Assembly: GCF_034087045.1 (NCBI RefSeq)
Contig: NZ_CP139247.1
Location: forward strand, 8,024,001-8,088,000
Source: Chitinophaga sancti
Lineage (GTDB): Bacteria > Bacteroidota > Bacteroidia > Chitinophagales > Chitinophagaceae
DNA length: 64,000 bases
Direction of reading: 5' to 3'
A program made the translations under genes and the position numbers. The notes beneath the pieces were generated by a model that was given only the letters and a program-made list of their open reading frames with translations, made no database searches and was not told the origin of the DNA. Positions 1 through 64,000 of the stretch are shown here, in pieces. Every line of letters starts with the position of its first letter. Position 1 is the stretch's first letter.

Positions 1-725
1 AGATCAAACTGTACAGGCACCAGCGACGCATAGTTATTCGCCAACGCCCACACATCCGTATCATCTCCATTATCCCTGTTTGTAAATTCTCCCGTCAGCC
101 AGTAATACTTCTTCCCTCTCGGATCCCTTCTCTCATCAAAAGTCTCCACATATTTCGCATCTGCCTGCCTGACCACCTTCACTCCTTTGAACTCTGCCTT
201 TTGCACAATAGGTACATTCACATTTAACAGTGTTCCCCCTGGTAACGCTGATTCCAGCATCTGCTTTGCCACGGAATAAGCCACCTCCTTACACAAAGAG
301 AAATCTGCTTCAAAACTATAATCCAGGTAAGAGAACCCTACTGATGGAACACCCTCTATCGCTGCTTCCATGGCGGCAGACATAGTACCTGAATAGATGA
401 CATTGATAGAATGGTTCGCCCCATGATTAATACCGCTCACACATAGATCCGGTAATCCATGCAATATCTTATCCCTCGCCAGCTTTACACAATCCGCCGG
501 CGTACCGGAACACTGCCAGGCCTCTATCCCTTCAAAAATATCCACAGGATCCAGTCTCAAAGGTACCCCGATCGTGATCGCATGCCCTTTACCCGATTGC
601 GGGCTATCTGGCGCTACCACCACTACTTTACCCAGCGGTCTTACCGCTTCTATCAACGCTTTGATACCCGGAGCCGTAACCCCATCGTCATTTGTCACTA
701 AGATGATCTTTTCCTTCTTCGCCAC
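1..725 (-). CDS. surE: 5'/3'-nucleotidase SurE (3' end cut by window edge)
   Basis: SurE is a cytoplasmic metal-dependent phosphatase acting on nucleoside monophosphates. The minus-strand translation begins with ILVTNDDGVTAPGI, which holds the metal-binding NDDG motif, followed by VVVAPDSPQSGKGHAIT and SGINHGANH, all typical of the family. About 241 codons are visible before the left edge, so only the C-terminal end is missing. I use GTG at 725 as the start: no in-frame ATG precedes it, and the nearest upstream ATG (about 755) runs into a stop within a few codons. The gene lies 93 bases downstream of the ABC permease in the same direction, so it may be read from the same transcript. Confidence 0.9.
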   Translation of the reverse strand, partial: MAKKEKIILVTNDDGVTAPGIKALIEAVRPLGKVVVVAPDSPQSGKGHAITIGVPLRLDPVDIFEGIEAWQCSGTPADCVKLARDKILHGLPDLCVSGINHGANHSINVIYSGTMSAAMEAAIEGVPSVGFSYLDYSFEADFSLCKEVAYSVAKQMLESALPGGTLLNVNVPIVQKAEFKGVKVVRQADAKYVETFDERRDPRGKKYYWLTGEFTNRDNGDDTDVWALANNYASLVPVQFD

Positions 726-764
726 TGTATTAATTATTTTAATCCTTAATATTCATTCTCTTCT

Positions 765-833
765 GACAACAAATTTAATATTCTTAAATATATTACCTTG
801 ACAAAGAATGTTAATTTCTTAATAATCTACCTT
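765..833 (-). repeat. Tandem copy of the ABC permease gene 3' end, stop codon included
   Basis: On the minus strand a 34-base unit (833 down to 800) starts in the last codons of the permease gene with AAGGTAGATTATTAAG and ends TTTGTC. It is followed directly by a 35-base copy (799 down to 765) starting AAGGTAATATATTTAAG and ending TTGTTGTC. Both contain the TAA in the same place. A third, poorly preserved stretch (about 764-730) may follow. The copy fills most of the gap to surE. Confidence 0.6.
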
Positions 834-1598
834 TAGCATCCTTCTGCATGTTATTCCTATAAACAGGGCGATGTACAGGATTATTGTGATTTCGTACACG
901 CCATGACTATAATCAGTACTGGTTGGCAGCACTTTATCCACCACAGGGAAAGGCAATAACTCATCTCCCGCCTGCAAAGGCAACAATCCCCCAATCGGAC
1001 CGAAAAAGTGCTTCACCCCCACTGTCAGCAACTGTTCCAGCACCATGGCATACCCCAGGTAAATCACCGTGGCCAGTCCGGACCGCTTGATAAACATACC
1101 CAACAACAAAGCCAGTGACAACGACACCAACACCTGCAAAAAATAGAAAAACAGGAACTGTACCCCCTCAAAGCTAAAATTAAAAGCGCTATAAGCAGTG
1201 CCAAAAGCAAGCGCTGTTATAAAACTTACCACAAACGCTATCAGGGACAGGGCTACCACCCAGAAAACCTTTGACAACACCAGGTCCATTCGTTCCCAGC
1301 CGTCAATCACCAGTTGCCGGTGGGTTTTGTAAGAAAATTCATTTGTTACCAGCGTCACCAGCAGCAATCCAAAGATGACAGAGGTAAAGCTATTCACATT
1401 CGCCACCGTCTGCCATACCACGGGGAAATCATAAAAGTTCTTCCCCAGCAGATCTGTTGCCTGCTTGGGTATCCTGCTTGCCACATCCGCCACAATCATA
1501 TTGGAAGCAGGGATCACGATGATGGCCAGTATCAGTAAAATCCAGAATGTCCGGTAGTTCTTTACCTTCAGCCACTCTATTCTAATTATGTTCAGCAT
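819..1598 (-). CDS. ABC-2 type transporter permease
   Basis: A 259-residue integral membrane protein with about six hydrophobic segments, the first at residues 16-40 after the cytoplasmic start MLNIIRIEWLKVKNYRTFW. Charge pattern and length fit the ABC-2 permease family used in exporters of the bacteriocin-resistance or Nod type. Its ATPase partner ends 4 bases upstream, so the two are translationally linked. The substrate cannot be told from sequence. The last codons lie inside a short tandem repeat that continues downstream of the stop. Confidence 0.85.
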   Translation of the reverse strand: MLNIIRIEWLKVKNYRTFWILLILAIIVIPASNMIVADVASRIPKQATDLLGKNFYDFPVVWQTVANVNSFTSVIFGLLLVTLVTNEFSYKTHRQLVIDGWERMDLVLSKVFWVVALSLIAFVVSFITALAFGTAYSAFNFSFEGVQFLFFYFLQVLVSLSLALLLGMFIKRSGLATVIYLGYAMVLEQLLTVGVKHFFGPIGGLLPLQAGDELLPFPVVDKVLPTSTDYSHGVYEITIILYIALFIGITCRRMLKVDY

Positions 1599-1602
1599 AA
1601 CT

Positions 1603-2490
1603 TCAGTTTTGTGTCATTTCAAGGAAAGCTGATTCCAGACTCTTCCTCCTTACCTGTAAATGATTGAGCCAGATGCCCTGACCTGCCAGCCAGCTATTCA
1701 GCTCTCCGGGATCTACAACACCGCTGAAAAACACCTGCAACACGCCATCCCCTATCGACAAATTCCCAAACATGGGATGCTGCCTGATTAAAACCTCCAA
1801 TCCATTCATATCACTGCTCCCGATCTCCACAAAATCCTCCCTCACCATCACCGTATTCACAGGTCCTGATGTCAGCAACTTCCCTTTTTGCAAAACAGCC
1901 ACATGGGTACACACCTTTTCCACTTCATCCAGCAGGTGACTGGCCATAATAATGGTCTTCCCCGATTGCGCCAATTGTTTGATCAATCCCCTGACTTCTG
2001 CAATCCCTGCAGGATCCAGACCATTGGAAGGTTCATCCAGGATCAGTACATCCGGGTCTCCCAACAGGGTATTGGCAATGGCCAACCGTTGCTTCATGCC
2101 CAGGGAATAAGTTTTGAATGCAGCATGTTGCCGGGCAGTTAACCCCGCTATCTCCAGCACCCGGGCAATGTCCTTTTCATCCCGCTGTTTCACAGCAGCT
2201 GTAATCTGTAAATTCCTAAACCCCGACAGGTAGTGATAGAAGTTGGGGGTCTCCAGCAAAGTGCCGATCTGTCGCCTTTGCGTTGCAGTGGGTAACTGGT
2301 CAAACAAGGTAAAGTCCCCGGTATCCGCCTTCAATACATCCGTCACAATACCTAACAGTGTGGTCTTGCCACTTCCGTTAGGACCAAGAATACCAAAAAC
2401 ACTGCCGCGAGGCACCTCAAAGGAGACCTCGCGCAGCGCTTGTAGGGAACCATATCTTTTTGAAATGTTCCGAAGTGTAAGTATAGACAT
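1603..2490 (-). CDS. ABC transporter ATP-binding protein
   Basis: A 295-residue nucleotide-binding subunit that powers the neighbouring ABC-2 permease. Walker A GPNGSGKT is at residues 36-43, the signature SLGMKQ at 129-134, and Walker B with catalytic Glu (VLILDEP) at 148-154; the D-loop NGLDP and the switch His (MASHLLDE) follow. The C-terminal 80 residues are the variable extension common in exporter ATPases (DrrA/CcmA group). The gene starts 15 bases after the FadN-type gene, so all three probably share one transcript, although a beta-oxidation enzyme and an exporter have no obvious joint task. Confidence 0.92.
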   Translation of the reverse strand: MSILTLRNISKRYGSLQALREVSFEVPRGSVFGILGPNGSGKTTLLGIVTDVLKADTGDFTLFDQLPTATQRRQIGTLLETPNFYHYLSGFRNLQITAAVKQRDEKDIARVLEIAGLTARQHAAFKTYSLGMKQRLAIANTLLGDPDVLILDEPSNGLDPAGIAEVRGLIKQLAQSGKTIIMASHLLDEVEKVCTHVAVLQKGKLLTSGPVNTVMVREDFVEIGSSDMNGLEVLIRQHPMFGNLSIGDGVLQVFFSGVVDPGELNSWLAGQGIWLNHLQVRRKSLESAFLEMTQN

Positions 2491-2505
2491 AAGTTAAATG
2501 GTGCG

Positions 2506-4905
2506 CTAATTCCGTATGGGTTTGCCGGTTTTGATCACACTTTGCAATCTTTCCAGGGTCTTTCGTTCACCCGCCAGGCTCAAAAATGCCTCTCTTTCCA
2601 GGTCCAGCAGGTACTGTTCGCTTACTACACTGGCTTCTGTCAGATCACCACCACACATCACGTAAGCCAGTTTACCGGCAATTTTTGAATCATGATCAGA
2701 GATATAATTACCAAACCGCATACTATGTATGCCTGTCAGCAACATGCCTAAGGCGCCACGCCCCAGCACTTTAATATCTTTTCGTTCTATAGGACGGGTA
2801 TATCCTTCTTCTGCTATTTGCAGTACACTACGCTTTGCATCTGCAATCAACCTTGACTGGTTCATAGTGATCTCGTCATGCCCAGCTCTCAATATACCCA
2901 GGTCAAAAGCTTCTTTGCCGGAGGTGCTTACTTTCGCCATAGCGATCGCCATAAAACGATCTTTAAGTGGCTCTTCTTCAATTCTTCCTTCTTTAAATTC
3001 ATCACTGGCCCTCACCGTCATTTCTTTGGTACCGCCACCACCTGGTATCAGGCCCACACCCAGTTCTACCAGTCCGATATAGGATTCAGCAGCTGCCTGT
3101 ACTTTATCTGCATGCAAACACATTTCACAACCACCACCTAACGTCAACGCATGTGGCGCCACGATTGTCGGAATGGAAGAATAGCGCAACCGCATGGTTG
3201 TTTTCTGGAACAATCTCACTGCCATATCCAGCTCATCATATTCCTGCTCAGCCGCCAGCATGAAGATCATGCCCACATTTGCACCAGCAGAAAAATTCGC
3301 CCCTTCATTGGCTAAGATCAATCCACGGAAATCTTTTTCCGCACGATCAATTGCTTTATTCACACCTTCCAGCACTTCCCCACCGATCGTGTTCATCTTG
3401 GTTTTCCAATCGAGGGTCACAATACCATCACCAATATCATAAAGGGTACATGCACTGTTTTTCCACACCACATTGCCAGAGAGATTTTCGAGGATGACGA
3501 ACGTCTCTGCACCAGGCAGTAATTTATAATCCTGGGTAGTAATATCGTAATAGTATTTCTTACCGTTTTCTACTTTGTAGAAATGTTTGATGCCTTTCGC
3601 CAGCATATCCTGCACCCACTTCGCTACCTTGATACCTTTTTCAGACATCGCCTGCAGGGTCTTTTCCACACCCAGCAGATCCCAGGTTTCAAAAGCACCA
3701 ATCTCCCAGCCAAAGCCGGCTTTCATGGCATCATCTACCTTATACAGATCGTCTGCTATTTCAGGGAGACGATTGGAAATATAAGCAAACAATAATGCGT
3801 GAAACTGCTGGTAAAACTGTCCTGCCTTATCCGTAGCCGCTGCCAGCATACGCAGACGTTGCTTCAGATCTTCCACGGGTTTAGCCGCTTCCAGGCTGGC
3901 AAATTTGGGTCGCTGTTTTGGCCCATATTCCATGGTTTTCAGGTTCAGGGTTAAGATCTCCTTGCCCCCTTCGCCTTTGGTCTTTTTGTAAAAACCCTGC
4001 CCTGTTTTATCACCCAGCCACTTATTTTCCACAACTTTTTCAAGGAATGGCGGAATCACAAAAATGTCGATGGCTTCATCATCCGGGCAATTTTCTTTTA
4101 CACCTTTCGCCACCTTCACAAGGGTATCAATCCCCACCACATCAGCAGTACGGAAAGTAGCAGATTTTGGTCTGCCGATGATAGGACCAGTGAGTGTATC
4201 TACTTCATCAATATTCAGGTCCATCTCCTGCATAATGTGGAAAATGGCCATGATAGAAAATACCCCTACCCTATTTGCAATAAAGGCAGGCGTATCCTTA
4301 CAGAGTACGGTGGTTTTGCCCAGGTACAGGTCTCCGTACTCCATCAGGAAACTGATGATGGCCGGATCTGTATGTGGGGTAGGAATAATTTCAAGTAAAC
4401 GCAGGTAACGGGGAGGGTTAAAAAAGTGAGTACCACAGAAATGTTTCTGGAAGTCTTCACTCCTGCCTTCCGCCATCAGGTGAATAGGAATACCGGAAGT
4501 ATTAGACGTAATCAACGTACCCGGTTTCCTGAATTTCTCCACCTGCTCAAAAACGGATTTCTTCACGTCCAGGTTCTCTACCACAACTTCAATGATCCAG
4601 TCTACGTTGGCAATCTGGGACATGTCGTCAGTAAAGTTTCCGGTACGAATCAGTTTTACCGCCTCCTTCGTGTACACAGGAGAAGGATTCGATTTTAACG
4701 TGGACTGCAGGGCATCGTTGACAATACGGTTTCTTACCGCTTTGCTTTCGAGGGACAAACCTTTGGCCTTTTCTGCATCATTGAGTTCCTTGGGGGCTAT
4801 ATCCAGCAACAATACCTGTACGCCTATCCCGGCAAAATGAGCTGCAATACGGGAACCCATCACGCCAGAACCTAAAACGGCCACCTTATGGATGTGTCTT
4901 TTCAT
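2506..4905 (-). CDS. 3-hydroxyacyl-CoA dehydrogenase / enoyl-CoA hydratase fusion (FadN type)
   Basis: A 799-residue bifunctional beta-oxidation enzyme: hydration of trans-enoyl-CoA and NAD-dependent oxidation of 3-hydroxyacyl-CoA. The order is dehydrogenase first, hydratase last, as in Bacillus FadN and the reverse of E. coli FadB. The NAD-binding loop GSGVMG is at residues 12-17, and the dehydrogenase motif GTHFFNPPRYL follows near residue 160. The crotonase domain near residues 510-700 keeps the CoA-site glycines and both expected glutamates (TLGGGCEMCLHAD and LVELGVGLIPGGGG). The usual partner, thiolase FadA, is not next to it. The ATG at 4905 has the Rossmann strand within eight residues, so the start is secure. 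Confidence 0.92.
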   Translation of the reverse strand: MKRHIHKVAVLGSGVMGSRIAAHFAGIGVQVLLLDIAPKELNDAEKAKGLSLESKAVRNRIVNDALQSTLKSNPSPVYTKEAVKLIRTGNFTDDMSQIANVDWIIEVVVENLDVKKSVFEQVEKFRKPGTLITSNTSGIPIHLMAEGRSEDFQKHFCGTHFFNPPRYLRLLEIIPTPHTDPAIISFLMEYGDLYLGKTTVLCKDTPAFIANRVGVFSIMAIFHIMQEMDLNIDEVDTLTGPIIGRPKSATFRTADVVGIDTLVKVAKGVKENCPDDEAIDIFVIPPFLEKVVENKWLGDKTGQGFYKKTKGEGGKEILTLNLKTMEYGPKQRPKFASLEAAKPVEDLKQRLRMLAAATDKAGQFYQQFHALLFAYISNRLPEIADDLYKVDDAMKAGFGWEIGAFETWDLLGVEKTLQAMSEKGIKVAKWVQDMLAKGIKHFYKVENGKKYYYDITTQDYKLLPGAETFVILENLSGNVVWKNSACTLYDIGDGIVTLDWKTKMNTIGGEVLEGVNKAIDRAEKDFRGLILANEGANFSAGANVGMIFMLAAEQEYDELDMAVRLFQKTTMRLRYSSIPTIVAPHALTLGGGCEMCLHADKVQAAAESYIGLVELGVGLIPGGGGTKEMTVRASDEFKEGRIEEEPLKDRFMAIAMAKVSTSGKEAFDLGILRAGHDEITMNQSRLIADAKRSVLQIAEEGYTRPIERKDIKVLGRGALGMLLTGIHSMRFGNYISDHDSKIAGKLAYVMCGGDLTEASVVSEQYLLDLEREAFLSLAGERKTLERLQSVIKTGKPIRN

Positions 4906-4962
4906 AGAACGCGTAATTTTTTATCGGTAAATGAATATAGGATATTATGCCGATATCCCGAA

Positions 4963-4992
4963 CAAAAAACCCTCCGGTAATGAGCCGGAGGG
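4963..4992 (-). terminator. Intrinsic terminator of metG
   Basis: A perfect 8-bp stem (CCCTCCGG at 4970-4977 pairing with CCGGAGGG at 4985-4992) with a 7-base loop. On the minus strand it is followed by six T residues. It lies 26 bases after the metG stop and separates metG from the FadN-type gene. Confidence 0.85.
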
Positions 4993-5017
4993 TATCTATC
5001 TTATTACATATTAAATG

Positions 5018-7078
5018 TTATCTCACTTCACTTCCTGGTGCAGTTTCCACATCAGGATTTACAAATACGAGCTTCCCACCTGCATCTTCTGCCATCAGGA
5101 TCATACCCTGGCTATCGATCCCCTTCATTTTGCGGGGAGCCAGGTTGGCCACCAGTGTTACCTGTTTGCCAATGATTTCTTCAGGTGAAAAGTGCAGGGC
5201 AATACCGGAAACCACGGTACGTTTTTCTGTACCGATATCTACCAGTAATTTCAGCAATTTATCTGCTTTCTTTACTTTTTCTGCCTCAACGATGGTACCT
5301 ACGCGGAGGTCCAGTTTAGCGAAATCGTCGTATTGAATATCTTCCTTTACAGGAGCTGGTTCTGCAGCAGGAGCTGCTTCAACAGGCTTTACTAAGCCAG
5401 CATGTAATTTTTCCACTTGTTCCTGGATTTTAGCATCTTCAATTCTGGTGAACAGGTATTGCGGTTCACGCATGGCATAACCGGTATTTACCAGTTTCAG
5501 GCTACCTGCATTTTCCCATTCCAGCATGCGGTCTACCACTTTCAGCATATGGCAGATCTTTTTGGCAGTACCAGGCATGAATGGATTGGACAAGATAGCC
5601 AGGTTAGCTGTCAGCTGTAAGCATAAATGCAGACAATTGTCAATCAGTTTTTGATTAGCTTCCTGTTCTTTTGCCAGCTTCCATGGTGCCTTACCTTGCA
5701 GGTAAACGTTACCACTACGGGCTACATTGATCACCTCTGCCAGCGCTTCCCTGAAACGATAATTTTCCAGTGACTCTTCTATTTTCTTCTTGGACTCCAG
5801 CAAATCGCTCAGCAATTTATCGTCTGTTTCATCCTTCACATCCAGGTGGAAAGGAGGCACTTTACCTTTGCTATACTTGTGTACCAGCACCATAGTACGA
5901 TTCACAAAGTTGCTAAAGATATCAGTCAGCTCACTATTATTACGCTGCTGGAAATCTTTCCATGAAAAGTCGTTATCCTTCGTCTCCGGTGCAGTCGCAC
6001 ATAGTACATAACGCAGAATATCTTCCTGGCCCGGAAAATCCTTCACATAATCATGCACCCACACCGCCCAGTTACGTGAAGTAGAGATCTTATCTCCTTC
6101 AATGTTCAGGAACTCATTCGCAGGTACATTCTCAGGCAATACAAATCCGCCATGCGCTTTCAGCATGGATGGGAATATGATACAGTGGAATACGATATTA
6201 TCTTTTCCAATAAAGTGTACCAGCTTTGAATCTTCTTTACACCAGTAATCCTCCCAGTTAGGCGTCAGTTCCTTGGTGGCAGAGATGTACCCAATCGGTG
6301 CATCGAACCATACGTACAATACCTTTCCTTCTGCATCAGGCAGCGGAACTTTGATGCCCCACTCACTGTCACGGGTCATGGCGCGGCTCTGCAAACCACT
6401 GTCCAGCCAGCTTTTACACTGACCATACACATTGTTTTTCCACTCCTTATGTCCTTCCAGCAACCACTTTTTCAGGAATGGTTCATAGTTTTGGAGTGGC
6501 ATGTACCAATGTTTGGTTTTTTTCTTCACAGGCACCGCATCACTCAGGGTAGAGCGTGGTGAAATCAGGTCGTCAGGACTGAGTGAAGTACCACAGCGTT
6601 CGCATTGGTCACCATATGCATTAGGATTACCACATTTAGGGCAGGTACCTACTATATATCTGTCAGCCAGGAATACCTTGGCAACATCGTCATAGAATTG
6701 TTCAGTCTCCTTTTCTTCAAACAGGCCATCGTCGTACATCTTCTTAAAGAAGGCAGCAGCAGTTTCATGATGGATCTGTTTGGTGGTACGGGAAAAGATA
6801 TCAAAAGAGATGCCCATATCAGCAAAGCTTTCGGAAATGATCTTATGATACTTGTCCACAATATCCTGTGGCGTTACACCTTCTTTCAGGGCTTTGATGA
6901 GAATGGGAACTCCATGCTCATCGGTGCCCCCAATGAATTTGACGTCTGCTTTCTTTGCACGCAGGTAGCGCACATAGATATCAGCAGGGAGGTAACAACC
7001 CGCCAGGTGACCAATATGAACTGGTCCGTTGGCATAAGGCAGGGCAGCCGTGATTAGATATCTGTTAAATTTTGCCAT
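5018..7078 (-). CDS. metG: Methionine--tRNA ligase
   Basis: Charges tRNA-Met with methionine in the cytoplasm. The 686-residue protein shows the class I HIGH motif at residues 21-24 (PYANGPVHIGH) and the KMSKS equivalent as KISTS at 330-334. A zinc knuckle has Cys 146, 149, 159 and 162 (CPKCG and CERCG). A C-terminal OB-fold tRNA-binding domain of the EMAP/Trbp111 type begins near residue 585 (FAKLDLRVGTIVEAEKV) after an Ala/Pro-rich linker. Length and architecture match the long bacterial MetG form. The start ATG is directly followed by the canonical N-terminus. Confidence 0.97.
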   Translation of the reverse strand: MAKFNRYLITAALPYANGPVHIGHLAGCYLPADIYVRYLRAKKADVKFIGGTDEHGVPILIKALKEGVTPQDIVDKYHKIISESFADMGISFDIFSRTTKQIHHETAAAFFKKMYDDGLFEEKETEQFYDDVAKVFLADRYIVGTCPKCGNPNAYGDQCERCGTSLSPDDLISPRSTLSDAVPVKKKTKHWYMPLQNYEPFLKKWLLEGHKEWKNNVYGQCKSWLDSGLQSRAMTRDSEWGIKVPLPDAEGKVLYVWFDAPIGYISATKELTPNWEDYWCKEDSKLVHFIGKDNIVFHCIIFPSMLKAHGGFVLPENVPANEFLNIEGDKISTSRNWAVWVHDYVKDFPGQEDILRYVLCATAPETKDNDFSWKDFQQRNNSELTDIFSNFVNRTMVLVHKYSKGKVPPFHLDVKDETDDKLLSDLLESKKKIEESLENYRFREALAEVINVARSGNVYLQGKAPWKLAKEQEANQKLIDNCLHLCLQLTANLAILSNPFMPGTAKKICHMLKVVDRMLEWENAGSLKLVNTGYAMREPQYLFTRIEDAKIQEQVEKLHAGLVKPVEAAPAAEPAPVKEDIQYDDFAKLDLRVGTIVEAEKVKKADKLLKLLVDIGTEKRTVVSGIALHFSPEEIIGKQVTLVANLAPRKMKGIDSQGMILMAEDAGGKLVFVNPDVETAPGSEVR

Positions 7079-7208
7079 GTTAACTGAAATAATCTTGAAA
7101 TCTATTTTATCCTTTTGGAAGAGCGAAAAGTATTTATCAACTTAGCCCTGTTAAAACTCCCAGCAAAAAAAGTGGGGCTTGTCTCGCGAATTCGTCATTC
7201 GCAGGTTG

Positions 7209-7216
7209 CAAAGGTA
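7209..7216 (-). promoter_or_regulatory. Possible -7 box of the metG promoter
   Basis: The minus strand carries TACCTTTG, an exact match to the Bacteroidota -7 consensus TAnnTTTG, about 130 bases upstream of metG. The -33 position shows TTTC instead of TTTG, so the call is tentative. Confidence 0.4.
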
Positions 7217-7233
7217 ACTTAAAGCGTAGAACA

Positions 7234-8142
7234 ATGAAAATTCCTCCATATCTGAAAAAAGGTGACCTTATAGGCGTCACCTGTAGTAGTAGTAAAATGG
7301 ATTTACAGGCAGCAGAATATGCAGCTGGCGTACTCACCTCCTGGGGATACCGTGTACACCTGGGTATAACCGTGGGCACCAGTTTTCACAACTTTTCCGC
7401 ACCTGATGAGCTGAGGCTGGAAGAGCTACAGGCTATGCTGGATGATCCGGAAATCAAGGCGATCGTCTTTGGCCGTGGTGGTTATGGCATGATTTGTCTG
7501 CTGGATCAGTTGGATTTCAAGAAGTTCCGTAAGCATCCCAAATGGATATGTGGTTATAGCGATGTGACTGCCCTCCATGGACATATTCACCGGCAATATG
7601 GTATCCCTACCCTCCATTCTGTGATGTGTAGCGGCATCCGCCCTGAAACCGTGGATAATGTATATGTAGAAAGTCTGCGCCTGGCCCTGAGAGGAAAAAG
7701 CTACAGGTACAGCTTTGAGTCACATGCCCTGAACCGCACTGGCAAAGCATCCGGCCAGCTCATTGGTGGCAATCTCACATTGCTGTCCAACCTGTCTGGC
7801 ACCGTTTCTCAACCTGATACCAAAGGTAAAATCCTGGTGCTGGAAGATGTAGGTGAATATCGCTACAGAGTAGATGGAATGATGCACAACCTGAAAAGAG
7901 CAGGTTGGCTCGATAAACTGGCGGGCTTAGTAGTGGGTACTTTTACAGACCCTTTGGAAACAACTACGCCTTTCGGTCAGAATGAATATGAGATTATACG
8001 CAATATTGTAAAGGATTATGAATACCCGGTGGCATATGGATTTCCGGTAGGTCACACTGCTGAAAATTATACATTGAAACTGGGTGTCACGCATGATTTG
8101 CAAATCGGCGAAAAAACCTGCAAACTAATAGACCGTTCATAA
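7234..8142 (+). CDS. LD-carboxypeptidase (peptidase family S66)
   Basis: A 302-residue muramoyl-tetrapeptide carboxypeptidase, which removes the terminal D-alanine from recycled cell-wall tetrapeptides. The family landmarks are VFGRGGYG at residues 78-85, the likely nucleophile elbow GYSD with Ser109, LVLEDVGEYRYRVD with the probable Glu near 207, and FPVGHTAEN with the His near 279. No signal peptide is seen, which suits a cytoplasmic role in murein recycling. It is transcribed alone, divergent from metG and convergent with the next hydrolase gene. Confidence 0.88.
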   Translation: MKIPPYLKKGDLIGVTCSSSKMDLQAAEYAAGVLTSWGYRVHLGITVGTSFHNFSAPDELRLEELQAMLDDPEIKAIVFGRGGYGMICLLDQLDFKKFRKHPKWICGYSDVTALHGHIHRQYGIPTLHSVMCSGIRPETVDNVYVESLRLALRGKSYRYSFESHALNRTGKASGQLIGGNLTLLSNLSGTVSQPDTKGKILVLEDVGEYRYRVDGMMHNLKRAGWLDKLAGLVVGTFTDPLETTTPFGQNEYEIIRNIVKDYEYPVAYGFPVGHTAENYTLKLGVTHDLQIGEKTCKLIDRS

Positions 8143-8212
8143 ATTTTAAGGGCACTTCTATAAAAGCAGGCCGCTATTGCATTAGCTCCTTTAAAAGCCG
8201 GCCGCAGGCCTT

Positions 8213-8263
8213 ACACCAATAAAAAATGCTCGTGCCTTCGGCAGGAGCATTTTTTATTGGTGT
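8213..8263. terminator. Bidirectional terminator between convergent genes
   Basis: Two perfect 19-base arms (8213-8231 and 8245-8263) beginning ACACCAATAAAAAATGCTC, with an inner TGCC-TTC-GGCA hairpin. The arms carry A6/T6 tracts, so the structure can terminate in both directions, between the LD-carboxypeptidase gene and the alpha/beta hydrolase gene. Confidence 0.85.
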
Positions 8264-8274
8264 ATTTATATAAT

Positions 8275-9063
8275 TTATTTCACCAATCCTTCAACCGTCT
8301 TTCCAAACAGCGGATACTCCTTCAAATTATTATGCCCCGCACCCGGAATCGTAATAAAACTATCCCCCTTCTTAAAATACGCCTTCAACTTCATCCCCGA
8401 TTCATAAGGCACCGTCCTGTCATCCGTACCATGAATAATCGTAACCGGCGCCGTCACTTTCTGCAAATACTCATTCGTCGGAAACTTATAATTCAACATA
8501 AACCCATAAGGATAAATCGGCGCCATCTTCATCGCCATATCCGTCAGGTTATAATAAGGCGCCTCCAATACAAGTCGCTTACAATCCCTGATACTAGCCA
8601 GTTGCGCAGCAATACCTGTTCCCAAAGACCTGCCGTAAATGATAATACTATCCGGCGAAAATCGAGACCTCGCCACCTGGTACATCTGCAATGCATCCGC
8701 ATACAGATCATCTTCCGTCAATGGACCCGTACTCTTCCCAAAACCAGGATAATCCATCATCAACACCTCATACCCATGTTTGGCAAAGTACTGACTCACG
8801 TAAGCATAATAAGATACATTCTGTGCATTCCCATGAAAATACACCACAATCCCTCTCGGCTGTTCAGCTTTAAAAAGGAGCGCATTGATGGTGGTCTTGT
8901 CATTCACCCTGATATTCATCTCCTGAAACGGCACATCAAAATGATAGGTAGCATCAGCTGCCGTTACAATCGGATGGAAGATCAGTTTCTTCTGGAAAAA
9001 GTACAGGAGTGCACCAGCCAGTACATATACCACTAAGATCCAGGTTAATACCTTTCGAAACAT
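8275..9063 (-). CDS. Membrane-anchored alpha/beta hydrolase (BEM46/YfhR type)
   Basis: A 262-residue serine hydrolase with one N-terminal membrane helix (about residues 5-23). The oxyanion motif HGNAQN is near residue 77, the nucleophile elbow GRSLG gives Ser146, and an acid in HGTDDRTVP and a His in GAGHNN complete the triad. The substrate is unknown. The BEM46-like family includes membrane-bound esterases and acylaminoacyl peptidase-like enzymes. It is followed 12 bases upstream in gene order by the E1-like gene, suggesting one operon. Confidence 0.85.
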   Translation of the reverse strand: MFRKVLTWILVVYVLAGALLYFFQKKLIFHPIVTAADATYHFDVPFQEMNIRVNDKTTINALLFKAEQPRGIVVYFHGNAQNVSYYAYVSQYFAKHGYEVLMMDYPGFGKSTGPLTEDDLYADALQMYQVARSRFSPDSIIIYGRSLGTGIAAQLASIRDCKRLVLEAPYYNLTDMAMKMAPIYPYGFMLNYKFPTNEYLQKVTAPVTIIHGTDDRTVPYESGMKLKAYFKKGDSFITIPGAGHNNLKEYPLFGKTVEGLVK

Positions 9064-9074
9064 GTAAGTTTTAT

Positions 9075-9887
9075 TTAGTCTTCAATATCCGGTACTAATT
9101 CCAGTCCATAAGCTTCTGCGGTGAGCAGGCCATTGGCTTTGGTAGTAGCCAGGATCCCGGCATCGGGGTTGAGTGTATGAGTTTGGTATACGTTATGGAG
9201 GTAATCCATACTATAAAGTTTATTCGCCAGGCCATCGGGTACACCGGCCAGGTATTTCAATACCTCATTTACGATCAGCATACCGGTAGCGCCATGCGTT
9301 ACACCGATAGCACCAGCATCAAAATTGGTATATTCATCAATCAGGTTAATATTGCAACGGTAAGACGCTGCCGCATCACCACTGGATGGCGCGATATTAA
9401 ACCCAGCCCACCAGGAGATCCAGTTATGTACCTCGCCAATTACAAAAGGTTTACCTTTTGCGATACAGGCATCATTCACCACCAGGTGAGTCGGCATATG
9501 TTGAGAACAATCAATGACGAGGTCCATACCTTCCAGCAACTGGTTGATATTTTCAGGTTTCACCTGCAACAACAGGGGATAATGTTTAGTAAAAGGATTG
9601 CTGGACCACAGACGGCTGGCAGCCATCTTCGCCTTGTGCTTACGCAGATCCTGCATATGGTAAATAGGCTGACGATGCATATCTTCGTCAGTAATTACAC
9701 CATAGTCAGCAATGCCGATTACACCCACACCACTTGCACTCAGGTATTGAATAACCGGGCTACCTAAACCTCCCGCACCTACAACCAGGATACGGCTTTC
9801 CTTCAGTTTTTCCTGCATAGCAGTGCCCATACCGGGAACGGCTATGGGATATCTAAAATGTGCTAATTCTTTTTCGATTAATGCCAT
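9075..9887 (-). CDS. ThiF/MoeB/HesA-family E1-like protein lacking the zinc cysteines
   Basis: A 270-residue member of the ubiquitin-activating-like superfamily, which adenylates the C-terminus of sulfur-carrier proteins. The nucleotide loop GAGGLG is at residues 37-42. The MHRQ motif and the KAKMAASRL lysine keep the usual ATP-contact residues. The paired CxxC zinc motifs of MoeB and ThiF are absent: only one Cys occurs in the equivalent stretch (ASYRCNINL), and no Cys pair follows. It could be a divergent ThiF/MoeB enzyme or a non-sulfur-transferring homologue. No moa, moe or thi genes lie nearby. Confidence 0.75.
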   Translation of the reverse strand: MALIEKELAHFRYPIAVPGMGTAMQEKLKESRILVVGAGGLGSPVIQYLSASGVGVIGIADYGVITDEDMHRQPIYHMQDLRKHKAKMAASRLWSSNPFTKHYPLLLQVKPENINQLLEGMDLVIDCSQHMPTHLVVNDACIAKGKPFVIGEVHNWISWWAGFNIAPSSGDAAASYRCNINLIDEYTNFDAGAIGVTHGATGMLIVNEVLKYLAGVPDGLANKLYSMDYLHNVYQTHTLNPDAGILATTKANGLLTAEAYGLELVPDIED

Positions 9888-9914
9888 TGAACAACCCCTT
9901 TTAAAAATAATAAA

Positions 9915-11270
9915 TTAGTCCTGCGGGAATTCAAGTGTAAACTTGCTACCCTTGCCCACAGCGCTTTCTACCTTGATTTTTCCTTTGTGTGCATCGATGA
10001 TGGCTTTTACATAGCTGAGACCCAGGCCGAAGCCTTTTACATTGTGTACGTTACCTGTATGTGCACGATAGAATTTTTCAAAGATACGTGAAATCGTATC
10101 ACGACTCATCCCGATACCATTATCTGATACAGTGATGACAAGGCTCTTGCGGGTGCTGTAGGTAGAGATAATCACTTCCAGGTTCTCTTTGGAATACTTG
10201 ATCGCATTGTCCAGCAGGTTAAAAATAACGTTGGAGAAATGTACGTCATCAGCCTGAATGATCGGGTTGATGGCATCCAGTCTCAGTTCAACGTGACCAT
10301 TCTTGGAAGCCAGCTGCAGCTGTATATTTTCGACCGTATGCGTGATTACTTCATGCACATCGGTGGGTTGTAATTTTAATCCAATTTCGTTCTTTTCCAA
10401 CAAGGCTGATTGCAGAATGCTTTCCACCTGTTTGTTCATACGTTTATTCTCTTCTTTGATGATACCGGAGAAGTAGCGGATCTTTTCTTTATTGTCCATG
10501 ACCTTCTCATTGCCGATCGCATCGATGGCCAGCGAGATGGTGGCCAGCGGGGTTTTCAGCTCATGCGTCATGTTGTTGATGAAGTCAGATTTGATCTCGG
10601 AGATCTTCTTCTGGTTCAGCATGGTGCGGATGGTGAGTGCAAATGCAGTGATGATTACACCGGTAAAGAGAATACCACCGGCAACCATTTTTCCGAGAGA
10701 CAGCAGGAAAGACATGTTATTGCGAGGTTGCAGTACCACCATGGTTTCCGTATTATCCGTCATGTATTCATAGCTACCTAACAGTGGCATGTATTTCACG
10801 AGGTAGTTTACACTATCCCGGGCTACAGCTGTGGCCATATTAGGGAAGCCGGCAGACTGCATTTTAATGCTGCTTTCGCCAAAGTTCCCTTTGCCTACGA
10901 TCGCGAATTCAAAGGTGGTATCAAGCCCTTCGCGTTTCAGTCCGCTGATGAGCAGGTTTCTCACCTCTGCGGTCGTGAAGCGGTCACTGACAGCGATATT
11001 CAGGTCAAGTGTATTGAACTTATCGATCGTTAAACCTCTTTCGGTAGGCCTGACGCCGGGACCATTCATTTTCAGGCGAATTGCGGGACCGGAGCGTGCA
11101 AGCATTTCTTCCCGCACCCTATCAAGTACATTGATAGCGCGTTCTTCAATCTGCTCTCTGCGTACGATAGAGGCGTTATGGATCCAGCTAAACTGGATGT
11201 AAATGAGGCCCAGCAAGGATAGTGTAATTAACACCACAATGATGGGAAAGACTTTCTTCAGTGGTACCAT
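9915..11270 (-). CDS. Two-component sensor histidine kinase
   Basis: A 451-residue membrane sensor kinase. One helix lies near residues 8-28 and a second near 195-215, enclosing a periplasmic sensor region of about 165 residues with no family I recognise. The HisKA box THELKTPLATI gives the phosphoacceptor His236. The ATPase domain has NLLDNAIKYS, DNGIGM and GFGLGLSYVKAI. No response regulator gene is adjacent, so its partner must lie elsewhere. The signal is unknown. Confidence 0.93.
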   Translation of the reverse strand: MVPLKKVFPIIVVLITLSLLGLIYIQFSWIHNASIVRREQIEERAINVLDRVREEMLARSGPAIRLKMNGPGVRPTERGLTIDKFNTLDLNIAVSDRFTTAEVRNLLISGLKREGLDTTFEFAIVGKGNFGESSIKMQSAGFPNMATAVARDSVNYLVKYMPLLGSYEYMTDNTETMVVLQPRNNMSFLLSLGKMVAGGILFTGVIITAFALTIRTMLNQKKISEIKSDFINNMTHELKTPLATISLAIDAIGNEKVMDNKEKIRYFSGIIKEENKRMNKQVESILQSALLEKNEIGLKLQPTDVHEVITHTVENIQLQLASKNGHVELRLDAINPIIQADDVHFSNVIFNLLDNAIKYSKENLEVIISTYSTRKSLVITVSDNGIGMSRDTISRIFEKFYRAHTGNVHNVKGFGLGLSYVKAIIDAHKGKIKVESAVGKGSKFTLEFPQD

Positions 11271-11451
11271 TTCAGGATGCTCGTAAAGCGCACAATATAC
11301 TCACATTCAGTGAGCGTTCCAGCGCTTATTTTGTTAAAACTGGATATTTGCTATAGCAACGTTAATATAAAATTAATACGCTAAAACCTTTTACCAGCTT
11401 GGATTACGCAAATAAATACCACTTTAACGTAATTTTAACTGGCCAAAGTCG

Positions 11452-11481
11452 TTTGTAATTCTCTTTCTTTACGTACATTTG
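11452..11481 (+). promoter_or_regulatory. Bacteroidota housekeeping promoter of a short transcript
   Basis: TTTG at 11452-11455, an 18-base spacer, and TACATTTG at 11474-11481, matching TTTG-N19-TAnnTTTG closely. A start near 11486 would give a transcript of about 140 bases ending at the hairpin at 11604-11625. Confidence 0.65.
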
Positions 11482-11485
11482 CTAT

Positions 11486-11628
11486 ATCAAACTGGTACTA
11501 AATTTGATGTAACAGTTTAACAAACAAGCAATTTTAATTTTTCTACATACATCGACATGGATTCGTTCCATAAAGCGATTTAGATTTTGGTTGATAAAAT
11601 GGTAAGGAGGCTTTCTAGCCTCCTTTAT
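11486..11628 (+). ncRNA. Candidate small RNA or mini-peptide transcript
   Basis: A short unit bounded by a good promoter and a rho-independent terminator, with no long reading frame. The only plausible coding sequence is an eight-codon frame at 11557-11583 (MDSFHKAI, then TAG). It could be a regulatory small RNA, a micro-peptide gene or a leader. Nothing ties it to the flanking kinase or YqgE genes. I do not recognise an Rfam family. Confidence 0.4.
11604..11628 (+). terminator. Intrinsic terminator of the short transcript
   Basis: AAGGAGGC (11604-11611) pairs with GCCTCCTT (11618-11625) around a 6-base loop and is followed by TATTTATTTT. Confidence 0.75.
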
Positions 11629-11728
11629 TTATTTTGCTGATGGCTACGCCATCAATAATAAAAAAATGCACGCCCTCCCTACTATACTTGCATTCAATTA
11701 GTTAAATTTGAGTAAGTGATAAAACTGA

Positions 11729-12289
11729 ATGTGTATGGTAACCTTGTCGCCTGGAATATTGCTTATTTCTGACCCGTTCCTTAAAGATCCAAACTTCGCC
11801 CGCACCGTAGTACTACTCTGTGAGCACCAATCCAATAAAGGAAGTTTTGGCTTCGTCCTCAACAAACGTTTTGATCAAAATCTGCACGACCTCGTTCCAG
11901 ACATATTGATTCCCAACATCCCTGTCTATTACGGAGGCCCGGTGCAGATAGACACCATCCACTTCGTTCATCAACAACCAGAACTCATCAAAGGTGGTTT
12001 CGAAATCATCAACGGTGTATACTGGGGTGGGGAATTTGATAAAGTTGTGAACCTGATCAATGCAGGCAAACTCGATATCAATAAGATCCGTTTCTTCATC
12101 GGCTATTCCGGTTGGAGTAGTGGACAGCTTGACAATGAATTAAATGAAAAAAGCTGGATACTTTCACCCAGCAATAAAGCCCTCATCTTCGATGAAAAAG
12201 ATGAGAACATATGGAAACAAGCTTTAAAGAACCTGGGCAGTAACTTTGCCATCATGGCCAACTTCCCCATAGATCCATTATTAAATTAG
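11729..12289 (+). CDS. YqgE/AlgH family protein (DUF179)
   Basis: A 186-residue soluble protein of the conserved YqgE/AlgH family, whose exact function is not settled. The N-terminus (SPGILLISDPFLKDPNFARTV) and GSFGFVLNKRF are the family signatures, with YYGGPVQ and the SGWSSGQLDNEL block further on. The frame opens at ATG 11729 (MCMVT); the second ATG at 11735 is equally likely to be the true start. It is a single gene with about 120 bases of leader. Confidence 0.88.
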   Translation: MCMVTLSPGILLISDPFLKDPNFARTVVLLCEHQSNKGSFGFVLNKRFDQNLHDLVPDILIPNIPVYYGGPVQIDTIHFVHQQPELIKGGFEIINGVYWGGEFDKVVNLINAGKLDINKIRFFIGYSGWSSGQLDNELNEKSWILSPSNKALIFDEKDENIWKQALKNLGSNFAIMANFPIDPLLN

Positions 12290-12879
12290 CAACGTGTATA
12301 CTGCACCGTTTGCCACTGATGAGCTGTAAATAGCTGGTTGTGGAAAAAAAAGAAAAAAAATATTTACAAGCCTAAAGACTCAGTTCCAACGACTAACGTT
12401 GTTGGCTGGATTTTAGTATCCCCCAACGACCACTCAGCACGAGGATATTTAAAAAAAATCAAATATCTTGCTTGAGCAAAATAGTAATGTAGTCAGAGCT
12501 ATCTATTGTTGGTGACCCTGTTTATCAGTATTATGATTGGAAAAAGTGAACTAAACCGAAGTATAAACACCTATGAAGGACAAACCGATACACATGTTAC
12601 GTATGCCTTCCTGGACTATAATTGAAACAACTAAAATATAATCACTTACCCTCTATTTCCGGTCAGGGGTTTGTGATAAATGTGACAGTTATACAATTAA
12701 AAAATCATTACATAATATAAGATATTCATTTTCATAGGAACAGGCCCAATTGCGGCTGTAGGATACTTGTATCCTGCGCGGCGTGGGTCCTGATTGTAAG
12801 ACGCCCTGGCCAGTAATCTTACTGCGCTCCTTCAACAGGGTAATTATTAATTAGATTGGAATAGTTAGGACAAAACGAA
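12290..12879. other. Intergenic region with predicted secondary structure
   Basis: About 590 bases without a convincing gene. The 12719-12862 part is GC-richer than its surroundings and full of short pairings: GGATAC/GTATCC at 12761-12774, GGCGT/ACGCC, GTAAG/CTTAC and CCCTG/CAGGG. A hairpin CCAACGAC/GTTGTTGG lies near 12387-12406. A 30-codon frame at 12533-12625 has no family I recognise. It may hold an unrecognised structured RNA or an old mobile-element remnant. Confidence 0.3.
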
Positions 12880-12901
12880 GGCCGGGTAATCCTACCCGGC
12901 C
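12880..12901 (-). terminator. Terminator of the atpDC transcript
   Basis: A perfect 8-bp stem, GGCCGGGT (12880-12887) with ACCCGGCC (12894-12901), followed on the minus strand by TTCGTTTTG. It lies 30 bases past the atpC stop. Confidence 0.75.
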
Positions 12902-12947
12902 TATTTCATTTATAGCTATTCGCTATTTCAGTTATATTGCTGATGCA
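12902..12947 (-). repeat. Short repeat of the atpC 3' end
   Basis: On the minus strand the final atpC codons AGCAATATAACTGAAATAGC recur 24 bases later as AGCTATAAATGAAATAGG. The copy lies between the stop and the terminator. Only two copies, with a few gaps, so this is a weaker member of the pattern described in the findings. Confidence 0.4.
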
Positions 12948-13183
12948 CCTTCTACAAGCACAGTCGCTTTATTCCTTAGTACTTCCACAAAACCACCTTC
13001 TATGTTATAGAATTCATTCTGTGACTTATCTTTCAGCACTTTCATTCTGCCCTTGCCCAATGCGGCAATCAACGGCGCGTGATTATTCAGCACTTCAAAA
13101 GAGCCGTCTATCCCTGGCAACTGTACGCCATACACTTCGCCAGAGTACAGTTTCTTTTCAGGTGTTAATACTTCTAATAACAT
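12932..13183 (-). CDS. atpC: ATP synthase F1 epsilon subunit (short form)
   Basis: An 83-residue epsilon subunit, part of the central stalk of F1F0 ATP synthase. Only the N-terminal beta-sandwich is present (LLEVLTPEKKLYSGEV, GSFEVLNNHAPLIAALGKG); the C-terminal helical pair that inhibits the enzyme in other bacteria is missing. This short form is usual in Bacteroidota. It lies 26 bases after atpD. The remaining atp genes are elsewhere, as is common in this phylum. Confidence 0.95.
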   Translation of the reverse strand: MLLEVLTPEKKLYSGEVYGVQLPGIDGSFEVLNNHAPLIAALGKGRMKVLKDKSQNEFYNIEGGFVEVLRNKATVLVEGASAI

Positions 13184-13209
13184 ATTAAAAGTTAAGGGTG
13201 ATAAATGAA

Positions 13210-14795
<1,586 letters not shown>

Positions 14796-15238
14796 ATACC
14801 GTGGATATTCCGCCGAAATTCCCCTTTTAAACGTGGCTTTGCGCTAATTATGTTAGACATAATTATTATGCATTCTCAGGTGTAAAAATAACAGGTCCAA
14901 GCCATTTGTCATGCATGATTGTCATCATTCTTATCCACATATAGAATCATACAAATGTTAGCATTATGCTAAAACCAGCCCCACAAAACCATTAAAACCC
15001 GCTACAGCTCAGCATTTAAGTAATCCGGCACAGGATTTGTTTTTATTATATCAAGCTAAATTCTGACACCGCGAACATCCGAAAATGAATGCAGCAGGCC
15101 AGCCTAAGCCACCAATAACACTTGATCAACTGTTATACACTACTCATTCGTAAACTATTAAATTTCAATTGATTCCTTTACTGCTGTAGAACTAAATCCT
15201 ATACATTAAAGTAATCAGCCGCCAAAAAGATTACATAT
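14796..15238. other. Gene-free divergent intergenic region
   Basis: About 440 AT-rich bases between divergently oriented atpD and the DUF6600 gene. I see no open frame, RNA gene or strong hairpin beyond the atpD promoter at its left end. Confidence 0.4.
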
Positions 15239-16696
15239 ATGAAAAACATTAAACGATATATTTTCACAATAGCAATAGCAGCCTCCTTTGCTGCACTCCC
15301 CGGTATGTCCTGTGTAGCTGCCCGCCCTCCACAAGACTTTCAGGTTTCTAATGGCGGCTTCTACGATGCCCTTAGCCCTTATGGCCGCTGGGTCAATTAT
15401 GGAGGTTACGGTGACTGCTGGATTCCAAATGCCGGACCTGATTTCCAACCCTATTCTACCAATGGTCACTGGGTATACACTGACTATGGCTGGACCTGGA
15501 TGTCTGATTACGATTGGGGATGGGCTCCTTTCCACTACGGTCGCTGGACATATGACGACTATTATGGCTGGATCTGGATCCCAGGTTACGAATGGGGACC
15601 TGCATGGGTGAGCTGGAGAAACAGTACCGATTATTATGGCTGGGCACCTTTAGGTCCTGGTATGAGCATCGGCGTGAGTGTGAATATTCCCGTATCCTAC
15701 TGGTCATTCGTACCCTGCCAGTACATTACCAACGCTTATGTAAGCCGATATTATGTACCTCATAATAATAGAGTAGAAGTTTATAACCGTACTACCATCA
15801 TTAATAATACAACTATTATTAATAACCGCACCTACTACCGTGGCCCTGCCACCAGGGATGTAGAACGCTATACCAGGACAAACATCCGTCCAATGCGTGT
15901 GGAAAACAGTGATCGCCCAGGTCGTGGTTCAATAGGTAATGACCAGGTACGTGTATACCGTCCTAACCCAAATGACTTACGTCAGGGTCAGCAGAACCGG
16001 AACTTCTCCAGCGGTAACGGTAATAACAGGAATAACTTCGATAGACCTAATAGTCCGAATAATAATAACAACGTTCCTAACAGGGTTGATAACAGGAATA
16101 ATAACGTTCCTAACAGGGGCAATAATAACAATAATAACAACCTCCCTAACAGGAATGATAATAACAATAACAACGTCCCTAACAGGGTCGATAATAGAAA
16201 CAATAATAATAACACAAACAACATTAACAATGACCGGAACGACAATCGCAATTCTGACAGGGGCCTTGACAGGAATAACAATTCTAACAGGCCTGATCGT
16301 ACCTCGCCTTCAACGCCTACGCCCAATACCAGTACGCGCACGCAGGTAAATGACCAGCAACGTATCCAGCAGCAGCAACAGCAGGAACGTGTTCGTCAAC
16401 AGCAGCAGCAACAACGTGTTCAGCAGCAGCAAAATCAACAAAGGATACAGCAACAACAGCAACAGCAAAGGACTCAACAGGAACAACAACAGCGTATCCA
16501 GCAACAACAACAGCAGCAAAGAGCGCAACAGGAACAACAGCAGAGAGTTCAACAACAGCAACAACAACAACGTACCCAGCAGCAGCAACAGCAGCAAAGA
16601 GTGCAGCCACAGCCACAGCAGCAAAGGGTACAGCAACAACAGGCACAACAGCAATCCCAACCTTCCCGTACTGCTCCACGCAGAACTGAAAGGTAA
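15239..16696 (+). CDS. Secreted DUF6600-type protein with Asn-rich and Gln-rich tail
   Basis: A 485-residue exported protein of unknown function. A signal peptide covers about residues 1-29 and ends near a Cys (GMSCVAARPP). The folded part, roughly residues 35-170, is packed with Tyr, Trp and Gly in the pattern GRWVNYGGYGDCW / GWAPFHYGRWTYDDYYGWIW, typical of DUF6600 and YXWGXW repeats. From about residue 255 it becomes Asn-rich (runs of up to six Asn between NVPNR repeats), and from about 375 almost pure Gln/Arg (QQQQRVQQQQ). Such tails resemble prion-like low-complexity regions. ATG at 15239 starts directly before the signal peptide. Confidence 0.8.
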   Translation: MKNIKRYIFTIAIAASFAALPGMSCVAARPPQDFQVSNGGFYDALSPYGRWVNYGGYGDCWIPNAGPDFQPYSTNGHWVYTDYGWTWMSDYDWGWAPFHYGRWTYDDYYGWIWIPGYEWGPAWVSWRNSTDYYGWAPLGPGMSIGVSVNIPVSYWSFVPCQYITNAYVSRYYVPHNNRVEVYNRTTIINNTTIINNRTYYRGPATRDVERYTRTNIRPMRVENSDRPGRGSIGNDQVRVYRPNPNDLRQGQQNRNFSSGNGNNRNNFDRPNSPNNNNNVPNRVDNRNNNVPNRGNNNNNNNLPNRNDNNNNNVPNRVDNRNNNNNTNNINNDRNDNRNSDRGLDRNNNSNRPDRTSPSTPTPNTSTRTQVNDQQRIQQQQQQERVRQQQQQQRVQQQQNQQRIQQQQQQQRTQQEQQQRIQQQQQQQRAQQEQQQRVQQQQQQQRTQQQQQQQRVQPQPQQQRVQQQQAQQQSQPSRTAPRRTER

Positions 16697-16715
16697 TATT
16701 GCCAGACTTTAATTA

Positions 16716-17228
16716 TCAGAGACCATAAACCTCCCGATATATTTCATTGCTGACTTTTGAAAAGGTATGTTCCTCCTGGAACATACCTTTCTGCATTAAG
16801 ATCAATTGTAATGGCTCCCAACCTTCCCTGTAAGGAGGCTGTAAATAAGGTGTGGAAAATGCAGCAAAACCCAGCGCTTCATAAAACCGGATCCGCCGCT
16901 GCGCATTAAGAGTATGCGGTAACTCGGTTTCTAATACTAACCGACCAAATCGCTCAAATAATAAGGTAATCACCTTCGTACCCATCCCCTGCCCTCTCAT
17001 AGCAGGATCGATCGCAAAATGCTCTATAAACGTGAAATCAGTCAGTCCCCAACAAAACACAAACCCCACAAACCTTGCCCCCTCCATCACCTTCAGCAAC
17101 TGCAATGCCCCCTCCACCAGCAACCGCTGTTGCGCAGGCAAAGGCCGCCGCTCCTCCTCAGGAAAGGCTGCCTCATACAATGCATTAACTTCAGGTGAAA
17201 TAATTTTTGTGTGCTGGAACGATAACAT
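16716..17228 (-). CDS. GNAT-family N-acetyltransferase
   Basis: A 170-residue acyl-CoA-dependent acetyltransferase. The acetyl-CoA loop is seen as IDPAMRGQGMGTKVI, with the family's beta-bulge FIEHFAI before it and the C-terminal RIRFYEALGFAAFS. The substrate is not predictable. It converges with the DUF6600 gene and sits 13 bases after the coiled-coil membrane protein gene, so those two are probably co-transcribed. Confidence 0.82.
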   Translation of the reverse strand: MLSFQHTKIISPEVNALYEAAFPEEERRPLPAQQRLLVEGALQLLKVMEGARFVGFVFCWGLTDFTFIEHFAIDPAMRGQGMGTKVITLLFERFGRLVLETELPHTLNAQRRIRFYEALGFAAFSTPYLQPPYREGWEPLQLILMQKGMFQEEHTFSKVSNEIYREVYGL

Positions 17229-17241
17229 GTCCCAAAGATAA

Positions 17242-17853
17242 TTACTTATCCGGCGTACATTTAAAAGGATCCGGGTTAACTGGATCTACTACTTTATTTA
17301 CAGCCCAGCAAAAATTCATAGACTGACTCGTAATACTCACTAACTTAATAACTACCTTCTGCCCCTTCCTGCTATCCGCCGCTCTCACCGACTTCGTCCC
17401 CTTCGCCCCTATATCACTGATAGTATACTGCTCTGTCTTAAATACTTCTCCATTTCCTCTCTGATACTCTACCGACACCACCACATTATCAACCACAAAC
17501 TCCGTCTGGTTCTTCACAATAACATCCAGATCCTTTATCCCTCCCAGGAAACCAGTTCTGTAATCACTATTCGTCACCGCAATAAACTGCTTCCAGTTCT
17601 TTCTATAATAGATCCTGGGATCTACAAACTGCCCCTGGCTATTCTGCCGCTCCCTCACCTCTGCCCTGTCCGCAATCTGTTGCGCAGTATTACTACTCAT
17701 GTCTAATGACTGCCTCAAATGACGATTCTCATTATTCAACCGTTCATTCTCTGCCAATATCTTCTTTACCCGCTGCTGCTGCCGGGAATAACTCATCACG
17801 AGAAAAATACCTAGAAAAATGATGATGATAATATATCCTACATTCCGTTTCAT
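17242..17853 (-). CDS. Single-pass membrane protein with coiled coil, unknown function
   Basis: A protein of about 203 residues that I do not recognise. It has one strongly hydrophobic helix just after the start (MKRNVGYIIIIIFLGIF), a coiled-coil segment of about 30 residues (ENERLNNENRHLRQSL), and a C-terminal domain of about 115 residues that looks like a beta-sandwich (FVVDNVVVSVEYQRGNG). A frame open to GTG 17898 exists, but its AAGGAG touches the GTG with no spacing, so I prefer ATG 17853. It probably sits in the inner membrane with the domain outside. Confidence 0.6.
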   Translation of the reverse strand: MKRNVGYIIIIIFLGIFLVMSYSRQQQRVKKILAENERLNNENRHLRQSLDMSSNTAQQIADRAEVRERQNSQGQFVDPRIYYRKNWKQFIAVTNSDYRTGFLGGIKDLDVIVKNQTEFVVDNVVVSVEYQRGNGEVFKTEQYTISDIGAKGTKSVRAADSRKGQKVVIKLVSITSQSMNFCWAVNKVVDPVNPDPFKCTPDK

Positions 17854-18056
17854 AACGGACTTATCTGAAAAAATGATGCCAGTGATAATATCACCCACTC
17901 CTTAAACGCAAACTAAATCTTCCCTCCTCTCTATATACCAGTATCTCTTTCCTCACGCTAAATTTGGCCTTTTGAAGAATAAATGTTCCCCCCATCAATT
18001 CTTAGAAGCTAATATATATTTACCAATCGTTATTTTTGCACCTCTAAATCTCCCCT

Positions 18057-19217
18057 ATGGAACTTGTGATTGTAAATGATAAACACACAGCAAAGCAGTT
18101 TTTAGACGTTCATGTGCTGCTGAATAAAGATATTCCCGGATGGGTTCGTCCCCTGGATAAAGATATCAACGCGGTGTTTGATACGAAAAAGAACAAGGCA
18201 TTCCGTCACGGAGAGTTGATCCGCTGGGTGCTGAAGGATGATAATGGCAAACTGATAGGCCGTATCGCCGCTTTTGTAAATAAGAAATATAAGAGCAAGG
18301 GAGATACCCAACCAACAGGTGGTATAGGCTTCTTCGATGCGATCAATGATCAGAAAGCTGCCAACTTCCTCTTTGACCATGCCCGTGACTGGCTGAAAGA
18401 AAGAGGAATGGAAGCCATGGATGGCCCTATCAACTTCGGTGAAAGAAACAACTGGTGGGGATTGCTGGTAGAAGGCTTTCACGAGCCGTTATATGCTATG
18501 AACTTCAATCCGCCATACTATAAGCAACTAATGGAAAATTATGGTTTCCTGCCATTCTTCCACCAGCATTGCTATGGTCGGGATGTGAAAGAGCGCGTGC
18601 AGGAAAAGTTTTATAACCGCCACGCCGCTATGGCAGCAGATCCTGCATTCTCTTCCAGCCACCTCAAAAAGAACCGGATGGAAAAGTATGTAAAAGACTT
18701 TGTGCATGTGTATAATAAAGCCTGGGCAGGCCACGGTGGTAATAAGGAGATGGGCTTCCAGCAGGCCATGAAGTTGTTTAAACAGATGAAACCTGTGATG
18801 GATGAAAAAATCATATGGTTCATTTATCACAACAATGAACCTATCGGCGCCTGGTTGAACCTGCCTTCCCTGAATGAGTATTTCAAACACTTGAATGGTA
18901 AATTTGGTCCCTTACAGATACTCAAACTCCTCTGGTTAAAGATGACCCGGGGTACCAAAACTTTTACAGGGATCTTATTTGGTATAGTACCTGAATTTCA
19001 GGGAACAGGTGCAGATGCTTACCTGGTACTGGAAGGTGGCGCTATTATCCAGAACAAGCTGAAATATGAAAAATACGAGATGCAATGGATTGGCGACTTC
19101 AATCCTAAAATGATCAATATGGCAGAAGGGCTGGGAACAACTATCACCCGTAGGTTAACGACTTACCGTTATCTTTTTGACAGAACCAAAGAATTCAAAC
19201 GTCACCCACTACTCTGA
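18057..19217 (+). CDS. GNAT-fold protein of the YghO type
   Basis: A 386-residue protein with the duplicated acyltransferase-like fold found in E. coli YghO relatives. Landmarks are PGWVRPLDKDINAVFD, GRIAAFVNKKY, GPINFGERNNWWGLLVEGF and the acceptor-like GIVPEFQGTGADAYLV near residue 320. The biological substrate is not known for the family. It is a single gene, closed by a strong terminator. A TATTTTTG element 19 bases upstream may be its -7 box. Confidence 0.75.
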   Translation: MELVIVNDKHTAKQFLDVHVLLNKDIPGWVRPLDKDINAVFDTKKNKAFRHGELIRWVLKDDNGKLIGRIAAFVNKKYKSKGDTQPTGGIGFFDAINDQKAANFLFDHARDWLKERGMEAMDGPINFGERNNWWGLLVEGFHEPLYAMNFNPPYYKQLMENYGFLPFFHQHCYGRDVKERVQEKFYNRHAAMAADPAFSSSHLKKNRMEKYVKDFVHVYNKAWAGHGGNKEMGFQQAMKLFKQMKPVMDEKIIWFIYHNNEPIGAWLNLPSLNEYFKHLNGKFGPLQILKLLWLKMTRGTKTFTGILFGIVPEFQGTGADAYLVLEGGAIIQNKLKYEKYEMQWIGDFNPKMINMAEGLGTTITRRLTTYRYLFDRTKEFKRHPLL

Positions 19218-19228
19218 GTTAACATACA

Positions 19229-19257
19229 AACGGCCTCCCTGAAAAGGAGGCCGTTTT
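19229..19257. terminator. Terminator between convergent genes
   Basis: CGGCCTCC (19231-19238) pairs with GGAGGCCG (19246-19253) and is followed by TTTTAATT on the plus strand. The convergent hybrid kinase gene ends at 19260 and may use the same hairpin. Confidence 0.8.
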
Positions 19258-19259
19258 AA

Positions 19260-20594
19260 TTATAATACCTTTACACCCGCAGGAGGTAAATGTCTGATAA
19301 TAGTGTTGTAAATATCTCTTTCCCTGAAAGGCTTCAACATACAATCATTAAATCCTAAATCTCTATACCGGCTATTCTCCGTAATCGTAATATCTGCAGT
19401 AATAGCCAGCACTGGTACGCTGGCTTTCGCCACATCCCTATCCTCCCTGATTTTCTTCACGACCTCCACCCCTGTCATCCCCGGCATCTGTACATCCAGC
19501 AGCACCAGGTCATAATCGTGCAAAGAGAATAATTTATACGCTTCAATACCATCTGCAGCCTTATCAAAATTACATTTCCAACGGCTCAGAATATGTGTAA
19601 GTAATAACAAATTCATCTCCTGGTCATCCGCCACCAGAACATGCCTGCCTTCCATAAAACTACCGGTCATATCCTCCAGCTCCCTGCGCGTAATCAAGGT
19701 CATACGAGCATCCGATACCTGGTATAAAATTTCAAATGCAAAAGTGCTGCCTTTGCCTGGCGTACTCTCAACATTTAAATTTGTACCATGCAGGTGCAGA
19801 ATATGCTGAATAATAGCTAACCCTAATCCCGTTCCACTCATCAACCCCATTTGCGGAGGACGTGCTACACTATAAAATCCGAATAAATGAGGAAGCATGT
19901 TTATAGGAATACCTATACCGGTATCTTTAACCTCTACTCTTACCCACACTTTATCTTCAGCAGTTTTTGACACACGCAGTATAACCTGTATACCTCCCTG
20001 CGTGGTATACCTGATGGCGTTTTCCACCAGGTGTAGTATCACCTGTTTCAGACGTTGTTCATCACCCTGTACACGCAAATATTGATCGCCTTCATAAAGC
20101 GCATCAAAGTACAATCCTTTTTCCAAAGCAGCTTTTCGCTGCTCTTCAGTTACTGCATGAAAGGCAGCGTAGACTTCAAAAGGGTGTGCATTCAATTGCA
20201 CCTCACCTTTTGCCAGGTTATATACTTCCTGTGCATTGTTCATAATGCGCAACAGCGTACTGGCAGCATGTTCAATAGAATACATGAATTCACGTTGTTC
20301 CTTATCCAGTATGGTATGAGAAAGCTGTTCACTCATGCCGATGATAGCATTGAGTGGTGTGCGCATTTCCCTGTTGAAATTTGTAATCATATCCAGCTTG
20401 CCTTTCATAGAATCAGACAAGGCAGATTGTGCATTTTTTAATTGCATCCGCAGGCGATAGATCATGACAATAACGCCACCGGCTATTAATAGAAATAATA
20501 GTGCTATGGTAATGGCAATAATACTATCGGGGGATTGCACCAGAAGGGGTACAATACATGAGGTCAACCTGGGTGCGACCATCCGCGACATCAT
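19260..20594 (-). CDS. Hybrid kinase-receiver protein without the phosphoacceptor histidine
   Basis: A 444-residue membrane protein with one N-terminal helix (about 22-46), a HisKA-like dimerisation segment, an ATPase domain and a receiver domain. The H-box reads NREMRTPLNAIIG where SHEIRTPLNAIIG is expected: residue 75 is Arg (codon AGG at 20372-20370), so the usual phosphoacceptor is gone. The ATPase motifs are intact (HLVENAIRYT, DTGIGIP, GTGLGLAIIQHI). The receiver keeps its acidic pocket, the phosphorylatable Asp (LLDVQMPGM) and the Lys (MLKPF). It may be a pseudokinase, a regulator of another kinase, or a receiver controlled by nucleotide binding. The gene is otherwise undamaged. Confidence 0.88.
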   Translation of the reverse strand: MMSRMVAPRLTSCIVPLLVQSPDSIIAITIALLFLLIAGGVIVMIYRLRMQLKNAQSALSDSMKGKLDMITNFNREMRTPLNAIIGMSEQLSHTILDKEQREFMYSIEHAASTLLRIMNNAQEVYNLAKGEVQLNAHPFEVYAAFHAVTEEQRKAALEKGLYFDALYEGDQYLRVQGDEQRLKQVILHLVENAIRYTTQGGIQVILRVSKTAEDKVWVRVEVKDTGIGIPINMLPHLFGFYSVARPPQMGLMSGTGLGLAIIQHILHLHGTNLNVESTPGKGSTFAFEILYQVSDARMTLITRRELEDMTGSFMEGRHVLVADDQEMNLLLLTHILSRWKCNFDKAADGIEAYKLFSLHDYDLVLLDVQMPGMTGVEVVKKIREDRDVAKASVPVLAITADITITENSRYRDLGFNDCMLKPFRERDIYNTIIRHLPPAGVKVL

Positions 20595-20851
20595 AAGAAA
20601 TTGAAATATTAAAATGATTGCTTACTACACGATAATTATGGTCCGTTCTGTGGTGCTTTAGCTGATATTAAGTTAGTGATTTATTTAATTATGGCCAATT
20701 CATTGCTGAGAGTGCCAGGCAAAAAAGAAAAATCTTCCATGCTGCCGCAATCCTTTCTCAAATTCCCTCATTTCCCCATCTCTACTTCTCAAAATAAAGT
20801 TATATTTATTCAGCTTTATTCAGCGATCATTATGCTAACTTGTTTGTATCT

Positions 20852-22966
20852 ATGTCCAGCTTCTTTTCGGCCAGTTCCGAAAACTCCACAACCGTCCCAC
20901 CTGCGGGATCATTCAGATTGCAGGTCCTCAAAATGATGGGAAGCATCCTGCTATTCTTCATCACCTATGGTCTTCTGCTCATCTATGCAGGTATACTCGC
21001 CGCCATTTTTCTCTGGGCCGGCGTCAGTCTTATCATGTTCGCCCCGCTCCACCCCATCACTATCTTATCTATATTCCTGTTCATCGCAGGACTGGGAATA
21101 ATTTTCATGGGTATTATGCAGGTGTTGTTCCTGATCAAATTCCTCTTTACCCGCCAGCACCAGGACCTTTCACTCCGCATTCCCATCACCCGCAAAGAAC
21201 AGCCGGCACTCTTCGACTGCCTCCAACAAATTGCGCGATCGACCAAAACCCGCTTCCCTAAAAAGGTGTACCTCGCCCCCGGTGTAAATGCCGCAGTCAT
21301 TTATCCGGTAAAATTCCTGAACATGTTCTGGCCTGTCGGCAAAAAACTGGAAATAGGTTTAGGACTTGTCAACAGTCTGAACGTAAGTGAATTCAGCATG
21401 GCCATTGCACACGAATTCGGCCATTTTTCACAACGTAGTATGAAACTGGCCAGCTATGTTTACACCGTAAACAGGATGATCTACAACATGCTCTACGAAA
21501 ACCAGAGCTGGCACAAAACCATGAGCTGGATTTCCAGCAGGTGGATCGTATTTGCTCTTCTGGCCCGCATCAATCTCCGGATCGTAAGCGATATACAAAA
21601 AGCATTACGACTCATGTACGGCATGGTCAACAGACAGTACATGCGCCTGAGAAGAGAAATGGAATTTCATGCAGATGCAGTCGCACTGACAGTAGCTGGT
21701 ACAGATGCAGCCATTTCCGCCATGCGCAGGCTGGAAATAAGTGGGTTCTTTTATGAGCATTGTTTGCTGCAACTTCCTGAAATGGCACGACAGCAACGTC
21801 GCTTTGGAAATATATATGAAGTACACAGGTCATTGATCCGCCTATATGCCTCCCAACACGAAATAGCACTGGACGCACACCAGTTACCGCTGGTGACAGA
21901 TAATTACTTTAGTTCATTCCTGCTAAGCAGGATACAATTACCCGATCAATGGGCCACACATCCTTCCCGCCAAGAACGGGAACAACGTTACATGGCAGCG
22001 AATATCCGCAAAGCCATTAAAGGAGAAAGTGCATGGCACCTATTTCAACATGCAGAAGAGCTGCAGGAGCGAATGTCCTCCTTACTCAGTCAATCTTTTA
22101 TTCAGCCATCTGCTGAATATGTACCCTATCCGGTGGAAAACTTCATCGCAGAAACTGCCACCCGAATCAAAGATTACTCAATGCCGGCGATTTTCAATGA
22201 GTATTATGACAATCGCCCATTGCCAATTTTGCCTGAGGGGAATATTACCCCCTTGTCAGATGAACAGATGGCGACGCTCTCTGTTTCCACTTTGTACGCA
22301 GAAAACAAAGTCCAGCGTTTGCGTGCATATTTCAGGGATATGCAGGATGCCGATACCCTGCATGCAATACAGGAGGGACATATTAAAACGAGGTATTTTG
22401 AATTTGAAGGCAAACAATATCCGGTTACCGCTGCAGGCAAAGTACGTGCTAAGCTGCAATCCAGTATCCGGCAGGATACAGAGTGGCTACTGGCGCATGA
22501 TACCCTGGCGATAAAATACCATTATACCATCATTTTTAAAAAAGATCCTGCCTATGCACAAAAACTACTGGAACAATATCACACGTTACTTGAACACCAG
22601 GCTACCTGCTGGCAACTAAATGATATTGTCGCAAGGATCCTTCATACCATCAGCTCACTATTCAGTGAACAGGGCCTGACGGTAGTGAGTGCCCAACCAT
22701 ATTTTGATAGCCTGGTAGATGAAGGCGCTTTATTAAAGAAGATCCTCCTCCGCCTGAAACAAATTCCGGAGGTAACAACGGGTTGGGAAAAAACTTTGCA
22801 GGAAAAGATCAGTCATTTCCTCCGGTATAATTATAATTATATAAATGGGAATGAGCCAATTATGGAAGAGATTACAAATCTGCACGAGATTAGTACAACC
22901 GTGATGGATCAATATAATAATTGTATCATCCTGATGAAAAAGGCATGGTTAGAAGCGGTGTTGTAA
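20852..22966 (+). CDS. M48-family zinc metallopeptidase, membrane bound
   Basis: A 704-residue membrane protease of the HtpX/Ste24 superfamily. Two hydrophobic stretches (about 30-55 and 65-97) precede the zinc site HEFGH near residue 187, with the third ligand expected in REMEFHADAVAL further on. The C-terminal 350 residues are hydrophilic and unrecognised. I use ATG 20852; the frame is open to TTG 20840, only four codons upstream. Possible roles are membrane protein quality control or processing of exported proteins. Confidence 0.8.
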   Translation: MSSFFSASSENSTTVPPAGSFRLQVLKMMGSILLFFITYGLLLIYAGILAAIFLWAGVSLIMFAPLHPITILSIFLFIAGLGIIFMGIMQVLFLIKFLFTRQHQDLSLRIPITRKEQPALFDCLQQIARSTKTRFPKKVYLAPGVNAAVIYPVKFLNMFWPVGKKLEIGLGLVNSLNVSEFSMAIAHEFGHFSQRSMKLASYVYTVNRMIYNMLYENQSWHKTMSWISSRWIVFALLARINLRIVSDIQKALRLMYGMVNRQYMRLRREMEFHADAVALTVAGTDAAISAMRRLEISGFFYEHCLLQLPEMARQQRRFGNIYEVHRSLIRLYASQHEIALDAHQLPLVTDNYFSSFLLSRIQLPDQWATHPSRQEREQRYMAANIRKAIKGESAWHLFQHAEELQERMSSLLSQSFIQPSAEYVPYPVENFIAETATRIKDYSMPAIFNEYYDNRPLPILPEGNITPLSDEQMATLSVSTLYAENKVQRLRAYFRDMQDADTLHAIQEGHIKTRYFEFEGKQYPVTAAGKVRAKLQSSIRQDTEWLLAHDTLAIKYHYTIIFKKDPAYAQKLLEQYHTLLEHQATCWQLNDIVARILHTISSLFSEQGLTVVSAQPYFDSLVDEGALLKKILLRLKQIPEVTTGWEKTLQEKISHFLRYNYNYINGNEPIMEEITNLHEISTTVMDQYNNCIILMKKAWLEAVL

Positions 22967-23042
22967 TTATATCCCACATCCCTCTTTTCACCATTTCTCC
23001 TGAATTTTCTGTACTTTCGGCCTTCGTGAATAGCCTTTGAAT

Positions 23043-25088
23043 ATGGAGAATTTTATCGTTTCTGCCCGTAAATACAGACCACAGAACTTTTCTACAGTAG
23101 TAGGACAATCCCACATTACCACCACACTCAAAAACGCCATCCGCAATAACCAACTTGCGCATGCCTTTTTGTTCTGCGGTCCACGCGGTGTGGGAAAAAC
23201 TACCTGTGCCCGTATCCTGGCAAAAACCATCAACTGCGAAAATCTCCAACCCGATGGCGAGGCCTGCAACCAATGTCACTCCTGCGTTTCCTTCAACGAA
23301 GGCAGCTCTTTCAATATCCATGAATTAGATGCCGCCTCCAACAACTCAGTAGATGACATCCGTACCCTTGTAGAACAGGTACGCTTTGCTCCTCAAGCGG
23401 GTAAATATAAAATCTATATCATAGATGAGGTACACATGCTCAGTTCCTCCGCGTTCAACGCATTCCTGAAAACGCTGGAAGAACCACCCTCCTATGCAAT
23501 ATTCATCCTGGCTACCACCGAAAAACATAAAATCCTCCCCACCATCCTGAGCCGATGCCAGATCTTCGATTTCAAGCGCATCACCATTCAGGATACCGTG
23601 GATCACTTACAGGAAATCTGTCAGAAAGAACACATTCAGGCCGAAAACGACGCACTGCACCTCGTAGCGCAAAAGACCGATGGCTGTATGCGTGACTCTC
23701 TCAGTACCCTGGATAAAATCGTCTCTTTCACCGGCGGAAAGCTCACCTACCAGAATACCCTGGAGCACCTCAACATCCTTGACTATGATTACTTCTTCAA
23801 ACTCATGGATGGAGTACTGCAACAGGACGTAGCTGCTGCCCTCCTCATCTTTGACGAAATCCTTCAGAAAGGTTTCGAAGGAGACAACTTCCTCAATGGC
23901 TGGGCCGAATTCCTCCGCAACCTGCTGTTGTGCAAGGAAGACAAAGTCCTCCACCTGGTAGAAGTAAGTGGTAACCTGAAAGACCGCTACCGCCAGTTAT
24001 CCGGCAAACTGAGTCCATCTTACCTGATCACCGCCCTCCACCTGCTGAACGAAACGGAGATCAACTACCGCATGGCGCGCAACAAACGTCTTCATGTGGA
24101 AATGGCACTGATCAAACTTTGTTTCCTGCAACAGGCAGTGAACTTAGTCAGCGATGACCAAACCGGGGAGGTAGTAAAAAAAAAACTGGTAGCTGACGGT
24201 TCTGCACCGCAAAAGCTTCGGGCACCGATCGCACAAGCCACCCCTGCCAAAGCAGGCCAGCCAGCTACAAGTGCATCAATTGCTGCTAATGAGCCAAAGC
24301 TTACTATAGAAAATACAGCAGCACAGCATACTTCATATAATTCTTCTCAAACGGCTTCCGGGCATACGAATTCTCAAACTGGCTCCGGGCGGACTGCGTA
24401 TTCCCAATCATCTTCCGGACAGTCGCATGCGCAGACGCCCGCCGGGCAGACTGCTTATACTCAGACCGCTTCCGGACAAACGAATTCTCAAACAGCCTCC
24501 GGGCAGACTGCTTATGCTCAGGCACCTTCCGGACAAGCAGCCAATTCCCATACGGCATCCGGGCATGCAACACCTGCTCAAACCTCCTCCGGACAAGCAA
24601 CTTCCAAACCTGCCCAACCAGCGGCCAATGTACCAAAGGTATCAGGTCTGGCAGCCATGAAGCAGGCCTTTGCAGCATCCCAATCCACTGAAACCAAACA
24701 GGAAATCATTCCGATGACCCTGGGTGCCCTGCATGTATACTGGGAAGAATTTATCGACCGCTTCCGTCAGGCTAACAAAATGACAGTCGTAAGCAACTTA
24801 CAACTGGCTGCAATCTCCATGAACGGACCTGAAGAGATCGGAATTACCAGCAGAAATATTGTGCAATTCCGCTTCATGGAAGAAGAAAAATTGTCCATCT
24901 CGGCTTTCTTCAAAGAGAAATTCCGAAACAACGGGCTGGTACTGACATTACATCTCGACGAATCACAGCAAACAGCGGATATTGGCCCTGCGCCTTTATC
25001 CAGCCGTGAGAAATTTGCGAAGATGGTAGAAAAATATCCACTTGTGAAAGAGTTGAAAGACAAACTAAATTTGGAACTCGATTTTTAA
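23043..25088 (+). CDS. dnaX: DNA polymerase III subunit gamma/tau
   Basis: The clamp-loader ATPase that ties the replicative polymerase together. P-loop GPRGVGKTTC and the zinc cysteines (CEN...CNQCHSC) lie in domain I, with the DEVHMLSSSAFNAFLKTLEEPP and SRC motifs following. Domains I-III end near residue 375. Exactly there, 24176-24185 is a run of ten A (codons 378-381), a possible slippage site for making a short gamma form. Next come about 90 residues of degenerate 10-residue Ser/Gly/Gln/Thr repeats (24337-24610), then a C-terminal tau-like domain (residues about 555-680). Start is ATG 23043; TTG 23037 is also in frame. Confidence 0.95.
   Translation: MENFIVSARKYRPQNFSTVVGQSHITTTLKNAIRNNQLAHAFLFCGPRGVGKTTCARILAKTINCENLQPDGEACNQCHSCVSFNEGSSFNIHELDAASNNSVDDIRTLVEQVRFAPQAGKYKIYIIDEVHMLSSSAFNAFLKTLEEPPSYAIFILATTEKHKILPTILSRCQIFDFKRITIQDTVDHLQEICQKEHIQAENDALHLVAQKTDGCMRDSLSTLDKIVSFTGGKLTYQNTLEHLNILDYDYFFKLMDGVLQQDVAAALLIFDEILQKGFEGDNFLNGWAEFLRNLLLCKEDKVLHLVEVSGNLKDRYRQLSGKLSPSYLITALHLLNETEINYRMARNKRLHVEMALIKLCFLQQAVNLVSDDQTGEVVKKKLVADGSAPQKLRAPIAQATPAKAGQPATSASIAANEPKLTIENTAAQHTSYNSSQTASGHTNSQTGSGRTAYSQSSSGQSHAQTPAGQTAYTQTASGQTNSQTASGQTAYAQAPSGQAANSHTASGHATPAQTSSGQATSKPAQPAANVPKVSGLAAMKQAFAASQSTETKQEIIPMTLGALHVYWEEFIDRFRQANKMTVVSNLQLAAISMNGPEEIGITSRNIVQFRFMEEEKLSISAFFKEKFRNNGLVLTLHLDESQQTADIGPAPLSSREKFAKMVEKYPLVKELKDKLNLELDF
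24176..24185 (+). promoter_or_regulatory. A10 slippery run in dnaX (possible programmed frameshift or slippage site)
   Basis: Ten consecutive A at the end of domain III. A -1 shift (or one extra A) reads AAA ACT GGT AGC TGA; loss of an A reads AAC TGG TAG. Either way translation stops within four codons, giving a protein of about 382-384 residues equal to domains I-III. Confidence 0.6.
24337..24610 (+). repeat. Degenerate 30-bp in-frame repeats in dnaX
   Basis: About nine copies of a 10-codon unit of the type SGQTxxxQTA (for example ASGHTNSQTG, PAGQTAYTQT, ASGQTNSQTA). They encode a flexible linker between the clamp-loader ATPase part and the C-terminal tau domain. Confidence 0.8.
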
Positions 25089-25124
25089 TACCGTTTATAA
25101 TCAGCAGAAGATCACGAATACGAC

Positions 25125-25155
25125 TTTCACAATTCGCAATTCTTTTGTAGGTTTG
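25125..25155 (+). promoter_or_regulatory. Promoter of the pdhC gene
   Basis: TTTC at 25125-25128, exactly 19 bases, then TAGGTTTG at 25148-25155. This is a near-consensus Bacteroidota promoter. The start near 25160 leaves a leader of about 17 bases before ATG 25177. Confidence 0.6.
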
Positions 25156-25176
25156 AGCAAAATTTGGAAAAATACT

Positions 25177-26835
25177 ATGGCAGAAGTTATCAGAATGCCC
25201 CTTTTGAGTGACACGATGACAGAAGGGGTGATCGCGGAATGGCATAAAAAGGTAGGCGATACCGTAAAAGCAGACGATGTAATTGCTGAGGTGGAAACTG
25301 ATAAGGCCACCATGGAAGTGATGGGATATGTAGAGGGTACGTTATTATATATAGGTGTAGAGAAGGGAAAGGCTGCTAAAGTAAATGAAGTAATAGCTAT
25401 TGTTGGTAAACCGGGTGAAGACTTCCAGTCTTTACTGGGTGGTGCTGCTCCAGCTCCGGCTGCCGCACCTGCACAACAGGAAGCTCAGGCACCAGCTCCA
25501 GCTGCTGATAATGCTGCTCCGGCACCAGCTGCCGATAATGCTGCTGCTGCAGAGGCGCTGAAAAATGCTACTGTAATCCGTATGCCACTCCTGAGCGATA
25601 CGATGACAGAAGGTAAAATCGTTGCCTGGAATAAGAAAGTAGGCGACACCGTGAAAAGCGATGACGTACTGGCTGAAGTGGAAACCGACAAGGCGACCAT
25701 GGAAGTAATTGGTTACGCTGACGGTGAATTATTATATGTAGGCGTAAAAGAAGGTGATGCTGCCAAAGTAAATGGTATTATCGCTATCGTAGGTAAGAAA
25801 GGTACAAATGTGGAGGCTATCTTGGCTGCTGAAGGTCAGGGTGGTGCTAAACCAGCTGCTGCCGCTGCTGCTCCTGCCGCTCAAACTGCTGCTCCTGCTG
25901 CAAATGCAGCTCCGACAGCAACTCCTGAAGCTGCTGCTGACGCTAACGGTCGTGTGAAAGCATCTCCGCTGGCTAAGAAACTGGCGCAGGAAAAAGGTAT
26001 CGATATCAATAAAGTACCTGGTTCCGGCGATAACGGTAGAATCGTGAAGAAAGATGTGGACGGATTCGTTCCATCTGCAGCACCTGCTGCTACCGCTACC
26101 GCTGCTGCACCTGCTGCTGCGAAAACAGCACCAGCTTTTGCACCTGCCGGCCAGGAAGGTTACACAGATATTCAGCTTACTCAGATGCGTAAAGTGATCG
26201 CTAAGCGCCTGAGCGAAAGCAAATTCTCTGCTCCTCACTTCTACCTGAAAGTGGATGTGAATATGGACAAGGCAATGGATGCCCGTAAAGCAATTAACGA
26301 GGTATCTCCTGTTAAGATCTCCTTCAATGATATGGTGATCAAAGCAGCTGCCCTGGCCCTGCGTCAGCATCCTGATGTGAACAGCAGCTGGATGGGTGAT
26401 TTCATCCGCCAGAACCACCACATACACATCGGTTCCGCTGTAGCAATCGAAGATGGTCTGATCGTACCGGTTATCCGCTTCGCTGACCAGAAATCTCTGA
26501 GCCAGATCGCAGCTGATGCTAAAGGTCTGTACGACAAAGCTAAAAACAAGAAACTCCAACCACAGGACTTCACTGGTAATACCTTCACTATCTCTAACCT
26601 GGGTATGATGGGTATCGATGAATTCACTGCAATCATCAATCCTCCGGATTCTGCGATCCTGGCTGTTGGTGGTATCAAGGAAACAGTAGTATCTGAGAAA
26701 GGACAGTTTAAGGCTGTTAATATCATGAAACTGACCCTGAGCTGTGATCACCGTAGTGTAGATGGATCTGTAGGTGCGAAGTTCCTCGCGACACTGAAAG
26801 GTTACCTGGAAAACCCGGTTACAATGCTGGTATAG
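25177..26835 (+). CDS. Pyruvate dehydrogenase complex E2 (dihydrolipoamide acetyltransferase)
   Basis: The acetyl-transferring core of pyruvate dehydrogenase. The 552-residue protein has two lipoyl domains, each with the lipoylated lysine in VETDKATMEV, joined by Ala/Pro-rich linkers. A peripheral-subunit binding domain follows (ASPLAKKLAQEKGIDI ... GNGRI-like GDNGRIVKKDV), then the catalytic domain ending with the active-site motif SCDHRSVDGS. I start at ATG 25177 (MAEVIRMP); an in-frame TTG at 25153 adds eight residues with no support. Genes for E1 and E3 are not nearby. Confidence 0.93.
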   Translation: MAEVIRMPLLSDTMTEGVIAEWHKKVGDTVKADDVIAEVETDKATMEVMGYVEGTLLYIGVEKGKAAKVNEVIAIVGKPGEDFQSLLGGAAPAPAAAPAQQEAQAPAPAADNAAPAPAADNAAAAEALKNATVIRMPLLSDTMTEGKIVAWNKKVGDTVKSDDVLAEVETDKATMEVIGYADGELLYVGVKEGDAAKVNGIIAIVGKKGTNVEAILAAEGQGGAKPAAAAAAPAAQTAAPAANAAPTATPEAAADANGRVKASPLAKKLAQEKGIDINKVPGSGDNGRIVKKDVDGFVPSAAPAATATAAAPAAAKTAPAFAPAGQEGYTDIQLTQMRKVIAKRLSESKFSAPHFYLKVDVNMDKAMDARKAINEVSPVKISFNDMVIKAAALALRQHPDVNSSWMGDFIRQNHHIHIGSAVAIEDGLIVPVIRFADQKSLSQIAADAKGLYDKAKNKKLQPQDFTGNTFTISNLGMMGIDEFTAIINPPDSAILAVGGIKETVVSEKGQFKAVNIMKLTLSCDHRSVDGSVGAKFLATLKGYLENPVTMLV

Positions 26836-26855
26836 TCCAACAAGATATAATTTTG

Positions 26856-26888
26856 AAAAGCGGCTTCCTGTAGGAAGCCGCTTTTTTT
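26856..26888 (+). terminator. Intrinsic terminator of the E2 gene
   Basis: GCGGCTTCC and GGAAGCCGC form a stem around a 4-base loop, followed by seven T (26882-26888). Confidence 0.9.
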
Positions 26889-26916
26889 ATTTATATTTAT
26901 ACTAAATCCAGTCACA

Positions 26917-27303
26917 ATGGAACCTCTCAGGAATGCATTAAACTGGTTCGAAATCCCTGTCCACGACTTCGACAGAGCAAAGAAATTCTACAGCCAGATC
27001 CTTGGCTGCGACCTTCCCGAACAAACTTCCGGATTCAAAAAAATGGCCTTCTTCCCCTTCGACTCCTCCACTGGTGCAGGCGGCGCACTCGTCCATGGCA
27101 CGGAATACCTCCCCAGCCAACGCGGAGCGCTGATTTACCTCAACGCCGGCGAAGACCTCACCCCCATCCTCGACCGCGTCGAAGCCGCCGGTGGCAAAAT
27201 TGAACTTGACAAACGCCCCATCTCCGACATCCCCCTCCCCGGCTTCTTCGCCATCATCTACGACACCGACGGCAACCGCATCGCGCTCCATTCCCGTACC
27301 TAA
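26917..27303 (+). CDS. VOC (glyoxalase/bleomycin-resistance fold) protein
   Basis: A 128-residue protein of the vicinal-oxygen-chelate superfamily. It shows the paired beta-alpha-beta-beta-beta pattern starting NWFEIPVHDFDRAKKFYSQI and ending GNRIALHS, the usual C-terminal strand. The substrate is unknown; many such proteins are metal-dependent lyases or drug-binding proteins. The region is GC-rich compared with the following gene. It ends 73 bases before gbsR. Confidence 0.8.
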   Translation: MEPLRNALNWFEIPVHDFDRAKKFYSQILGCDLPEQTSGFKKMAFFPFDSSTGAGGALVHGTEYLPSQRGALIYLNAGEDLTPILDRVEAAGGKIELDKRPISDIPLPGFFAIIYDTDGNRIALHSRT

Positions 27304-27325
27304 TCTTCAATTAGTTTTCACAAAC

Positions 27326-27357
27326 TTTTGAAAGTTCAAAAACATAATATACCTTTA
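27326..27357 (+). promoter_or_regulatory. Promoter of gbsR with overlapping palindromic operator
   Basis: TTTG (27327-27330), exactly 19 bases, TACCTTTA (27350-27357). The 16-base perfect inverted repeat TTTTGAA-AG-TTCAAAA (27326-27341) covers the -33 box. Its core TGAAAGTTCA recurs before the epimerase gene at 28019-28030. This arrangement suggests autorepression by the product of the following gene. Confidence 0.65.
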
Positions 27358-27376
27358 TGTTATCAATAAGGAAGCA

Positions 27377-27883
27377 ATGAAATTATCGGAAGCAAAAGCA
27401 CAATTCATCCAGACATGGGGTTCACTCGGAGCGCAATGGGGAATCAACCGGACTATGGCCCAAATTCACGCTTTGCTAATGATCATGCCTGATCCACTGA
27501 GTGCAGACGAAATCATGGCAGAACTGAATATTTCACGTGGCAATACCAATATGAATGTGCGTGAGCTCATCAACTGGGGTATCGTAGATCGTGTCCTCGT
27601 TCCCGGCGAAAGAAAAGAATATTTCACTGCCGAAAAAGACATCTACAAAGTCGCCAAGGAAATAGCCAGGGAAAGAAAACGACGTGAACTGGAACCGATT
27701 CTCAAAACCCTGGATCAACTCCAGGAAGTAGAAGGAGATCCAAAAGACAAGCACGTGCAATCTTTCAAAGATTCTATTACTGAAATAAACAAATTCGCGC
27801 ATCAGACAGATAAAACCCTGAGTTTATTTGTAAAAGCAGATGAAAACTGGTTTTATTCTACCCTGATTAAGCTGTTTAAATAA
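27377..27883 (+). CDS. GbsR/MarR-family transcriptional regulator
   Basis: A 168-residue winged-helix repressor of the GbsR branch of the MarR family. Residues about 20-90 form the DNA-binding domain (WGINRTMAQIHALLM, SADEIMAELNISRGNTNMNVRELINWGIV). The C-terminal half is a helical dimerisation region. AAGGA lies 7 bases before ATG 27377. The perfect inverted repeat at its own promoter and the same core before the TIGR01777 gene are the likely binding sites. The effector is unknown. Confidence 0.85.
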   Translation: MKLSEAKAQFIQTWGSLGAQWGINRTMAQIHALLMIMPDPLSADEIMAELNISRGNTNMNVRELINWGIVDRVLVPGERKEYFTAEKDIYKVAKEIARERKRRELEPILKTLDQLQEVEGDPKDKHVQSFKDSITEINKFAHQTDKTLSLFVKADENWFYSTLIKLFK

Positions 27884-27965
27884 TTAACTGGAAAGGTCTT
27901 CAGGACAAACAGTCTGAAGCTCTTTCAAACCATTTGCCTGAAAGCTCATCCTACAGGCATTTCAA
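27869..27965 (+). repeat. Weak 24-bp periodicity continuing from the gbsR 3' end
   Basis: AAGCTGTTTAAATAA at the gene end is followed at 24-, 24- and 25-base steps by AAGGTCTTCAGG, AAGCTCTTTCAA and AAGCTCATCC (27893, 27917, 27942). Copies share only about half their bases and the stop is not kept, so this is a doubtful member of the pattern. Confidence 0.3.
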
Positions 27966-27971
27966 CTAATC

Positions 27972-27997
27972 AAAGGCGGCCCTCCGCCTTCTTTTTT
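27972..27997 (+). terminator. Terminator downstream of gbsR
   Basis: AAGGCGG (27973-27979) and CCGCCTT (27984-27990) flank a 4-base loop, followed by CTTTTTTC. Confidence 0.75.
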
Positions 27998-28018
27998 CAA
28001 AACATGTTTCAATAATTA

Positions 28019-28030
28019 CTGAAAGTTCAG
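28019..28030 (+). promoter_or_regulatory. Second copy of the gbsR operator core
   Basis: The palindrome CTGAA-AG-TTCAG shares the ten-base core TGAAAGTTCA with the operator before gbsR. It ends four bases before the start codon of the epimerase gene, where a bound repressor would block initiation. Confidence 0.55.
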
Positions 28031-28033
28031 AAT

Positions 28034-28981
28034 ATGAAAAACAAAAAGATCATCATCGCTGGCGGCACAGGCTTCATCGGCACAGGCCTGACTCACTACT
28101 TCGGCCATGACAACGACATCATCATCCTCACCCGCCACCCTCTCCCTGCCCATGACCGTGTCTCCTACGCCTCCTGGGATGGAAAATCCCTCGGCAACTG
28201 GGTACACCACCTCGAAAATGCCGACCTACTCATTAATCTCACCGGTAAATCTGTCAACTGCCGCTACACCCCCGAAAATAAACAAGCCATCTTCGACAGT
28301 CGTACCAACGCTACCGACGTCATAGCCGCCGCCTTTCGTTCCATTCCCAATCCCCCAAAAGTCTGGATCAACGCCGCTTCTGCCACCATCTACCGCCATG
28401 CAGAAGATCATCCCATGGATGAATTCAATGGTGAAATAGAAAACGACTTCTCTGTGCAGGTCTGCAAAAAATGGGAAGCAGGTTTCAACGAAGCCACCGT
28501 ACCCGCAGGTGTGCGCAAAGCTGTATTACGCATCGCCATCACAATCGGTGCCGAAGGAGGTGTATTATCCCCTTACCTGAACCTGGTAAAATTTGGCCTG
28601 GGTGGTTACCAGGGCAGTGGCCAACAGCGTTTCAGCTGGGTACATATCACAGATGTAGCCCGTATGATGGAATGGATTTTCGAAAACCCATCCCTCGAAG
28701 GCACCTTCAATTGCAGTGCTCCACACCCTACCACTAACCGTGAATTCATGCGCACGTTACGCAAAGCTGCCGGCCACCTGTTCGGTCTGCCAGCCCCCAC
28801 CTGGATGCTGAAAATCGGCGCCTGTCTCATTGGCACAGAAGCAGAATTACTCCTGAAAAGCAGGTGGGTACTACCTACCCGCGCCACACAGGCTGGCTTT
28901 ACATTTCAGTATCCCCACCTGAAACCCGCTATGGAAAACATTATACAAAGCCTGCCAAGAAGACGGTATCACCTCTTCTAA
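28034..28981 (+). CDS. TIGR01777-family NAD(P)-dependent epimerase
   Basis: A 315-residue extended short-chain dehydrogenase of the YfcH/SulA type. The nucleotide loop GGTGFIGTGL is at residues 10-19. LINLTGKSVNCRYTPENK and FSWVHITDVARMMEWI are family hallmarks, and a DUF1731-like C-terminus ends in FQYPHLKPAMENI. The substrate is unknown. A copy of the gbsR operator core lies immediately upstream, so it is probably controlled by the neighbouring regulator. Confidence 0.87.
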   Translation: MKNKKIIIAGGTGFIGTGLTHYFGHDNDIIILTRHPLPAHDRVSYASWDGKSLGNWVHHLENADLLINLTGKSVNCRYTPENKQAIFDSRTNATDVIAAAFRSIPNPPKVWINAASATIYRHAEDHPMDEFNGEIENDFSVQVCKKWEAGFNEATVPAGVRKAVLRIAITIGAEGGVLSPYLNLVKFGLGGYQGSGQQRFSWVHITDVARMMEWIFENPSLEGTFNCSAPHPTTNREFMRTLRKAAGHLFGLPAPTWMLKIGACLIGTEAELLLKSRWVLPTRATQAGFTFQYPHLKPAMENIIQSLPRRRYHLF

Positions 28982-29016
28982 CAATGATCTGGTGTAAAGT
29001 TTGATATTATATAAAT

Positions 29017-29385
29017 ATGAGCGACAAGAAAAAAACCGTGGTATTGGGTGCATCACCTAATCCTGACAGATATAGTTTCCTGGCTGTGAATAGATTGGCG
29101 GCCAATGGGCATCCGGTGGTAGCTATTGGTAAAAGGGCTGCTCAGATTGGAAGTATTCCCATTGTTACCGACCACACTTCGCAGGAAGATGTGGATACAG
29201 TAACCCTGTATATGAACCCTGGGAACCAAAAGGAATATTATGATTATATCATGAATTTGCATCCCAAACGCATCATCTTCAATCCTGGTACTGAAAATGA
29301 CGAATTAGCGAAAATGGCGGAAGATAAAGGGATTGATACATTAGAAGCTTGTACATTGGTACTCCTCAGTACCGGACAATATTGA
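29017..29385 (+). CDS. CoA-binding domain protein (YccU-like)
   Basis: A 122-residue Rossmann-fold protein of the CoA-binding family. VVLGASPNPDRYSFLAVNRL forms the nucleotide loop, and IIFNPGTENDELAKMAEDKGI is the conserved second half. It is a stand-alone domain of the succinyl-CoA synthetase type with no known reaction. It follows the epimerase gene by 35 bases and is closed by a strong terminator, so the two may be co-transcribed. Confidence 0.85.
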   Translation: MSDKKKTVVLGASPNPDRYSFLAVNRLAANGHPVVAIGKRAAQIGSIPIVTDHTSQEDVDTVTLYMNPGNQKEYYDYIMNLHPKRIIFNPGTENDELAKMAEDKGIDTLEACTLVLLSTGQY

Positions 29386-29400
29386 TTGCTTTTTTCATAA

Positions 29401-29437
29401 AAAGAGGGGGATTGCTTTTGCAGTCCCCCTCTTTACA
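29401..29437 (+). terminator. Intrinsic terminator
   Basis: AAAGAGGGGGA (29401-29411) pairs with TCCCCCTCTTT (29424-29434) around a 12-base loop. Confidence 0.8.
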
Positions 29438-29569
29438 TTTATACCATACTCAACCTACCCAAATAAGTTGTATATTCGGTTATCCTAATATCCCCATCAG
29501 CCCGGCACTAAATCATCGACTGGCTTTAACTACATCAACACCGCCTTTTCACTCTAATCATATATAATC

Positions 29570-30043
29570 ATGAAATGGAGAAGATTCAACGGCGAACAAA
29601 TCCAATTGCCAATTAAGGAAGAAGTCCGCGAGGCTATCATCCGCGAAACCGCAAAAGGCTTTCACCTGAAAGTATGTATCGGCACCGACTCCCAGGTCAA
29701 AGGCGCTGACACAGAATTCGCTACCGTTATTGTATTTCTGCGCGAAGGACATGGAGGTTTTATGTTCATTCACAATGAAAAAACCCGCGACGTCTACTCT
29801 ATCAAAGAGCGCATGCTCATAGAAGTAGCCAAAAGCATCGAAATCGCCTACGAACTCTGTGACATGTTTACTAAATATGACGTAGACATGGAAGTACATG
29901 CAGACATCAACACCAACCCCCAGTTTAAAAGTAACCTGGCTTTACGCGAAGCCATGGGTTATATACTGGGTATGGGCTTCGCCTTCAAAGCCAAGCCAGA
30001 CGCGTTTGCCAGCAGTTGCTGTGCCGATAAGGTAGTCAACTGA
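29570..30043 (+). CDS. YkuK-family ribonuclease-H-like protein (DUF458)
   Basis: A 157-residue protein of the YkuK family, which has an RNase-H-like fold and no proven activity. The sequence KVCIGTDSQVKGADTEFATVIVFLR holds the conserved acidic first strand, and VDMEVHADINTNPQFKSN the second. The C-terminus ends with the family's AFKAKPDAFASSCCADK. It stands alone, with a hairpin about 30 bases after the stop. Confidence 0.85.
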   Translation: MKWRRFNGEQIQLPIKEEVREAIIRETAKGFHLKVCIGTDSQVKGADTEFATVIVFLREGHGGFMFIHNEKTRDVYSIKERMLIEVAKSIEIAYELCDMFTKYDVDMEVHADINTNPQFKSNLALREAMGYILGMGFAFKAKPDAFASSCCADKVVN

Positions 30044-30075
30044 CAAACGTAGTTCACATCGCTTTCATGGTTTTA

Positions 30076-30095
30076 GGATGTGTGCTCACACATCC
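30076..30095 (+). terminator. Hairpin downstream of ykuK
   Basis: GGATGTGTG and CACACATCC form a perfect 9-bp stem with a 2-base loop. There is no strong T run after it, so the terminator role is only likely. Confidence 0.45.
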
Positions 30096-30281
30096 AGGGA
30101 TTTTATCCCCCATAAAATTTTAAAAACCGCCCCCTCTACTACCTCCCGAATGTTATGTTAAAGTGGCCCCCCCACTGTATCCCCCCTCCTTCGCTACAAT
30201 TGGCACCTCACCTTCTCATTTTTCAAAAATTCTTCGTAACTTATATCGTTACCTAACCTACAATAAAATAAAGGGATCAAA

Positions 30282-30698
30282 ATGAGACCCATTTCTGTCA
30301 CTGTCACACTAGTAGCGATATTAGCAACCTTTGCCTGCAAAAAAGAGAACCTTGCAGACAACCCATCCAGCAAACTTCAGGGTAGCTGGCGACTGATACA
30401 AACCGTCTCCGGCAAGCATCTTAGCCTGGTAGATAGTAGCGCGCTCAATACCATTACCTTCAATGGCAATACTATGCTCACTTACCGTCACGATACCCTC
30501 GTGAACCGGGAGTCTTTCCTTATGGCTTTCAAAGCTGACCGTCTTCCTTACCTGGTCTCTGACAAAGACCCCTGGAATCCAAGAATTTACAGCTGCACCT
30601 TTTGCACCTCTGCTGATACACTATATCTATCGGCTGTACATATGGTTGATGGGGTTAAAGCCACTTATGTTCGTGTAAAAAATAAAGGAGCACTGTAA
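30282..30698 (+). CDS. Putative lipocalin-like lipoprotein
   Basis: A 138-residue exported protein with a lipoprotein signal (hydrophobic core to residue 18, then ATFACKKE with the likely lipid-modified Cys). The mature part starts with LQGSWRLIQTVSG and ITFNGNTML, resembling the lipocalin-like domain found in many Bacteroidota lipoproteins. Function unknown. The start ATG 30282 has a purine-rich AAAGGGATC upstream. Confidence 0.7.
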   Translation: MRPISVTVTLVAILATFACKKENLADNPSSKLQGSWRLIQTVSGKHLSLVDSSALNTITFNGNTMLTYRHDTLVNRESFLMAFKADRLPYLVSDKDPWNPRIYSCTFCTSADTLYLSAVHMVDGVKATYVRVKNKGAL

Positions 30699-30726
30699 CA
30701 GCGCCCCTTTATTTAAATAATATGGT

Positions 30727-30756
30727 ATACAGTTTAGGTAATTACCTGAACTGTAT
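30727..30756. repeat. 30-base near-perfect palindrome
   Basis: Two 15-base arms, ATACAGTTTAGGTAA and TTACCTGAACTGTAT, meet with no loop and differ by one G-T pair. It lies just after the lipoprotein gene and just before the engB repeat array. It may be a terminator or a protein-binding site. Confidence 0.6.
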
Positions 30757-30794
30757 GTTTATTTTATCTATTCAGGGCAGGCCCGCGCTCCTCC

Positions 30795-31290
30795 TTCAAT
30801 CATCCTAAACTGCACCCGGTTTACGCAATCATCCTAAACTGCCCCTAGTTTATGCAATCGCCCTAAACCGCCTGTTCATCCGCATAGCCCACCATCTCCC
30901 CCGACCTACACCCGGTTTACACAATCATTCTAAACTATATATTCATCCACATAGTCCACCATCTCTTCCGACCTGCACCCGATTTACGCAATCGCCCTAA
31001 ACTATATATTCATCCACATAGCCCACCATCTCTCCCCGACCTGCACCCGGTTTACGCAATCGCCCTAAACTATATATTCATCCACATAGTCCCCCATCTC
31101 TCCCCGACCTGCACCCGGTTTACGCAATCGCCCTAAACTATATATTCATCCACATAGTCCACCATCTCTTCCGACCTACACCCGGTTTACGCAATCGCCC
31201 TAAACTATATATTCATCCACATAGCCCACCATCTCTCCCCGACCTGCACCCGGTTTACGCAATCGCCCTAAACTGCATATTCATCTCATC
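30795..31290 (-). repeat. 67-68-bp tandem array made from the engB 3' end
   Basis: Unit borders fall at 30847, 30914, 30981, 31049, 31117, 31184 and 31252 (steps of 67, 67, 68, 68, 67, 68), with shorter worn copies at 30795 and 30818. On the minus strand most units carry TAGTTTAGGGCGATTGCGTA followed by AACC, nearly identical to the last engB codons including the TAA. The engB coding copy (31252-31290) is the gene-proximal member. Units are 90 percent or more alike except at the distal end. Confidence 0.9.
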
Positions 31291-31863
31291 AATAAACTCC
31301 AATATCTTATCCCTCCCCATCTTCTTCACCGTACTCGTCACAAAATTCGCCGGCAAAAACTCCCAACTCTCCCTCAACTTATTCAAAAATGCCTTCACAT
31401 TCTTACTCGTCTCCGCCTGCGTACTCTTATCCGCCTTCGTAAATACCAGGTTAAAAGGAATCTGCCACTCCCCCAACTGATTCACAAAATCCAGATCCAG
31501 CTGCTGCGGCGTATGCCTGCTATCAATCAACACAAATACATTCACCAGATTCTGCCGCTTCCTTAAATAATTCTCAATCATCTTCTCCCAACTTCTCCGC
31601 TGAGACTGACTCACCTTTGCAAAACCATATCCCGGCAAATCCACCAGATACCAATCCTTATTAATCACAAAATGATTAATCAACTGCGTCTTCCCTGGCG
31701 TTCCGGAAGTCTTTGCTAACTTCTCATTGTTCGCTAACATATTGATCAATGAGGACTTACCCACATTTGACCTGCCAATAAAAGCATACTCCGGCAGATT
31801 CGGAGTAGGGCACTTATCCCACTCAACATTACTAATCAGGTATTCTGCAGACTTTATAATCAT
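31255..31863 (-). CDS. engB: Ribosome biogenesis GTPase EngB (YihA/YsxC)
   Basis: An essential GTPase for assembly of the large ribosomal subunit. All G motifs are present: GRSNVGKSSLIN (G1), GTPGKTQ (G2), DLPGYGFAK (G3), FTKADKS (G4) and a G5 region near VTSTVKK. The 202-residue length fits the family. I start at ATG 31863 with AAAGAG before it; the frame is open to TTG 31878. The last ten codons and the stop are part of the tandem array that continues about 460 bases downstream. Confidence 0.95.
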   Translation of the reverse strand: MIIKSAEYLISNVEWDKCPTPNLPEYAFIGRSNVGKSSLINMLANNEKLAKTSGTPGKTQLINHFVINKDWYLVDLPGYGFAKVSQSQRRSWEKMIENYLRKRQNLVNVFVLIDSRHTPQQLDLDFVNQLGEWQIPFNLVFTKADKSTQAETSKNVKAFLNKLRESWEFLPANFVTSTVKKMGRDKILEFIDEMNMQFRAIA

Positions 31864-31939
31864 AATCTCTTTTTTCAAAAAAAATAAAAAATGGCCCCGT
31901 ACATGACTTTTAGCATTTTACTTATCAACAAGAACACCC

Positions 31940-31947
31940 TAACTTTG
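31940..31947 (+). promoter_or_regulatory. -7 box of menG placed six bases before the start codon
   Basis: TAACTTTG matches TAnnTTTG, with TTTA at the -33 position exactly 19 bases upstream (31917-31920). The predicted start is within about three bases of ATG 31954, so the mRNA would be nearly leaderless. Confidence 0.5.
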
Positions 31948-31953
31948 CGGGCT

Positions 31954-32688
31954 ATGTCAGACAAGAAAGTAGTACCGTTTGCCGCGTCAAAATTAAGCAA
32001 GAAGGAACAAATAGCGACAATGTTCAATGATATTGCCCATCGCTATGACTTTTTAAACCACTTTATGTCCCTCGGGATCGATATCATGTGGCGTAAAAAA
32101 GCCCTCAGACTGCTGAAATCACTCCAACCCAAAAAGATGCTGGACGTGGCTACCGGTACCGGCGACTTCGCCATCATGGCCAACAAAATGCTGAATCCTG
32201 ACACCATTACCGGTATAGATATCTCCGAAGGTATGCTCTCTTTCGGTCGGGAAAAAATCAATAATCTGGGCCTCTCTGACAAAATTACCCTGCAGCTGGG
32301 AGATAGCGAAACAATAAGTTTTCCTGATAATACGTTTGATGCAATAACGGTTGCATACGGTGTTCGCAACTTCGAAAATCTGGAAAAAGGACTGGCGGAA
32401 ATGTTGCGTGTATTAAAGCCGGGCGGAAAATTGGTAATATTAGAATTCTCTAATCCAACAGTTTTTCCTATTAAACAATTATATAATTTGTATTTTCGCT
32501 ATATTACACCCCTGATCGGAAAATGGATTGCAAAGAGTGAGGCAGCATATAGCTACCTTCCCGAATCTGTGAAAGCGTTCCCACAAGGTCAGGAAATGTG
32601 TAATATTTTAACTAATACCGGCTTTCAAGCAGTGACATGCAAAAAACTCACATTCGGCATCAGCTCTATTTATTGCGCTTCCCGCTAG
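31954..32688 (+). CDS. menG: Demethylmenaquinone methyltransferase (MenG/UbiE)
   Basis: The last step of menaquinone synthesis: C-methylation of demethylmenaquinone with S-adenosylmethionine. The 244-residue protein has the SAM loop LDVATGTGDFAIMA, then GIDISEGML and the UbiE signatures VAYGVRNFENLEKGL and PEGGKLVILEFS-like KPGGKLVILEFSNP. I start at ATG 31954 (MSDKKVV); the frame opens further up at 31891, but that part has no similarity and overlaps the promoter. The end overlaps porT by 52 bases. Confidence 0.92.
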   Translation: MSDKKVVPFAASKLSKKEQIATMFNDIAHRYDFLNHFMSLGIDIMWRKKALRLLKSLQPKKMLDVATGTGDFAIMANKMLNPDTITGIDISEGMLSFGREKINNLGLSDKITLQLGDSETISFPDNTFDAITVAYGVRNFENLEKGLAEMLRVLKPGGKLVILEFSNPTVFPIKQLYNLYFRYITPLIGKWIAKSEAAYSYLPESVKAFPQGQEMCNILTNTGFQAVTCKKLTFGISSIYCASR

Positions 32689-33365
32689 TACTGATACTGG
32701 CTATCCTATGGAATACAAGGGGCGCACACGCGCAAACCGTACTGAATATGGAAGAACATGATGCCAAACCCTATTACTTTGGTATCACACTCGCGGCCAA
32801 CAACTCTAATTTCAAACTCCTCCACGATGCTGTTTTTCTGCATCAGGACTCTATCATGGTAGTAGAGCCCCTCAAGTCCTTTGGATTCAACCTCGGGCTG
32901 CTGGGCAACGTACGCCTGAGCGAATATTTTGACCTTCGCCTTAATCCGCAATTGTCATTCGCCTCGAAAAACTTATACTACAGAGAAAATTTCCCTACCA
33001 GGGAGACCACTAAAAATATCGAATCCATCCTCCTGCAATTCCCTTTACAGGTTAAGTTCAAATCCGACCGTATCGATAATATGCGCGTATACGTGATCGC
33101 TGGTCTGAAATACGATTATGACCTGGCTTCCAATGCCCGTGCACGTCGCGCAGAGGATCTTGTAAAAATCAAAGCGGGTGACTATGGCTATGAAGCCGGC
33201 GCTGGTTTTGAATTTTATTTCCCCAGCTTTATCTTCTCACCAGAGTTTAAAATCAGTAATGGTTTGTCAAATATGCAGGTGAAAGATAAAAACCTCCGTT
33301 ACTCCAACGTGATTCAATCCCTGAAGTCCAGAATGATCGTGTTCTCTATCCATCTGGAAGGTTAA
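32637..33365 (+). CDS. porT: PorT-like outer-membrane protein of type IX secretion
   Basis: A 242-residue beta-barrel protein with a signal peptide ending near GAHAQT. The position directly overlapping menG/ubiE is conserved for porT in many Bacteroidota, and the barrel pattern (GLLGNVRLSEYFDLRLNPQL, MRVYVIAGLKYDYDLASNA, FIFSPEFKISNG) fits the PorT family. PorT is needed for export of proteins with C-terminal sorting domains, such as the DUF1501 protein in this window. The gene uses a different frame from menG in the 52-base overlap, which suggests coupled translation. Confidence 0.82.
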   Translation: MQKTHIRHQLYLLRFPLVLILAILWNTRGAHAQTVLNMEEHDAKPYYFGITLAANNSNFKLLHDAVFLHQDSIMVVEPLKSFGFNLGLLGNVRLSEYFDLRLNPQLSFASKNLYYRENFPTRETTKNIESILLQFPLQVKFKSDRIDNMRVYVIAGLKYDYDLASNARARRAEDLVKIKAGDYGYEAGAGFEFYFPSFIFSPEFKISNGLSNMQVKDKNLRYSNVIQSLKSRMIVFSIHLEG

Positions 33366-33484
33366 TAAATGACACCCGTAAGTGAAAGGCAACCACCTAT
33401 CACTACCTCTGGTGGCTTTTCTTCCCAAACATGGAATGATAACAAACCTCCTTTCCTGACAGGTTAACAAACCTTTCTTTGCAC

Positions 33485-33492
33485 TATATTTG
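33485..33492 (+). promoter_or_regulatory. -7 box touching the pyrC start codon
   Basis: TATATTTG is a perfect TAnnTTTG match. Only four bases separate it from ATG 33497, which places the expected transcription start at or next to the A of ATG. No good -33 box is seen. Confidence 0.4.
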
Positions 33493-33496
33493 CGGC

Positions 33497-34843
33497 ATGC
33501 AGACATATATCATCCGCAATATATCCGTAGTAAACGAAGGCAGTACCACTGTCCAGGACGTCCTCATCAGCAATGGCCGTATAGAAAAAATCGCTCCGCA
33601 GATCACCGTCAGCGGACAATACATTGAAATCAACGGCGAAGGCAAACACCTCCTCCCCGGTGTTATCGATGACCAGGTGCACTTCCGCGAACCCGGCCTT
33701 ACCCACAAAGCTACTATCTACACGGAATCCCGTGCAGCTGTAGCCGGCGGTACCACCAGCTTTATGGAAATGCCTAACACCATTCCCGCCGCCCTCACCC
33801 AGGAACTGCTGGAAGACAAATACACCATCGGTGCCAACCATTCCCTGGCCAACTACTCCTTCTTCATGGGCGTATCCAACGACAACGCTGATGAAGTACT
33901 GAAAACAAACGAAAAGAAAGACCGTATCTGCGGCGTGAAAATATTCATGGGGTCCTCTACCGGCAATATGCTGGTGGATAACTTCATCACCCTCGAACGC
34001 ATCTTTGGTGGTAGCGAAGTACTCATAGCCACCCACTGCGAAGATGAAAAGATTATCAAAACCAATCTCGAAAAATACAAACAGGAAGTAGGTCCGGAAA
34101 ACCTCACCGCCGCTTACCACCCCCTGATCCGTAACGAAGAAGGTTGTTTCGAGTCCTCATTGGTAGCTATCCAGTTTGCTAAAAAACACAATTCCCGTCT
34201 GCACATCCTGCACATCTCTACAGAGAAGGAATTACAGTTGTTCAGCAATATGCTGCCACTGGCAGAAAAACGTATTACCGCTGAGGTATGTGTACATCAC
34301 CTGTACTTCACTGCAGATGATTACGCCCGCTACGGCAATCTTATTAAATGTAACCCTGCTATCAAAGCAGCACACAATAAACATGGCCTCTGGCAAGGTT
34401 TGCTCGACGACCGTCTGGACATCATTGCCACCGACCACGCTCCTCACACCTGGGAAGAGAAACAACAACCTTACTTACAGGCGCCATCCGGCGTTCCTCT
34501 GGTTCAGCACAGTCTGCTGATGATGCTGGAACATGTATCCAAAGGCAATATCACCCTTGAGAAAGTGGTAGAGAAAATGGCGCATGCGCCCGCTATCTGT
34601 TTCCAGATAAAAGAAAGAGGTTTCCTGCGTGAAGGATACTTTGCGGACTGTGTGATCGTAGACCTGCAACAGGCCACCATGGTGGAAAAGAACAACCTCC
34701 ATTACAAATGTGGATGGTCTCCGCTCGAAGAACATACATTCCCTGCAGCCGTGACACATACATTTGTAAGTGGTCATTTGGCATATGAGAATGGTAAATT
34801 TAATGAGAGTGAGAAAGGGCAACGTTTGTTGTTCAACAGATAA
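33497..34843 (+). CDS. pyrC: Dihydroorotase (class I, Bacteroidota type)
   Basis: Closes carbamoyl-aspartate to dihydroorotate in pyrimidine synthesis. The 448-residue amidohydrolase has DDQVHFREPG near residues 58-67, where the usual HxH metal motif is QxH. Other metal and active-site residues are present: the Lys in GVKIFMGSSTGNML, His in THCEDE and HILHIST, and Asp in ATDHAPHTWEEK. I start at ATG 33497; upstream codons (MHYICG) are not conserved. The final codons TTC AAC AGA TAA begin a 24-bp tandem array. Confidence 0.88.
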   Translation: MQTYIIRNISVVNEGSTTVQDVLISNGRIEKIAPQITVSGQYIEINGEGKHLLPGVIDDQVHFREPGLTHKATIYTESRAAVAGGTTSFMEMPNTIPAALTQELLEDKYTIGANHSLANYSFFMGVSNDNADEVLKTNEKKDRICGVKIFMGSSTGNMLVDNFITLERIFGGSEVLIATHCEDEKIIKTNLEKYKQEVGPENLTAAYHPLIRNEEGCFESSLVAIQFAKKHNSRLHILHISTEKELQLFSNMLPLAEKRITAEVCVHHLYFTADDYARYGNLIKCNPAIKAAHNKHGLWQGLLDDRLDIIATDHAPHTWEEKQQPYLQAPSGVPLVQHSLLMMLEHVSKGNITLEKVVEKMAHAPAICFQIKERGFLREGYFADCVIVDLQQATMVEKNNLHYKCGWSPLEEHTFPAAVTHTFVSGHLAYENGKFNESEKGQRLLFNR

Positions 34844-35023
34844 TAAGGGTTACTTTTCAACTGATAACTTAGAACACTGTTCAATAGATAACAAAGAACA
34901 CCATTCTTCAGGTAACAAAAGGCGCTAGTCTAAAGATCAAATTGGCCGCTGTTCTACAAATAACCAAGGAAGCCATTCCACAACTCATAATGGCTTCCGT
35001 TCTACAAATAACAACGGCCTTTA
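34832..35023 (+). repeat. Eight in-register 24-bp units made from the pyrC 3' end
   Basis: Units start at 34832, 34856, 34880, 34904, 34928, 34952, 34976 and 35000, all exactly 24 bases apart. The first unit is coding (TTC AAC AGA TAA). Units 2, 3, 4, 6 and 8 keep TAA as the fourth codon in the same frame (TTC AAC TGA TAA, TTC AAT AGA TAA, TTC TTC AGG TAA, TTC TAC AAA TAA twice). Sequence between is less conserved. Confidence 0.8.
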
Positions 35024-35033
35024 CCAATATATT

Positions 35034-35067
35034 CACCCATCCTCCAAAAAGGATGGGTGTTTTTTTA
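35034..35067 (+). terminator. Intrinsic terminator of pyrC
   Basis: CACCCATCC (35034-35042) pairs with GGATGGGTG (35051-35059), followed by eight T. It lies directly after the pyrC repeat array. Confidence 0.9.
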
Positions 35068-35149
35068 TCCCCTCTTTATGGAATTCTTCACATTGCTCAT
35101 CTGTAAATAAAGCGACATATTTCCGTATATTCACCTAAAAGCCTGTGCA

Positions 35150-36478
35150 ATGGAATTAGACAAAACGACCTATTACGACCTATCAATATTTAACAGAGAA
35201 GAGGAATTTTCTTTGTTTCATAAACTGGACTTTACAACAACAACAGGCGGCAGACATTACCTCAGGCAGATATATGCAAATCCGCTGAAAGATATACCTG
35301 CCTTAGCGCAAAGACATAAAGCATTACAATACCTAATCCAGGAAGAAGATCGCTGGCCGGTAGATATCACCAACGGTACGATCGTCGTGATGGAAAATTA
35401 CCTCGAGGCGCAGATAGAACCTATCAGCAATCCGGAAGGCCTCTCCCTCGTAGTAAGTGCAGTGATGACTAAGATGATCTACAATTCAGATTACGGGTTC
35501 ATCCAATTCTCCTTCACACAGTTGCTCAACCTGCTCAAAGGATTCCGCTCATTAGTCAGCATATACAATACAGAACATACACCCCGCGATCTAAAACAAA
35601 TTTTAGACAGGGCGCATCATCTACTATACCAAAAGGAATTCAACGACATCATCGCTGCAGATGCATCCGGACCAGCATCATTCATGCAGATCCTGCGACA
35701 TGATCATTACATTCGCAAAAAACATCGTAAGACGATCCAGGAGTTATTAGATTTATACAGCAGACTGGATGCATTATATGCAATGGCAAAAGCAATTCGT
35801 CATTTCAATTTACAGTTCCCTACATTTGAAGATACGCCCCATCCGTTCGTAGAGATCAAAGATCTCTATCATCCGATCCTGCCTAAGCCGGTATCTTACA
35901 ATGTATCGATCACACCACAATCACACTTCATGTTCCTCACCGGCGCGAACATGGCGGGAAAGACGACATTCATCAAAGCAGTAGGTGTAGCGGTATTCCT
36001 TGCTCATATAGGCATGGGCGTACCTGCGAAAGAAATGAAGTGTAGTTTCTTCAATGGTATCTTTAGTAATATCCAGGTGCAGGATAATATCTTTAAAGGA
36101 GAATCATTCTTTTTTAATGAAGTACAACGTATCAAAAATACAATCATCAAAATAAATGATGGAAAAAAATGGTTAGTACTGATTGATGAAATGTTCAAAG
36201 GTACGAATGTGGAAGATGCAAAGAATTGTTCTCTTGCAGTGATCAATGGGTTGTTGAAAAGTACGAACTGCCTGTTCATCTTATCCACGCACCTGTATGA
36301 GATTGCAGAGGAGTTGAAAGATGCTGCTAATATACGATTCAAGTATTTTGAAGCAGATGTGATAGATGATAATTTATACTTTACATACCAATTGAAAGAT
36401 GGTATAGCGAAAGAAAAAATTGGTTACTTAATATTAAAACGTGAGAAGGTATTGGATTTATTAAATGAAATAAAATAA
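35150..36478 (+). CDS. MutS-like ATPase lacking mismatch-recognition domain
   Basis: A 442-residue protein with the MutS core (lever helices) and ATPase domain only. The P-loop is GANMAGKTT near residue 265, and Walker B is LVLIDEMFKGTN, both of MutS type, with the STH motif of the signature region as LSTHLYEIAEEL. MutS domain I, which reads mismatches, is absent. Such short MutS relatives are common in Bacteroidota and their role is not established. It is a single gene, AT-rich towards the 3' end. Confidence 0.85.
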   Translation: MELDKTTYYDLSIFNREEEFSLFHKLDFTTTTGGRHYLRQIYANPLKDIPALAQRHKALQYLIQEEDRWPVDITNGTIVVMENYLEAQIEPISNPEGLSLVVSAVMTKMIYNSDYGFIQFSFTQLLNLLKGFRSLVSIYNTEHTPRDLKQILDRAHHLLYQKEFNDIIAADASGPASFMQILRHDHYIRKKHRKTIQELLDLYSRLDALYAMAKAIRHFNLQFPTFEDTPHPFVEIKDLYHPILPKPVSYNVSITPQSHFMFLTGANMAGKTTFIKAVGVAVFLAHIGMGVPAKEMKCSFFNGIFSNIQVQDNIFKGESFFFNEVQRIKNTIIKINDGKKWLVLIDEMFKGTNVEDAKNCSLAVINGLLKSTNCLFILSTHLYEIAEELKDAANIRFKYFEADVIDDNLYFTYQLKDGIAKEKIGYLILKREKVLDLLNEIK

Positions 36479-36545
36479 TAGATATCCATCACAGGAAAAT
36501 AATCCGAAAATTCACAGCAAATAATCTATAAAATTTACAAAATCT
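36472..36545 (+). repeat. Short worn repeat of the MutS-like gene 3' end
   Basis: AAAATAATAGAT at the gene end (containing the TAA) recurs as AAAATAATCCGA at 36496, 24 bases on, and as CAAATAATCTAT at 36518. The first two units also share TCACAG. Low complexity weakens the case. Confidence 0.4.
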
Positions 36546-36620
36546 TTCCCAAAGAAAAATCTCACCTGCCAAAAGTAGATGAGATTTTTTCGTTATATTC
36601 AATAACAAACTCTTTCATCC

Positions 36621-38153
36621 ATGATTGTTAAAACCTATGGCAGTGCGCTGCAAAGCGTCAGTGCCATCTCCATTGTTATAGAAGTGAATGTCTCACCCAA
36701 AGGCACCCGTTTTTCCATCGTAGGTTTACCAGGCAGCTCAGTCAAAGAAAGTGAAGACCGTATAGAATCTGCCATTCAAAATATCGGGTACATATTTCCC
36801 CGCTTCAGAACCATTGTAAACATGGCGCCTGCGAATATTCGCAAAGAAGGTGCTGCATATGATCTACCAATAGCCATTGGTTTATTAGCCGCATCAGAAC
36901 AAATCAAAACTGATAACTTAAATCACTATACACTCATGGGAGAGCTCTCTTTAGACGGAACCTTACTTCCAATAAAAGGGGCCCTTCCCATAGCCGTACA
37001 AGCAAAAAAAGACGGTTTCAAAGGAATCATACTCCCCCTTCAAAACGCCAAAGAAGCCTCAATGGTAGACGGCATCAAAGTTTACGGCGCTGTCGACCTG
37101 AAAGAAGTCATTGACTTCTACAACAATCCTAAAACCTTACGCCCCACGAATTCCGATGTCTTCAACATCTTCTCCCAACAAAATTCCAACGACCTTGACT
37201 TCAATGAAGTCAAAGGTCAATACATGGTGAAACGCGGCCTCGAAATAGCCGCCGCCGGTGGACACAACGTTTTACTCATCGGCCCTCCCGGTGCTGGCAA
37301 AACAATGCTGGCAAAACGATTTCCTGGCATTCTCCCTCCCATGACCCTTCCCGAAGCTTTAGAAACCACTAAGATCTATTCAGTAGCTGGCAAACTCGAT
37401 TGCTCTTTAATCACCAAACGTCCCTTCCGCTCACCACATCACACGATCAGTGACACCGCCTTAGTAGGTGGGGGTGTCACACCGCAACCAGGTGAAATAT
37501 CCTTAGCCCACAATGGTGTATTATTCCTCGATGAATTACCTGAATTCAAACGCGCGGTTTTAGAAGTAATGCGTCAACCCATAGAAGAAAGAAGAGTCAC
37601 CATATCAAGAGCCACCTATACTGTCGACTTCCCTGCCGGTTTCATGCTCATTGCGAGTATGAATCCATGTCCCTGTGGTTATTTTAATCATCCTGACAGA
37701 TCCTGCTCCTGCCCGGCAGGCGCCGTCCAACGCTATATGCGGAAAATCTCCGGTCCACTCATGGACAGAATAGATTTACATATAGAAGTGACACCTGTAT
37801 CTCACCAGGAATTAACAGCCTTATCCACATCCGAATCCAGTAATAAAATAAGAGAAAGAGTGATCGCCGCCAGGAACATTCAAAAACAGCGATTCTATAG
37901 ACATAAAGGAATTTACAACAATGCACAAATGCATCCATCCTTATTAAAAAAGGTATCTCAACTGGATACCCAATGTGCTGATCTGCTCAAAAAAGCGATG
38001 CAAACGCTGAACCTTTCGGCCCGCGCTTACGACCGCATACTCAAAGTATCGCGCACTATCGCCGACCTGGCTCACAGTGAACATATTCAATCCGATCACA
38101 TTGCAGAGGCGATACAATTCAGGTCTCTTGACAGAGAGAATTATTGGATGTAA
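36621..38153 (+). CDS. comM: ComM/YifB-family magnesium chelatase-like AAA ATPase
   Basis: A 510-residue AAA+ protein; ComM promotes branch migration during natural transformation in bacteria where it has been studied. An N-terminal Lon-like fold (SIVGLPGSSVKESEDRI) is followed by the P-loop GPPGAGKTML near residue 222, Walker B NGVLFLDELPEF, and the zinc-like cluster NPCPCGYFNHPDRSCSCP. The C-terminal helical lid ends in EAIQFRSLDRENYW. Length and order are normal for the family. Confidence 0.92.
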   Translation: MIVKTYGSALQSVSAISIVIEVNVSPKGTRFSIVGLPGSSVKESEDRIESAIQNIGYIFPRFRTIVNMAPANIRKEGAAYDLPIAIGLLAASEQIKTDNLNHYTLMGELSLDGTLLPIKGALPIAVQAKKDGFKGIILPLQNAKEASMVDGIKVYGAVDLKEVIDFYNNPKTLRPTNSDVFNIFSQQNSNDLDFNEVKGQYMVKRGLEIAAAGGHNVLLIGPPGAGKTMLAKRFPGILPPMTLPEALETTKIYSVAGKLDCSLITKRPFRSPHHTISDTALVGGGVTPQPGEISLAHNGVLFLDELPEFKRAVLEVMRQPIEERRVTISRATYTVDFPAGFMLIASMNPCPCGYFNHPDRSCSCPAGAVQRYMRKISGPLMDRIDLHIEVTPVSHQELTALSTSESSNKIRERVIAARNIQKQRFYRHKGIYNNAQMHPSLLKKVSQLDTQCADLLKKAMQTLNLSARAYDRILKVSRTIADLAHSEHIQSDHIAEAIQFRSLDRENYWM

Positions 38154-38199
38154 ACAAAACAAAAAAAATTAGTCCCTGAATCGGGAACAAACCGTATAG

Positions 38200-38622
38200 C
38201 TACTGTTCAACCAATGAAAAAGCTTCACCTATTTCATGTTCCATCAGCGTGCCCGATCTATACGATGCCTTATATTCTTCGATCATATTTTTTTCTTCCT
38301 GTTTTGTTAAACCTGGCTTTCCAAACCTACCCGTTTTAGGATAGAATCCAAGGATAGTAATTGTTCCTTTTGTTTTATCAACATAATAATACAAACGGTA
38401 TCCATTACTTTTTCCTTTTGCATTATTTGAATTATCTAGTCTGGACTTTATATATCTAAAGCCAATACCCTGATATAGAATTTGAGGTTGATCAAATATT
38501 TCTTCGATTGATTTATCCTTAAAAAAAGAACACAAATCACTACAGCAATTGCTGTAACTATCGTTTTTCTGATAACGATCTATATCATTTCTAACAGTGG
38601 AAATTGTATAAAAAGTAGGCAA
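38200..38622 (-). CDS. RelE-like small protein, possible toxin
   Basis: A 140-residue protein without a close match that I can name. The middle (GFRYIKSRLDNSN ... GYRLYYYVDKTKGTITILGFYPKTGR) has the strand pattern and the basic ILGFYPKTGR block typical of RelE/ParE-fold toxins. It follows a 139-residue acidic helical protein with a 12-base gap. Order and size suggest a toxin-antitoxin-like or effector-immunity pair, but no known antitoxin domain is present. AT-rich compared with comM. Confidence 0.55.
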   Translation of the reverse strand: MPTFYTISTVRNDIDRYQKNDSYSNCCSDLCSFFKDKSIEEIFDQPQILYQGIGFRYIKSRLDNSNNAKGKSNGYRLYYYVDKTKGTITILGFYPKTGRFGKPGLTKQEEKNMIEEYKASYRSGTLMEHEIGEAFSLVEQ

Positions 38623-38634
38623 TGCCAGTTGGGA

Positions 38635-39054
38635 TTAATCGTGGAACAATGAATTGTAGTCAGTAGAGATATTTGCTTTATAACGTGATAAATCGTTAGC
38701 CATTTCCAATAGCTCTCTCACTTCATCATTAAATGAAATCAATTGAGTAGTCAGCTCATGACTTAATCCCAAATTTTCAATTAATGAGTTAATACTCTTT
38801 GCCAAACCGAAAACCGGGAAAATCTTAGCTAAAAGATTCTTAGCTTTTTCAGGCGTATAATTATTGAAGTTTCTTTCGATATCATCAACAACATTTCTGA
38901 TAAGCATTGTACCTTTAGATAATCCTTCTCTGGTATCTAAAATTAAATCTAAATGTTCATCAGAACCTTTGGTAATGGACCTCTCTGTATTTTCAATAGA
39001 GGAGACCGTAATCTCAATCATTTTAATATCATCTTCACATGTAGGATATGACAT
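38635..39054 (-). CDS. Small acidic helical protein, possible partner of the RelE-like protein
   Basis: A 139-residue, mostly alpha-helical, acidic protein (for example ITKGSDEHLDLILDTREGL, ELTTQLISFNDEVRELLEMA). No DNA-binding domain is visible. Its gene lies directly upstream of the RelE-like gene with 12 bases between them, the order of antitoxin then toxin. Start ATG 39054 follows GTTACCTC and an AT-rich leader. Function unknown. Confidence 0.5.
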   Translation of the reverse strand: MSYPTCEDDIKMIEITVSSIENTERSITKGSDEHLDLILDTREGLSKGTMLIRNVVDDIERNFNNYTPEKAKNLLAKIFPVFGLAKSINSLIENLGLSHELTTQLISFNDEVRELLEMANDLSRYKANISTDYNSLFHD

Positions 39055-39378
39055 ATAATAAATTTAAGAGGTAACAACAAAATAAAATTACTTCACCTAT
39101 TTCAAATATACCAATAGATGTGAAAGGTTCAAAATTCCCTTAATCACTTCAAATAATTGATTCCTAAATAAGAAATTTCCCCTGTATCATTTATCAACTT
39201 ATATTTTTCTATTTTCTATTGCAATGTTCAATTATTAAACATTAATAATTACGTTCGTAAAAAAACGACTCATAATAACACTCAAAAAATTTCTCGTTTC
39301 TTTGAATGATTTTAGATGTATAAAGTGATTTAAGTTATCCAGTCTCTAATGTGCAGCTCTTAATATTGCTTTCTTATA
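39055..39378. other. AT-rich intergenic region
   Basis: About 325 very AT-rich bases between the small-protein pair and the two hairpins at 39379. I see no open frame of note and no RNA gene that I can identify. Confidence 0.35.
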
Positions 39379-39436
39379 AGACCTTTGGCACCGCAAAGGT
39401 CTCACCGGCTTGTGGAAACAGCCGGTATTTTTTATA
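39379..39436 (+). terminator. Two adjacent hairpins with T-rich tail
   Basis: AGACCTTTG (39379-39387) pairs with CAAAGGTCT (39394-39402). CCGGCT (39405-39410) pairs with AGCCGG (39420-39425) and is followed by TATTTTTTAT. The pair resembles the 3' end of a small RNA or a terminator, but no gene on the plus strand leads into it. Confidence 0.5.
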
Positions 39437-39464
39437 TTTAGGTAATCAATCCTGAATGTTTATC

Positions 39465-40172
39465 ATGAATTACCTGAATTTCTTTCCCGGTTTGCTGCAA
39501 TTTAACCTCAACGACCCAAAACTGTGGGAGGGGATAAAGATCACTGACTGGATCAGCGCCATGGGCGTGATAATCGGGGTGCCTGTAGCTATTGTTAGTA
39601 TCTTTAAGCTGTTCCAAAAGAATAAGGAGCATGAGCAGCAAATCGCGTCTTTTACTTCCATGGTAATATCGCTTGATAAACAGGCTGCCGAATTGTTGGA
39701 ACAAAATAAGCTGTTGCGGCAGGATCTGCAACTCCGGGAGAACATCGCCAAAGCCAGCGTAAAGCCTGAGTTATTCCTGGTTGAAGAGGAGAGTTATCTC
39801 AACAAAGAAGGAGTTAGGATTTTCGTGCGTAATTCCGGACAGCAGGCTTATTTTGAAGGCTTCGATCAGCTGGTGAACTTTGGTAACTTTGAATGGCGAG
39901 GCCAGCCCAATTTACATGAACCTATTCGCCAAGGCGAGGAATGCCGCTTCTTTGCCGCTTACCTTCCATTGGAACAGAAACTGAAACCGCATAGTGACGA
40001 TCTGGAACAGTATGACCTAATTAAACTTACCGCACCTGTGCCCGAGGATTTGATCAGCGTTCGCCTGAACTTTAGAGACAGCTTAGGATACCGTCATGCC
40101 TATCGTATCTACCGCCATACGCAAGCTGTAAATAGCATGGCCAATCTGAAAATGCATCCTGTATCATCCTGA
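39465..40172 (+). CDS. Membrane-anchored coiled-coil protein, unknown
   Basis: A protein of about 235 residues that I do not recognise. One hydrophobic helix (about 24-45, ISAMGVIIGVPVAIVSIF) is followed by a coiled coil (DKQAAELLEQNKLLRQDLQL) and a C-terminal beta-rich domain (VRIFVRNSGQQAYFEGF, LISVRLNFRDSLGYRHAYRI). I start at ATG 39465 (MNYLNFF); three upstream codons (MFI) are optional. It lies in the accessory stretch and converges with the next gene 5 bases apart. Confidence 0.55.
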   Translation: MNYLNFFPGLLQFNLNDPKLWEGIKITDWISAMGVIIGVPVAIVSIFKLFQKNKEHEQQIASFTSMVISLDKQAAELLEQNKLLRQDLQLRENIAKASVKPELFLVEEESYLNKEGVRIFVRNSGQQAYFEGFDQLVNFGNFEWRGQPNLHEPIRQGEECRFFAAYLPLEQKLKPHSDDLEQYDLIKLTAPVPEDLISVRLNFRDSLGYRHAYRIYRHTQAVNSMANLKMHPVSS

Positions 40173-40176
40173 ATAG

Positions 40177-40746
40177 CTAACCTGCCATAAAGTGTATTAC
40201 TTGGTAAAATCCATGATAAGGTTTACCCTTTTCAATACACAGGATATAAGTTCGGTTATTTTTGTCTCTCACCTCCAATCGAGTAAAATCATTTTTATCC
40301 ATTATCCGATTCTTATATTCCTCATGCAAAGCAAATGACACGTTAGCAATATCATTATGAAAAATGATTTCATTTGATGAAGTGACAATCTTCTTATTTG
40401 TCAACAATACCCACTCATCATCATTTTTATAATAGATTAATAATCCTTTTTCGTCCTCGGCTAAAGAAGATAGTATATGTTTATATGGGGAGCTATTACT
40501 TTCATCTATAACTTTTGTGAATAGTCCCTCTCCTCCTTTCCTTTTAAATATTGATATCAATATTCCTGAATTATCATTCATTTCCAGCATTTTATTGTGT
40601 AATTTTTTGCAAATGAATAGCAAATCGTGCCCCCTGATTTCAAAATGAGATATAGCAACCAATATAAGATATACTTTCAGTTGGATCTTGGGATTTGAGA
40701 TATAAACTTCGCATTTAATAGCATTTCTACCGGCACATGCTGACAT
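40177..40746 (-). CDS. Unknown protein, PH-like C-terminal half
   Basis: A frame of 189 codons with no match I know. The second half (WVLLTNKKIVTSSNEIIFHNDIANV ... FTRLEVRDKNNRTYILCIEKG, quoted in parts) resembles a small beta-barrel of the bacterial PH type. The first 50 residues are less convincing, and translation may begin at M53 (40590) or M56. AT-rich. It may be an immunity or accessory protein, but there is nothing to prove it. Confidence 0.45.
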   Translation of the reverse strand: MSACAGRNAIKCEVYISNPKIQLKVYLILVAISHFEIRGHDLLFICKKLHNKMLEMNDNSGILISIFKRKGGEGLFTKVIDESNSSPYKHILSSLAEDEKGLLIYYKNDDEWVLLTNKKIVTSSNEIIFHNDIANVSFALHEEYKNRIMDKNDFTRLEVRDKNNRTYILCIEKGKPYHGFYQVIHFMAG

Positions 40747-40848
40747 TAATTTTTTATATGCGATCTAGTTCAAAAAATAACAAAGATAAAATCTGGCGCA
40801 GTCTGCCATTAGGTTTATGGGTTCTTTTCTCATAGTGGGATGTAAAAT

Positions 40849-40954
40849 CTACAATTTACGTACCTCCATAAATTCAATCATCTCAAGTTTAACTATTTCC
40901 CAATGCCTACCTTTTAGGCAAATAGGCTCAAAATCTTCATCAGCTTGTGAGAAA
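40849..40954 (-). pseudogene. Shifted-frame tail of the HigA-like regulator
   Basis: After the stop of the regulator, coding sequence continues in the next frame: FSQADEDFEPICLKGRHW and EIVKLEMIEFMEVRKL, ending with TAG at 40849. Removing one copy of a GATT duplication (GATTGATT at 40960-40953) joins it in frame to PDLSKFD. The piece also forms an overlapping 57-codon frame starting at ATG 41022. Confidence 0.45.
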
Positions 40955-41254
40955 TCAATCAAACTTGGAAAGATCAGGTAATTGATTAGCAGATCGTTTT
41001 CGCTTTTCTTCTTGAATATCATAATAAACCTGCAAGATCATAAAATATCCTTCCTCTATATTTAGTGCATGCTCAATTTTTAATGCAAGCCATATATTCA
41101 TATTTCTTTTCCCTTTGGTAATCGCACCAAGGGTTTGAGGATACTCGTTAATAAATTGAGCAAATTCCCTTTTTGTAAGGTTTCTTTTTCGAAGTTCCCT
41201 TTCCAAAACAATGCCCGGGTGTATTCCCTTCAATATGGATAGCTGTTCTTGCAT
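40955..41254 (-). CDS. HigA-type XRE-family repressor, probably truncated
   Basis: A 99-residue helix-turn-helix protein like the antitoxin HigA: HPGIVLERELRKRNLTKREF, FINEYPQTLGAITKGKR, and a C-terminal ALNIEEGYFMILQVYYDI typical of the Bacteroidota branch. I start at MQEQLS (41254); the frame upstream (MIQVLFVEVNK) overlaps the operator. A perfect palindrome at 41265-41280 lies just before the start. No toxin gene follows. The C-terminus is cut by a 4-bp tandem duplication that shifts the frame. Confidence 0.75.
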   Translation of the reverse strand: MQEQLSILKGIHPGIVLERELRKRNLTKREFAQFINEYPQTLGAITKGKRNMNIWLALKIEHALNIEEGYFMILQVYYDIQEEKRKRSANQLPDLSKFD

Positions 41255-41264
41255 ACTGAAAAAA

Positions 41265-41280
41265 TAAACAAATTTGTTTA
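41265..41280 (-). promoter_or_regulatory. Palindromic operator of the HigA-type gene
   Basis: A perfect 16-base palindrome, TAAACAAATTTGTTTA, 10 bases upstream of the likely start codon. Position and symmetry fit autorepression by a dimeric HTH protein. Confidence 0.6.
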
Positions 41281-41305
41281 CTTCCACAAACAACACTTGA
41301 ATCAC

Positions 41306-42026
41306 ATAATATTAAAAACCAATTCATTACAAAATAAACAATTTATATTATAACTTAAACCCCATGGAAAATCAACGCCACTCCTGCCAGTAGATTAACC
41401 GAACAAAGACTTCAACTCAGCCTACCATGAAATCATCCAAAACACCTATCCCTTGCTTTTCTCCACATCATTACCTTCAGTCACCTTCCCACACACCAGA
41501 AATCCCCCCCTATTATCCCAAAACATGATCCCTATACCATCCACAAATTAACCCTCCTCCAACAAATCAACCAAACAAACTCCTGCCCAACCATCTCCTC
41601 CATCCATCCTCATTATTAAGTGTTCTACCGACATTTATGCCCCTCCCATTCACTCCCCACCCCCTAAAATCATTTTTTTTCAAAAAAAATGCAGAATTTA
41701 AATATTCTCATTATCTTCAAACTGAATTCCATAGTTATAAGGAGATATACCGAACAGTAAAACAACCAATCAAACAGTGGACGATGCGGGGGTAAATGCC
41801 TGAGCAAGCCGCAAATTAAGGAAGTGGTGTAATAAATAACTCTGTAGAATTCCAGGTTAGGAGAGACGAATTCCTATAATCATTTATCAACAAAAAATGT
41901 GAACTGAAACTGGCCCGTATCTCGCGATACCATCCAGCATGGCTTCCTATACTCACGTATGTGGCCAAACCAAAACTAAAACGCGCGCACAAAACAACTA
42001 TTTATAAACCTAAATACGGAAAAACT
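41306..42026 (+). other. Long leader region of the SusC gene
   Basis: About 720 bases with no convincing gene. The part from 41740 on is likely the 5' leader of susC. It holds an unusual GC-richer block near 41785-41830 (GCGGGGGTAAATGCC ... AGCCGC) and two GAATTCC copies 24 bases apart (41848-41878). An in-frame GTG at 41961 extends the SusC frame upstream. I could not fit it to a known riboswitch. Confidence 0.35.
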
Positions 42027-45000
42027 ATGAAGCTGCCTGCTATTCGCAGAAATTGCAATCGATTGCAGTTTAGACCAGGAACCACGATAAGAATGATGTC
42101 ATTCTTATTGCTGACTGCCGGGATTCAGATCCAAGCCAGCGCATCTCCCCTCCGGATCACTCCCGGAAGCACCAATACCAATGCAAGGTTTGGCCCCCCA
42201 GTTAAAGGTAAGGTGACCTCAGCTACCGGTGAAGCTATGATCGGCGTAAACGTTATGGTAAAAGCTACCAAAAAAGGAACTTCCACAAACGAAAAAGGGG
42301 AATTCACTATCAACGCTTCACCGGACGATATCCTCGTTATTACCTATATCGGATACGAAACCCAGGAAGTCAAAGTAGGAAACAATACTACTCTCAATAT
42401 TGTTCTCTCTTCTGGCGCTACCCAACTAAACGATGTCGCCATCGTTGGTTATGGTAAACAAAAAAGACAGGCTCTCACCAGTGCCATCACCTCCGTTAAA
42501 CCAGGAGACCTCAATAGAGGCGCTATTACGGACCTCGGACAACTCCTGCAGGGTAAAGTCCCAGGCCTCAACATTACCGCCAGCGGTGACCCTAATAAGC
42601 CCGCTGCCGTTATCCTCCGTGGTGCCTCCACCCTCAACTCATCTCAGACTCCTTTCTATGTAATTGATGGTGTTCCCGGTATGGATATCTCCCTCATCGC
42701 TCCCGATGATATCGCCAACATCGAAGTACTGAAAGATGCCGCCGCTACCGCTATCTACGGTAACAGAGCTTCCGCAGGCGTGATCATCGTAACCACCCGC
42801 AAAGGTAAATCCGGTAACCTCCAGGTAAGCTACAATACCTATGTAGGTGCTGAAAAAATATCTAAAAACCTGGACGTGATGAGCGCCGATGAACTCCGCG
42901 CTTTCCTCACTAAAAATAATTCCGGCTTCTCCCCTAACGATGACCTGGGCGCCCATACCAACTGGCAGAAAGAAATCGAAAGAGAAACCGCCGTGTCTCA
43001 AAATCATAACATCGCTTTCAGCGGCGGTACTGAACATAGCAATTATATCGCTACTCTCAATTATGCCAACAAAGAAGGTATTATCAAGAAAACCTCTCTG
43101 GAACGTATGATCGCCAGATTGGCCGTTGAACAATATGCGCTAAACGATAATGTGAAATTCGGACTCAATATATCCAACTCTATCAGCAATGCGAAGGACG
43201 TTCCTTACAGAAACACCATCCTCCTGCAATCTGCTATCTATCTGCCCGTTTCTCCCGTGAAAAACACTGACGGCACCTACTTCGAAAACTTCCAGTATAG
43301 CAACTACTTCAATCCCGTTGCTATGCTGAACAACAGCAACCTGGAAACAAAGAACAATAACTTCTCTGCCAACTTTACCACCAACGTAAAGCTGCCATGG
43401 GGATTCACATATGACCTCAGCGTGTCTTACATGAACGTATCCGCTCTCTCCGGTCAATACCTCTCCAAGTACTACACCAATGAATATAATGGTATGTACA
43501 ACAACCCCGATCCAGGCACCTCCGGTCACACGCAACAAACCTTCGGTACCAACGGTCAGGCTACCAGATCTTCTTATACCAACACATATAAAATCCTGGA
43601 AAGCTTCCTCTCCTGGAACAGGCACTTCGGCGGCCATAACATCAACGCCGTTGCTGGTTACTCCTGGCAGAGCAACATCATCGGCGATGGCTTCTCTACT
43701 ACCACTTACAACTTCGCCGTTGATAACACAGGTTTCAGAAACCTTGCACTGAGCAACCCTTACGCCTACTCCACCCAGATCAACCTCGGCTCCGATGGGG
43801 TATACCAGGAAACTAAACTGATCTCTGACTTCGCTCGTGTGAACTACGATTACAAAGAAAAATATTTATTACAAGCCTCTATCCGTCACGATGGTAGCTC
43901 CGTATTCGGTGCCAACAACAGGTGGGGTTACTTCCCTTCTGTAGGTATCGGCTGGCGCATCGCACAGGAATCTTTCATGAAAGATCAACACCTGTTTGAT
44001 GACCTGAAATTAAGAGCCAGCTATGGTGTAACCGGTAACTCAAGTGGTTTCAGCGCATTCACTGCTCAATATATCATCGGTAGTAACGGTTCCTTCTATT
44101 ATGATGGCCAGTCATTGGCGGCATACGGCCCTACACAGGCTCAAAACGCTGACCTGAAATGGGAAAAAACTGCCACTACCAACATCGGCCTGGACTTCGC
44201 TATCCTGAAAAGCAGATTGACAGGTTCACTCGAAGTGTATAACAAAAACACCACCGGCATGATCTATTCTTATAGCGTAAATCCTGCCCTGGTACCAACC
44301 GGTTCGATCGTTGCAAACGGTGGTAGCATGAATAACAAGGGTATTGAATTGAGCCTGAACGGTGTGATCATTGATCAGAAAGACTTCGGCTGGACCTCTA
44401 CCCTGAACCTCGCTTCCAACAAAAATGAGGTGACCAGCCTGAACAACCCACTGTTCTCCGGAGGTGACTCAATTGCTGTAGCTTATCCTGAAGGTGCTTC
44501 TCAATCAGGTGCAAGTTTGCAATTGCTGAAAACAGGTAAACCACTGGGGCAGTTTTTTACCTTCCAATATGCAGGCAAAAACACCAGCGGAATCTCTCAA
44601 TACCTCAAAAGAGATGGAACCACTACTATCTCACCTGCTAACGGTACTGACTACCACTACCTGGGCAGCGCACAGCCTAAACTGATCTACGGATGGTCCA
44701 ATACCTTCAGGTACAAACACTGGGACCTGAACGTATTCGTGAGAGGTGTGTATGGCAACAAAATTTTCAATGCTACCAGGGCTGACCTGTTCCGCCCTGC
44801 CACTGCTCAATATGCGAACATCCTGGCAGATGCAAAAGATGAATCTGCAAGCGATATCAACTCTTACAGATACTCTTCCCGCTACATCGAATCAGGTAGC
44901 TACCTGCGATTCGATAACGCAACACTGGCTTATACTTTCGGAAATGTCAATCCTGCTATCAAAAAACTGAGATTGTACGTTTCCTGCAACAACCTCTTCG

Positions 45001-45125
45001 TCATTACTAAATATAAAGGGGTAGATCCTGAAGTGAATCAGGGAGGCATCGCACCTGGCGTAGATTATAACAACTTCTACCCAAAAACACGCACCTTCCT
45101 CATCGGCGCAAACCTGTCCCTCTAA
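42027..45125 (+). CDS. SusC/RagA-family TonB-linked outer-membrane transporter
   Basis: A TonB-dependent transporter for oligosaccharides or peptides, about 1032 residues. After the signal region (MMSFLLLTAGIQIQASA) come a carboxypeptidase-like domain (VKGKVTSATGEAMIGVNVMV), the TonB plug with the SusC signature (GYGKQKRQALTSAI, VIDGVPGMDI, VLKDAAATAIYGNRASAGVI) and the 22-strand barrel ending NLSL. I start at ATG 42027; the frame is open to GTG 41961. It pairs with SusD 27 bases downstream. No sugar-degrading enzyme or sigma/anti-sigma pair is adjacent, so the substrate is unknown. Confidence 0.92.
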   Translation: MKLPAIRRNCNRLQFRPGTTIRMMSFLLLTAGIQIQASASPLRITPGSTNTNARFGPPVKGKVTSATGEAMIGVNVMVKATKKGTSTNEKGEFTINASPDDILVITYIGYETQEVKVGNNTTLNIVLSSGATQLNDVAIVGYGKQKRQALTSAITSVKPGDLNRGAITDLGQLLQGKVPGLNITASGDPNKPAAVILRGASTLNSSQTPFYVIDGVPGMDISLIAPDDIANIEVLKDAAATAIYGNRASAGVIIVTTRKGKSGNLQVSYNTYVGAEKISKNLDVMSADELRAFLTKNNSGFSPNDDLGAHTNWQKEIERETAVSQNHNIAFSGGTEHSNYIATLNYANKEGIIKKTSLERMIARLAVEQYALNDNVKFGLNISNSISNAKDVPYRNTILLQSAIYLPVSPVKNTDGTYFENFQYSNYFNPVAMLNNSNLETKNNNFSANFTTNVKLPWGFTYDLSVSYMNVSALSGQYLSKYYTNEYNGMYNNPDPGTSGHTQQTFGTNGQATRSSYTNTYKILESFLSWNRHFGGHNINAVAGYSWQSNIIGDGFSTTTYNFAVDNTGFRNLALSNPYAYSTQINLGSDGVYQETKLISDFARVNYDYKEKYLLQASIRHDGSSVFGANNRWGYFPSVGIGWRIAQESFMKDQHLFDDLKLRASYGVTGNSSGFSAFTAQYIIGSNGSFYYDGQSLAAYGPTQAQNADLKWEKTATTNIGLDFAILKSRLTGSLEVYNKNTTGMIYSYSVNPALVPTGSIVANGGSMNNKGIELSLNGVIIDQKDFGWTSTLNLASNKNEVTSLNNPLFSGGDSIAVAYPEGASQSGASLQLLKTGKPLGQFFTFQYAGKNTSGISQYLKRDGTTTISPANGTDYHYLGSAQPKLIYGWSNTFRYKHWDLNVFVRGVYGNKIFNATRADLFRPATAQYANILADAKDESASDINSYRYSSRYIESGSYLRFDNATLAYTFGNVNPAIKKLRLYVSCNNLFVITKYKGVDPEVNQGGIAPGVDYNNFYPKTRTFLIGANLSL

Positions 45126-45152
45126 TATTTATCATTTTAACAAACGAGAAGT

Positions 45153-46790
45153 ATGAAACGCTCAATCATAAAATATTTACTTTCTTCAGCGCTGGTGACA
45201 GCAAGCTTTGCTTGTCATAAGCTAGAAGTACCAGTGACTACTGAACTCACTACTGATACCTACCCACAGGATTCTGCTTCCTTCATCACCGCATCCGGTC
45301 CCGTGTATGTAGTACTGAGAGGTAACTACGGCGTTGAATGGCAAATGCAGAACTCTTTAAGTACAGACGAAACCATCATGCCCGCCCGTGGCGGTAACTG
45401 GTACGATGGTGGACAAAACGTGCAAATGCACTACCACACCTGGACCAGGGATAATGGTTATGTAAATGGTAACTGGACCTGGCTCTCTACTATCATCGGT
45501 GTATCTAACCAGACACTCGACATCCTCGGCACCACCGAAACAGATGGCGCTACTAAAAGCAGGCATCTTGCCGAAATAAAAATGATCCGTGCCCTGGCTT
45601 ATTTCTGGATGATGGACAACTACGGACGTGTACCACTGGATACTGTAGCTGGTGACTATACGCCGCATGAAAATGTAGATCGCTCCGTTACTTTCAACTG
45701 GATTGAAAAAGAAATCACCAGTGCACTGCCTTACCTGAGCAGGGCAACCGGTACCTCTACCTACGGCAGAGCAAACAAATTCATGGCGTTTTCCCTGCTG
45801 GCAAAATTGTACCTGAATGCTGAATACTACACCGGCACTCAACGTTACAACGATGCAATCATTGCCTGCGACAGTGTTATTAACGCTAACCTGTACTCCC
45901 TGGCCAGCAGCGGTAGCTACCTGGATATGTTCAAATACAATAACGGTCCTGCTACCCCTGAATTCATCTTCGCTATTCCATACGATCCTAACTTCAGCAA
46001 TGGCTCATGGCCGTTCAGAGGCGTAAATATTCACAGCCGTTACGATGTGCCCCGCTCTATGGGTAACGTAGCTGCAGGCGCCGGTTACAACTACTTCAGC
46101 ATTCCATTCGTACCAGGTGCTCCCAGAAGTACCATACCTTCCTACTATGCCTACTTTTATGATGACAATGATGTACGTAACGGTCAATGGCTGCATGGTA
46201 AACAATACAAACAGGATGGTACACCTATCACCATCACCACTACTTATGCAGGTTATGATGCAATCACCTATGCAGGTAACACCGCTTCTTACACCTATCA
46301 GCTGGACCTGACTCCTGATGTGGTGCTGAGACAAAGTACTGACCTGTTCGATTGTGGTAATGACGAAGTAGCCTGGAACATGGGTTATCGTAACATCAAG
46401 TTCTATCCTGATGCAACATCTGCAAACCGTAACCAGAACAACGACATTCCTGTATTCAGATATGCCGACATCCTGATGATGAAAGCTGAAGCAATTCAAC
46501 GTGGTGGTAGCGCTACCAACGGTGCTTCTGCACTGAGCCTGGTCAACCAGGTAAGAGCACAACGTACTACCAGCGCAGCCTGGACGAATATCACACTGGA
46601 TTCTATCTATAATGAAAGAACCAGAGAGTTCGCAATGGAAGCATGGCATAGAAATGACATGATCCGCTTTGGTAAATTTGAAAACAGCTGGGGTTTCAAA
46701 ACAGATGCTGATGTGAATCACCGTATCTTCCCGATCCCTACTAATGCCATTAAGTTGAATCCGAACCTGACACAGAATCCGGGTTATTAA
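45153..46790 (+). CDS. SusD/RagB-family substrate-binding lipoprotein
   Basis: The surface lid that hands substrate to the SusC transporter. 545 residues with a lipoprotein signal ending ASFACHK (Cys21). The N-terminal TPR-like part (GVSNQTLDIL, IRALAYFWMMDNYGRVPL, AKLYLNAEYY) and the SusD C-terminal region (YADILMMKAEAIQRGG, NERTREFAMEAWHRNDMIRFG) are clear. It is the second gene of the susCD operon, closed by the terminator at 46836-46876. Confidence 0.93.
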   Translation: MKRSIIKYLLSSALVTASFACHKLEVPVTTELTTDTYPQDSASFITASGPVYVVLRGNYGVEWQMQNSLSTDETIMPARGGNWYDGGQNVQMHYHTWTRDNGYVNGNWTWLSTIIGVSNQTLDILGTTETDGATKSRHLAEIKMIRALAYFWMMDNYGRVPLDTVAGDYTPHENVDRSVTFNWIEKEITSALPYLSRATGTSTYGRANKFMAFSLLAKLYLNAEYYTGTQRYNDAIIACDSVINANLYSLASSGSYLDMFKYNNGPATPEFIFAIPYDPNFSNGSWPFRGVNIHSRYDVPRSMGNVAAGAGYNYFSIPFVPGAPRSTIPSYYAYFYDDNDVRNGQWLHGKQYKQDGTPITITTTYAGYDAITYAGNTASYTYQLDLTPDVVLRQSTDLFDCGNDEVAWNMGYRNIKFYPDATSANRNQNNDIPVFRYADILMMKAEAIQRGGSATNGASALSLVNQVRAQRTTSAAWTNITLDSIYNERTREFAMEAWHRNDMIRFGKFENSWGFKTDADVNHRIFPIPTNAIKLNPNLTQNPGY

Positions 46791-46835
46791 TAAAAGTTTA
46801 ATAAAGGATAGCTGACACCTTTAGCTAACTGAATG

Positions 46836-46876
46836 AAAAAAGGGGCTGTCTCAAAACTTCGAGACAGCCCCTTTTT
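46836..46876 (+). terminator. Terminator of the susCD operon
   Basis: AAAAAGGGGCTGTCTC pairs with GAGACAGCCCCTTTTT around an 8-base loop, a 16-bp perfect stem that ends in T5. Confidence 0.92.
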
Positions 46877-46986
46877 ATTCGGGTACCTGATGGAGCGTTT
46901 TTTCATACATGAAATTCTCAGCTCCTTCTGGCCACTTATGATACATCTTCATTTTTTCCTGAAACAAATCCAACATTTTGTTTTTA

Positions 46987-49113
46987 TCACCCCACTAATT
47001 CTACATTCTTATACTCCTCCATCAGCTTCTTCTGCAATTCCCCCGGCACAGCCGCATACTCTGCAAACACCGCTTTCACCCTCGCTTTCCCCTGCGTCAC
47101 ATTTCGCAATGCTGCAAATAACTTATCCAATTCAGCCTGCGGCGTGCGCGCTTTAATAATCTGGTATCCATTCTCAGAATCCATCCCTGTAATCAAACTT
47201 CGCCTGCTCTGCAACTCTCCCATCACATCGCCCGCCATATCATCCGGCGCAGTCGTCTCCACATCATACACCGGTTCTAATAGTAACGGTGCCGCCTGAT
47301 GAAAAGCATCTTTAAACGCCATCATCCCCGCAATCTTAAATGAAATATCATTACTATCCACAGGATGCATTTTACCATCATATACACTCACCCTGATGTC
47401 CCGCACATAAGAGCCTGTCAAAGGTCCCTCATTCATCTTCTCCATAATCCCCTTCATAATAGAAGGTAAAAACCGTGTATCGATGGCGCCACCTACAATA
47501 CAATTATTGAATACCAGCTTACCACCCCAGTTTAATTCTACCGTCTCCGTATCACGTACCGGATGTTCTTTAAACGGAGGCATACCATCATAGTAAGGTT
47601 CTATTTTTATATACACTTCTGCAAACTGCCCCGAACCACCCGATTGTTTTTTATGCCTGTAAGTGGACTGTGCAGCCTGTCTGATCGTTTCCCTGTATGG
47701 TATTTTCGCAGGAATAAAATCGATCGGCATTTTATAAATATGTTCCAGTCGCCATTTGGTCAATGCTAAATGTAATTCACCCTGCCCATGCAAAATCACC
47801 TGTTTCAATTCACGGTTATATTCAATTTCCAAAGTAGGATCTTCCATATGAATTTCTGCCAGCACTTCGCTCAGTTTTTCATCATCCCCCTTATTCACAG
47901 GCTCGATTGCTACCCGCACATTGGGTGTAGGAAAATGAATCGCTTCCACCTGCACACTCCCCTTCTCTCCCAATGTATGATTAGTCAAAGTATTTTTCAG
48001 TTTCAAAGTACAGCCGATATCTCCTGTACGCAGTACCTCCACATTATTGCGGTTCCTGCCGTCAGCTATAAATAACTGATTCAACCGCTCTGCAGTATTC
48101 CCCTTCTCATTGTACAACTCAGCTCCCGCCTTCACTTCCCCCGACAACACTTTAAAAAACGATAACTTTCCAATATGCGGTTCCAGCAAAGTTTTGAATA
48201 CAAACAACACCGGAGGGCCTGCCGGATCACAGGCAATCGTTTCACCTTTTTCGCCTTTTTCTGGAGGCATATCCACCGCTGATGGCGCAACATTGTCAAT
48301 AAATCCCATCAGCCTTCCACTCCCCATATCATTCAAAGCAGATAAACAAAACAATGGAAACACATCGTGTTTCAACATCCCGATTTTCAATCCCTGCCGC
48401 AGTTCATCTTCATCGAGATTTCCTTTTTCAAAATAATGCTCCATGAGGGTATCGTCATTTTCGGCGGCTTTTTCTACGAGTTCATTGTGTAGCTTTTCCG
48501 CCTGCTCCTTTTCACTCTCAGGAATCGGTAGTTTTTCAGGCTTACCGCCTTTTTCCGGGAATTTATACATCGTCATTTTCAACAGGTCGATCACACTGTT
48601 AAATCCAGGTCCCTGGTTCACAGGGTATTGCATCACCGTAACTGCGTTTCCTAATACCCGCTTTGCAGCTTCGACAGTGCGGGAAAAATTTGCCAGTTCT
48701 GCATCGAGCTGATTCACAGCCACGATAGTCGGTTTGCGGTACTTATCCACATAGTCCCAAATCAGTTCGGTACCCACTTCTACGCCGTACTGTGCATTCA
48801 GCAGGAGGAGTGCGGTATCACAGATGCGGATGGATGCAATTACTTCCCCGATAAAGTCTTCCAATCCCGGGGTATCAATAATATTGATCTTGTAATCACG
48901 CCACTCTGTGTGCATACAGGTGGCGTATACCGAGCTACCCCTGTCATGCTCTATTTCATGGTAATCGGAGACCGTGTTCCCCTCTTCGACCCTGCCTCGT
49001 CGGGGAATGATGCCGGCCTCGAATAACATGGTTTCGCAAAGTGTGGTCTTGCCGCTTTTCGCTGCTCCTAATAGAACAATGTTCCTGATGTGTTTCTCAT
49101 CATAGGTCTTCAT
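46987..49113 (-). CDS. EF-G2-type elongation factor G paralogue
   Basis: A 708-residue translational GTPase with the full EF-G domain order, but changed motifs in the G domain. G1 is intact (GAAKSGKTT, residues 16-24). G3 reads DTPGLED where EF-G has DTPGHVD, so the catalytic histidine is Leu84. G4 reads NQLD (134-137) in place of NKxD. The switch I RGITI is DRGSSV. Such changes characterise the EF-G2 paralogues of Bacteroidota, reported in Bacteroides to support translation without GTP hydrolysis. Domains IV and V (QSGGSGQFAEVYIKIEP, LITGMDSENGYQIIKA) look normal. It is a single gene. Confidence 0.87.
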   Translation of the reverse strand: MKTYDEKHIRNIVLLGAAKSGKTTLCETMLFEAGIIPRRGRVEEGNTVSDYHEIEHDRGSSVYATCMHTEWRDYKINIIDTPGLEDFIGEVIASIRICDTALLLLNAQYGVEVGTELIWDYVDKYRKPTIVAVNQLDAELANFSRTVEAAKRVLGNAVTVMQYPVNQGPGFNSVIDLLKMTMYKFPEKGGKPEKLPIPESEKEQAEKLHNELVEKAAENDDTLMEHYFEKGNLDEDELRQGLKIGMLKHDVFPLFCLSALNDMGSGRLMGFIDNVAPSAVDMPPEKGEKGETIACDPAGPPVLFVFKTLLEPHIGKLSFFKVLSGEVKAGAELYNEKGNTAERLNQLFIADGRNRNNVEVLRTGDIGCTLKLKNTLTNHTLGEKGSVQVEAIHFPTPNVRVAIEPVNKGDDEKLSEVLAEIHMEDPTLEIEYNRELKQVILHGQGELHLALTKWRLEHIYKMPIDFIPAKIPYRETIRQAAQSTYRHKKQSGGSGQFAEVYIKIEPYYDGMPPFKEHPVRDTETVELNWGGKLVFNNCIVGGAIDTRFLPSIMKGIMEKMNEGPLTGSYVRDIRVSVYDGKMHPVDSNDISFKIAGMMAFKDAFHQAAPLLLEPVYDVETTAPDDMAGDVMGELQSRRSLITGMDSENGYQIIKARTPQAELDKLFAALRNVTQGKARVKAVFAEYAAVPGELQKKLMEEYKNVELVG

Positions 49114-49292
49114 AACAATTTGATTAAGAGAAAATTGTGAAGTAAACGTGGAAAGCCGTTTTGGTGAATAGTGGCCGTAGCGGCGCTGCTGCCGAAGCGT
49201 TGCTGTTGATTTATAACCTTTTATAAGCTATATAAATCCCTCTCTGAGTATTAAGGTACTCAATTTTTATGACCTGTAGCATAGTCAAAGAT

Positions 49293-49321
49293 GTTGCAAC
49301 ATTTATAATATCGTATATTTG
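49293..49321 (+). promoter_or_regulatory. Promoter of the ABC exporter gene
   Basis: GTTG (49293-49296), 17 bases, TATATTTG (49314-49321). The start near 49326 leaves about 19 bases of leader before ATG 49345. Confidence 0.5.
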
Positions 49322-49344
49322 CGATCTAGACTGTTCTTTGCATC

Positions 49345-51102
49345 ATGAAATTGTTTTTACATTATCTGAAAAGATATAAATGGTTAATCGGATTGGCTTT
49401 ACTATTGGCGACCATTAACCAGGTTTTTTCCCTGCTTGATCCATACATTTTTGGAAAGCTGATTGATCGGTTCGCGAATCACCCAAACACGACTGCTAAA
49501 GGAATGCCACGTGGGCAGGGTGATTATATCAGGGGTGTTATTCTGCTACTACTTGCATCTATGGGTGTCGCTATGGTCTCGCGCATTGCCAAGGCCTTCC
49601 AGGATTACTTCACAAATGTGATTATCCAGAAATTTGGCGCCAGTGTTTACACCGACGGACTGAAGCATTCCCTCCGCCTGCCATACCAGCAATTTGAAGA
49701 CCAGCGTAGTGGCGAAACCCTCGCTGTATTACAGAAAGTACGTACGGATAGCGAAAAGTTCATCACTGCCTTTGTGAATGTACTCTTCGTAGCCCTGGTA
49801 GGTGTTATTTTCGTGATGGTGTATGCTTACACTGTAAACAAAAGCCTGGTATTCGTATATACCGGTGGTTGTTTGCTCCTGTCCTGGCTCATGAACGTAC
49901 TCAGCCGCAAGATCAAGACTATTCAGAAAACGATCGTCAAGGAAACGACCATGCTTGCAGGCGCGACCACAGAGTCCCTGCGTAACATTGAATTGGTAAA
50001 AAGCCTTGGGCTTACTAACCAGGAGATCCGTCGTCTCAATTCAACGACCATCCGTATCCTCATGCTGGAACTGAAAAAGGTGCGTAGCATCAGAAGTATC
50101 AGTTTTGTACAGGGTACTTTTGTAAACTTCCTGCGCCAGGTGATCCTCTTCCTGCTCCTGTACCTGATTTATGGAGGTTCCGTAACGGTGGGCCAGTTGT
50201 TCACCTTACAGCTGTATTCATTCTTCATTTTCGGTCCTTTGCAGGAATTGGGCAATATCATCCTCGCTTACCGGGAGGCACAGGTATCTCTCCTGAATTT
50301 CCAGCGTATTTTGGATACCCCGGTAGAAGAAACGCCTTCCAACCCTGTCAGGATCAGCAATATTGAGTCCCTCACATTTGAAAATGTAGGATTCCAGCAC
50401 CTGACAGCGAGTACCAAAGCCCTCGAACAGATCAATTTCACGGTGAAAACCGGTGAAACGGTGGCATTCGTCGGCCCTTCCGGCTCTGGTAAGACCACGC
50501 TGGTGAAATTACTTGTCGGTTTGTACAATCCTGCTGAAGGAAATCTGTACTACAACGGTATTAAAAGCTCCGAGATTGATATTGAAGAATTACGCGCACA
50601 GATAGGTTTCGTGACACAGGATACCCAGTTATTCTCAGGTACCATCCGCGAAAACCTCTTATTCGTCAATCCCCGCGCTACAGATGAAGATATGATGCGC
50701 GTATTGAAACAGGCAAGTTGCGACACCCTGCTGGCCCGTGGTGATAATGGGCTGGATACCATGATTGGTGAAGGTGGCATGAAAGTATCAGGCGGCGAGA
50801 AACAACGTCTCTCTATTGCCCGTGCACTCCTTCGCCATCCGCGTTTGCTGGTATTTGATGAGGCGACTTCTGCGCTGGATTCTATTACTGAAGAGGCGAT
50901 CTCTAATACTGTAAGAGCAATCACCGCTACCCGTGAGCATATTACGGTGATGATTGCACATAGGTTGTCCACGATTATGCATGCGGACAAGATTTTTGTG
51001 CTGGAAAAGGGGAGGATTATTGAGACAGGGAATCATATTGATCTGTTGGCTGAGAAAGGCCTGTATTATGCCATGTGGAGGCAGCAGATCGGGGAAAGAT
51101 AG
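49345..51102 (+). CDS. ABC exporter, fused membrane and ATPase domains
   Basis: A 585-residue half-transporter of the MsbA/lipid-exporter type: six membrane helices in residues 1-310, then the ATPase with Walker A GPSGSGKTTL, Q-loop FVTQDTQLFSG, signature VSGGEKQRLSIARALL and Walker B LLVFDEATSALDS, and the switch His in MIAHRLST. It works as a homodimer. Substrate unknown. Its 3' third is overlapped by an antisense frame of the next minus-strand gene. Confidence 0.92.
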   Translation: MKLFLHYLKRYKWLIGLALLLATINQVFSLLDPYIFGKLIDRFANHPNTTAKGMPRGQGDYIRGVILLLLASMGVAMVSRIAKAFQDYFTNVIIQKFGASVYTDGLKHSLRLPYQQFEDQRSGETLAVLQKVRTDSEKFITAFVNVLFVALVGVIFVMVYAYTVNKSLVFVYTGGCLLLSWLMNVLSRKIKTIQKTIVKETTMLAGATTESLRNIELVKSLGLTNQEIRRLNSTTIRILMLELKKVRSIRSISFVQGTFVNFLRQVILFLLLYLIYGGSVTVGQLFTLQLYSFFIFGPLQELGNIILAYREAQVSLLNFQRILDTPVEETPSNPVRISNIESLTFENVGFQHLTASTKALEQINFTVKTGETVAFVGPSGSGKTTLVKLLVGLYNPAEGNLYYNGIKSSEIDIEELRAQIGFVTQDTQLFSGTIRENLLFVNPRATDEDMMRVLKQASCDTLLARGDNGLDTMIGEGGMKVSGGEKQRLSIARALLRHPRLLVFDEATSALDSITEEAISNTVRAITATREHITVMIAHRLSTIMHADKIFVLEKGRIIETGNHIDLLAEKGLYYAMWRQQIGER

Positions 51103-51501
51103 TTTTGTCTTTTTTATATTGAAGAGGGGAAGTGAGGTATCACTTTCCCTCTTTGGTTTTGGTAAATATTCTTCTTTTAGTTTTAAATATTCTTCTTCTA
51201 ATTTTAAAAAAACCAGCTCCTCACTTACGCCGGCTTTCAATAATTTCGTCGCCTTCCCCGTCATCTCCCTATACACCCCATGCACCTTCACCTCCAACTG
51301 CCTATACACCCTGCTCGCTATCTTCGACGCCCTTCCCAACCGCGCAGCACTCTGCCGCGTACCCTCAAATGCCGGCAGTGTCATCACCTCTTCAGCCGTC
51401 AGGGAACTTTTCATTCTCATGTAATAATTCCCATTTGCTGAATAAAGTGTAATTTCTCCAAAAGTGCCCTGTAAAGGATTGGGATCAAACAATTTAGCCA
51501 T
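50788..51501 (-). CDS. Chitinophaga-type unknown protein whose frame runs antisense into the ABC gene
   Basis: The first 140 residues look like a real protein: MAKLFDPNPLQGTFGEITLY, then a Ser/Ala-rich helical region (RQSAARLGRASKIASRVYRQ) and repeated ELVFLKLEEEYLKLKEEYLP. I do not know its function. The frame then continues 105 codons antisense to the end of the ABC exporter gene, where the sequence no longer looks natural. The original stop was probably near KKTKLSF (about 51105) and has been lost, or the overlap is tolerated. The exporter's own terminator (51121-51156) lies inside this gene. Confidence 0.55.
   Translation of the reverse strand: MAKLFDPNPLQGTFGEITLYSANGNYYMRMKSSLTAEEVMTLPAFEGTRQSAARLGRASKIASRVYRQLEVKVHGVYREMTGKATKLLKAGVSEELVFLKLEEEYLKLKEEYLPKPKRESDTSLPLFNIKKTKLSFPDLLPPHGIIQAFLSQQINMIPCLNNPPLFQHKNLVRMHNRGQPMCNHHRNMLTGSGDCSYSIRDRLFSNRIQRRSRLIKYQQTRMAKECTGNRETLFLAA
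51121..51156 (+). terminator. Terminator of the ABC exporter
   Basis: AAGAGGGGAAGTG pairs with CACTTTCCCTCTT (one G-T) around a 6-base loop and is followed by TGGTTTTGG. It lies within the convergent gene. Confidence 0.6.
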
Positions 51502-51557
51502 ACTATAAGTTAGGCATTTTCAGCGAACTGAACAAATCATTTCCCGCAGTTTCGCCG

Positions 51558-51891
51558 CCACGCTGTCGTCGCTTCGCGATCACTCTGCTGCTACTCTGCC
51601 GTCGCTTTACCATCACTTTACCGCCGCTCTGCCGTCGCTTCACCATCACTTTACCACCACTCTGCCATCGCTTCACCATCACTTTGCCGCCGCTCTGCCA
51701 TCGCTTCACCATCATCCTACCGCCACGCAGCCGTCGCTTCACTATCACTTTGCCGCCGCTCTGCCGTCGCTTCACCATCACTTTACCACCACTCTGCCAT
51801 CGCTTCACCATCACCCTACCGCCACGCTGCCGTCGCTTCACTATCACTTTGCCGCCACTCTGCCGCCGCTTCGCCGTACATACTGCGCACT
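51558..51891 (-). repeat. 33-bp tandem array, ten exact-period units, behind the DUF983 gene
   Basis: Anchor CGCTTC/T occurs at 51570, 51603, 51636, 51669, 51702, 51735, 51768, 51801, 51834 and 51867, every step exactly 33 bases. On the minus strand a unit reads CGGCGGTAAAGTGATGG; the end of the DUF983 gene reads CGGCGGAGTTGTGAT with its TGA in the same place (11 of 15 bases alike). The array also forms an 11-residue repeat frame (VMVKRRQSGGK) at 51503-51847 that starts from GTG and is probably not a gene. Confidence 0.85.
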
Positions 51892-51911
51892 TTCATGACA
51901 ATCATGACAAA

Positions 51912-52319
51912 TCACAACTCCGCCGTATCCTCATCATAATACACAAAGAAATACAAATAAATCACCCTGCTTATCCGCATCATCCACGGCTGCAACAACA
52001 CCAGCAATACCCCATTCACCCCCAGCCACCAAAACACACTATCATCCTGCCACGAAATCCCAATCAACACCCAGTAACAAATCAGCGTAAACACCGAAAA
52101 CGCTACCCCCAGCGCATAACTCACATACCCGGTCCCAAACCAGAACCCCGTCTCCAACTCATACACCTGCCCACATACCGGACAACGTTCATACATGTTG
52201 AATATTTTCTTAAAACTCAAATGATATGGATTCTTATCCTTAAACATATCCCCCCTCCTGCAATGAGGGCACTTCATGGATAACATACTCAGAAAGTAGT
52301 TTGGTCTTTGATGGCTCAT
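51912..52319 (-). CDS. DUF983 membrane protein
   Basis: A 135-residue protein of the DUF983 family. Two Cys pairs (CPHCRRG near residue 17 and CPVCGQ near 45) form a zinc-ribbon-like head, followed by two membrane helices (about 58-80 and 84-105). Function unknown; the family occurs widely in Bacteroidota and alpha-proteobacteria. The codons next to its stop are related to the 33-bp array downstream. Confidence 0.85.
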   Translation of the reverse strand: MSHQRPNYFLSMLSMKCPHCRRGDMFKDKNPYHLSFKKIFNMYERCPVCGQVYELETGFWFGTGYVSYALGVAFSVFTLICYWVLIGISWQDDSVFWWLGVNGVLLVLLQPWMMRISRVIYLYFFVYYDEDTAEL

Positions 52320-52432
52320 ACCGCAAAATTACAATTATAATTTATATATCCTTTCTTCTTCCAACCAGCCACAAGCCGATTTCCTGCTGGCCTGTATTTT
52401 GTGTTACTTTCCTCAAAACAAAATCACCCATT

Positions 52433-52900
52433 ATGCGTCCATCAAATCTGCTCATCATCCTTTCAATGGCCCTGCTCTCTGCCTGCGCAGCCGCCTCGCA
52501 GGAAGCAAGTGCCGATACCACCGCTGTAAACAAGGTCGTTGCCGAATCTACCCCTACTAATGCAGACATCAAAGATTCGACAAGTACTACGCTCAAACCA
52601 AAGTCAGGCTCCTATTCTCCTGAATGCTATAAAGCCATCACCGACATCGTCATGAGCTCCAGCTTCAAAACCGAAGCAGCAAAGAAAGAAAATACAAAAG
52701 TAAGAATAGACCGGGAAGAAGGCAGCAAAATCTTTCTCCAACTCTTCGCCAGCGAAAAAGACCACGAATCTACTTTAGCATGGCTCAGACTGGATAAGGC
52801 AAATGAAAAACTGGAAGATATTACTGTAGATCCGGCAAACCCGGTAGCATTGAGGTATGATACTAATTTAATTAGTGCTTTGAGACAGAGTTGTCCATAA
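52433..52900 (+). CDS. Small lipoprotein, unknown
   Basis: A 155-residue exported protein with a lipoprotein signal (NLLIILSMALLSACAAAS, lipobox Cys near residue 18). A Ser/Thr/Asp-rich linker follows, then a domain of about 90 residues (SPECYKAITDIVMSS, KTKVRIDREEGSKIF-like) that I do not recognise. I start at ATG 52433; the frame is open further up, but those 44 codons are low complexity. Divergent from DUF983. Confidence 0.65.
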   Translation: MRPSNLLIILSMALLSACAAASQEASADTTAVNKVVAESTPTNADIKDSTSTTLKPKSGSYSPECYKAITDIVMSSSFKTEAAKKENTKVRIDREEGSKIFLQLFASEKDHESTLAWLRLDKANEKLEDITVDPANPVALRYDTNLISALRQSCP

Positions 52901-53042
52901 ATAACAGGATGATCCGGACAAATGGAAATACCACCAATACCCCTCAAGCAAACAATGCATCAAACAAACAATGTGTACAAAGCCAAAGCTACAATGGCAA
53001 TAGCATCTTTCAGCAAACACATCCCCCTCCTATAAAAATCAG

Positions 53043-53072
53043 AAAGGTCGTCCACGCCCGGACGACCCTTCT
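53043..53072. terminator. Terminator between convergent genes
   Basis: AGGTCGTCC and GGACGACCC/T form a stem around ACGCCC, with CTTCTTTCT on the plus side and T-rich sequence on the minus side. It lies between the lipoprotein gene and the TonB receptor gene. Confidence 0.65.
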
Positions 53073-53095
53073 TTCTCTATCTGTATACGCAACGA

Positions 53096-55540
53096 CTATT
53101 TAAAATTCAACGGTATCGCCACTCTCACACTATAATTCCTCCCCATATTAAACACCCCTGTTCTTCCTGTCACCTCATTCTCCGCCGCATATTTCAATCT
53201 GCTCAAATGATTCTGGTAAGCTACATCCGTCAGGTTATTCGCTGCCAGATGCAATGAGAACAACACCTTCTTATTCCTATTCACCACATCTGCACCTATC
53301 CCTGCATTCCACAATGTATATCCCGGTGTTGCTGTCTCTGTCTGATATGCATAGTACACATTGTTCTGGTCAAACGTCCAATCCATCTGTATACCCGCAT
53401 ACGCATTCTGGAATATACCACCTACATGTTTGAACTTTCCTTTCAACTCTGACAACCATCTTGCCGCCGGAATATTAGGCAGATACTTTGTTGAATCTGA
53501 ACCATTCGCTATCACCGCCTTCACATAAGAGAAAGTATTCTCAAAGTGCAACCAGTCTATCGGATGCGGATGTATATCAATCATCACCTCTCCGCCATAC
53601 AAATTAGCTGTTGACTGCTGATACTGGAATGCCGCATACCCCTCATCATTATCAGTTGTAGGAATTGAATCCCCACCATTCACACTACTCAGCTTACGGC
53701 TATAAATAAAGTTTGTAATGTGATTATAAAACAAGCTACCCGTCATTGACACGTGCTCTGAATTAAACTCCGCTCCAATATCTCCCTGTGTGCTCACCTC
53801 TGGCTTCAGCGATTCATTCCCATATTCATACTTGATCGTACCTTCATGCACACCATTCGCGCCAATCTCTGAAATATTCGGCGCCCTGAAACCTCTGGCT
53901 ACATTCACCTTCAGCGTCACCTTATCGCTCGCTGCATAACTCAGACCCGCACTACCAGAGATGTTGGAAAAATTCTTGCTCAGTGCATTGAACTTCTCTT
54001 CACCACCACTGCTTACTGGTTTACCATCTTCATCCAGCATCAAACCCTGCACACTGATATGCCTGTTGTCAAAACGCAGACCACCGCTGAATGTCAGCTT
54101 ATCCCAGGTCTTACTTGTCACCGCATAGATACCCGCATCAAACAGGTTGTAACCCGGTACCAGGAACTCACTTCCTGAAAGAATATTATTATGCTGCTGC
54201 ATACCGTTTACACCTATAGCAGTCTGCCATCCATTCATATCAGCAAATGAATATTTCACACCATAGTTGAACGTATTCAACTTCAGGTACAACTCAGGTT
54301 CATTCGGATTTAATACATCTCCAAACTCCTGGCGTCTGTTCCACTGATACCCCAGGATCACATTCAATCTGCTACCATTTTGCATATAGAAATCGTTATC
54401 CCATACCAACTTCTGATGGTTGATCTGCTGACGCGGCAAACCGATTGTATAAGATTTGAAATCCTTATCGGTAGCAACTCCTTCTCCTGCCACTCCATTA
54501 TCATTGATAGGCTTGATGAACTGACCCAGTTCATTACGATCACCTTCTACCAAACCTAACTCCTGGTTAAAGGAAGTAAAACGCAGTACAGAAGATCCCC
54601 AGTTTTTATTGATACCAATGCTACCACCATAGTTCGTATTATGGAACTTAGAGTTATACACATATCCATCGTACTTATTCTTATAATCGTGTGCAAACTT
54701 CTGCGTACCATACACACTCCAGCTAAATCCATTTTGAGTTGTGCCTGCCAGATCTGCGTGATAGGCAATCATGCCATTGTTAGACAGATAATTGGCGGCT
54801 ATATTGCCTTTCACATGACCTGCCGGCTCAGGACTTGGTGGTACGATATTGACCACCCCTGCCAGCGCATCGGAACCATATACCAGTGATGCAGGGCCTT
54901 TCAGCACTTCTATTTTACTTACATTATAATCGTCGATTTCTATACCATGCTCATCACCCCACTGCTGACCTTCCTGTCTGATACCATCGCCTATTACCAC
55001 CACACGGTTGTAACCCAGACCACGGATGAACGGCTTGGATATAGCCGGACCCGTCGTTAGCTGACTTACCCCTGGCAGCTTGGCCACTGCATCAATGATA
55101 TTGGTAGATATATTTGATTCCAGATAATCTTTTCTGATAATGTTCACCGGAGTCGGGTTTTGCTTCAGCGACGTCGCCTGACTCACCCCCGTAATCACTA
55201 CTTCATTTTCTTCAATCACTTTAGTACTCAGACCAAAGTTGATGTTGGTAGCACCATTCACCTGAACTGTTTGCGTGAGGGTCGCATAACCAATGAAATG
55301 CACCTCTACCAGGAACTTTCCTTTTGGTAAATTTTTGATCTCGTAATGGCCCTGCGCATCTGTAGAAGCACCTACATGCAGGTCTGGAAAATAAACGGTC
55401 ACACCCGGTAATGGGGTATTATTCGATTTGTCTGTAACCAATCCACTCAGTGAATTGCCGGCATCATCATCGGCAAAGGCAGGAGAATAAATAGAAAATC
55501 CTGTCAGTATACTTAATATAACAACACGCAGGTAATGCAT
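53096..55540 (-). CDS. TonB-dependent outer-membrane receptor
   Basis: An 814-residue receptor with signal peptide (to about residue 23, SPAFADD), a carboxypeptidase-like domain (GLVTDKSNNTPLPGVTVYF), a plug (NIIRKDYLESNISTNIIDAV, VVVIGDGIRQEGQQWGDEHG) and a barrel ending RVAIPLNFK. It probably imports a metal complex. The plug sequence and the His-rich small protein upstream resemble zinc or copper receptor loci in Bacteroidota, which is an inference. The gene starts 85 bases after that small gene. Confidence 0.9.
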   Translation of the reverse strand: MHYLRVVILSILTGFSIYSPAFADDDAGNSLSGLVTDKSNNTPLPGVTVYFPDLHVGASTDAQGHYEIKNLPKGKFLVEVHFIGYATLTQTVQVNGATNINFGLSTKVIEENEVVITGVSQATSLKQNPTPVNIIRKDYLESNISTNIIDAVAKLPGVSQLTTGPAISKPFIRGLGYNRVVVIGDGIRQEGQQWGDEHGIEIDDYNVSKIEVLKGPASLVYGSDALAGVVNIVPPSPEPAGHVKGNIAANYLSNNGMIAYHADLAGTTQNGFSWSVYGTQKFAHDYKNKYDGYVYNSKFHNTNYGGSIGINKNWGSSVLRFTSFNQELGLVEGDRNELGQFIKPINDNGVAGEGVATDKDFKSYTIGLPRQQINHQKLVWDNDFYMQNGSRLNVILGYQWNRRQEFGDVLNPNEPELYLKLNTFNYGVKYSFADMNGWQTAIGVNGMQQHNNILSGSEFLVPGYNLFDAGIYAVTSKTWDKLTFSGGLRFDNRHISVQGLMLDEDGKPVSSGGEEKFNALSKNFSNISGSAGLSYAASDKVTLKVNVARGFRAPNISEIGANGVHEGTIKYEYGNESLKPEVSTQGDIGAEFNSEHVSMTGSLFYNHITNFIYSRKLSSVNGGDSIPTTDNDEGYAAFQYQQSTANLYGGEVMIDIHPHPIDWLHFENTFSYVKAVIANGSDSTKYLPNIPAARWLSELKGKFKHVGGIFQNAYAGIQMDWTFDQNNVYYAYQTETATPGYTLWNAGIGADVVNRNKKVLFSLHLAANNLTDVAYQNHLSRLKYAAENEVTGRTGVFNMGRNYSVRVAIPLNFK

Positions 55541-55625
55541 AAAAATAAAATGGTTTAGAATAAATGCATGAATGCATGCATAGCGATTGACATTGCGTCA
55601 ATTCAATCAGATATAAAAGAGAATA

Positions 55626-55964
55626 TTAAAGGAAGAAAGCGGCAGGAGGTGCCCGGGGAGATAACATGCGGTAATCCTCCTGCGTAATAGCAGGGATAAC
55701 CGGGTTAGCATAATTCCATAATACGGATTGCGCCAGCACAGCAAAAAAAGTACTGGTGTGCTGATAAGGTTCCGGCTCTATCTGCAGGAACTTACAGTGC
55801 TGGTGTTTGATAGAAAAAGCAAGTCCATCGTGCGGGATAGGCGTGTCCCTGGTATCATGGTGATCCATAAATACCTGGTGTATGAATTCCCTGGGGGTCG
55901 TATTAAAAGTAAATACGCCCAGGAGCAGGATCGCCAGTATCTTATGTAGGAACCTGTTTTTCAA
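55626..55964 (-). CDS. Small His-rich exported protein, partner of the TonB receptor
   Basis: A 112-residue protein with an N-terminal signal or anchor (KILAILLLGVFTF) and a His-rich stretch (FMDHHDTRDTPIPHDG, KHQHCKFLQIEPE). Similar small proteins sit before TonB receptors in Bacteroidota. The HHD/HQHC groups suggest metal binding, but this is an inference. It shares an operon with the receptor gene. A promoter and a short palindrome lie upstream (55972-56002). Confidence 0.65.
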   Translation of the reverse strand: MKNRFLHKILAILLLGVFTFNTTPREFIHQVFMDHHDTRDTPIPHDGLAFSIKHQHCKFLQIEPEPYQHTSTFFAVLAQSVLWNYANPVIPAITQEDYRMLSPRAPPAAFFL

Positions 55965-55971
55965 AGTGAAA

Positions 55972-56007
55972 CAAAGGTAGGGGAATTCCTAATAAATGCA
56001 ACAATGT
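55972..56007 (-). promoter_or_regulatory. Promoter of the TonB receptor operon with a palindrome
   Basis: On the minus strand GTTG (56002-55999), 19 bases, TACCTTTG (55979-55972). The -33 box lies in the 11-base palindrome CAACA-A-TGTTG, a possible operator for a metal-sensing repressor. Confidence 0.55.
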
Positions 56008-56085
56008 TGTTAAATATAATGATGAGTGGTGAAAAAGAAATGGGGACGCATGTTACCATACGACCCCATTTATATATTAAATATT

Positions 56086-56335
56086 ATTGGCTATACCCTC
56101 ACTTACAGCATAGATCTCACCTCCTGGTACAGCATTATTGGTTATACCTTCACTTTCAACATAGATCTCACCTCCTGGTACAGCATTATTGGCTATACCC
56201 TCACTTTCAGCATAGATCTCACCTCCTGGTACAGCATTATTGGTTATACCTTCACTTTCAGCATAGATCTCACCTCCTGGTACAGCATTATTGGTTATAC
56301 CTTCACTTTCAGCATAGATCTCACCTCCTGGTACA
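56086..56335 (-). repeat. 51-bp tandem array made from the DUF1501 gene 3' end
   Basis: Five units start at 56086, 56137, 56188, 56239 and 56290, all 51 bases apart. The last (56290-56335) is coding and holds the stop (56295-56297); four copies follow downstream on the minus strand. Copies differ at only a few positions. The unit is 17 codons, so each TAA falls in the gene's frame. Each also contains AGGAGGTGAGATCTATG, a strong ribosome-site-like sequence before a 6-codon frame. Confidence 0.95.
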
Positions 56336-57878
56336 CCCCGTTCTGCAATCGGGCATAGAAGATACCAGCCGCCAGCTTTTTGCTATCAAACACCGTTGTA
56401 TACTCCCCTCCTGCCAGCACATTATTCACAGGCACCGCCACCAAACGACCCATGGTATCAAAGATCTGGATCATAGTATGCCCGCCACGAGTTTTGTACT
56501 TCAGGGTAGTCGTATCTACAAACGGGTTAGGATAGTTGGTTATCAACCCCTTACTACCATTATTCACATCATCAATACCTGTAATGGTACCACAAGCTAT
56601 ACCGCTTACAATTGGTAAGCGCTGGTAATCCTTGAACAAAATAGATTGCAACGTCGTATTGTCCACACAGAACCACTGTTCCAGCAAACTCGCATATACT
56701 GACCGAAAATCGTACTGCATCGGGGTATTATCCGCCACAGACCCGCTATCCGGAATATCCGGCGAAGTCCCCAGGATCCCCTGTTGTACATAATCGCCAA
56801 ATACAATCATCGGCGCAGCAGCACCGTGATCCGTACCCATACTGCTGTTGGATTTAATACGACGGCCAAATTCAGAAAAAGTCATACCCACTACTCTGCG
56901 GGACGCTTTCAGTTTGGTCAGGTCATCCATAAATGCCTTGATCCCTTCTGACAGTTCTGTCAACAATTCAGCATGATAACCAGTGGTGTTATCTCCACCC
57001 TCTGTCTGGCTGGCGTGGGTATCAAAGAAGCCCATGCTTACCATGTACATCCTTGTTTTCAATCCGCCTGCTACCAGTCTGGCTACGATTTTCAGCTGTC
57101 TGCCCAGTTGCGTATCCGGGTATTCACTTTGAGAAGTGACATTCTGTGCCGCTTTCTTGATAGCATCTGAAAACTTATTTGTCTGCTTGGCGATCAGGCG
57201 TATATAAGCTAGTTCTACCCCTGCATGCGTATCCGGAACCGGGTCCGCTACGTCATCTAACAGGTTATAAAAATCCGTCGCGCTGGAAATCGCAATCCCC
57301 GTATTGGTATTCGCCCCCTGGAAAGCAGGAGATACGATAGAACCAATCTGGATCGCCAGCGGATCAGGATTTTCATCGTTCGGATACCCATCAGGATAAC
57401 CCGGGTATTGTGTATCAAGATAGCGACCACCCCATCCTGTTTCGACAATCTCATTCGCATCAGAACCAGATACCCATATATCGGTAGCGCGGAAGTGTGA
57501 GTAGTTCGGTGAAGGATAGCCTACGCTCTGAATGATGCAGACCTTCCCTTCTTCATATAACTGCTGCACCCCGGTCATAGCAGGATGTAACCCTGTTTTT
57601 ACATTATTCACCAGTGGTAACAGCTTACCCTGGGGGATGGCGATATTTGGACGAATAGCCTGGTATTTATCATAGAGATCGATAGGCACGACCATGTTCA
57701 GGCCATCGTTCCCACCGACCAGCTGGATCATAACCAGAACGTGATCGTTGTCCGCCGAAGCACTTTCAAGTGCCGACAATAATGAGGAAGAGCCAAAAGC
57801 CTTTACTGCAAACCCGTTGATGAAGGTTGGCAGAATAGCGGCCGGCGCGGTATATTTAAGAAAATCTCTACGTTTCAT
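56295..57878 (-). CDS. DUF1501 protein with Tat-like signal and type IX sorting domain
   Basis: A 527-residue exported protein of the DUF1501 (alkaline-phosphatase-like fold) family. It starts MKRRDFLKYTAPAAILP, a twin-arginine signal (RRDFLK). The central motifs include MIQLVGGNDGLNMVVP and SEFGRRIKSNSSMGTDHGAA. The last 85 residues form a type IX secretion sorting domain (LITNYPNPFVDTTTLKYK ... GIFYARLQNG). It is the second gene of a two-gene operon with the DUF1800 gene, 28 bases apart. Function of the family is unknown. The last 13 codons and the stop are repeated downstream. Confidence 0.9.
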   Translation of the reverse strand: MKRRDFLKYTAPAAILPTFINGFAVKAFGSSSLLSALESASADNDHVLVMIQLVGGNDGLNMVVPIDLYDKYQAIRPNIAIPQGKLLPLVNNVKTGLHPAMTGVQQLYEEGKVCIIQSVGYPSPNYSHFRATDIWVSGSDANEIVETGWGGRYLDTQYPGYPDGYPNDENPDPLAIQIGSIVSPAFQGANTNTGIAISSATDFYNLLDDVADPVPDTHAGVELAYIRLIAKQTNKFSDAIKKAAQNVTSQSEYPDTQLGRQLKIVARLVAGGLKTRMYMVSMGFFDTHASQTEGGDNTTGYHAELLTELSEGIKAFMDDLTKLKASRRVVGMTFSEFGRRIKSNSSMGTDHGAAAPMIVFGDYVQQGILGTSPDIPDSGSVADNTPMQYDFRSVYASLLEQWFCVDNTTLQSILFKDYQRLPIVSGIACGTITGIDDVNNGSKGLITNYPNPFVDTTTLKYKTRGGHTMIQIFDTMGRLVAVPVNNVLAGGEYTTVFDSKKLAAGIFYARLQNGVYQEVRSMLKVKV

Positions 57879-57906
57879 ATTGATAGAGTATAGGTCTTTC
57901 TAAAGA

Positions 57907-59550
57907 TCAGGATAGTTGATATTCGGATAGGTTCATCAGGTATTTGTACAGCGTACGCAGACGGCTTTCAACGACTGTGCGCAATGCAGTATCTGTAGGA
58001 TAGGCCACCCAGGCATTCCAGGCATCTGTCCAGTAGTAGTCGCTGTCAGGGTTCTGCCCACTCAGTAGGATGGTATTTTTAAACCATGCCTTGGTGGTGT
58101 CAGATACACCTATACGGTACAAAATATCCAGTGAGTCAGAGATCAGTTGCTTTGGATCGGAAGGATTGGAAAGTCTTTGTGCAAAGGCCATCACATCGAT
58201 CGCCACACCTGCATAGCCACCTTCGCTGATCATGGCATCGGTGAGCTGGTTACGCTTAGGCAGGGTATCGGTGTTGATCCACATTTCATGGTATTGAGGT
58301 TCCTGGTAGTAAGGCTGCCAGCCGGCTACCTGTGGTGGTTCCCCAATATCCTGCAGCATGCTGGCTGCGTGAGAGCGCAGTCTGTCCCAGGAGTCGTAGG
58401 CATCCATATAAGCAGTCGGGAAGGTAACGCCGAATTCGCGCACCAAACCTACGTTGTGATCAATCGGACTTTTGATAAGTGCTGACATATTCAGCGGATC
58501 GTAAAAGTGCTCACTCTTGAAGAGGGCCCTGAGTACTGGCAGCAGATCGTAGTTGTTATTTCTGAAAATGTCTGCCAGTGGGGTGATCACATTTGTCTCT
58601 ACCGCATCGTCGATGAGGTAGTATACAAACCAGCGATACAGTTTGCGAACGATAAATTTCGCGCATTCCGGCTGGGCAAAGATGATAGTCAGCAGGTCGT
58701 CGAGTTCAGTCGCGCCATCCTGACCGGTTTTGCCGGTGATCTTTTTATTGCTGTAAAAGTCGGAGAATTCTTTGTTTTCAATATCATGCTCGGTACTCTC
58801 AAAGTACGTAGTGATGGTATTGGCATTGATGCGGAAACCAGTGAGTACGCGGGCGGTAGCACGCACGTCTTCTTCGGTGTAGTGGCTATCGGGGCCTTTA
58901 CCAACGGTGAACAATTCATGGAGTTCACGGGCATAGTTTTCATCCGCGCCTGCTTTGGAGTTGAGGTATCCGTTCAGGTATCTCAGCATGGCTGGGTCGA
59001 GGGTGATTGCTTTCGTGAGTGTTTTGAAATTGCCCACAGCGTTTGCACGCAGGGTGGTGTTGTACTTGTAGATGTAGCGGGAGTCGTGGGTCATATCCAT
59101 TTCGGTCACGAAGTGGTTATGCCAGAAAAGCGTCATTTTCTCCTGTATGCTACGACCTTGATTGATCATGACGCCGAGCCACCAGGCTTTGTAGGAGTTC
59201 CAGCGTTTGCCATCTTCATCATCGGAGGAAGGTGGGGGTGAATTCACCCAGGTTTCACCGGGAAGTATGCCATGTTCATCCTCACCATAGATGTTTACAG
59301 GTTGGGTAGTAACGGCGGTGACGGTGGTGAGCAGGGCTTCCACGGCCTGGTCCATGCCGAGACTTTTCACCCATGCAATATCTTCAGGAGTGGCGCCAAA
59401 CATGGTACGTTTGAGCAGGTGCACTGCCTGAGCGGTATCGAAAGTGCCGGTGTATGCGGAAATACCTGAATCCGTACGCGAACCGGTGGTAGTCGCTTTC
59501 ACTGCTGGCTGTCGTTTTGCTGATAGCGAAAGGAATTGTCTGCGATCCAT
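57907..59550 (-). CDS. DUF1800 protein
   Basis: A 547-residue protein of the DUF1800 family. Family blocks seen are HLLKRTMFGATPEDIAWVK, LFWHNHFVTEMDM, NENYARELHELFTVG-like ENYARELHELFTVGKG, VRATARVLTGFRI and WPYYQEP-like GWQPYYQEP. The N-terminus MDRRQFLSLSA looks like a worn Tat signal without a clear hydrophobic core. DUF1800 and DUF1501 genes are regularly paired in Bacteroidota and Planctomycetota; the joint role is not known. Confidence 0.88.
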   Translation of the reverse strand: MDRRQFLSLSAKRQPAVKATTTGSRTDSGISAYTGTFDTAQAVHLLKRTMFGATPEDIAWVKSLGMDQAVEALLTTVTAVTTQPVNIYGEDEHGILPGETWVNSPPPSSDDEDGKRWNSYKAWWLGVMINQGRSIQEKMTLFWHNHFVTEMDMTHDSRYIYKYNTTLRANAVGNFKTLTKAITLDPAMLRYLNGYLNSKAGADENYARELHELFTVGKGPDSHYTEEDVRATARVLTGFRINANTITTYFESTEHDIENKEFSDFYSNKKITGKTGQDGATELDDLLTIIFAQPECAKFIVRKLYRWFVYYLIDDAVETNVITPLADIFRNNNYDLLPVLRALFKSEHFYDPLNMSALIKSPIDHNVGLVREFGVTFPTAYMDAYDSWDRLRSHAASMLQDIGEPPQVAGWQPYYQEPQYHEMWINTDTLPKRNQLTDAMISEGGYAGVAIDVMAFAQRLSNPSDPKQLISDSLDILYRIGVSDTTKAWFKNTILLSGQNPDSDYYWTDAWNAWVAYPTDTALRTVVESRLRTLYKYLMNLSEYQLS

Positions 59551-59852
59551 AAAGTAATTGATATGGTTATATGGTATTAGGGATGAGTTTTAAAAATATA
59601 GGCTTTTACACGGTACCTGATTAAGGGTACAAGTTAGTAAAAATTTTAATGAGTGGGAGGAAAAATGTGGATTTGTTTGGAGATTTGTTTAGGGATTATT
59701 ACAACCTTCAATTTCAATATGATATTATGCTTATCATTTTGAAACTCATTTAATTTTAAAATGATAAAACTTTTGTCAGCCACCGTTTACAAAGGAAAAA
59801 ACGCCTATATTCATTTCGATCAAAACAATTAATAGACATTAATCTCGGGTTG
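59551..59852. other. AT-rich intergenic region
   Basis: About 300 bases between divergent genes. A 23-codon frame at 59761-59832 (MIKLLSATVYKGKNAYIHFD, then QNN) is possible but unsupported. I see no clear promoter. Confidence 0.35.
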
Positions 59853-60359
59853 ATGATTGAATACAACGACGACAATTCAGTTTCTAAATACTTTAAATCT
59901 GCCAGGCTAGGCATTAATAGTATCGCAACATTATTTGACCGGTATGAGAAAGAGATTCCGGTTTATGATGAACATGTTCAGTTAGCGGATCTGATATCTA
60001 ACCCTGAGGCAGTGCTACCTGTTTACACATTGACTGGCAATATTTTTAGAAGAGGGGAATTGTATATCTACCTGAAAGATAATAGTTTGCTTCCTGTATG
60101 GGATACGCTTGACCTGGTTTTATTGAAATGTGTTGATCAGGAGATGCTGGTAGCTGGGGATAAATATTATTTCGTGCTGGAAGATAAAAGGGAATTAGCG
60201 GGTGTTTTAACACATGATGAGACTCATTTTATTATCACACCAGCTAGTGAGGAGTATGATGAGGAGCGGTTGAAACCCGGTGCTGTTTTGAAGATGTATA
60301 AAATAATGGGTGGGTTAAAAAAGGAAGATGCACTCAGGGAGCGGGAGAAAAAGGGATAA
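59853..60359 (+). CDS. Unknown protein with a degenerate S24-like fold
   Basis: A 168-residue protein. The middle (LYIYLKDNSLLPVWDTLDLV, LVAGDKYYFVLED, GVLTHDETHFIITPASEEYD) resembles the C-terminal domain of LexA/HipB-type regulators with an S24 peptidase fold, but the catalytic Ser-Lys pair is absent. There is no N-terminal HTH. Function unknown. I use ATG 59853; TTG 59850 is also in frame. AT-rich accessory gene. Confidence 0.5.
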   Translation: MIEYNDDNSVSKYFKSARLGINSIATLFDRYEKEIPVYDEHVQLADLISNPEAVLPVYTLTGNIFRRGELYIYLKDNSLLPVWDTLDLVLLKCVDQEMLVAGDKYYFVLEDKRELAGVLTHDETHFIITPASEEYDEERLKPGAVLKMYKIMGGLKKEDALREREKKG

Positions 60360-60361
60360 AA

Positions 60362-60390
60362 GCCACCCCTGAAGATTCAGGGATGGGGTG
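60362..60390 (+). terminator. Possible terminator hairpin
   Basis: CCCTGAA (60367-60373) pairs with TTCAGGG (60376-60382), nested in CCACCCC and GGGGTG. No T run follows, so the call is weak. Confidence 0.3.
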
Positions 60391-60404
60391 CTGGAAAACC
60401 ATAT

Positions 60405-60444
60405 TTGAAGTCAATGAGCAATTAGAAAAGTCAATGAGCAATTA
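60405..60444 (-). repeat. 20-bp duplication starting at a lost stop codon
   Basis: On the minus strand TAATTGCTCATTGACTTTTC (60444-60425) is followed by TAATTGCTCATTGACTTCAA (60424-60405). The first TAA is the stop of the shifted frame of the 60479-60838 gene (see that entry). Confidence 0.7.
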
Positions 60445-60478
60445 TTCAAATTCTACTCCTAACTCTTTCCAGTATTCT

Positions 60479-60838
60479 TCACATTCCTGCAATACTCTCT
60501 ATGATTTCTTCTTCAGTTGGTGGTCTCTTTGAATTCCAGATATCCGCAAGTGGTATTTCCAAATGTTTTACATCCTCCGGATTAGTATAATCAGGCATAT
60601 ACTTCACCCTGAGGTAAGGACACACCTCTACTACCCGACTTCCATACAGAAGACTATATTTATTTGACTGATCAACCGGAATTTCTTTATCGAACTTTTC
60701 ACTCAAATAATTCAATTTCTCAATCATTCTATCTACTGCTCCTGTCGGCCTAAATACTTGACTCAGTACACTAGGCTTTGGATACCATTCCTTATCATAA
60801 TCTGGATGTTTAGGTTTTTTTACCCGTATTCTAATCAT
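60479..60838 (-). CDS. Unknown small protein with likely 3' frameshift
   Basis: A 119-residue protein I do not recognise (RVKKPKHPDYDKEWYPKP, YLRVKYMPDYTNPEDVKHLE). The gene overlaps the previous one by four bases (ATGA), so they form a coupled pair. After EEEIIES the sequence looks unnatural (IAGM, stop), whereas the other frame reads RVLQECEEYWKELGVEFE and ends with TAA at 60444-60442. The break is at the GA-repeat 60495-60500 and can be explained by loss of one GA. The true protein was probably 13 residues longer. Confidence 0.55.
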   Translation of the reverse strand: MIRIRVKKPKHPDYDKEWYPKPSVLSQVFRPTGAVDRMIEKLNYLSEKFDKEIPVDQSNKYSLLYGSRVVEVCPYLRVKYMPDYTNPEDVKHLEIPLADIWNSKRPPTEEEIIESIAGM

Positions 60839-61401
60839 TTATGTATTTTTTCAAAAGTGAAATAATTAAACATCGTTTCCAGTTCTCTATTTTTTTCTAT
60901 CTCGTCTATTAAGAGCTTGTAAGCACTGGATTGTATATCCCTGAAATCAAATGGGGCTTCATATAATCCTGTGCCTTTTCTTTTTATCCTCACGTAATAT
61001 TTAATACCATACATATCGAATCGCTTACTCAAATAATCACAATTCTGCTTAATCATCCGGAAGTAATAGTAAGCCCTGGAATTTGTTGATCCATCTAAGC
61101 CAACACTGCGATCCGGGTGTTGCATTAAATACCATCCGGCAAAATTCAAAATAGTTGAAAATACCATAGAATAATCAGCATGTTTTAGACTCTCCATATC
61201 CTTTATTCGCTCCTTCCGATCTACCGGACCGAATGCCAGATTATAGACATTATCCAATAACTCATGTGGCCTATCATTTATTTGAACCTTGATCCTCTTT
61301 TTCCTTCCACTCCTCAAAACCGTATAAAAAAATCCCTCCCCCTCATTCCCTTTCTCAACATCAACCTGATATACCCTATCAAAATCAAGCTTAACAAACA
61401 T
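60835..61401 (-). CDS. DUF6934-like protein
   Basis: A 188-residue protein resembling the Bacteroidota family DUF6934, with GLDGSTNSRAYYYFRMIKQN and YLSKRFDMYGIKYYVRIK as the conserved middle. Function unknown. It overlaps the following gene by four bases. The two may act together in a mobile or defence-related module, which is only an inference. Confidence 0.6.
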   Translation of the reverse strand: MFVKLDFDRVYQVDVEKGNEGEGFFYTVLRSGRKKRIKVQINDRPHELLDNVYNLAFGPVDRKERIKDMESLKHADYSMVFSTILNFAGWYLMQHPDRSVGLDGSTNSRAYYYFRMIKQNCDYLSKRFDMYGIKYYVRIKRKGTGLYEAPFDFRDIQSSAYKLLIDEIEKNRELETMFNYFTFEKIHK

Positions 61402-61848
61402 TGAATGCTATTTTAAAATTGGATTAACAATACTCTCCCCTCCCGCACTTTCGTGCGCTCAATTTCTTCCTCATAAAGTATATCTTATCTAATATCGGAT
61501 TGTACTATCTGTGGCAAATAATACTACCCTAAATGGCTAATTGATTTTCAGGTTTTTCAATTGATAATAAAAACACCTCTCCCCTCTAAAACACAATAGC
61601 TGCAAAGGATCTACCGACCCTCGCAGCTATACCATAAATGTACAGAGATAAACTATTACCTCCCTCCTATTTTCTATTCATTTTAAAAATGAACAAAATC
61701 ATCTCCTGCACCGCCATCACATTAACGCTAATAAGAAATTTTATAAAAGAACAAGCATTTTAAGCTACATCCAATTGATTCAAAATTGCAATAAAACCAC
61801 GTATTCTAAATAACAAAGCTTACATCGCACTGCCTGATTCGAATTTGT
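61402..61848. other. AT-rich intergenic region
   Basis: About 450 bases with no open frame, RNA gene or strong hairpin that I can support. Confidence 0.4.
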
Positions 61849-62520
61849 TTAATCGAGTTTCTTTATGCTCACATCTGTAAAATGACCAAGCGTTCCCGGA
61901 CCAATCCAAAGGCCTACGCTTCCACGCTGATCTTTTCCCTGCTTCAGGTCATTGACTATCAAAGTAGGTTGTTCCGCACCATTGATATAGAATTTGGCCG
62001 TGTCATCTTTTACTTCAATTTTCACCCTGATCCATTCAGCCGGCATCATATCAGCATAAGCCTCGTATTTTTCTGGTGTTTCTTCCCGCGATCTCTCCCA
62101 GGGATAGCCCGGCAAAGAAACATACTGAGTCGAATGATTCCTCCGTACCTGATCATTTGCCCGGCCGTTGGTTGGTCGAATGTAAAACAACTCCATCCTG
62201 GAGGTATCCTTACTCACCCGAAAGGCAATGCCAACAAACCCACGGGCGCTTTCCCCAGCATTCGTCTGTGGTTGTCCTGAAATGGTTGCTTCTATAATAC
62301 CATTATGAAAATCGATATTTTTGAGCAATGCAAATGTCTTTTCGTTAATGGCGCTGTTCGGCATTTGTAAAGCCAGCGCGTTTTTACCCTTATAATCTGA
62401 CTGCGCAACAGTTACCTGGTAAGGAATGACTTTATCAGGAGCCAGAGAAATATTCTGCGCTTGAGACGATGTCCCAAAAAACGCACTCATTCCCAAAGTA
62501 ATCAATAAAACTTTTCTCAT
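61849..62520 (-). CDS. Secreted lectin-fold protein (DUF1080/laminin-G-like)
   Basis: A 223-residue exported protein with a signal peptide ending SSQAQN. The mature part has the concanavalin-like fold of DUF1080/3-keto-disaccharide hydrolases: FHNGIIEATISGQPQ, VGIAFRVSKDTSRMELFYIR, WIRVKIEVKDDTAKFYINGA, and GSVGLWIGPGTLGHFTDVSI. The role is likely binding or modification of a carbohydrate. It is a single gene. Confidence 0.75.
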   Translation of the reverse strand: MRKVLLITLGMSAFFGTSSQAQNISLAPDKVIPYQVTVAQSDYKGKNALALQMPNSAINEKTFALLKNIDFHNGIIEATISGQPQTNAGESARGFVGIAFRVSKDTSRMELFYIRPTNGRANDQVRRNHSTQYVSLPGYPWERSREETPEKYEAYADMMPAEWIRVKIEVKDDTAKFYINGAEQPTLIVNDLKQGKDQRGSVGLWIGPGTLGHFTDVSIKKLD

Positions 62521-63019
62521 TAGAACTGATTTTAGTAGCTATTTCAATGCTATTATTTTCATTTGAACAGTAAAATTCAGCAAGCTGTTCAAAGCAAAAA
62601 CCAATCTTTCTTCATTGGCTTTCAGACAGTCTTTTTGCTGATAATTTCTTAAAAAACATACCTCCTCTTAATGGACTTACTTTTGGGGTATAAATTCCGG
62701 TGATGATACCCCCTCATGATGTTATCCCCTCTAAGAAGAGCACAAAAAAGAACTGCGTTTTAAGGTTTCAAAGATATGGTATAGTGTTGATTGAAGGCAG
62801 CCATAAAACAGAAAAGCCGCGTAAATCATGTGATTTATGCGGCTTAAATACTGCTTGATGCTTTTGTTGTGACCCCGGTAAGACAATTCCCGAACCGGTT
62901 CTATCAAGATTTAAAGACCCTTTACGAACTAAAAATAATGATAATCACATAGATATAAGACTTACGTTTAGAATTTTTATATTGATTCCAACCTGAACAA
63001 CATAAATCGGGTATTGACA
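62521..63019. other. Intergenic region with remnants
   Basis: About 500 bases. A hairpin with GGGGTA and TACCCC lies at about 62694-62722. A 27-codon fragment at 62869-62952 (VTPVRQFPNRFYQDLKTLYE) looks like the end of a longer protein and may be a gene remnant. TATCTTTG on the minus strand (62776-62769) is a possible -7 box for the lectin-fold gene. Confidence 0.35.
62814..62845 (-). terminator. Strong hairpin in the remnant region
   Basis: AAGCCGCGTAAATCA and TGATTTATGCGGCTT form a 15-bp stem with one G-T pair and a 2-base loop. On the minus strand TTCTGTTTTA follows. Confidence 0.45.
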
Positions 63020-63295
63020 ATGAAACTTACAATAACTAATGTAATTAATGAGGGATCACACGAATCGGAAAAAGTAGAAATTAAGGTTTTGGAGAATGCA
63101 AATCTAAATACGATGTAGTTCGAGACCAGTTATACCGATGATAACAATATTTCAAATAAGTGGTTTCATGCCTACAGATTCAAAGATCAAAATGTTCAAA
63201 AGGGAGATGAAATTTGGTTGTTCACTTGCGAAGGTGAAAATAAGATTCGTAGTCTAACTAGAGTATCATTTTGCCCAAAAAGCGACCTTTACTGA
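63020..63295 (+). pseudogene. Small gene broken by an in-frame TAG
   Basis: A 92-codon frame, MKLTITNVINEGSHESEKVE onwards, is interrupted at codon 33 by TAG (63116-63118) and then continues in the same frame with FETSYTDDNNISNKWFHAYR and NVQKGDEIWLFTCEGENKIR to TGA at 63293. Both halves look natural: DTTY and ISNKxxHxY-type motifs, and KGD followed by hydrophobics. A single base change from a Leu codon (TTG) would explain it. Not in a known family that I can name. Confidence 0.6.
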
Positions 63296-63337
63296 TTTTT
63301 CGATAATACTTTATTATTTATTCAACGATGATAAACT

Positions 63338-63772
63338 ATGGAAACTCCATTCGAATTTGAACAGATTTACTATGCTTCAATAGAAAAAGTCTGGCAGGCA
63401 CTGTCTGACGAAAATAAAATGAGAGAGTGGTATTTTCCTCAATTGAGAAAATTCAAGCCAGTTGTTGATTTTGAGTTTGTCTTTTCTAATGATGGATCAC
63501 CATATCAAAAAGAATGGCGCGTTACGAAAGTTGAAGACGGTCGGATATTAGCACACAGTTGGATTTATAATGGCTATTCCGGCAGCTCGGAAGTTACTTT
63601 TGAATTATTTAAAGAAGGAGATAAAACAAGGCTTAAACTTACTCATACCGGGCTGGCAAGTTTTCCTCATGACCTGCATTTTGCAAGGCCCAGATTTGAA
63701 GACGGATGGAAACAAATACCTGGAAGTAACCTGAAAAACTATCTCGCAAAGAATTATGTATATATCTATTGA
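63338..63772 (+). CDS. SRPBCC/AHSA1-domain protein
   Basis: A 144-residue START-like protein of the AHSA1 type. It shows FEFEQIYYASIEKVWQAL at the N-terminus, WRVTKVEDGRILAHSW in the middle and RFEDGWKQIPGSNLKNYL at the C-terminal helix. Such proteins bind small hydrophobic ligands. Its gene is a single unit in the accessory stretch. Confidence 0.8.
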   Translation: METPFEFEQIYYASIEKVWQALSDENKMREWYFPQLRKFKPVVDFEFVFSNDGSPYQKEWRVTKVEDGRILAHSWIYNGYSGSSEVTFELFKEGDKTRLKLTHTGLASFPHDLHFARPRFEDGWKQIPGSNLKNYLAKNYVYIY

Positions 63773-63822
63773 CATTCCATAAAAGGTTTTTGAGATTGAA
63801 ATGTTGTTCAATCAGGGATGAA

Positions 63823-63972
63823 CTACTGCCCAACCCTCAGCACGTAAAGCGCATCATAATGGCTCCTGTGAGCTTCGGCAGGTTTAAAGACCTCAACTGT
63901 TTTTTGTTGACTAAAAGCCCTGATTGACATCAGACACATCAATACTACCAGCAATGAACTTAACTTTTTCAT
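63823..63972 (-). CDS. Signal-peptide-bearing short frame, probably a truncated gene
   Basis: A 49-codon frame on the minus strand starting MKKLSSLLVVLMCLMSIRAF with SQQ as the cleavage site, then KTVEVFKPAEAHRSHYDALY and VLRVGQ before the stop TAG (63825-63823). The length is small for a secreted protein and the sequence past the stop gives no obvious continuation. It may be a decayed gene. Confidence 0.4.
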   Translation of the reverse strand: MKKLSSLLVVLMCLMSIRAFSQQKTVEVFKPAEAHRSHYDALYVLRVGQ

Positions 63973-64000
63973 GAAAAATTTTTGTTGTTAAACTATTCCT

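What the first reader, a model, noticed from the sequence alone, without database searches (positions are those of the whole stretch)
765..60444. Gene 3' ends, stop codon included, are repeated in tandem downstream of the gene at many loci
Tandem arrays outside coding sequence in this window lie just behind genes, and at the best loci the gene-proximal unit is the coding end itself. Clear cases: engB (30795-31290), pyrC (34832-35023), the DUF1501 gene (56086-56335). Good: the 33-bp array behind DUF983 (51558-51891), the ABC permease (765-833), the 60442 stop (60405-60444). Weaker: atpC, the MutS-like gene, gbsR. Units are mostly different in length (20, 24, 33, 34/35, 51, 67/68) and unrelated in sequence, so this is not one mobile repeat. 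A common process (local slippage starting at stop codons, or a function such as backup termination, RNA 3'-end protection or recombination) would explain it. The plain alternative is that slippage arrays grow wherever selection is weak, and 3' ends are the nearest such place.
Basis: partly seen in the sequence, partly recalled or inferred. Interest (0 to 1): 0.85.

Follow-up and report, generated by a model that had tools for sequence, protein, structure and literature searches.

The report
Gene-tail minisatellites in a Chitinophaga genome
In this bacterium and two close relatives, short pieces of DNA that include the end of a gene and its stop signal have been copied in a row just behind the gene at dozens of sampled places; this is most likely a fast local copying error that is tolerated there, with a surplus right at stop codons that is not fully explained.

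Summary
In samples of the window's genome and two relatives there are 43 cases of a tandem array straddling a stop codon and 4 of one straddling a start, among 1,614 well-supported genes. Stop-overlapping units are 22 to 324 bp, look unrelated, and are not preferentially multiples of three. Turnover is fast: of 13 orthologous 3' ends with an array in the window genome or ATCC 35208, 3 carry related units in both; other shared ends carry different units, so arrays are born in place repeatedly. Where a strong terminator is recognisable (50 of 108 arrays), 36 lie between stop and terminator. Best explanation: frequent local duplication and loss, filtered by selection that spares this zone. An excess at the stop itself (about 1.5 to 1.6 times) remains after controls for starts and terminators. 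Five of seven usable exact duplications have 2-5 extra bases at the junction, a hint of end joining. Backup stop codons are not supported. Outside this clade the pattern is not established.

The parts
31255..31863 (-). engB-type GTP-binding protein gene (stop 31257-31255)
   Evidence: Pfam MMR_HSR1 8.9e-20; gene call; relatives
30797..31285 (-). 68-bp tandem array, 6.5 copies, whose gene-proximal copy is the last 31 bp of engB
   Evidence: TRF; sequence; the same unit in 2.6 copies in ATCC 35208
33497..34843 (+). pyrC-type amidohydrolase gene
34830..34919 (+). degenerate 24-bp array reaching 14 bp into the coding end; looser copies (ATAACA) follow by eye
   Evidence: TRF (69% match); no array flagged at this 3' end in ATCC 35208 or C. 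silvisoli
35034..35066 (+). intrinsic-terminator-like hairpin with T run, beyond the array (coordinates by eye)
   Evidence: sequence; terminator scan
51554..51872 (-). 33-bp array (11-bp sub-structure by eye), starts 39 bp after the DUF983 stop; does not contain the stop
   Evidence: TRF; sequence
51912..52319 (-). DUF983-like gene
   Evidence: Pfam DUF983 E 1.8e-4, 22.2 bits, just under its cut-off of 22.6
56295..57878 (-). DUF1501 gene with a C-terminal Por secretion tail
   Evidence: Pfam DUF1501 4.1e-16, Por_Secre_tail 1.1e-6
56083..56335 (-). 51-bp array, five copies, including the last 41 bp of the DUF1501 gene and its stop; single copy in ATCC 35208 and C. silvisoli
   Evidence: TRF
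56031..56071 (-). terminator-like hairpin just beyond the DUF1501 array (coordinates by eye)
   Evidence: sequence; terminator scan
60408..60444 (-). exact 17-bp duplication with a 3-bp filler; the first copy begins with the TAA at 60444-60442

Best explanation
These are short-lived minisatellites (VNTR-like arrays) born in place. Step 1 (shown at a few loci): a local tandem duplication, mostly of about 20-100 bp, arises, in some cases with 2-5 extra bases at the junction, in others between short direct repeats. Step 2 (shown by comparing relatives): it changes copy number and is lost quickly. Step 3 (inferred): selection removes duplications that hit starts, promoters or terminators but spares those from the coding end to the terminator, because a duplication spanning the stop leaves the gene-proximal copy, and so the protein, unchanged. 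As the stop-to-terminator space is short in most genes, units that avoid the terminator often have to reach back into the coding end. A modest bias of the duplication process towards 3' ends may add to this.
For: Asymmetry: 43 stop-straddling against 4 start-straddling cases in 1,614 genes; in gaps between co-directional genes arrays are nearer the stop in 29 of 39, 16 of 20 and 9 of 11 cases. Position: 50 of 108 arrays in convergent or co-directional gaps have a strong terminator in the gap; 36 lie between stop and terminator (null 26.4+-2.9), 8 overlap the terminator, 6 lie beyond it. Median stop-to-terminator distance in array-free gaps: 25 bp for strong terminators (n 416), 28 bp with the laxer threshold (n 565). 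Birth in place: the DUF1501 array has five copies here, one in ATCC 35208 and one in C. silvisoli. Turnover: own against ATCC 35208 (4-fold-site difference 0.118), 132 ortholog pairs, array at both 3' ends in 4, own only 5, relative only 4; 3 of the 4 share related units by eye. Own against C. silvisoli, 139 pairs: both 2, own only 3, relative only 7, no shared unit. ATCC 35208 against C. silvisoli, 174 pairs: both 4, 6, 6, all 4 with different units. Gene-proximal copy intact: the DUF1501 protein ends of own, ATCC 35208 and C. silvisoli agree by eye.
Against: Between a stop and the next strong terminator, arrays overlap the stop more than uniform placement predicts (16 of 29; null 9.8+-1.6; 2 of 1000 simulations reach it), and overall 41 of 102 against 25.2+-3.3 (0 of 500). 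With the array collapsed to one unit, array-bearing ends have a longer stop-to-terminator space (median 75 bp, n 29) than array-free ends (25 bp), so lack of room does not by itself force units into the coding end. In convergent gaps the avoidance of terminators is not significant (22 of 28 between, null 20.0+-2.0). Orthologous 3' ends gain arrays together more often than independence allows (Fisher p 6e-4, 0.03, 1e-3; not controlled for gap length or shared descent). In 100 kb of C. filiformis only 1 of 9 arrays overlaps a stop, though a second one does with the gene calls. Tolerance should act in every genome, yet high density is seen in few.
Confidence: 0.6

Rival explanations
1. A mutational process directed to gene 3' ends: breaks or nick pairs at sites where RNA polymerase stops or collides are filled in and joined by end joining, copying the overhang in tandem.
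For: Stop-proximal excess beyond two tolerance nulls. Of 13 exact two-copy rows of period >=18 (12, 1 more), 6 were set aside (4 inside larger arrays, 1 a run of N, 1 a simple repeat); of the 7 left, five have 2, 3, 4, 5 and 5 extra bases, one has 0, one has 3 bp of microhomology (2 of the 7 are in coding sequence). Six of the 7 Chitinophaga genomes searched for Ku pass its cut-off; the seventh, strain YR573, has only a 63-residue remnant and 0 arrays in 100 kb. Recurrent arrays at the same orthologous ends.
Against: Ku passes its cut-off in 58 of 60 genus genomes, so it cannot explain why few genomes are array-rich; C. cymbidii, pinensis YS-16 and G061 have Ku and few or no arrays in 30-100 kb. 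Four arrays of >=95% identity have 7 to 38 bp of terminal homology. One Ku-poor genome is one data point.
Confidence: 0.22
2. The arrays are functional 3'-UTR elements (RNA 3'-end protection, spacing between stop and terminator, backup stops) kept by selection.
For: Location between stop and terminator; convergent gaps are richest, 22 arrays in 143 gaps, against 39 in 602 co-directional and 7 in 183 divergent.
Against: Units look unrelated in sequence; fast gain and loss between close species; no in-frame stop enrichment, no strong folding signal (mean z -0.86, though 22% of cases are below -2), no preference for periods divisible by 3 (15 of 46). Ho and Hurst find no selection for additional stops in bacteria (PMC6764699, abstract and outline seen).
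Confidence: 0.1
3. The arrays are copies of one dispersed repeat or mobile element, like BIME/REP arrays.
For: An 11-bp TTCGANNNTTG family does recur at five places.
Against: The engB array matches only itself and its own edge in the whole genome (the only unit so tested); consensus units look unrelated by eye; stop-spanning units contain their own gene's coding end.
Confidence: 0.02
4. Assembly artefact.
For: Tandem repeats are a common source of assembly error (general knowledge).
Against: The same kind of array appears in separate public assemblies of ATCC 35208 and C. silvisoli, often with diverged copies.
Confidence: 0.02

Closest known systems
Bacterial VNTRs / minisatellites
   Same: Non-coding tandem arrays of tens of bp, locus-specific units, copy number differing between close relatives (engB 6.5 against 2.6 copies)
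   Different: Position bias: units contain the end of the neighbouring gene and its stop codon, recurrently and with new units at orthologous ends
REP/BIME arrays of enterobacteria
   Same: Sit in non-coding space next to gene 3' ends; the one array in our E. coli control (period 98, between fre and fadA) is of this type by recall
   Different: REP/BIMEs are conserved palindromic families; these units look unrelated to each other and derived in place
MIRU elements of mycobacteria (recalled)
   Same: Tandem repeats at gene junctions, near stop codons
   Different: One dispersed family; here each array has its own sequence
Tandem duplications with filler at end-joined staggered breaks (recalled from plants)
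   Same: Short direct duplication with a few extra bases between copies
   Different: Not demonstrated here; the junction sample is seven

Membership tests
VNTR / minisatellite | tandem head-to-tail copies of a unit above about 10 bp | tested here: met
   TRF
VNTR / minisatellite | copy number varies between close relatives | tested here: met
   engB 6.5 against 2.6 copies; DUF1501 five against one
VNTR / minisatellite | varies between strains of one species | not tested
   no second strain known to be of the same species was examined
REP/BIME | conserved palindromic unit shared between loci | tested here: not met
   whole-genome search with the engB array finds only its own place and edge; consensus units differ by eye
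slipped-strand duplication | terminal microhomology in fresh duplications | tested here: inconclusive
   five of seven usable exact two-copy cases have filler, one has none of either, one has 3 bp; four other arrays have 7 to 38 bp
end-joining duplication | Ku present and needed | tested here: inconclusive
   Ku in 58 of 60 genus genomes; need for it not testable here
backup stop codons | in-frame stops enriched downstream | tested here: not met
   121 in frame, 133.5 mean of the other frames, 46 array ends

The most novel reading that the evidence does not exclude
Gene 3' ends are mutational birthplaces of minisatellites in this clade: breaks tied to transcription termination next to the stop codon are filled in and end-joined, copying the gene tail in tandem, so that 3' ends evolve by repeated independent array birth and death.
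Probability: 0.14. Interest if true: 0.72.

Novelty: new variant of a known kind. Interest (0 to 1): 0.45.

Why it matters
If the stop-proximal excess is mutational, gene 3' ends become a natural recorder of where bacterial chromosomes break and rejoin, and the array-rich Chitinophaga clade a ready model. If it is only tolerance, it is a map of the zone (coding end to terminator) in which insertions are harmless, and a source of strain markers. In the rows listed by the literature searches made here (open-access library only, lists capped at 8 to 15 rows) I saw no title or abstract start that describes stop-spanning tandem arrays as a genome-wide pattern.

Tried and rejected
Mobile repeat: rejected (consensus units). 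Backup stop codons: rejected. In-frame protein extension: periods not biased to multiples of 3 among stop-overlapping arrays (19, 15, 12 for remainders 1, 0, 2), and the protein ends before the second copy. Reverse-transcribed mRNA ends: unlikely, since only 8 of 50 arrays overlap a strong terminator. Regional clustering: arrays are over-dispersed along the genome (index 1.9 in 20-kb bins; maximum of 2000 shuffles 1.68); bin counts correlate with the number of convergent gaps (rho 0.31, p 0.004) and not with GC, coding score or non-coding share; cause unknown. Ku as cause of array density: weak, Ku is nearly universal in the genus. Distant sets (27 loci) were too small and their gene calls too poor (coding 0.56) to say much; Niastella and Gillisia stretches (60 kb each) held no arrays but Niastella gene calls were poor (coding 0.67). 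Papers beyond the listings: abstract and outline of PMC6764699; passages only of PMC2734929, PMC4501049 and PMC9426551, none of which describes this pattern in the passages seen.

Known weaknesses: genes were called with a script of my own. It found 43 of 48 annotated stops in one 50-kb stretch of E. coli K-12 and no extra ones, but region R1 was under-called (coding 0.70). Four of the 46 stop-overlapping array ends belong to short or weakly scored gene calls. Chitinophaga genomes other than the window's, ATCC 35208 and C. silvisoli were sampled with 100 kb each, or less. In one search the shuffle control for folding keeps only base composition. Simulated nulls assume uniform placement. Of one search's 23 arrays of >=95% identity, 14 fall in its 'filler' class by arithmetic, but the larger negative values may be partial copies and were not counted as filler.

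Full report
What the window shows. TRF and the sequences confirm stop-spanning arrays at engB (68 bp x 6.5), the DUF1501 gene (51 bp x 5) and, in degenerate form, pyrC (24 bp x 3.8, 69% match), and an exact 17-bp duplication at 60408-60444 whose first copy begins at a TAA. The 33-bp array (51554-51872) lies 39 bp beyond the DUF983 stop and does not contain it. Nothing was reported at 765-833.

Origin. The window is 8,024,001-8,088,000 of one 8.32-Mb contig. Its engB protein is 100% identical to that of [Flexibacter] sp. ATCC 35208 and 95% to that of Chitinophaga silvisoli, so the organism belongs to that Chitinophaga group.

Is it more than chance? In 1.66 Mb of this genome 68 non-coding arrays (4 of 72 dropped because their gap exceeds 2 kb) overlap 35 gene 3' ends and 5 gene 5' ends by at least 3 bp. 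Placing one unit at random in the same collapsed gaps gives 24.4+-2.8 and 11.6+-2.4. In 400 kb of ATCC 35208 the figures are 14 and 0 (null 8.2 and 5.9), in 400 kb of C. silvisoli 6 and 1 (null 3.0 and 2.3). Counting only genes of at least 100 codons with a good coding score in all three genomes: 1,614 genes, 43 stop-straddling and 4 start-straddling cases (homologous arrays in different genomes count apart). Genes with an array at or within 60 bp of the 3' end against the 5' end: 60 against 16 of 1,233; 24 against 5 of 293; 14 against 3 of 272.

Is tolerance enough? Excluding 100 bp before starts still leaves 31 of 76 arrays overlapping a stop by at least 10 bp against 21.0+-2.6 expected (0 of 500 simulations reach it); without exclusion 41 of 102 against 25.2+-3.3. 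A strong terminator was recognised in the gap for 50 of 108 arrays: 36 lie between stop and terminator (null 26.4+-2.9), 8 overlap it (13.1+-2.7), 6 lie beyond (10.5+-2.0). The effect is clear for co-directional gaps (14 of 22, null 6.4+-2.0) and not significant for convergent ones (22 of 28, null 20.0+-2.0). Within the stop-to-terminator zone alone, 16 of 29 overlap the stop against 9.8+-1.6. Array-bearing ends have a longer collapsed stop-to-terminator space (median 75 bp) than array-free ends (25 bp), so shortage of room is not the whole reason for reaching into the coding end. So selection against hitting starts and terminators explains much but, under these simple nulls, not all. One ordinary source of the remainder was not tested: duplications that begin inside the coding end, shift the frame and bring a new stop into the array.

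History of single arrays. At engB, ATCC 35208 has the same unit in 2.6 copies, C. silvisoli a faint repeat of its own stop region (by eye), C. filiformis DSM 527 a 77-bp array that begins 2 bp after the stop and reaches into the convergent neighbour; 14 of the 16 Chitinophaga-type loci have no TRF array within 10 bp of the engB stop. The DUF1501 array is single-copy in ATCC 35208 and C. silvisoli; G061 has what looks by eye like an older second copy with other spacing. Among ortholog pairs, arrays at both 3' ends occur in 4 of 132, 2 of 139 and 4 of 174 pairs, more than independence predicts (Fisher p 6e-4, 0.03, 1e-3). In the first comparison 3 of 4 have related units (by eye); in the other two none of 6. 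Arrays are therefore born, changed and lost on the scale of a 4-fold-site difference of 0.12 to 0.32 (equal-length orthologs), and some ends attract or admit them repeatedly.

Junctions. Thirteen exact two-copy rows of period 18 or more were found (12, 1 more). Six were set aside: four inside larger arrays, one a run of N, one a simple repeat. Of the seven left, extra bases between the copies number 2, 3, 4, 5 and 5 in five, 0 in one, and one has 3 bp of microhomology; two of the seven lie in coding sequence. The DUF1501 array itself has 2 extra bases per unit. Four other arrays of at least 95% identity have 7 to 38 bp of terminal homology. Slippage alone does not predict filler; end joining does. 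A full Ku hit is found in this genome and in 58 of 60 genus genomes. Strain YR573, with only a Ku remnant, had no array in 100 kb, but three Ku-bearing genomes are also array-poor, so this is a lead, not evidence.

Function. In-frame stops are not enriched behind the stop (121 against 133.5), folding is only slightly stronger than in base-shuffled sequence (mean z -0.86, 22% below -2), and units do not favour multiples of three. The sense strand of stop-overlapping arrays has purine content 0.584 against 0.575 in all gene ends, and GC skew 0.27 against 0.16; this is unexplained.

Spread. Array density per 100 kb: own 4.1, ATCC 35208 8.2, C. silvisoli 5.0; C. filiformis 9.0, YR573 0, C. cymbidii 2.0, pinensis YS-16 3.0, Niastella 0 and Gillisia 0 (60 kb each), E. 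coli K-12 0.5 in 200 kb, a single array of BIME type by recall; G061 0 in 30 kb. In the four more distant Chitinophaga samples together 2 of 14 arrays overlap a stop and none a start (the 77-bp filiformis array would be a third with the gene calls). So the stop-spanning pattern is shown for the window's clade and not yet for the genus.

Verdict. A real, clade-level pattern: gene-tail minisatellites that are born in place and turn over fast. Mostly tolerance, with an unexplained surplus at stop codons and a hint of end joining.

Noticed in passing
genome G000:C1 at 213, 334, 581, 2982 and 3894 kb: An 11-bp repeat family TTCGANNNTTG forms short arrays at five places; all 15 pattern matches are on the + strand, none on the - strand, none for the reversed control.
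   Followed up: partly
window 51503-51847: Open frame inside the 33-bp array, most likely spurious: a 33-bp period keeps one frame open. Pfam gives only a hit below its cut-off.
   Followed up: partly
window 60440-60838: The open frame 60479-60838 ends in TGA, and another frame continues to the TAA at 60442; this could be a frameshifted gene end. Only described.
   Followed up: no
own genome 257,342-257,760 (R1): 45-bp array of 9.3 copies in a divergent gap whose unit holds an inverted repeat (GAGCCGA..TCGGCTC by eye).
   Followed up: no
L085-L088, L093, L094 near 4035-4256: A short 16- or 25-bp repeat just upstream of a gene start is found in six Chitinophaga-type loci, unlike the fast-changing 3' arrays.
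   Followed up: no
G051 (no Ku hit) and G046 (63-residue Ku remnant; same hit coordinates as G005, strain YR573): Rare loss of Ku in the genus: 2 of 60 genomes without a hit over the cut-off.
   Followed up: partly
R1 257-381 kb of the sampled genome: Arrays cluster regionally; dispersion index 1.9 against at most 1.68 in 2000 shuffles.
   Followed up: partly
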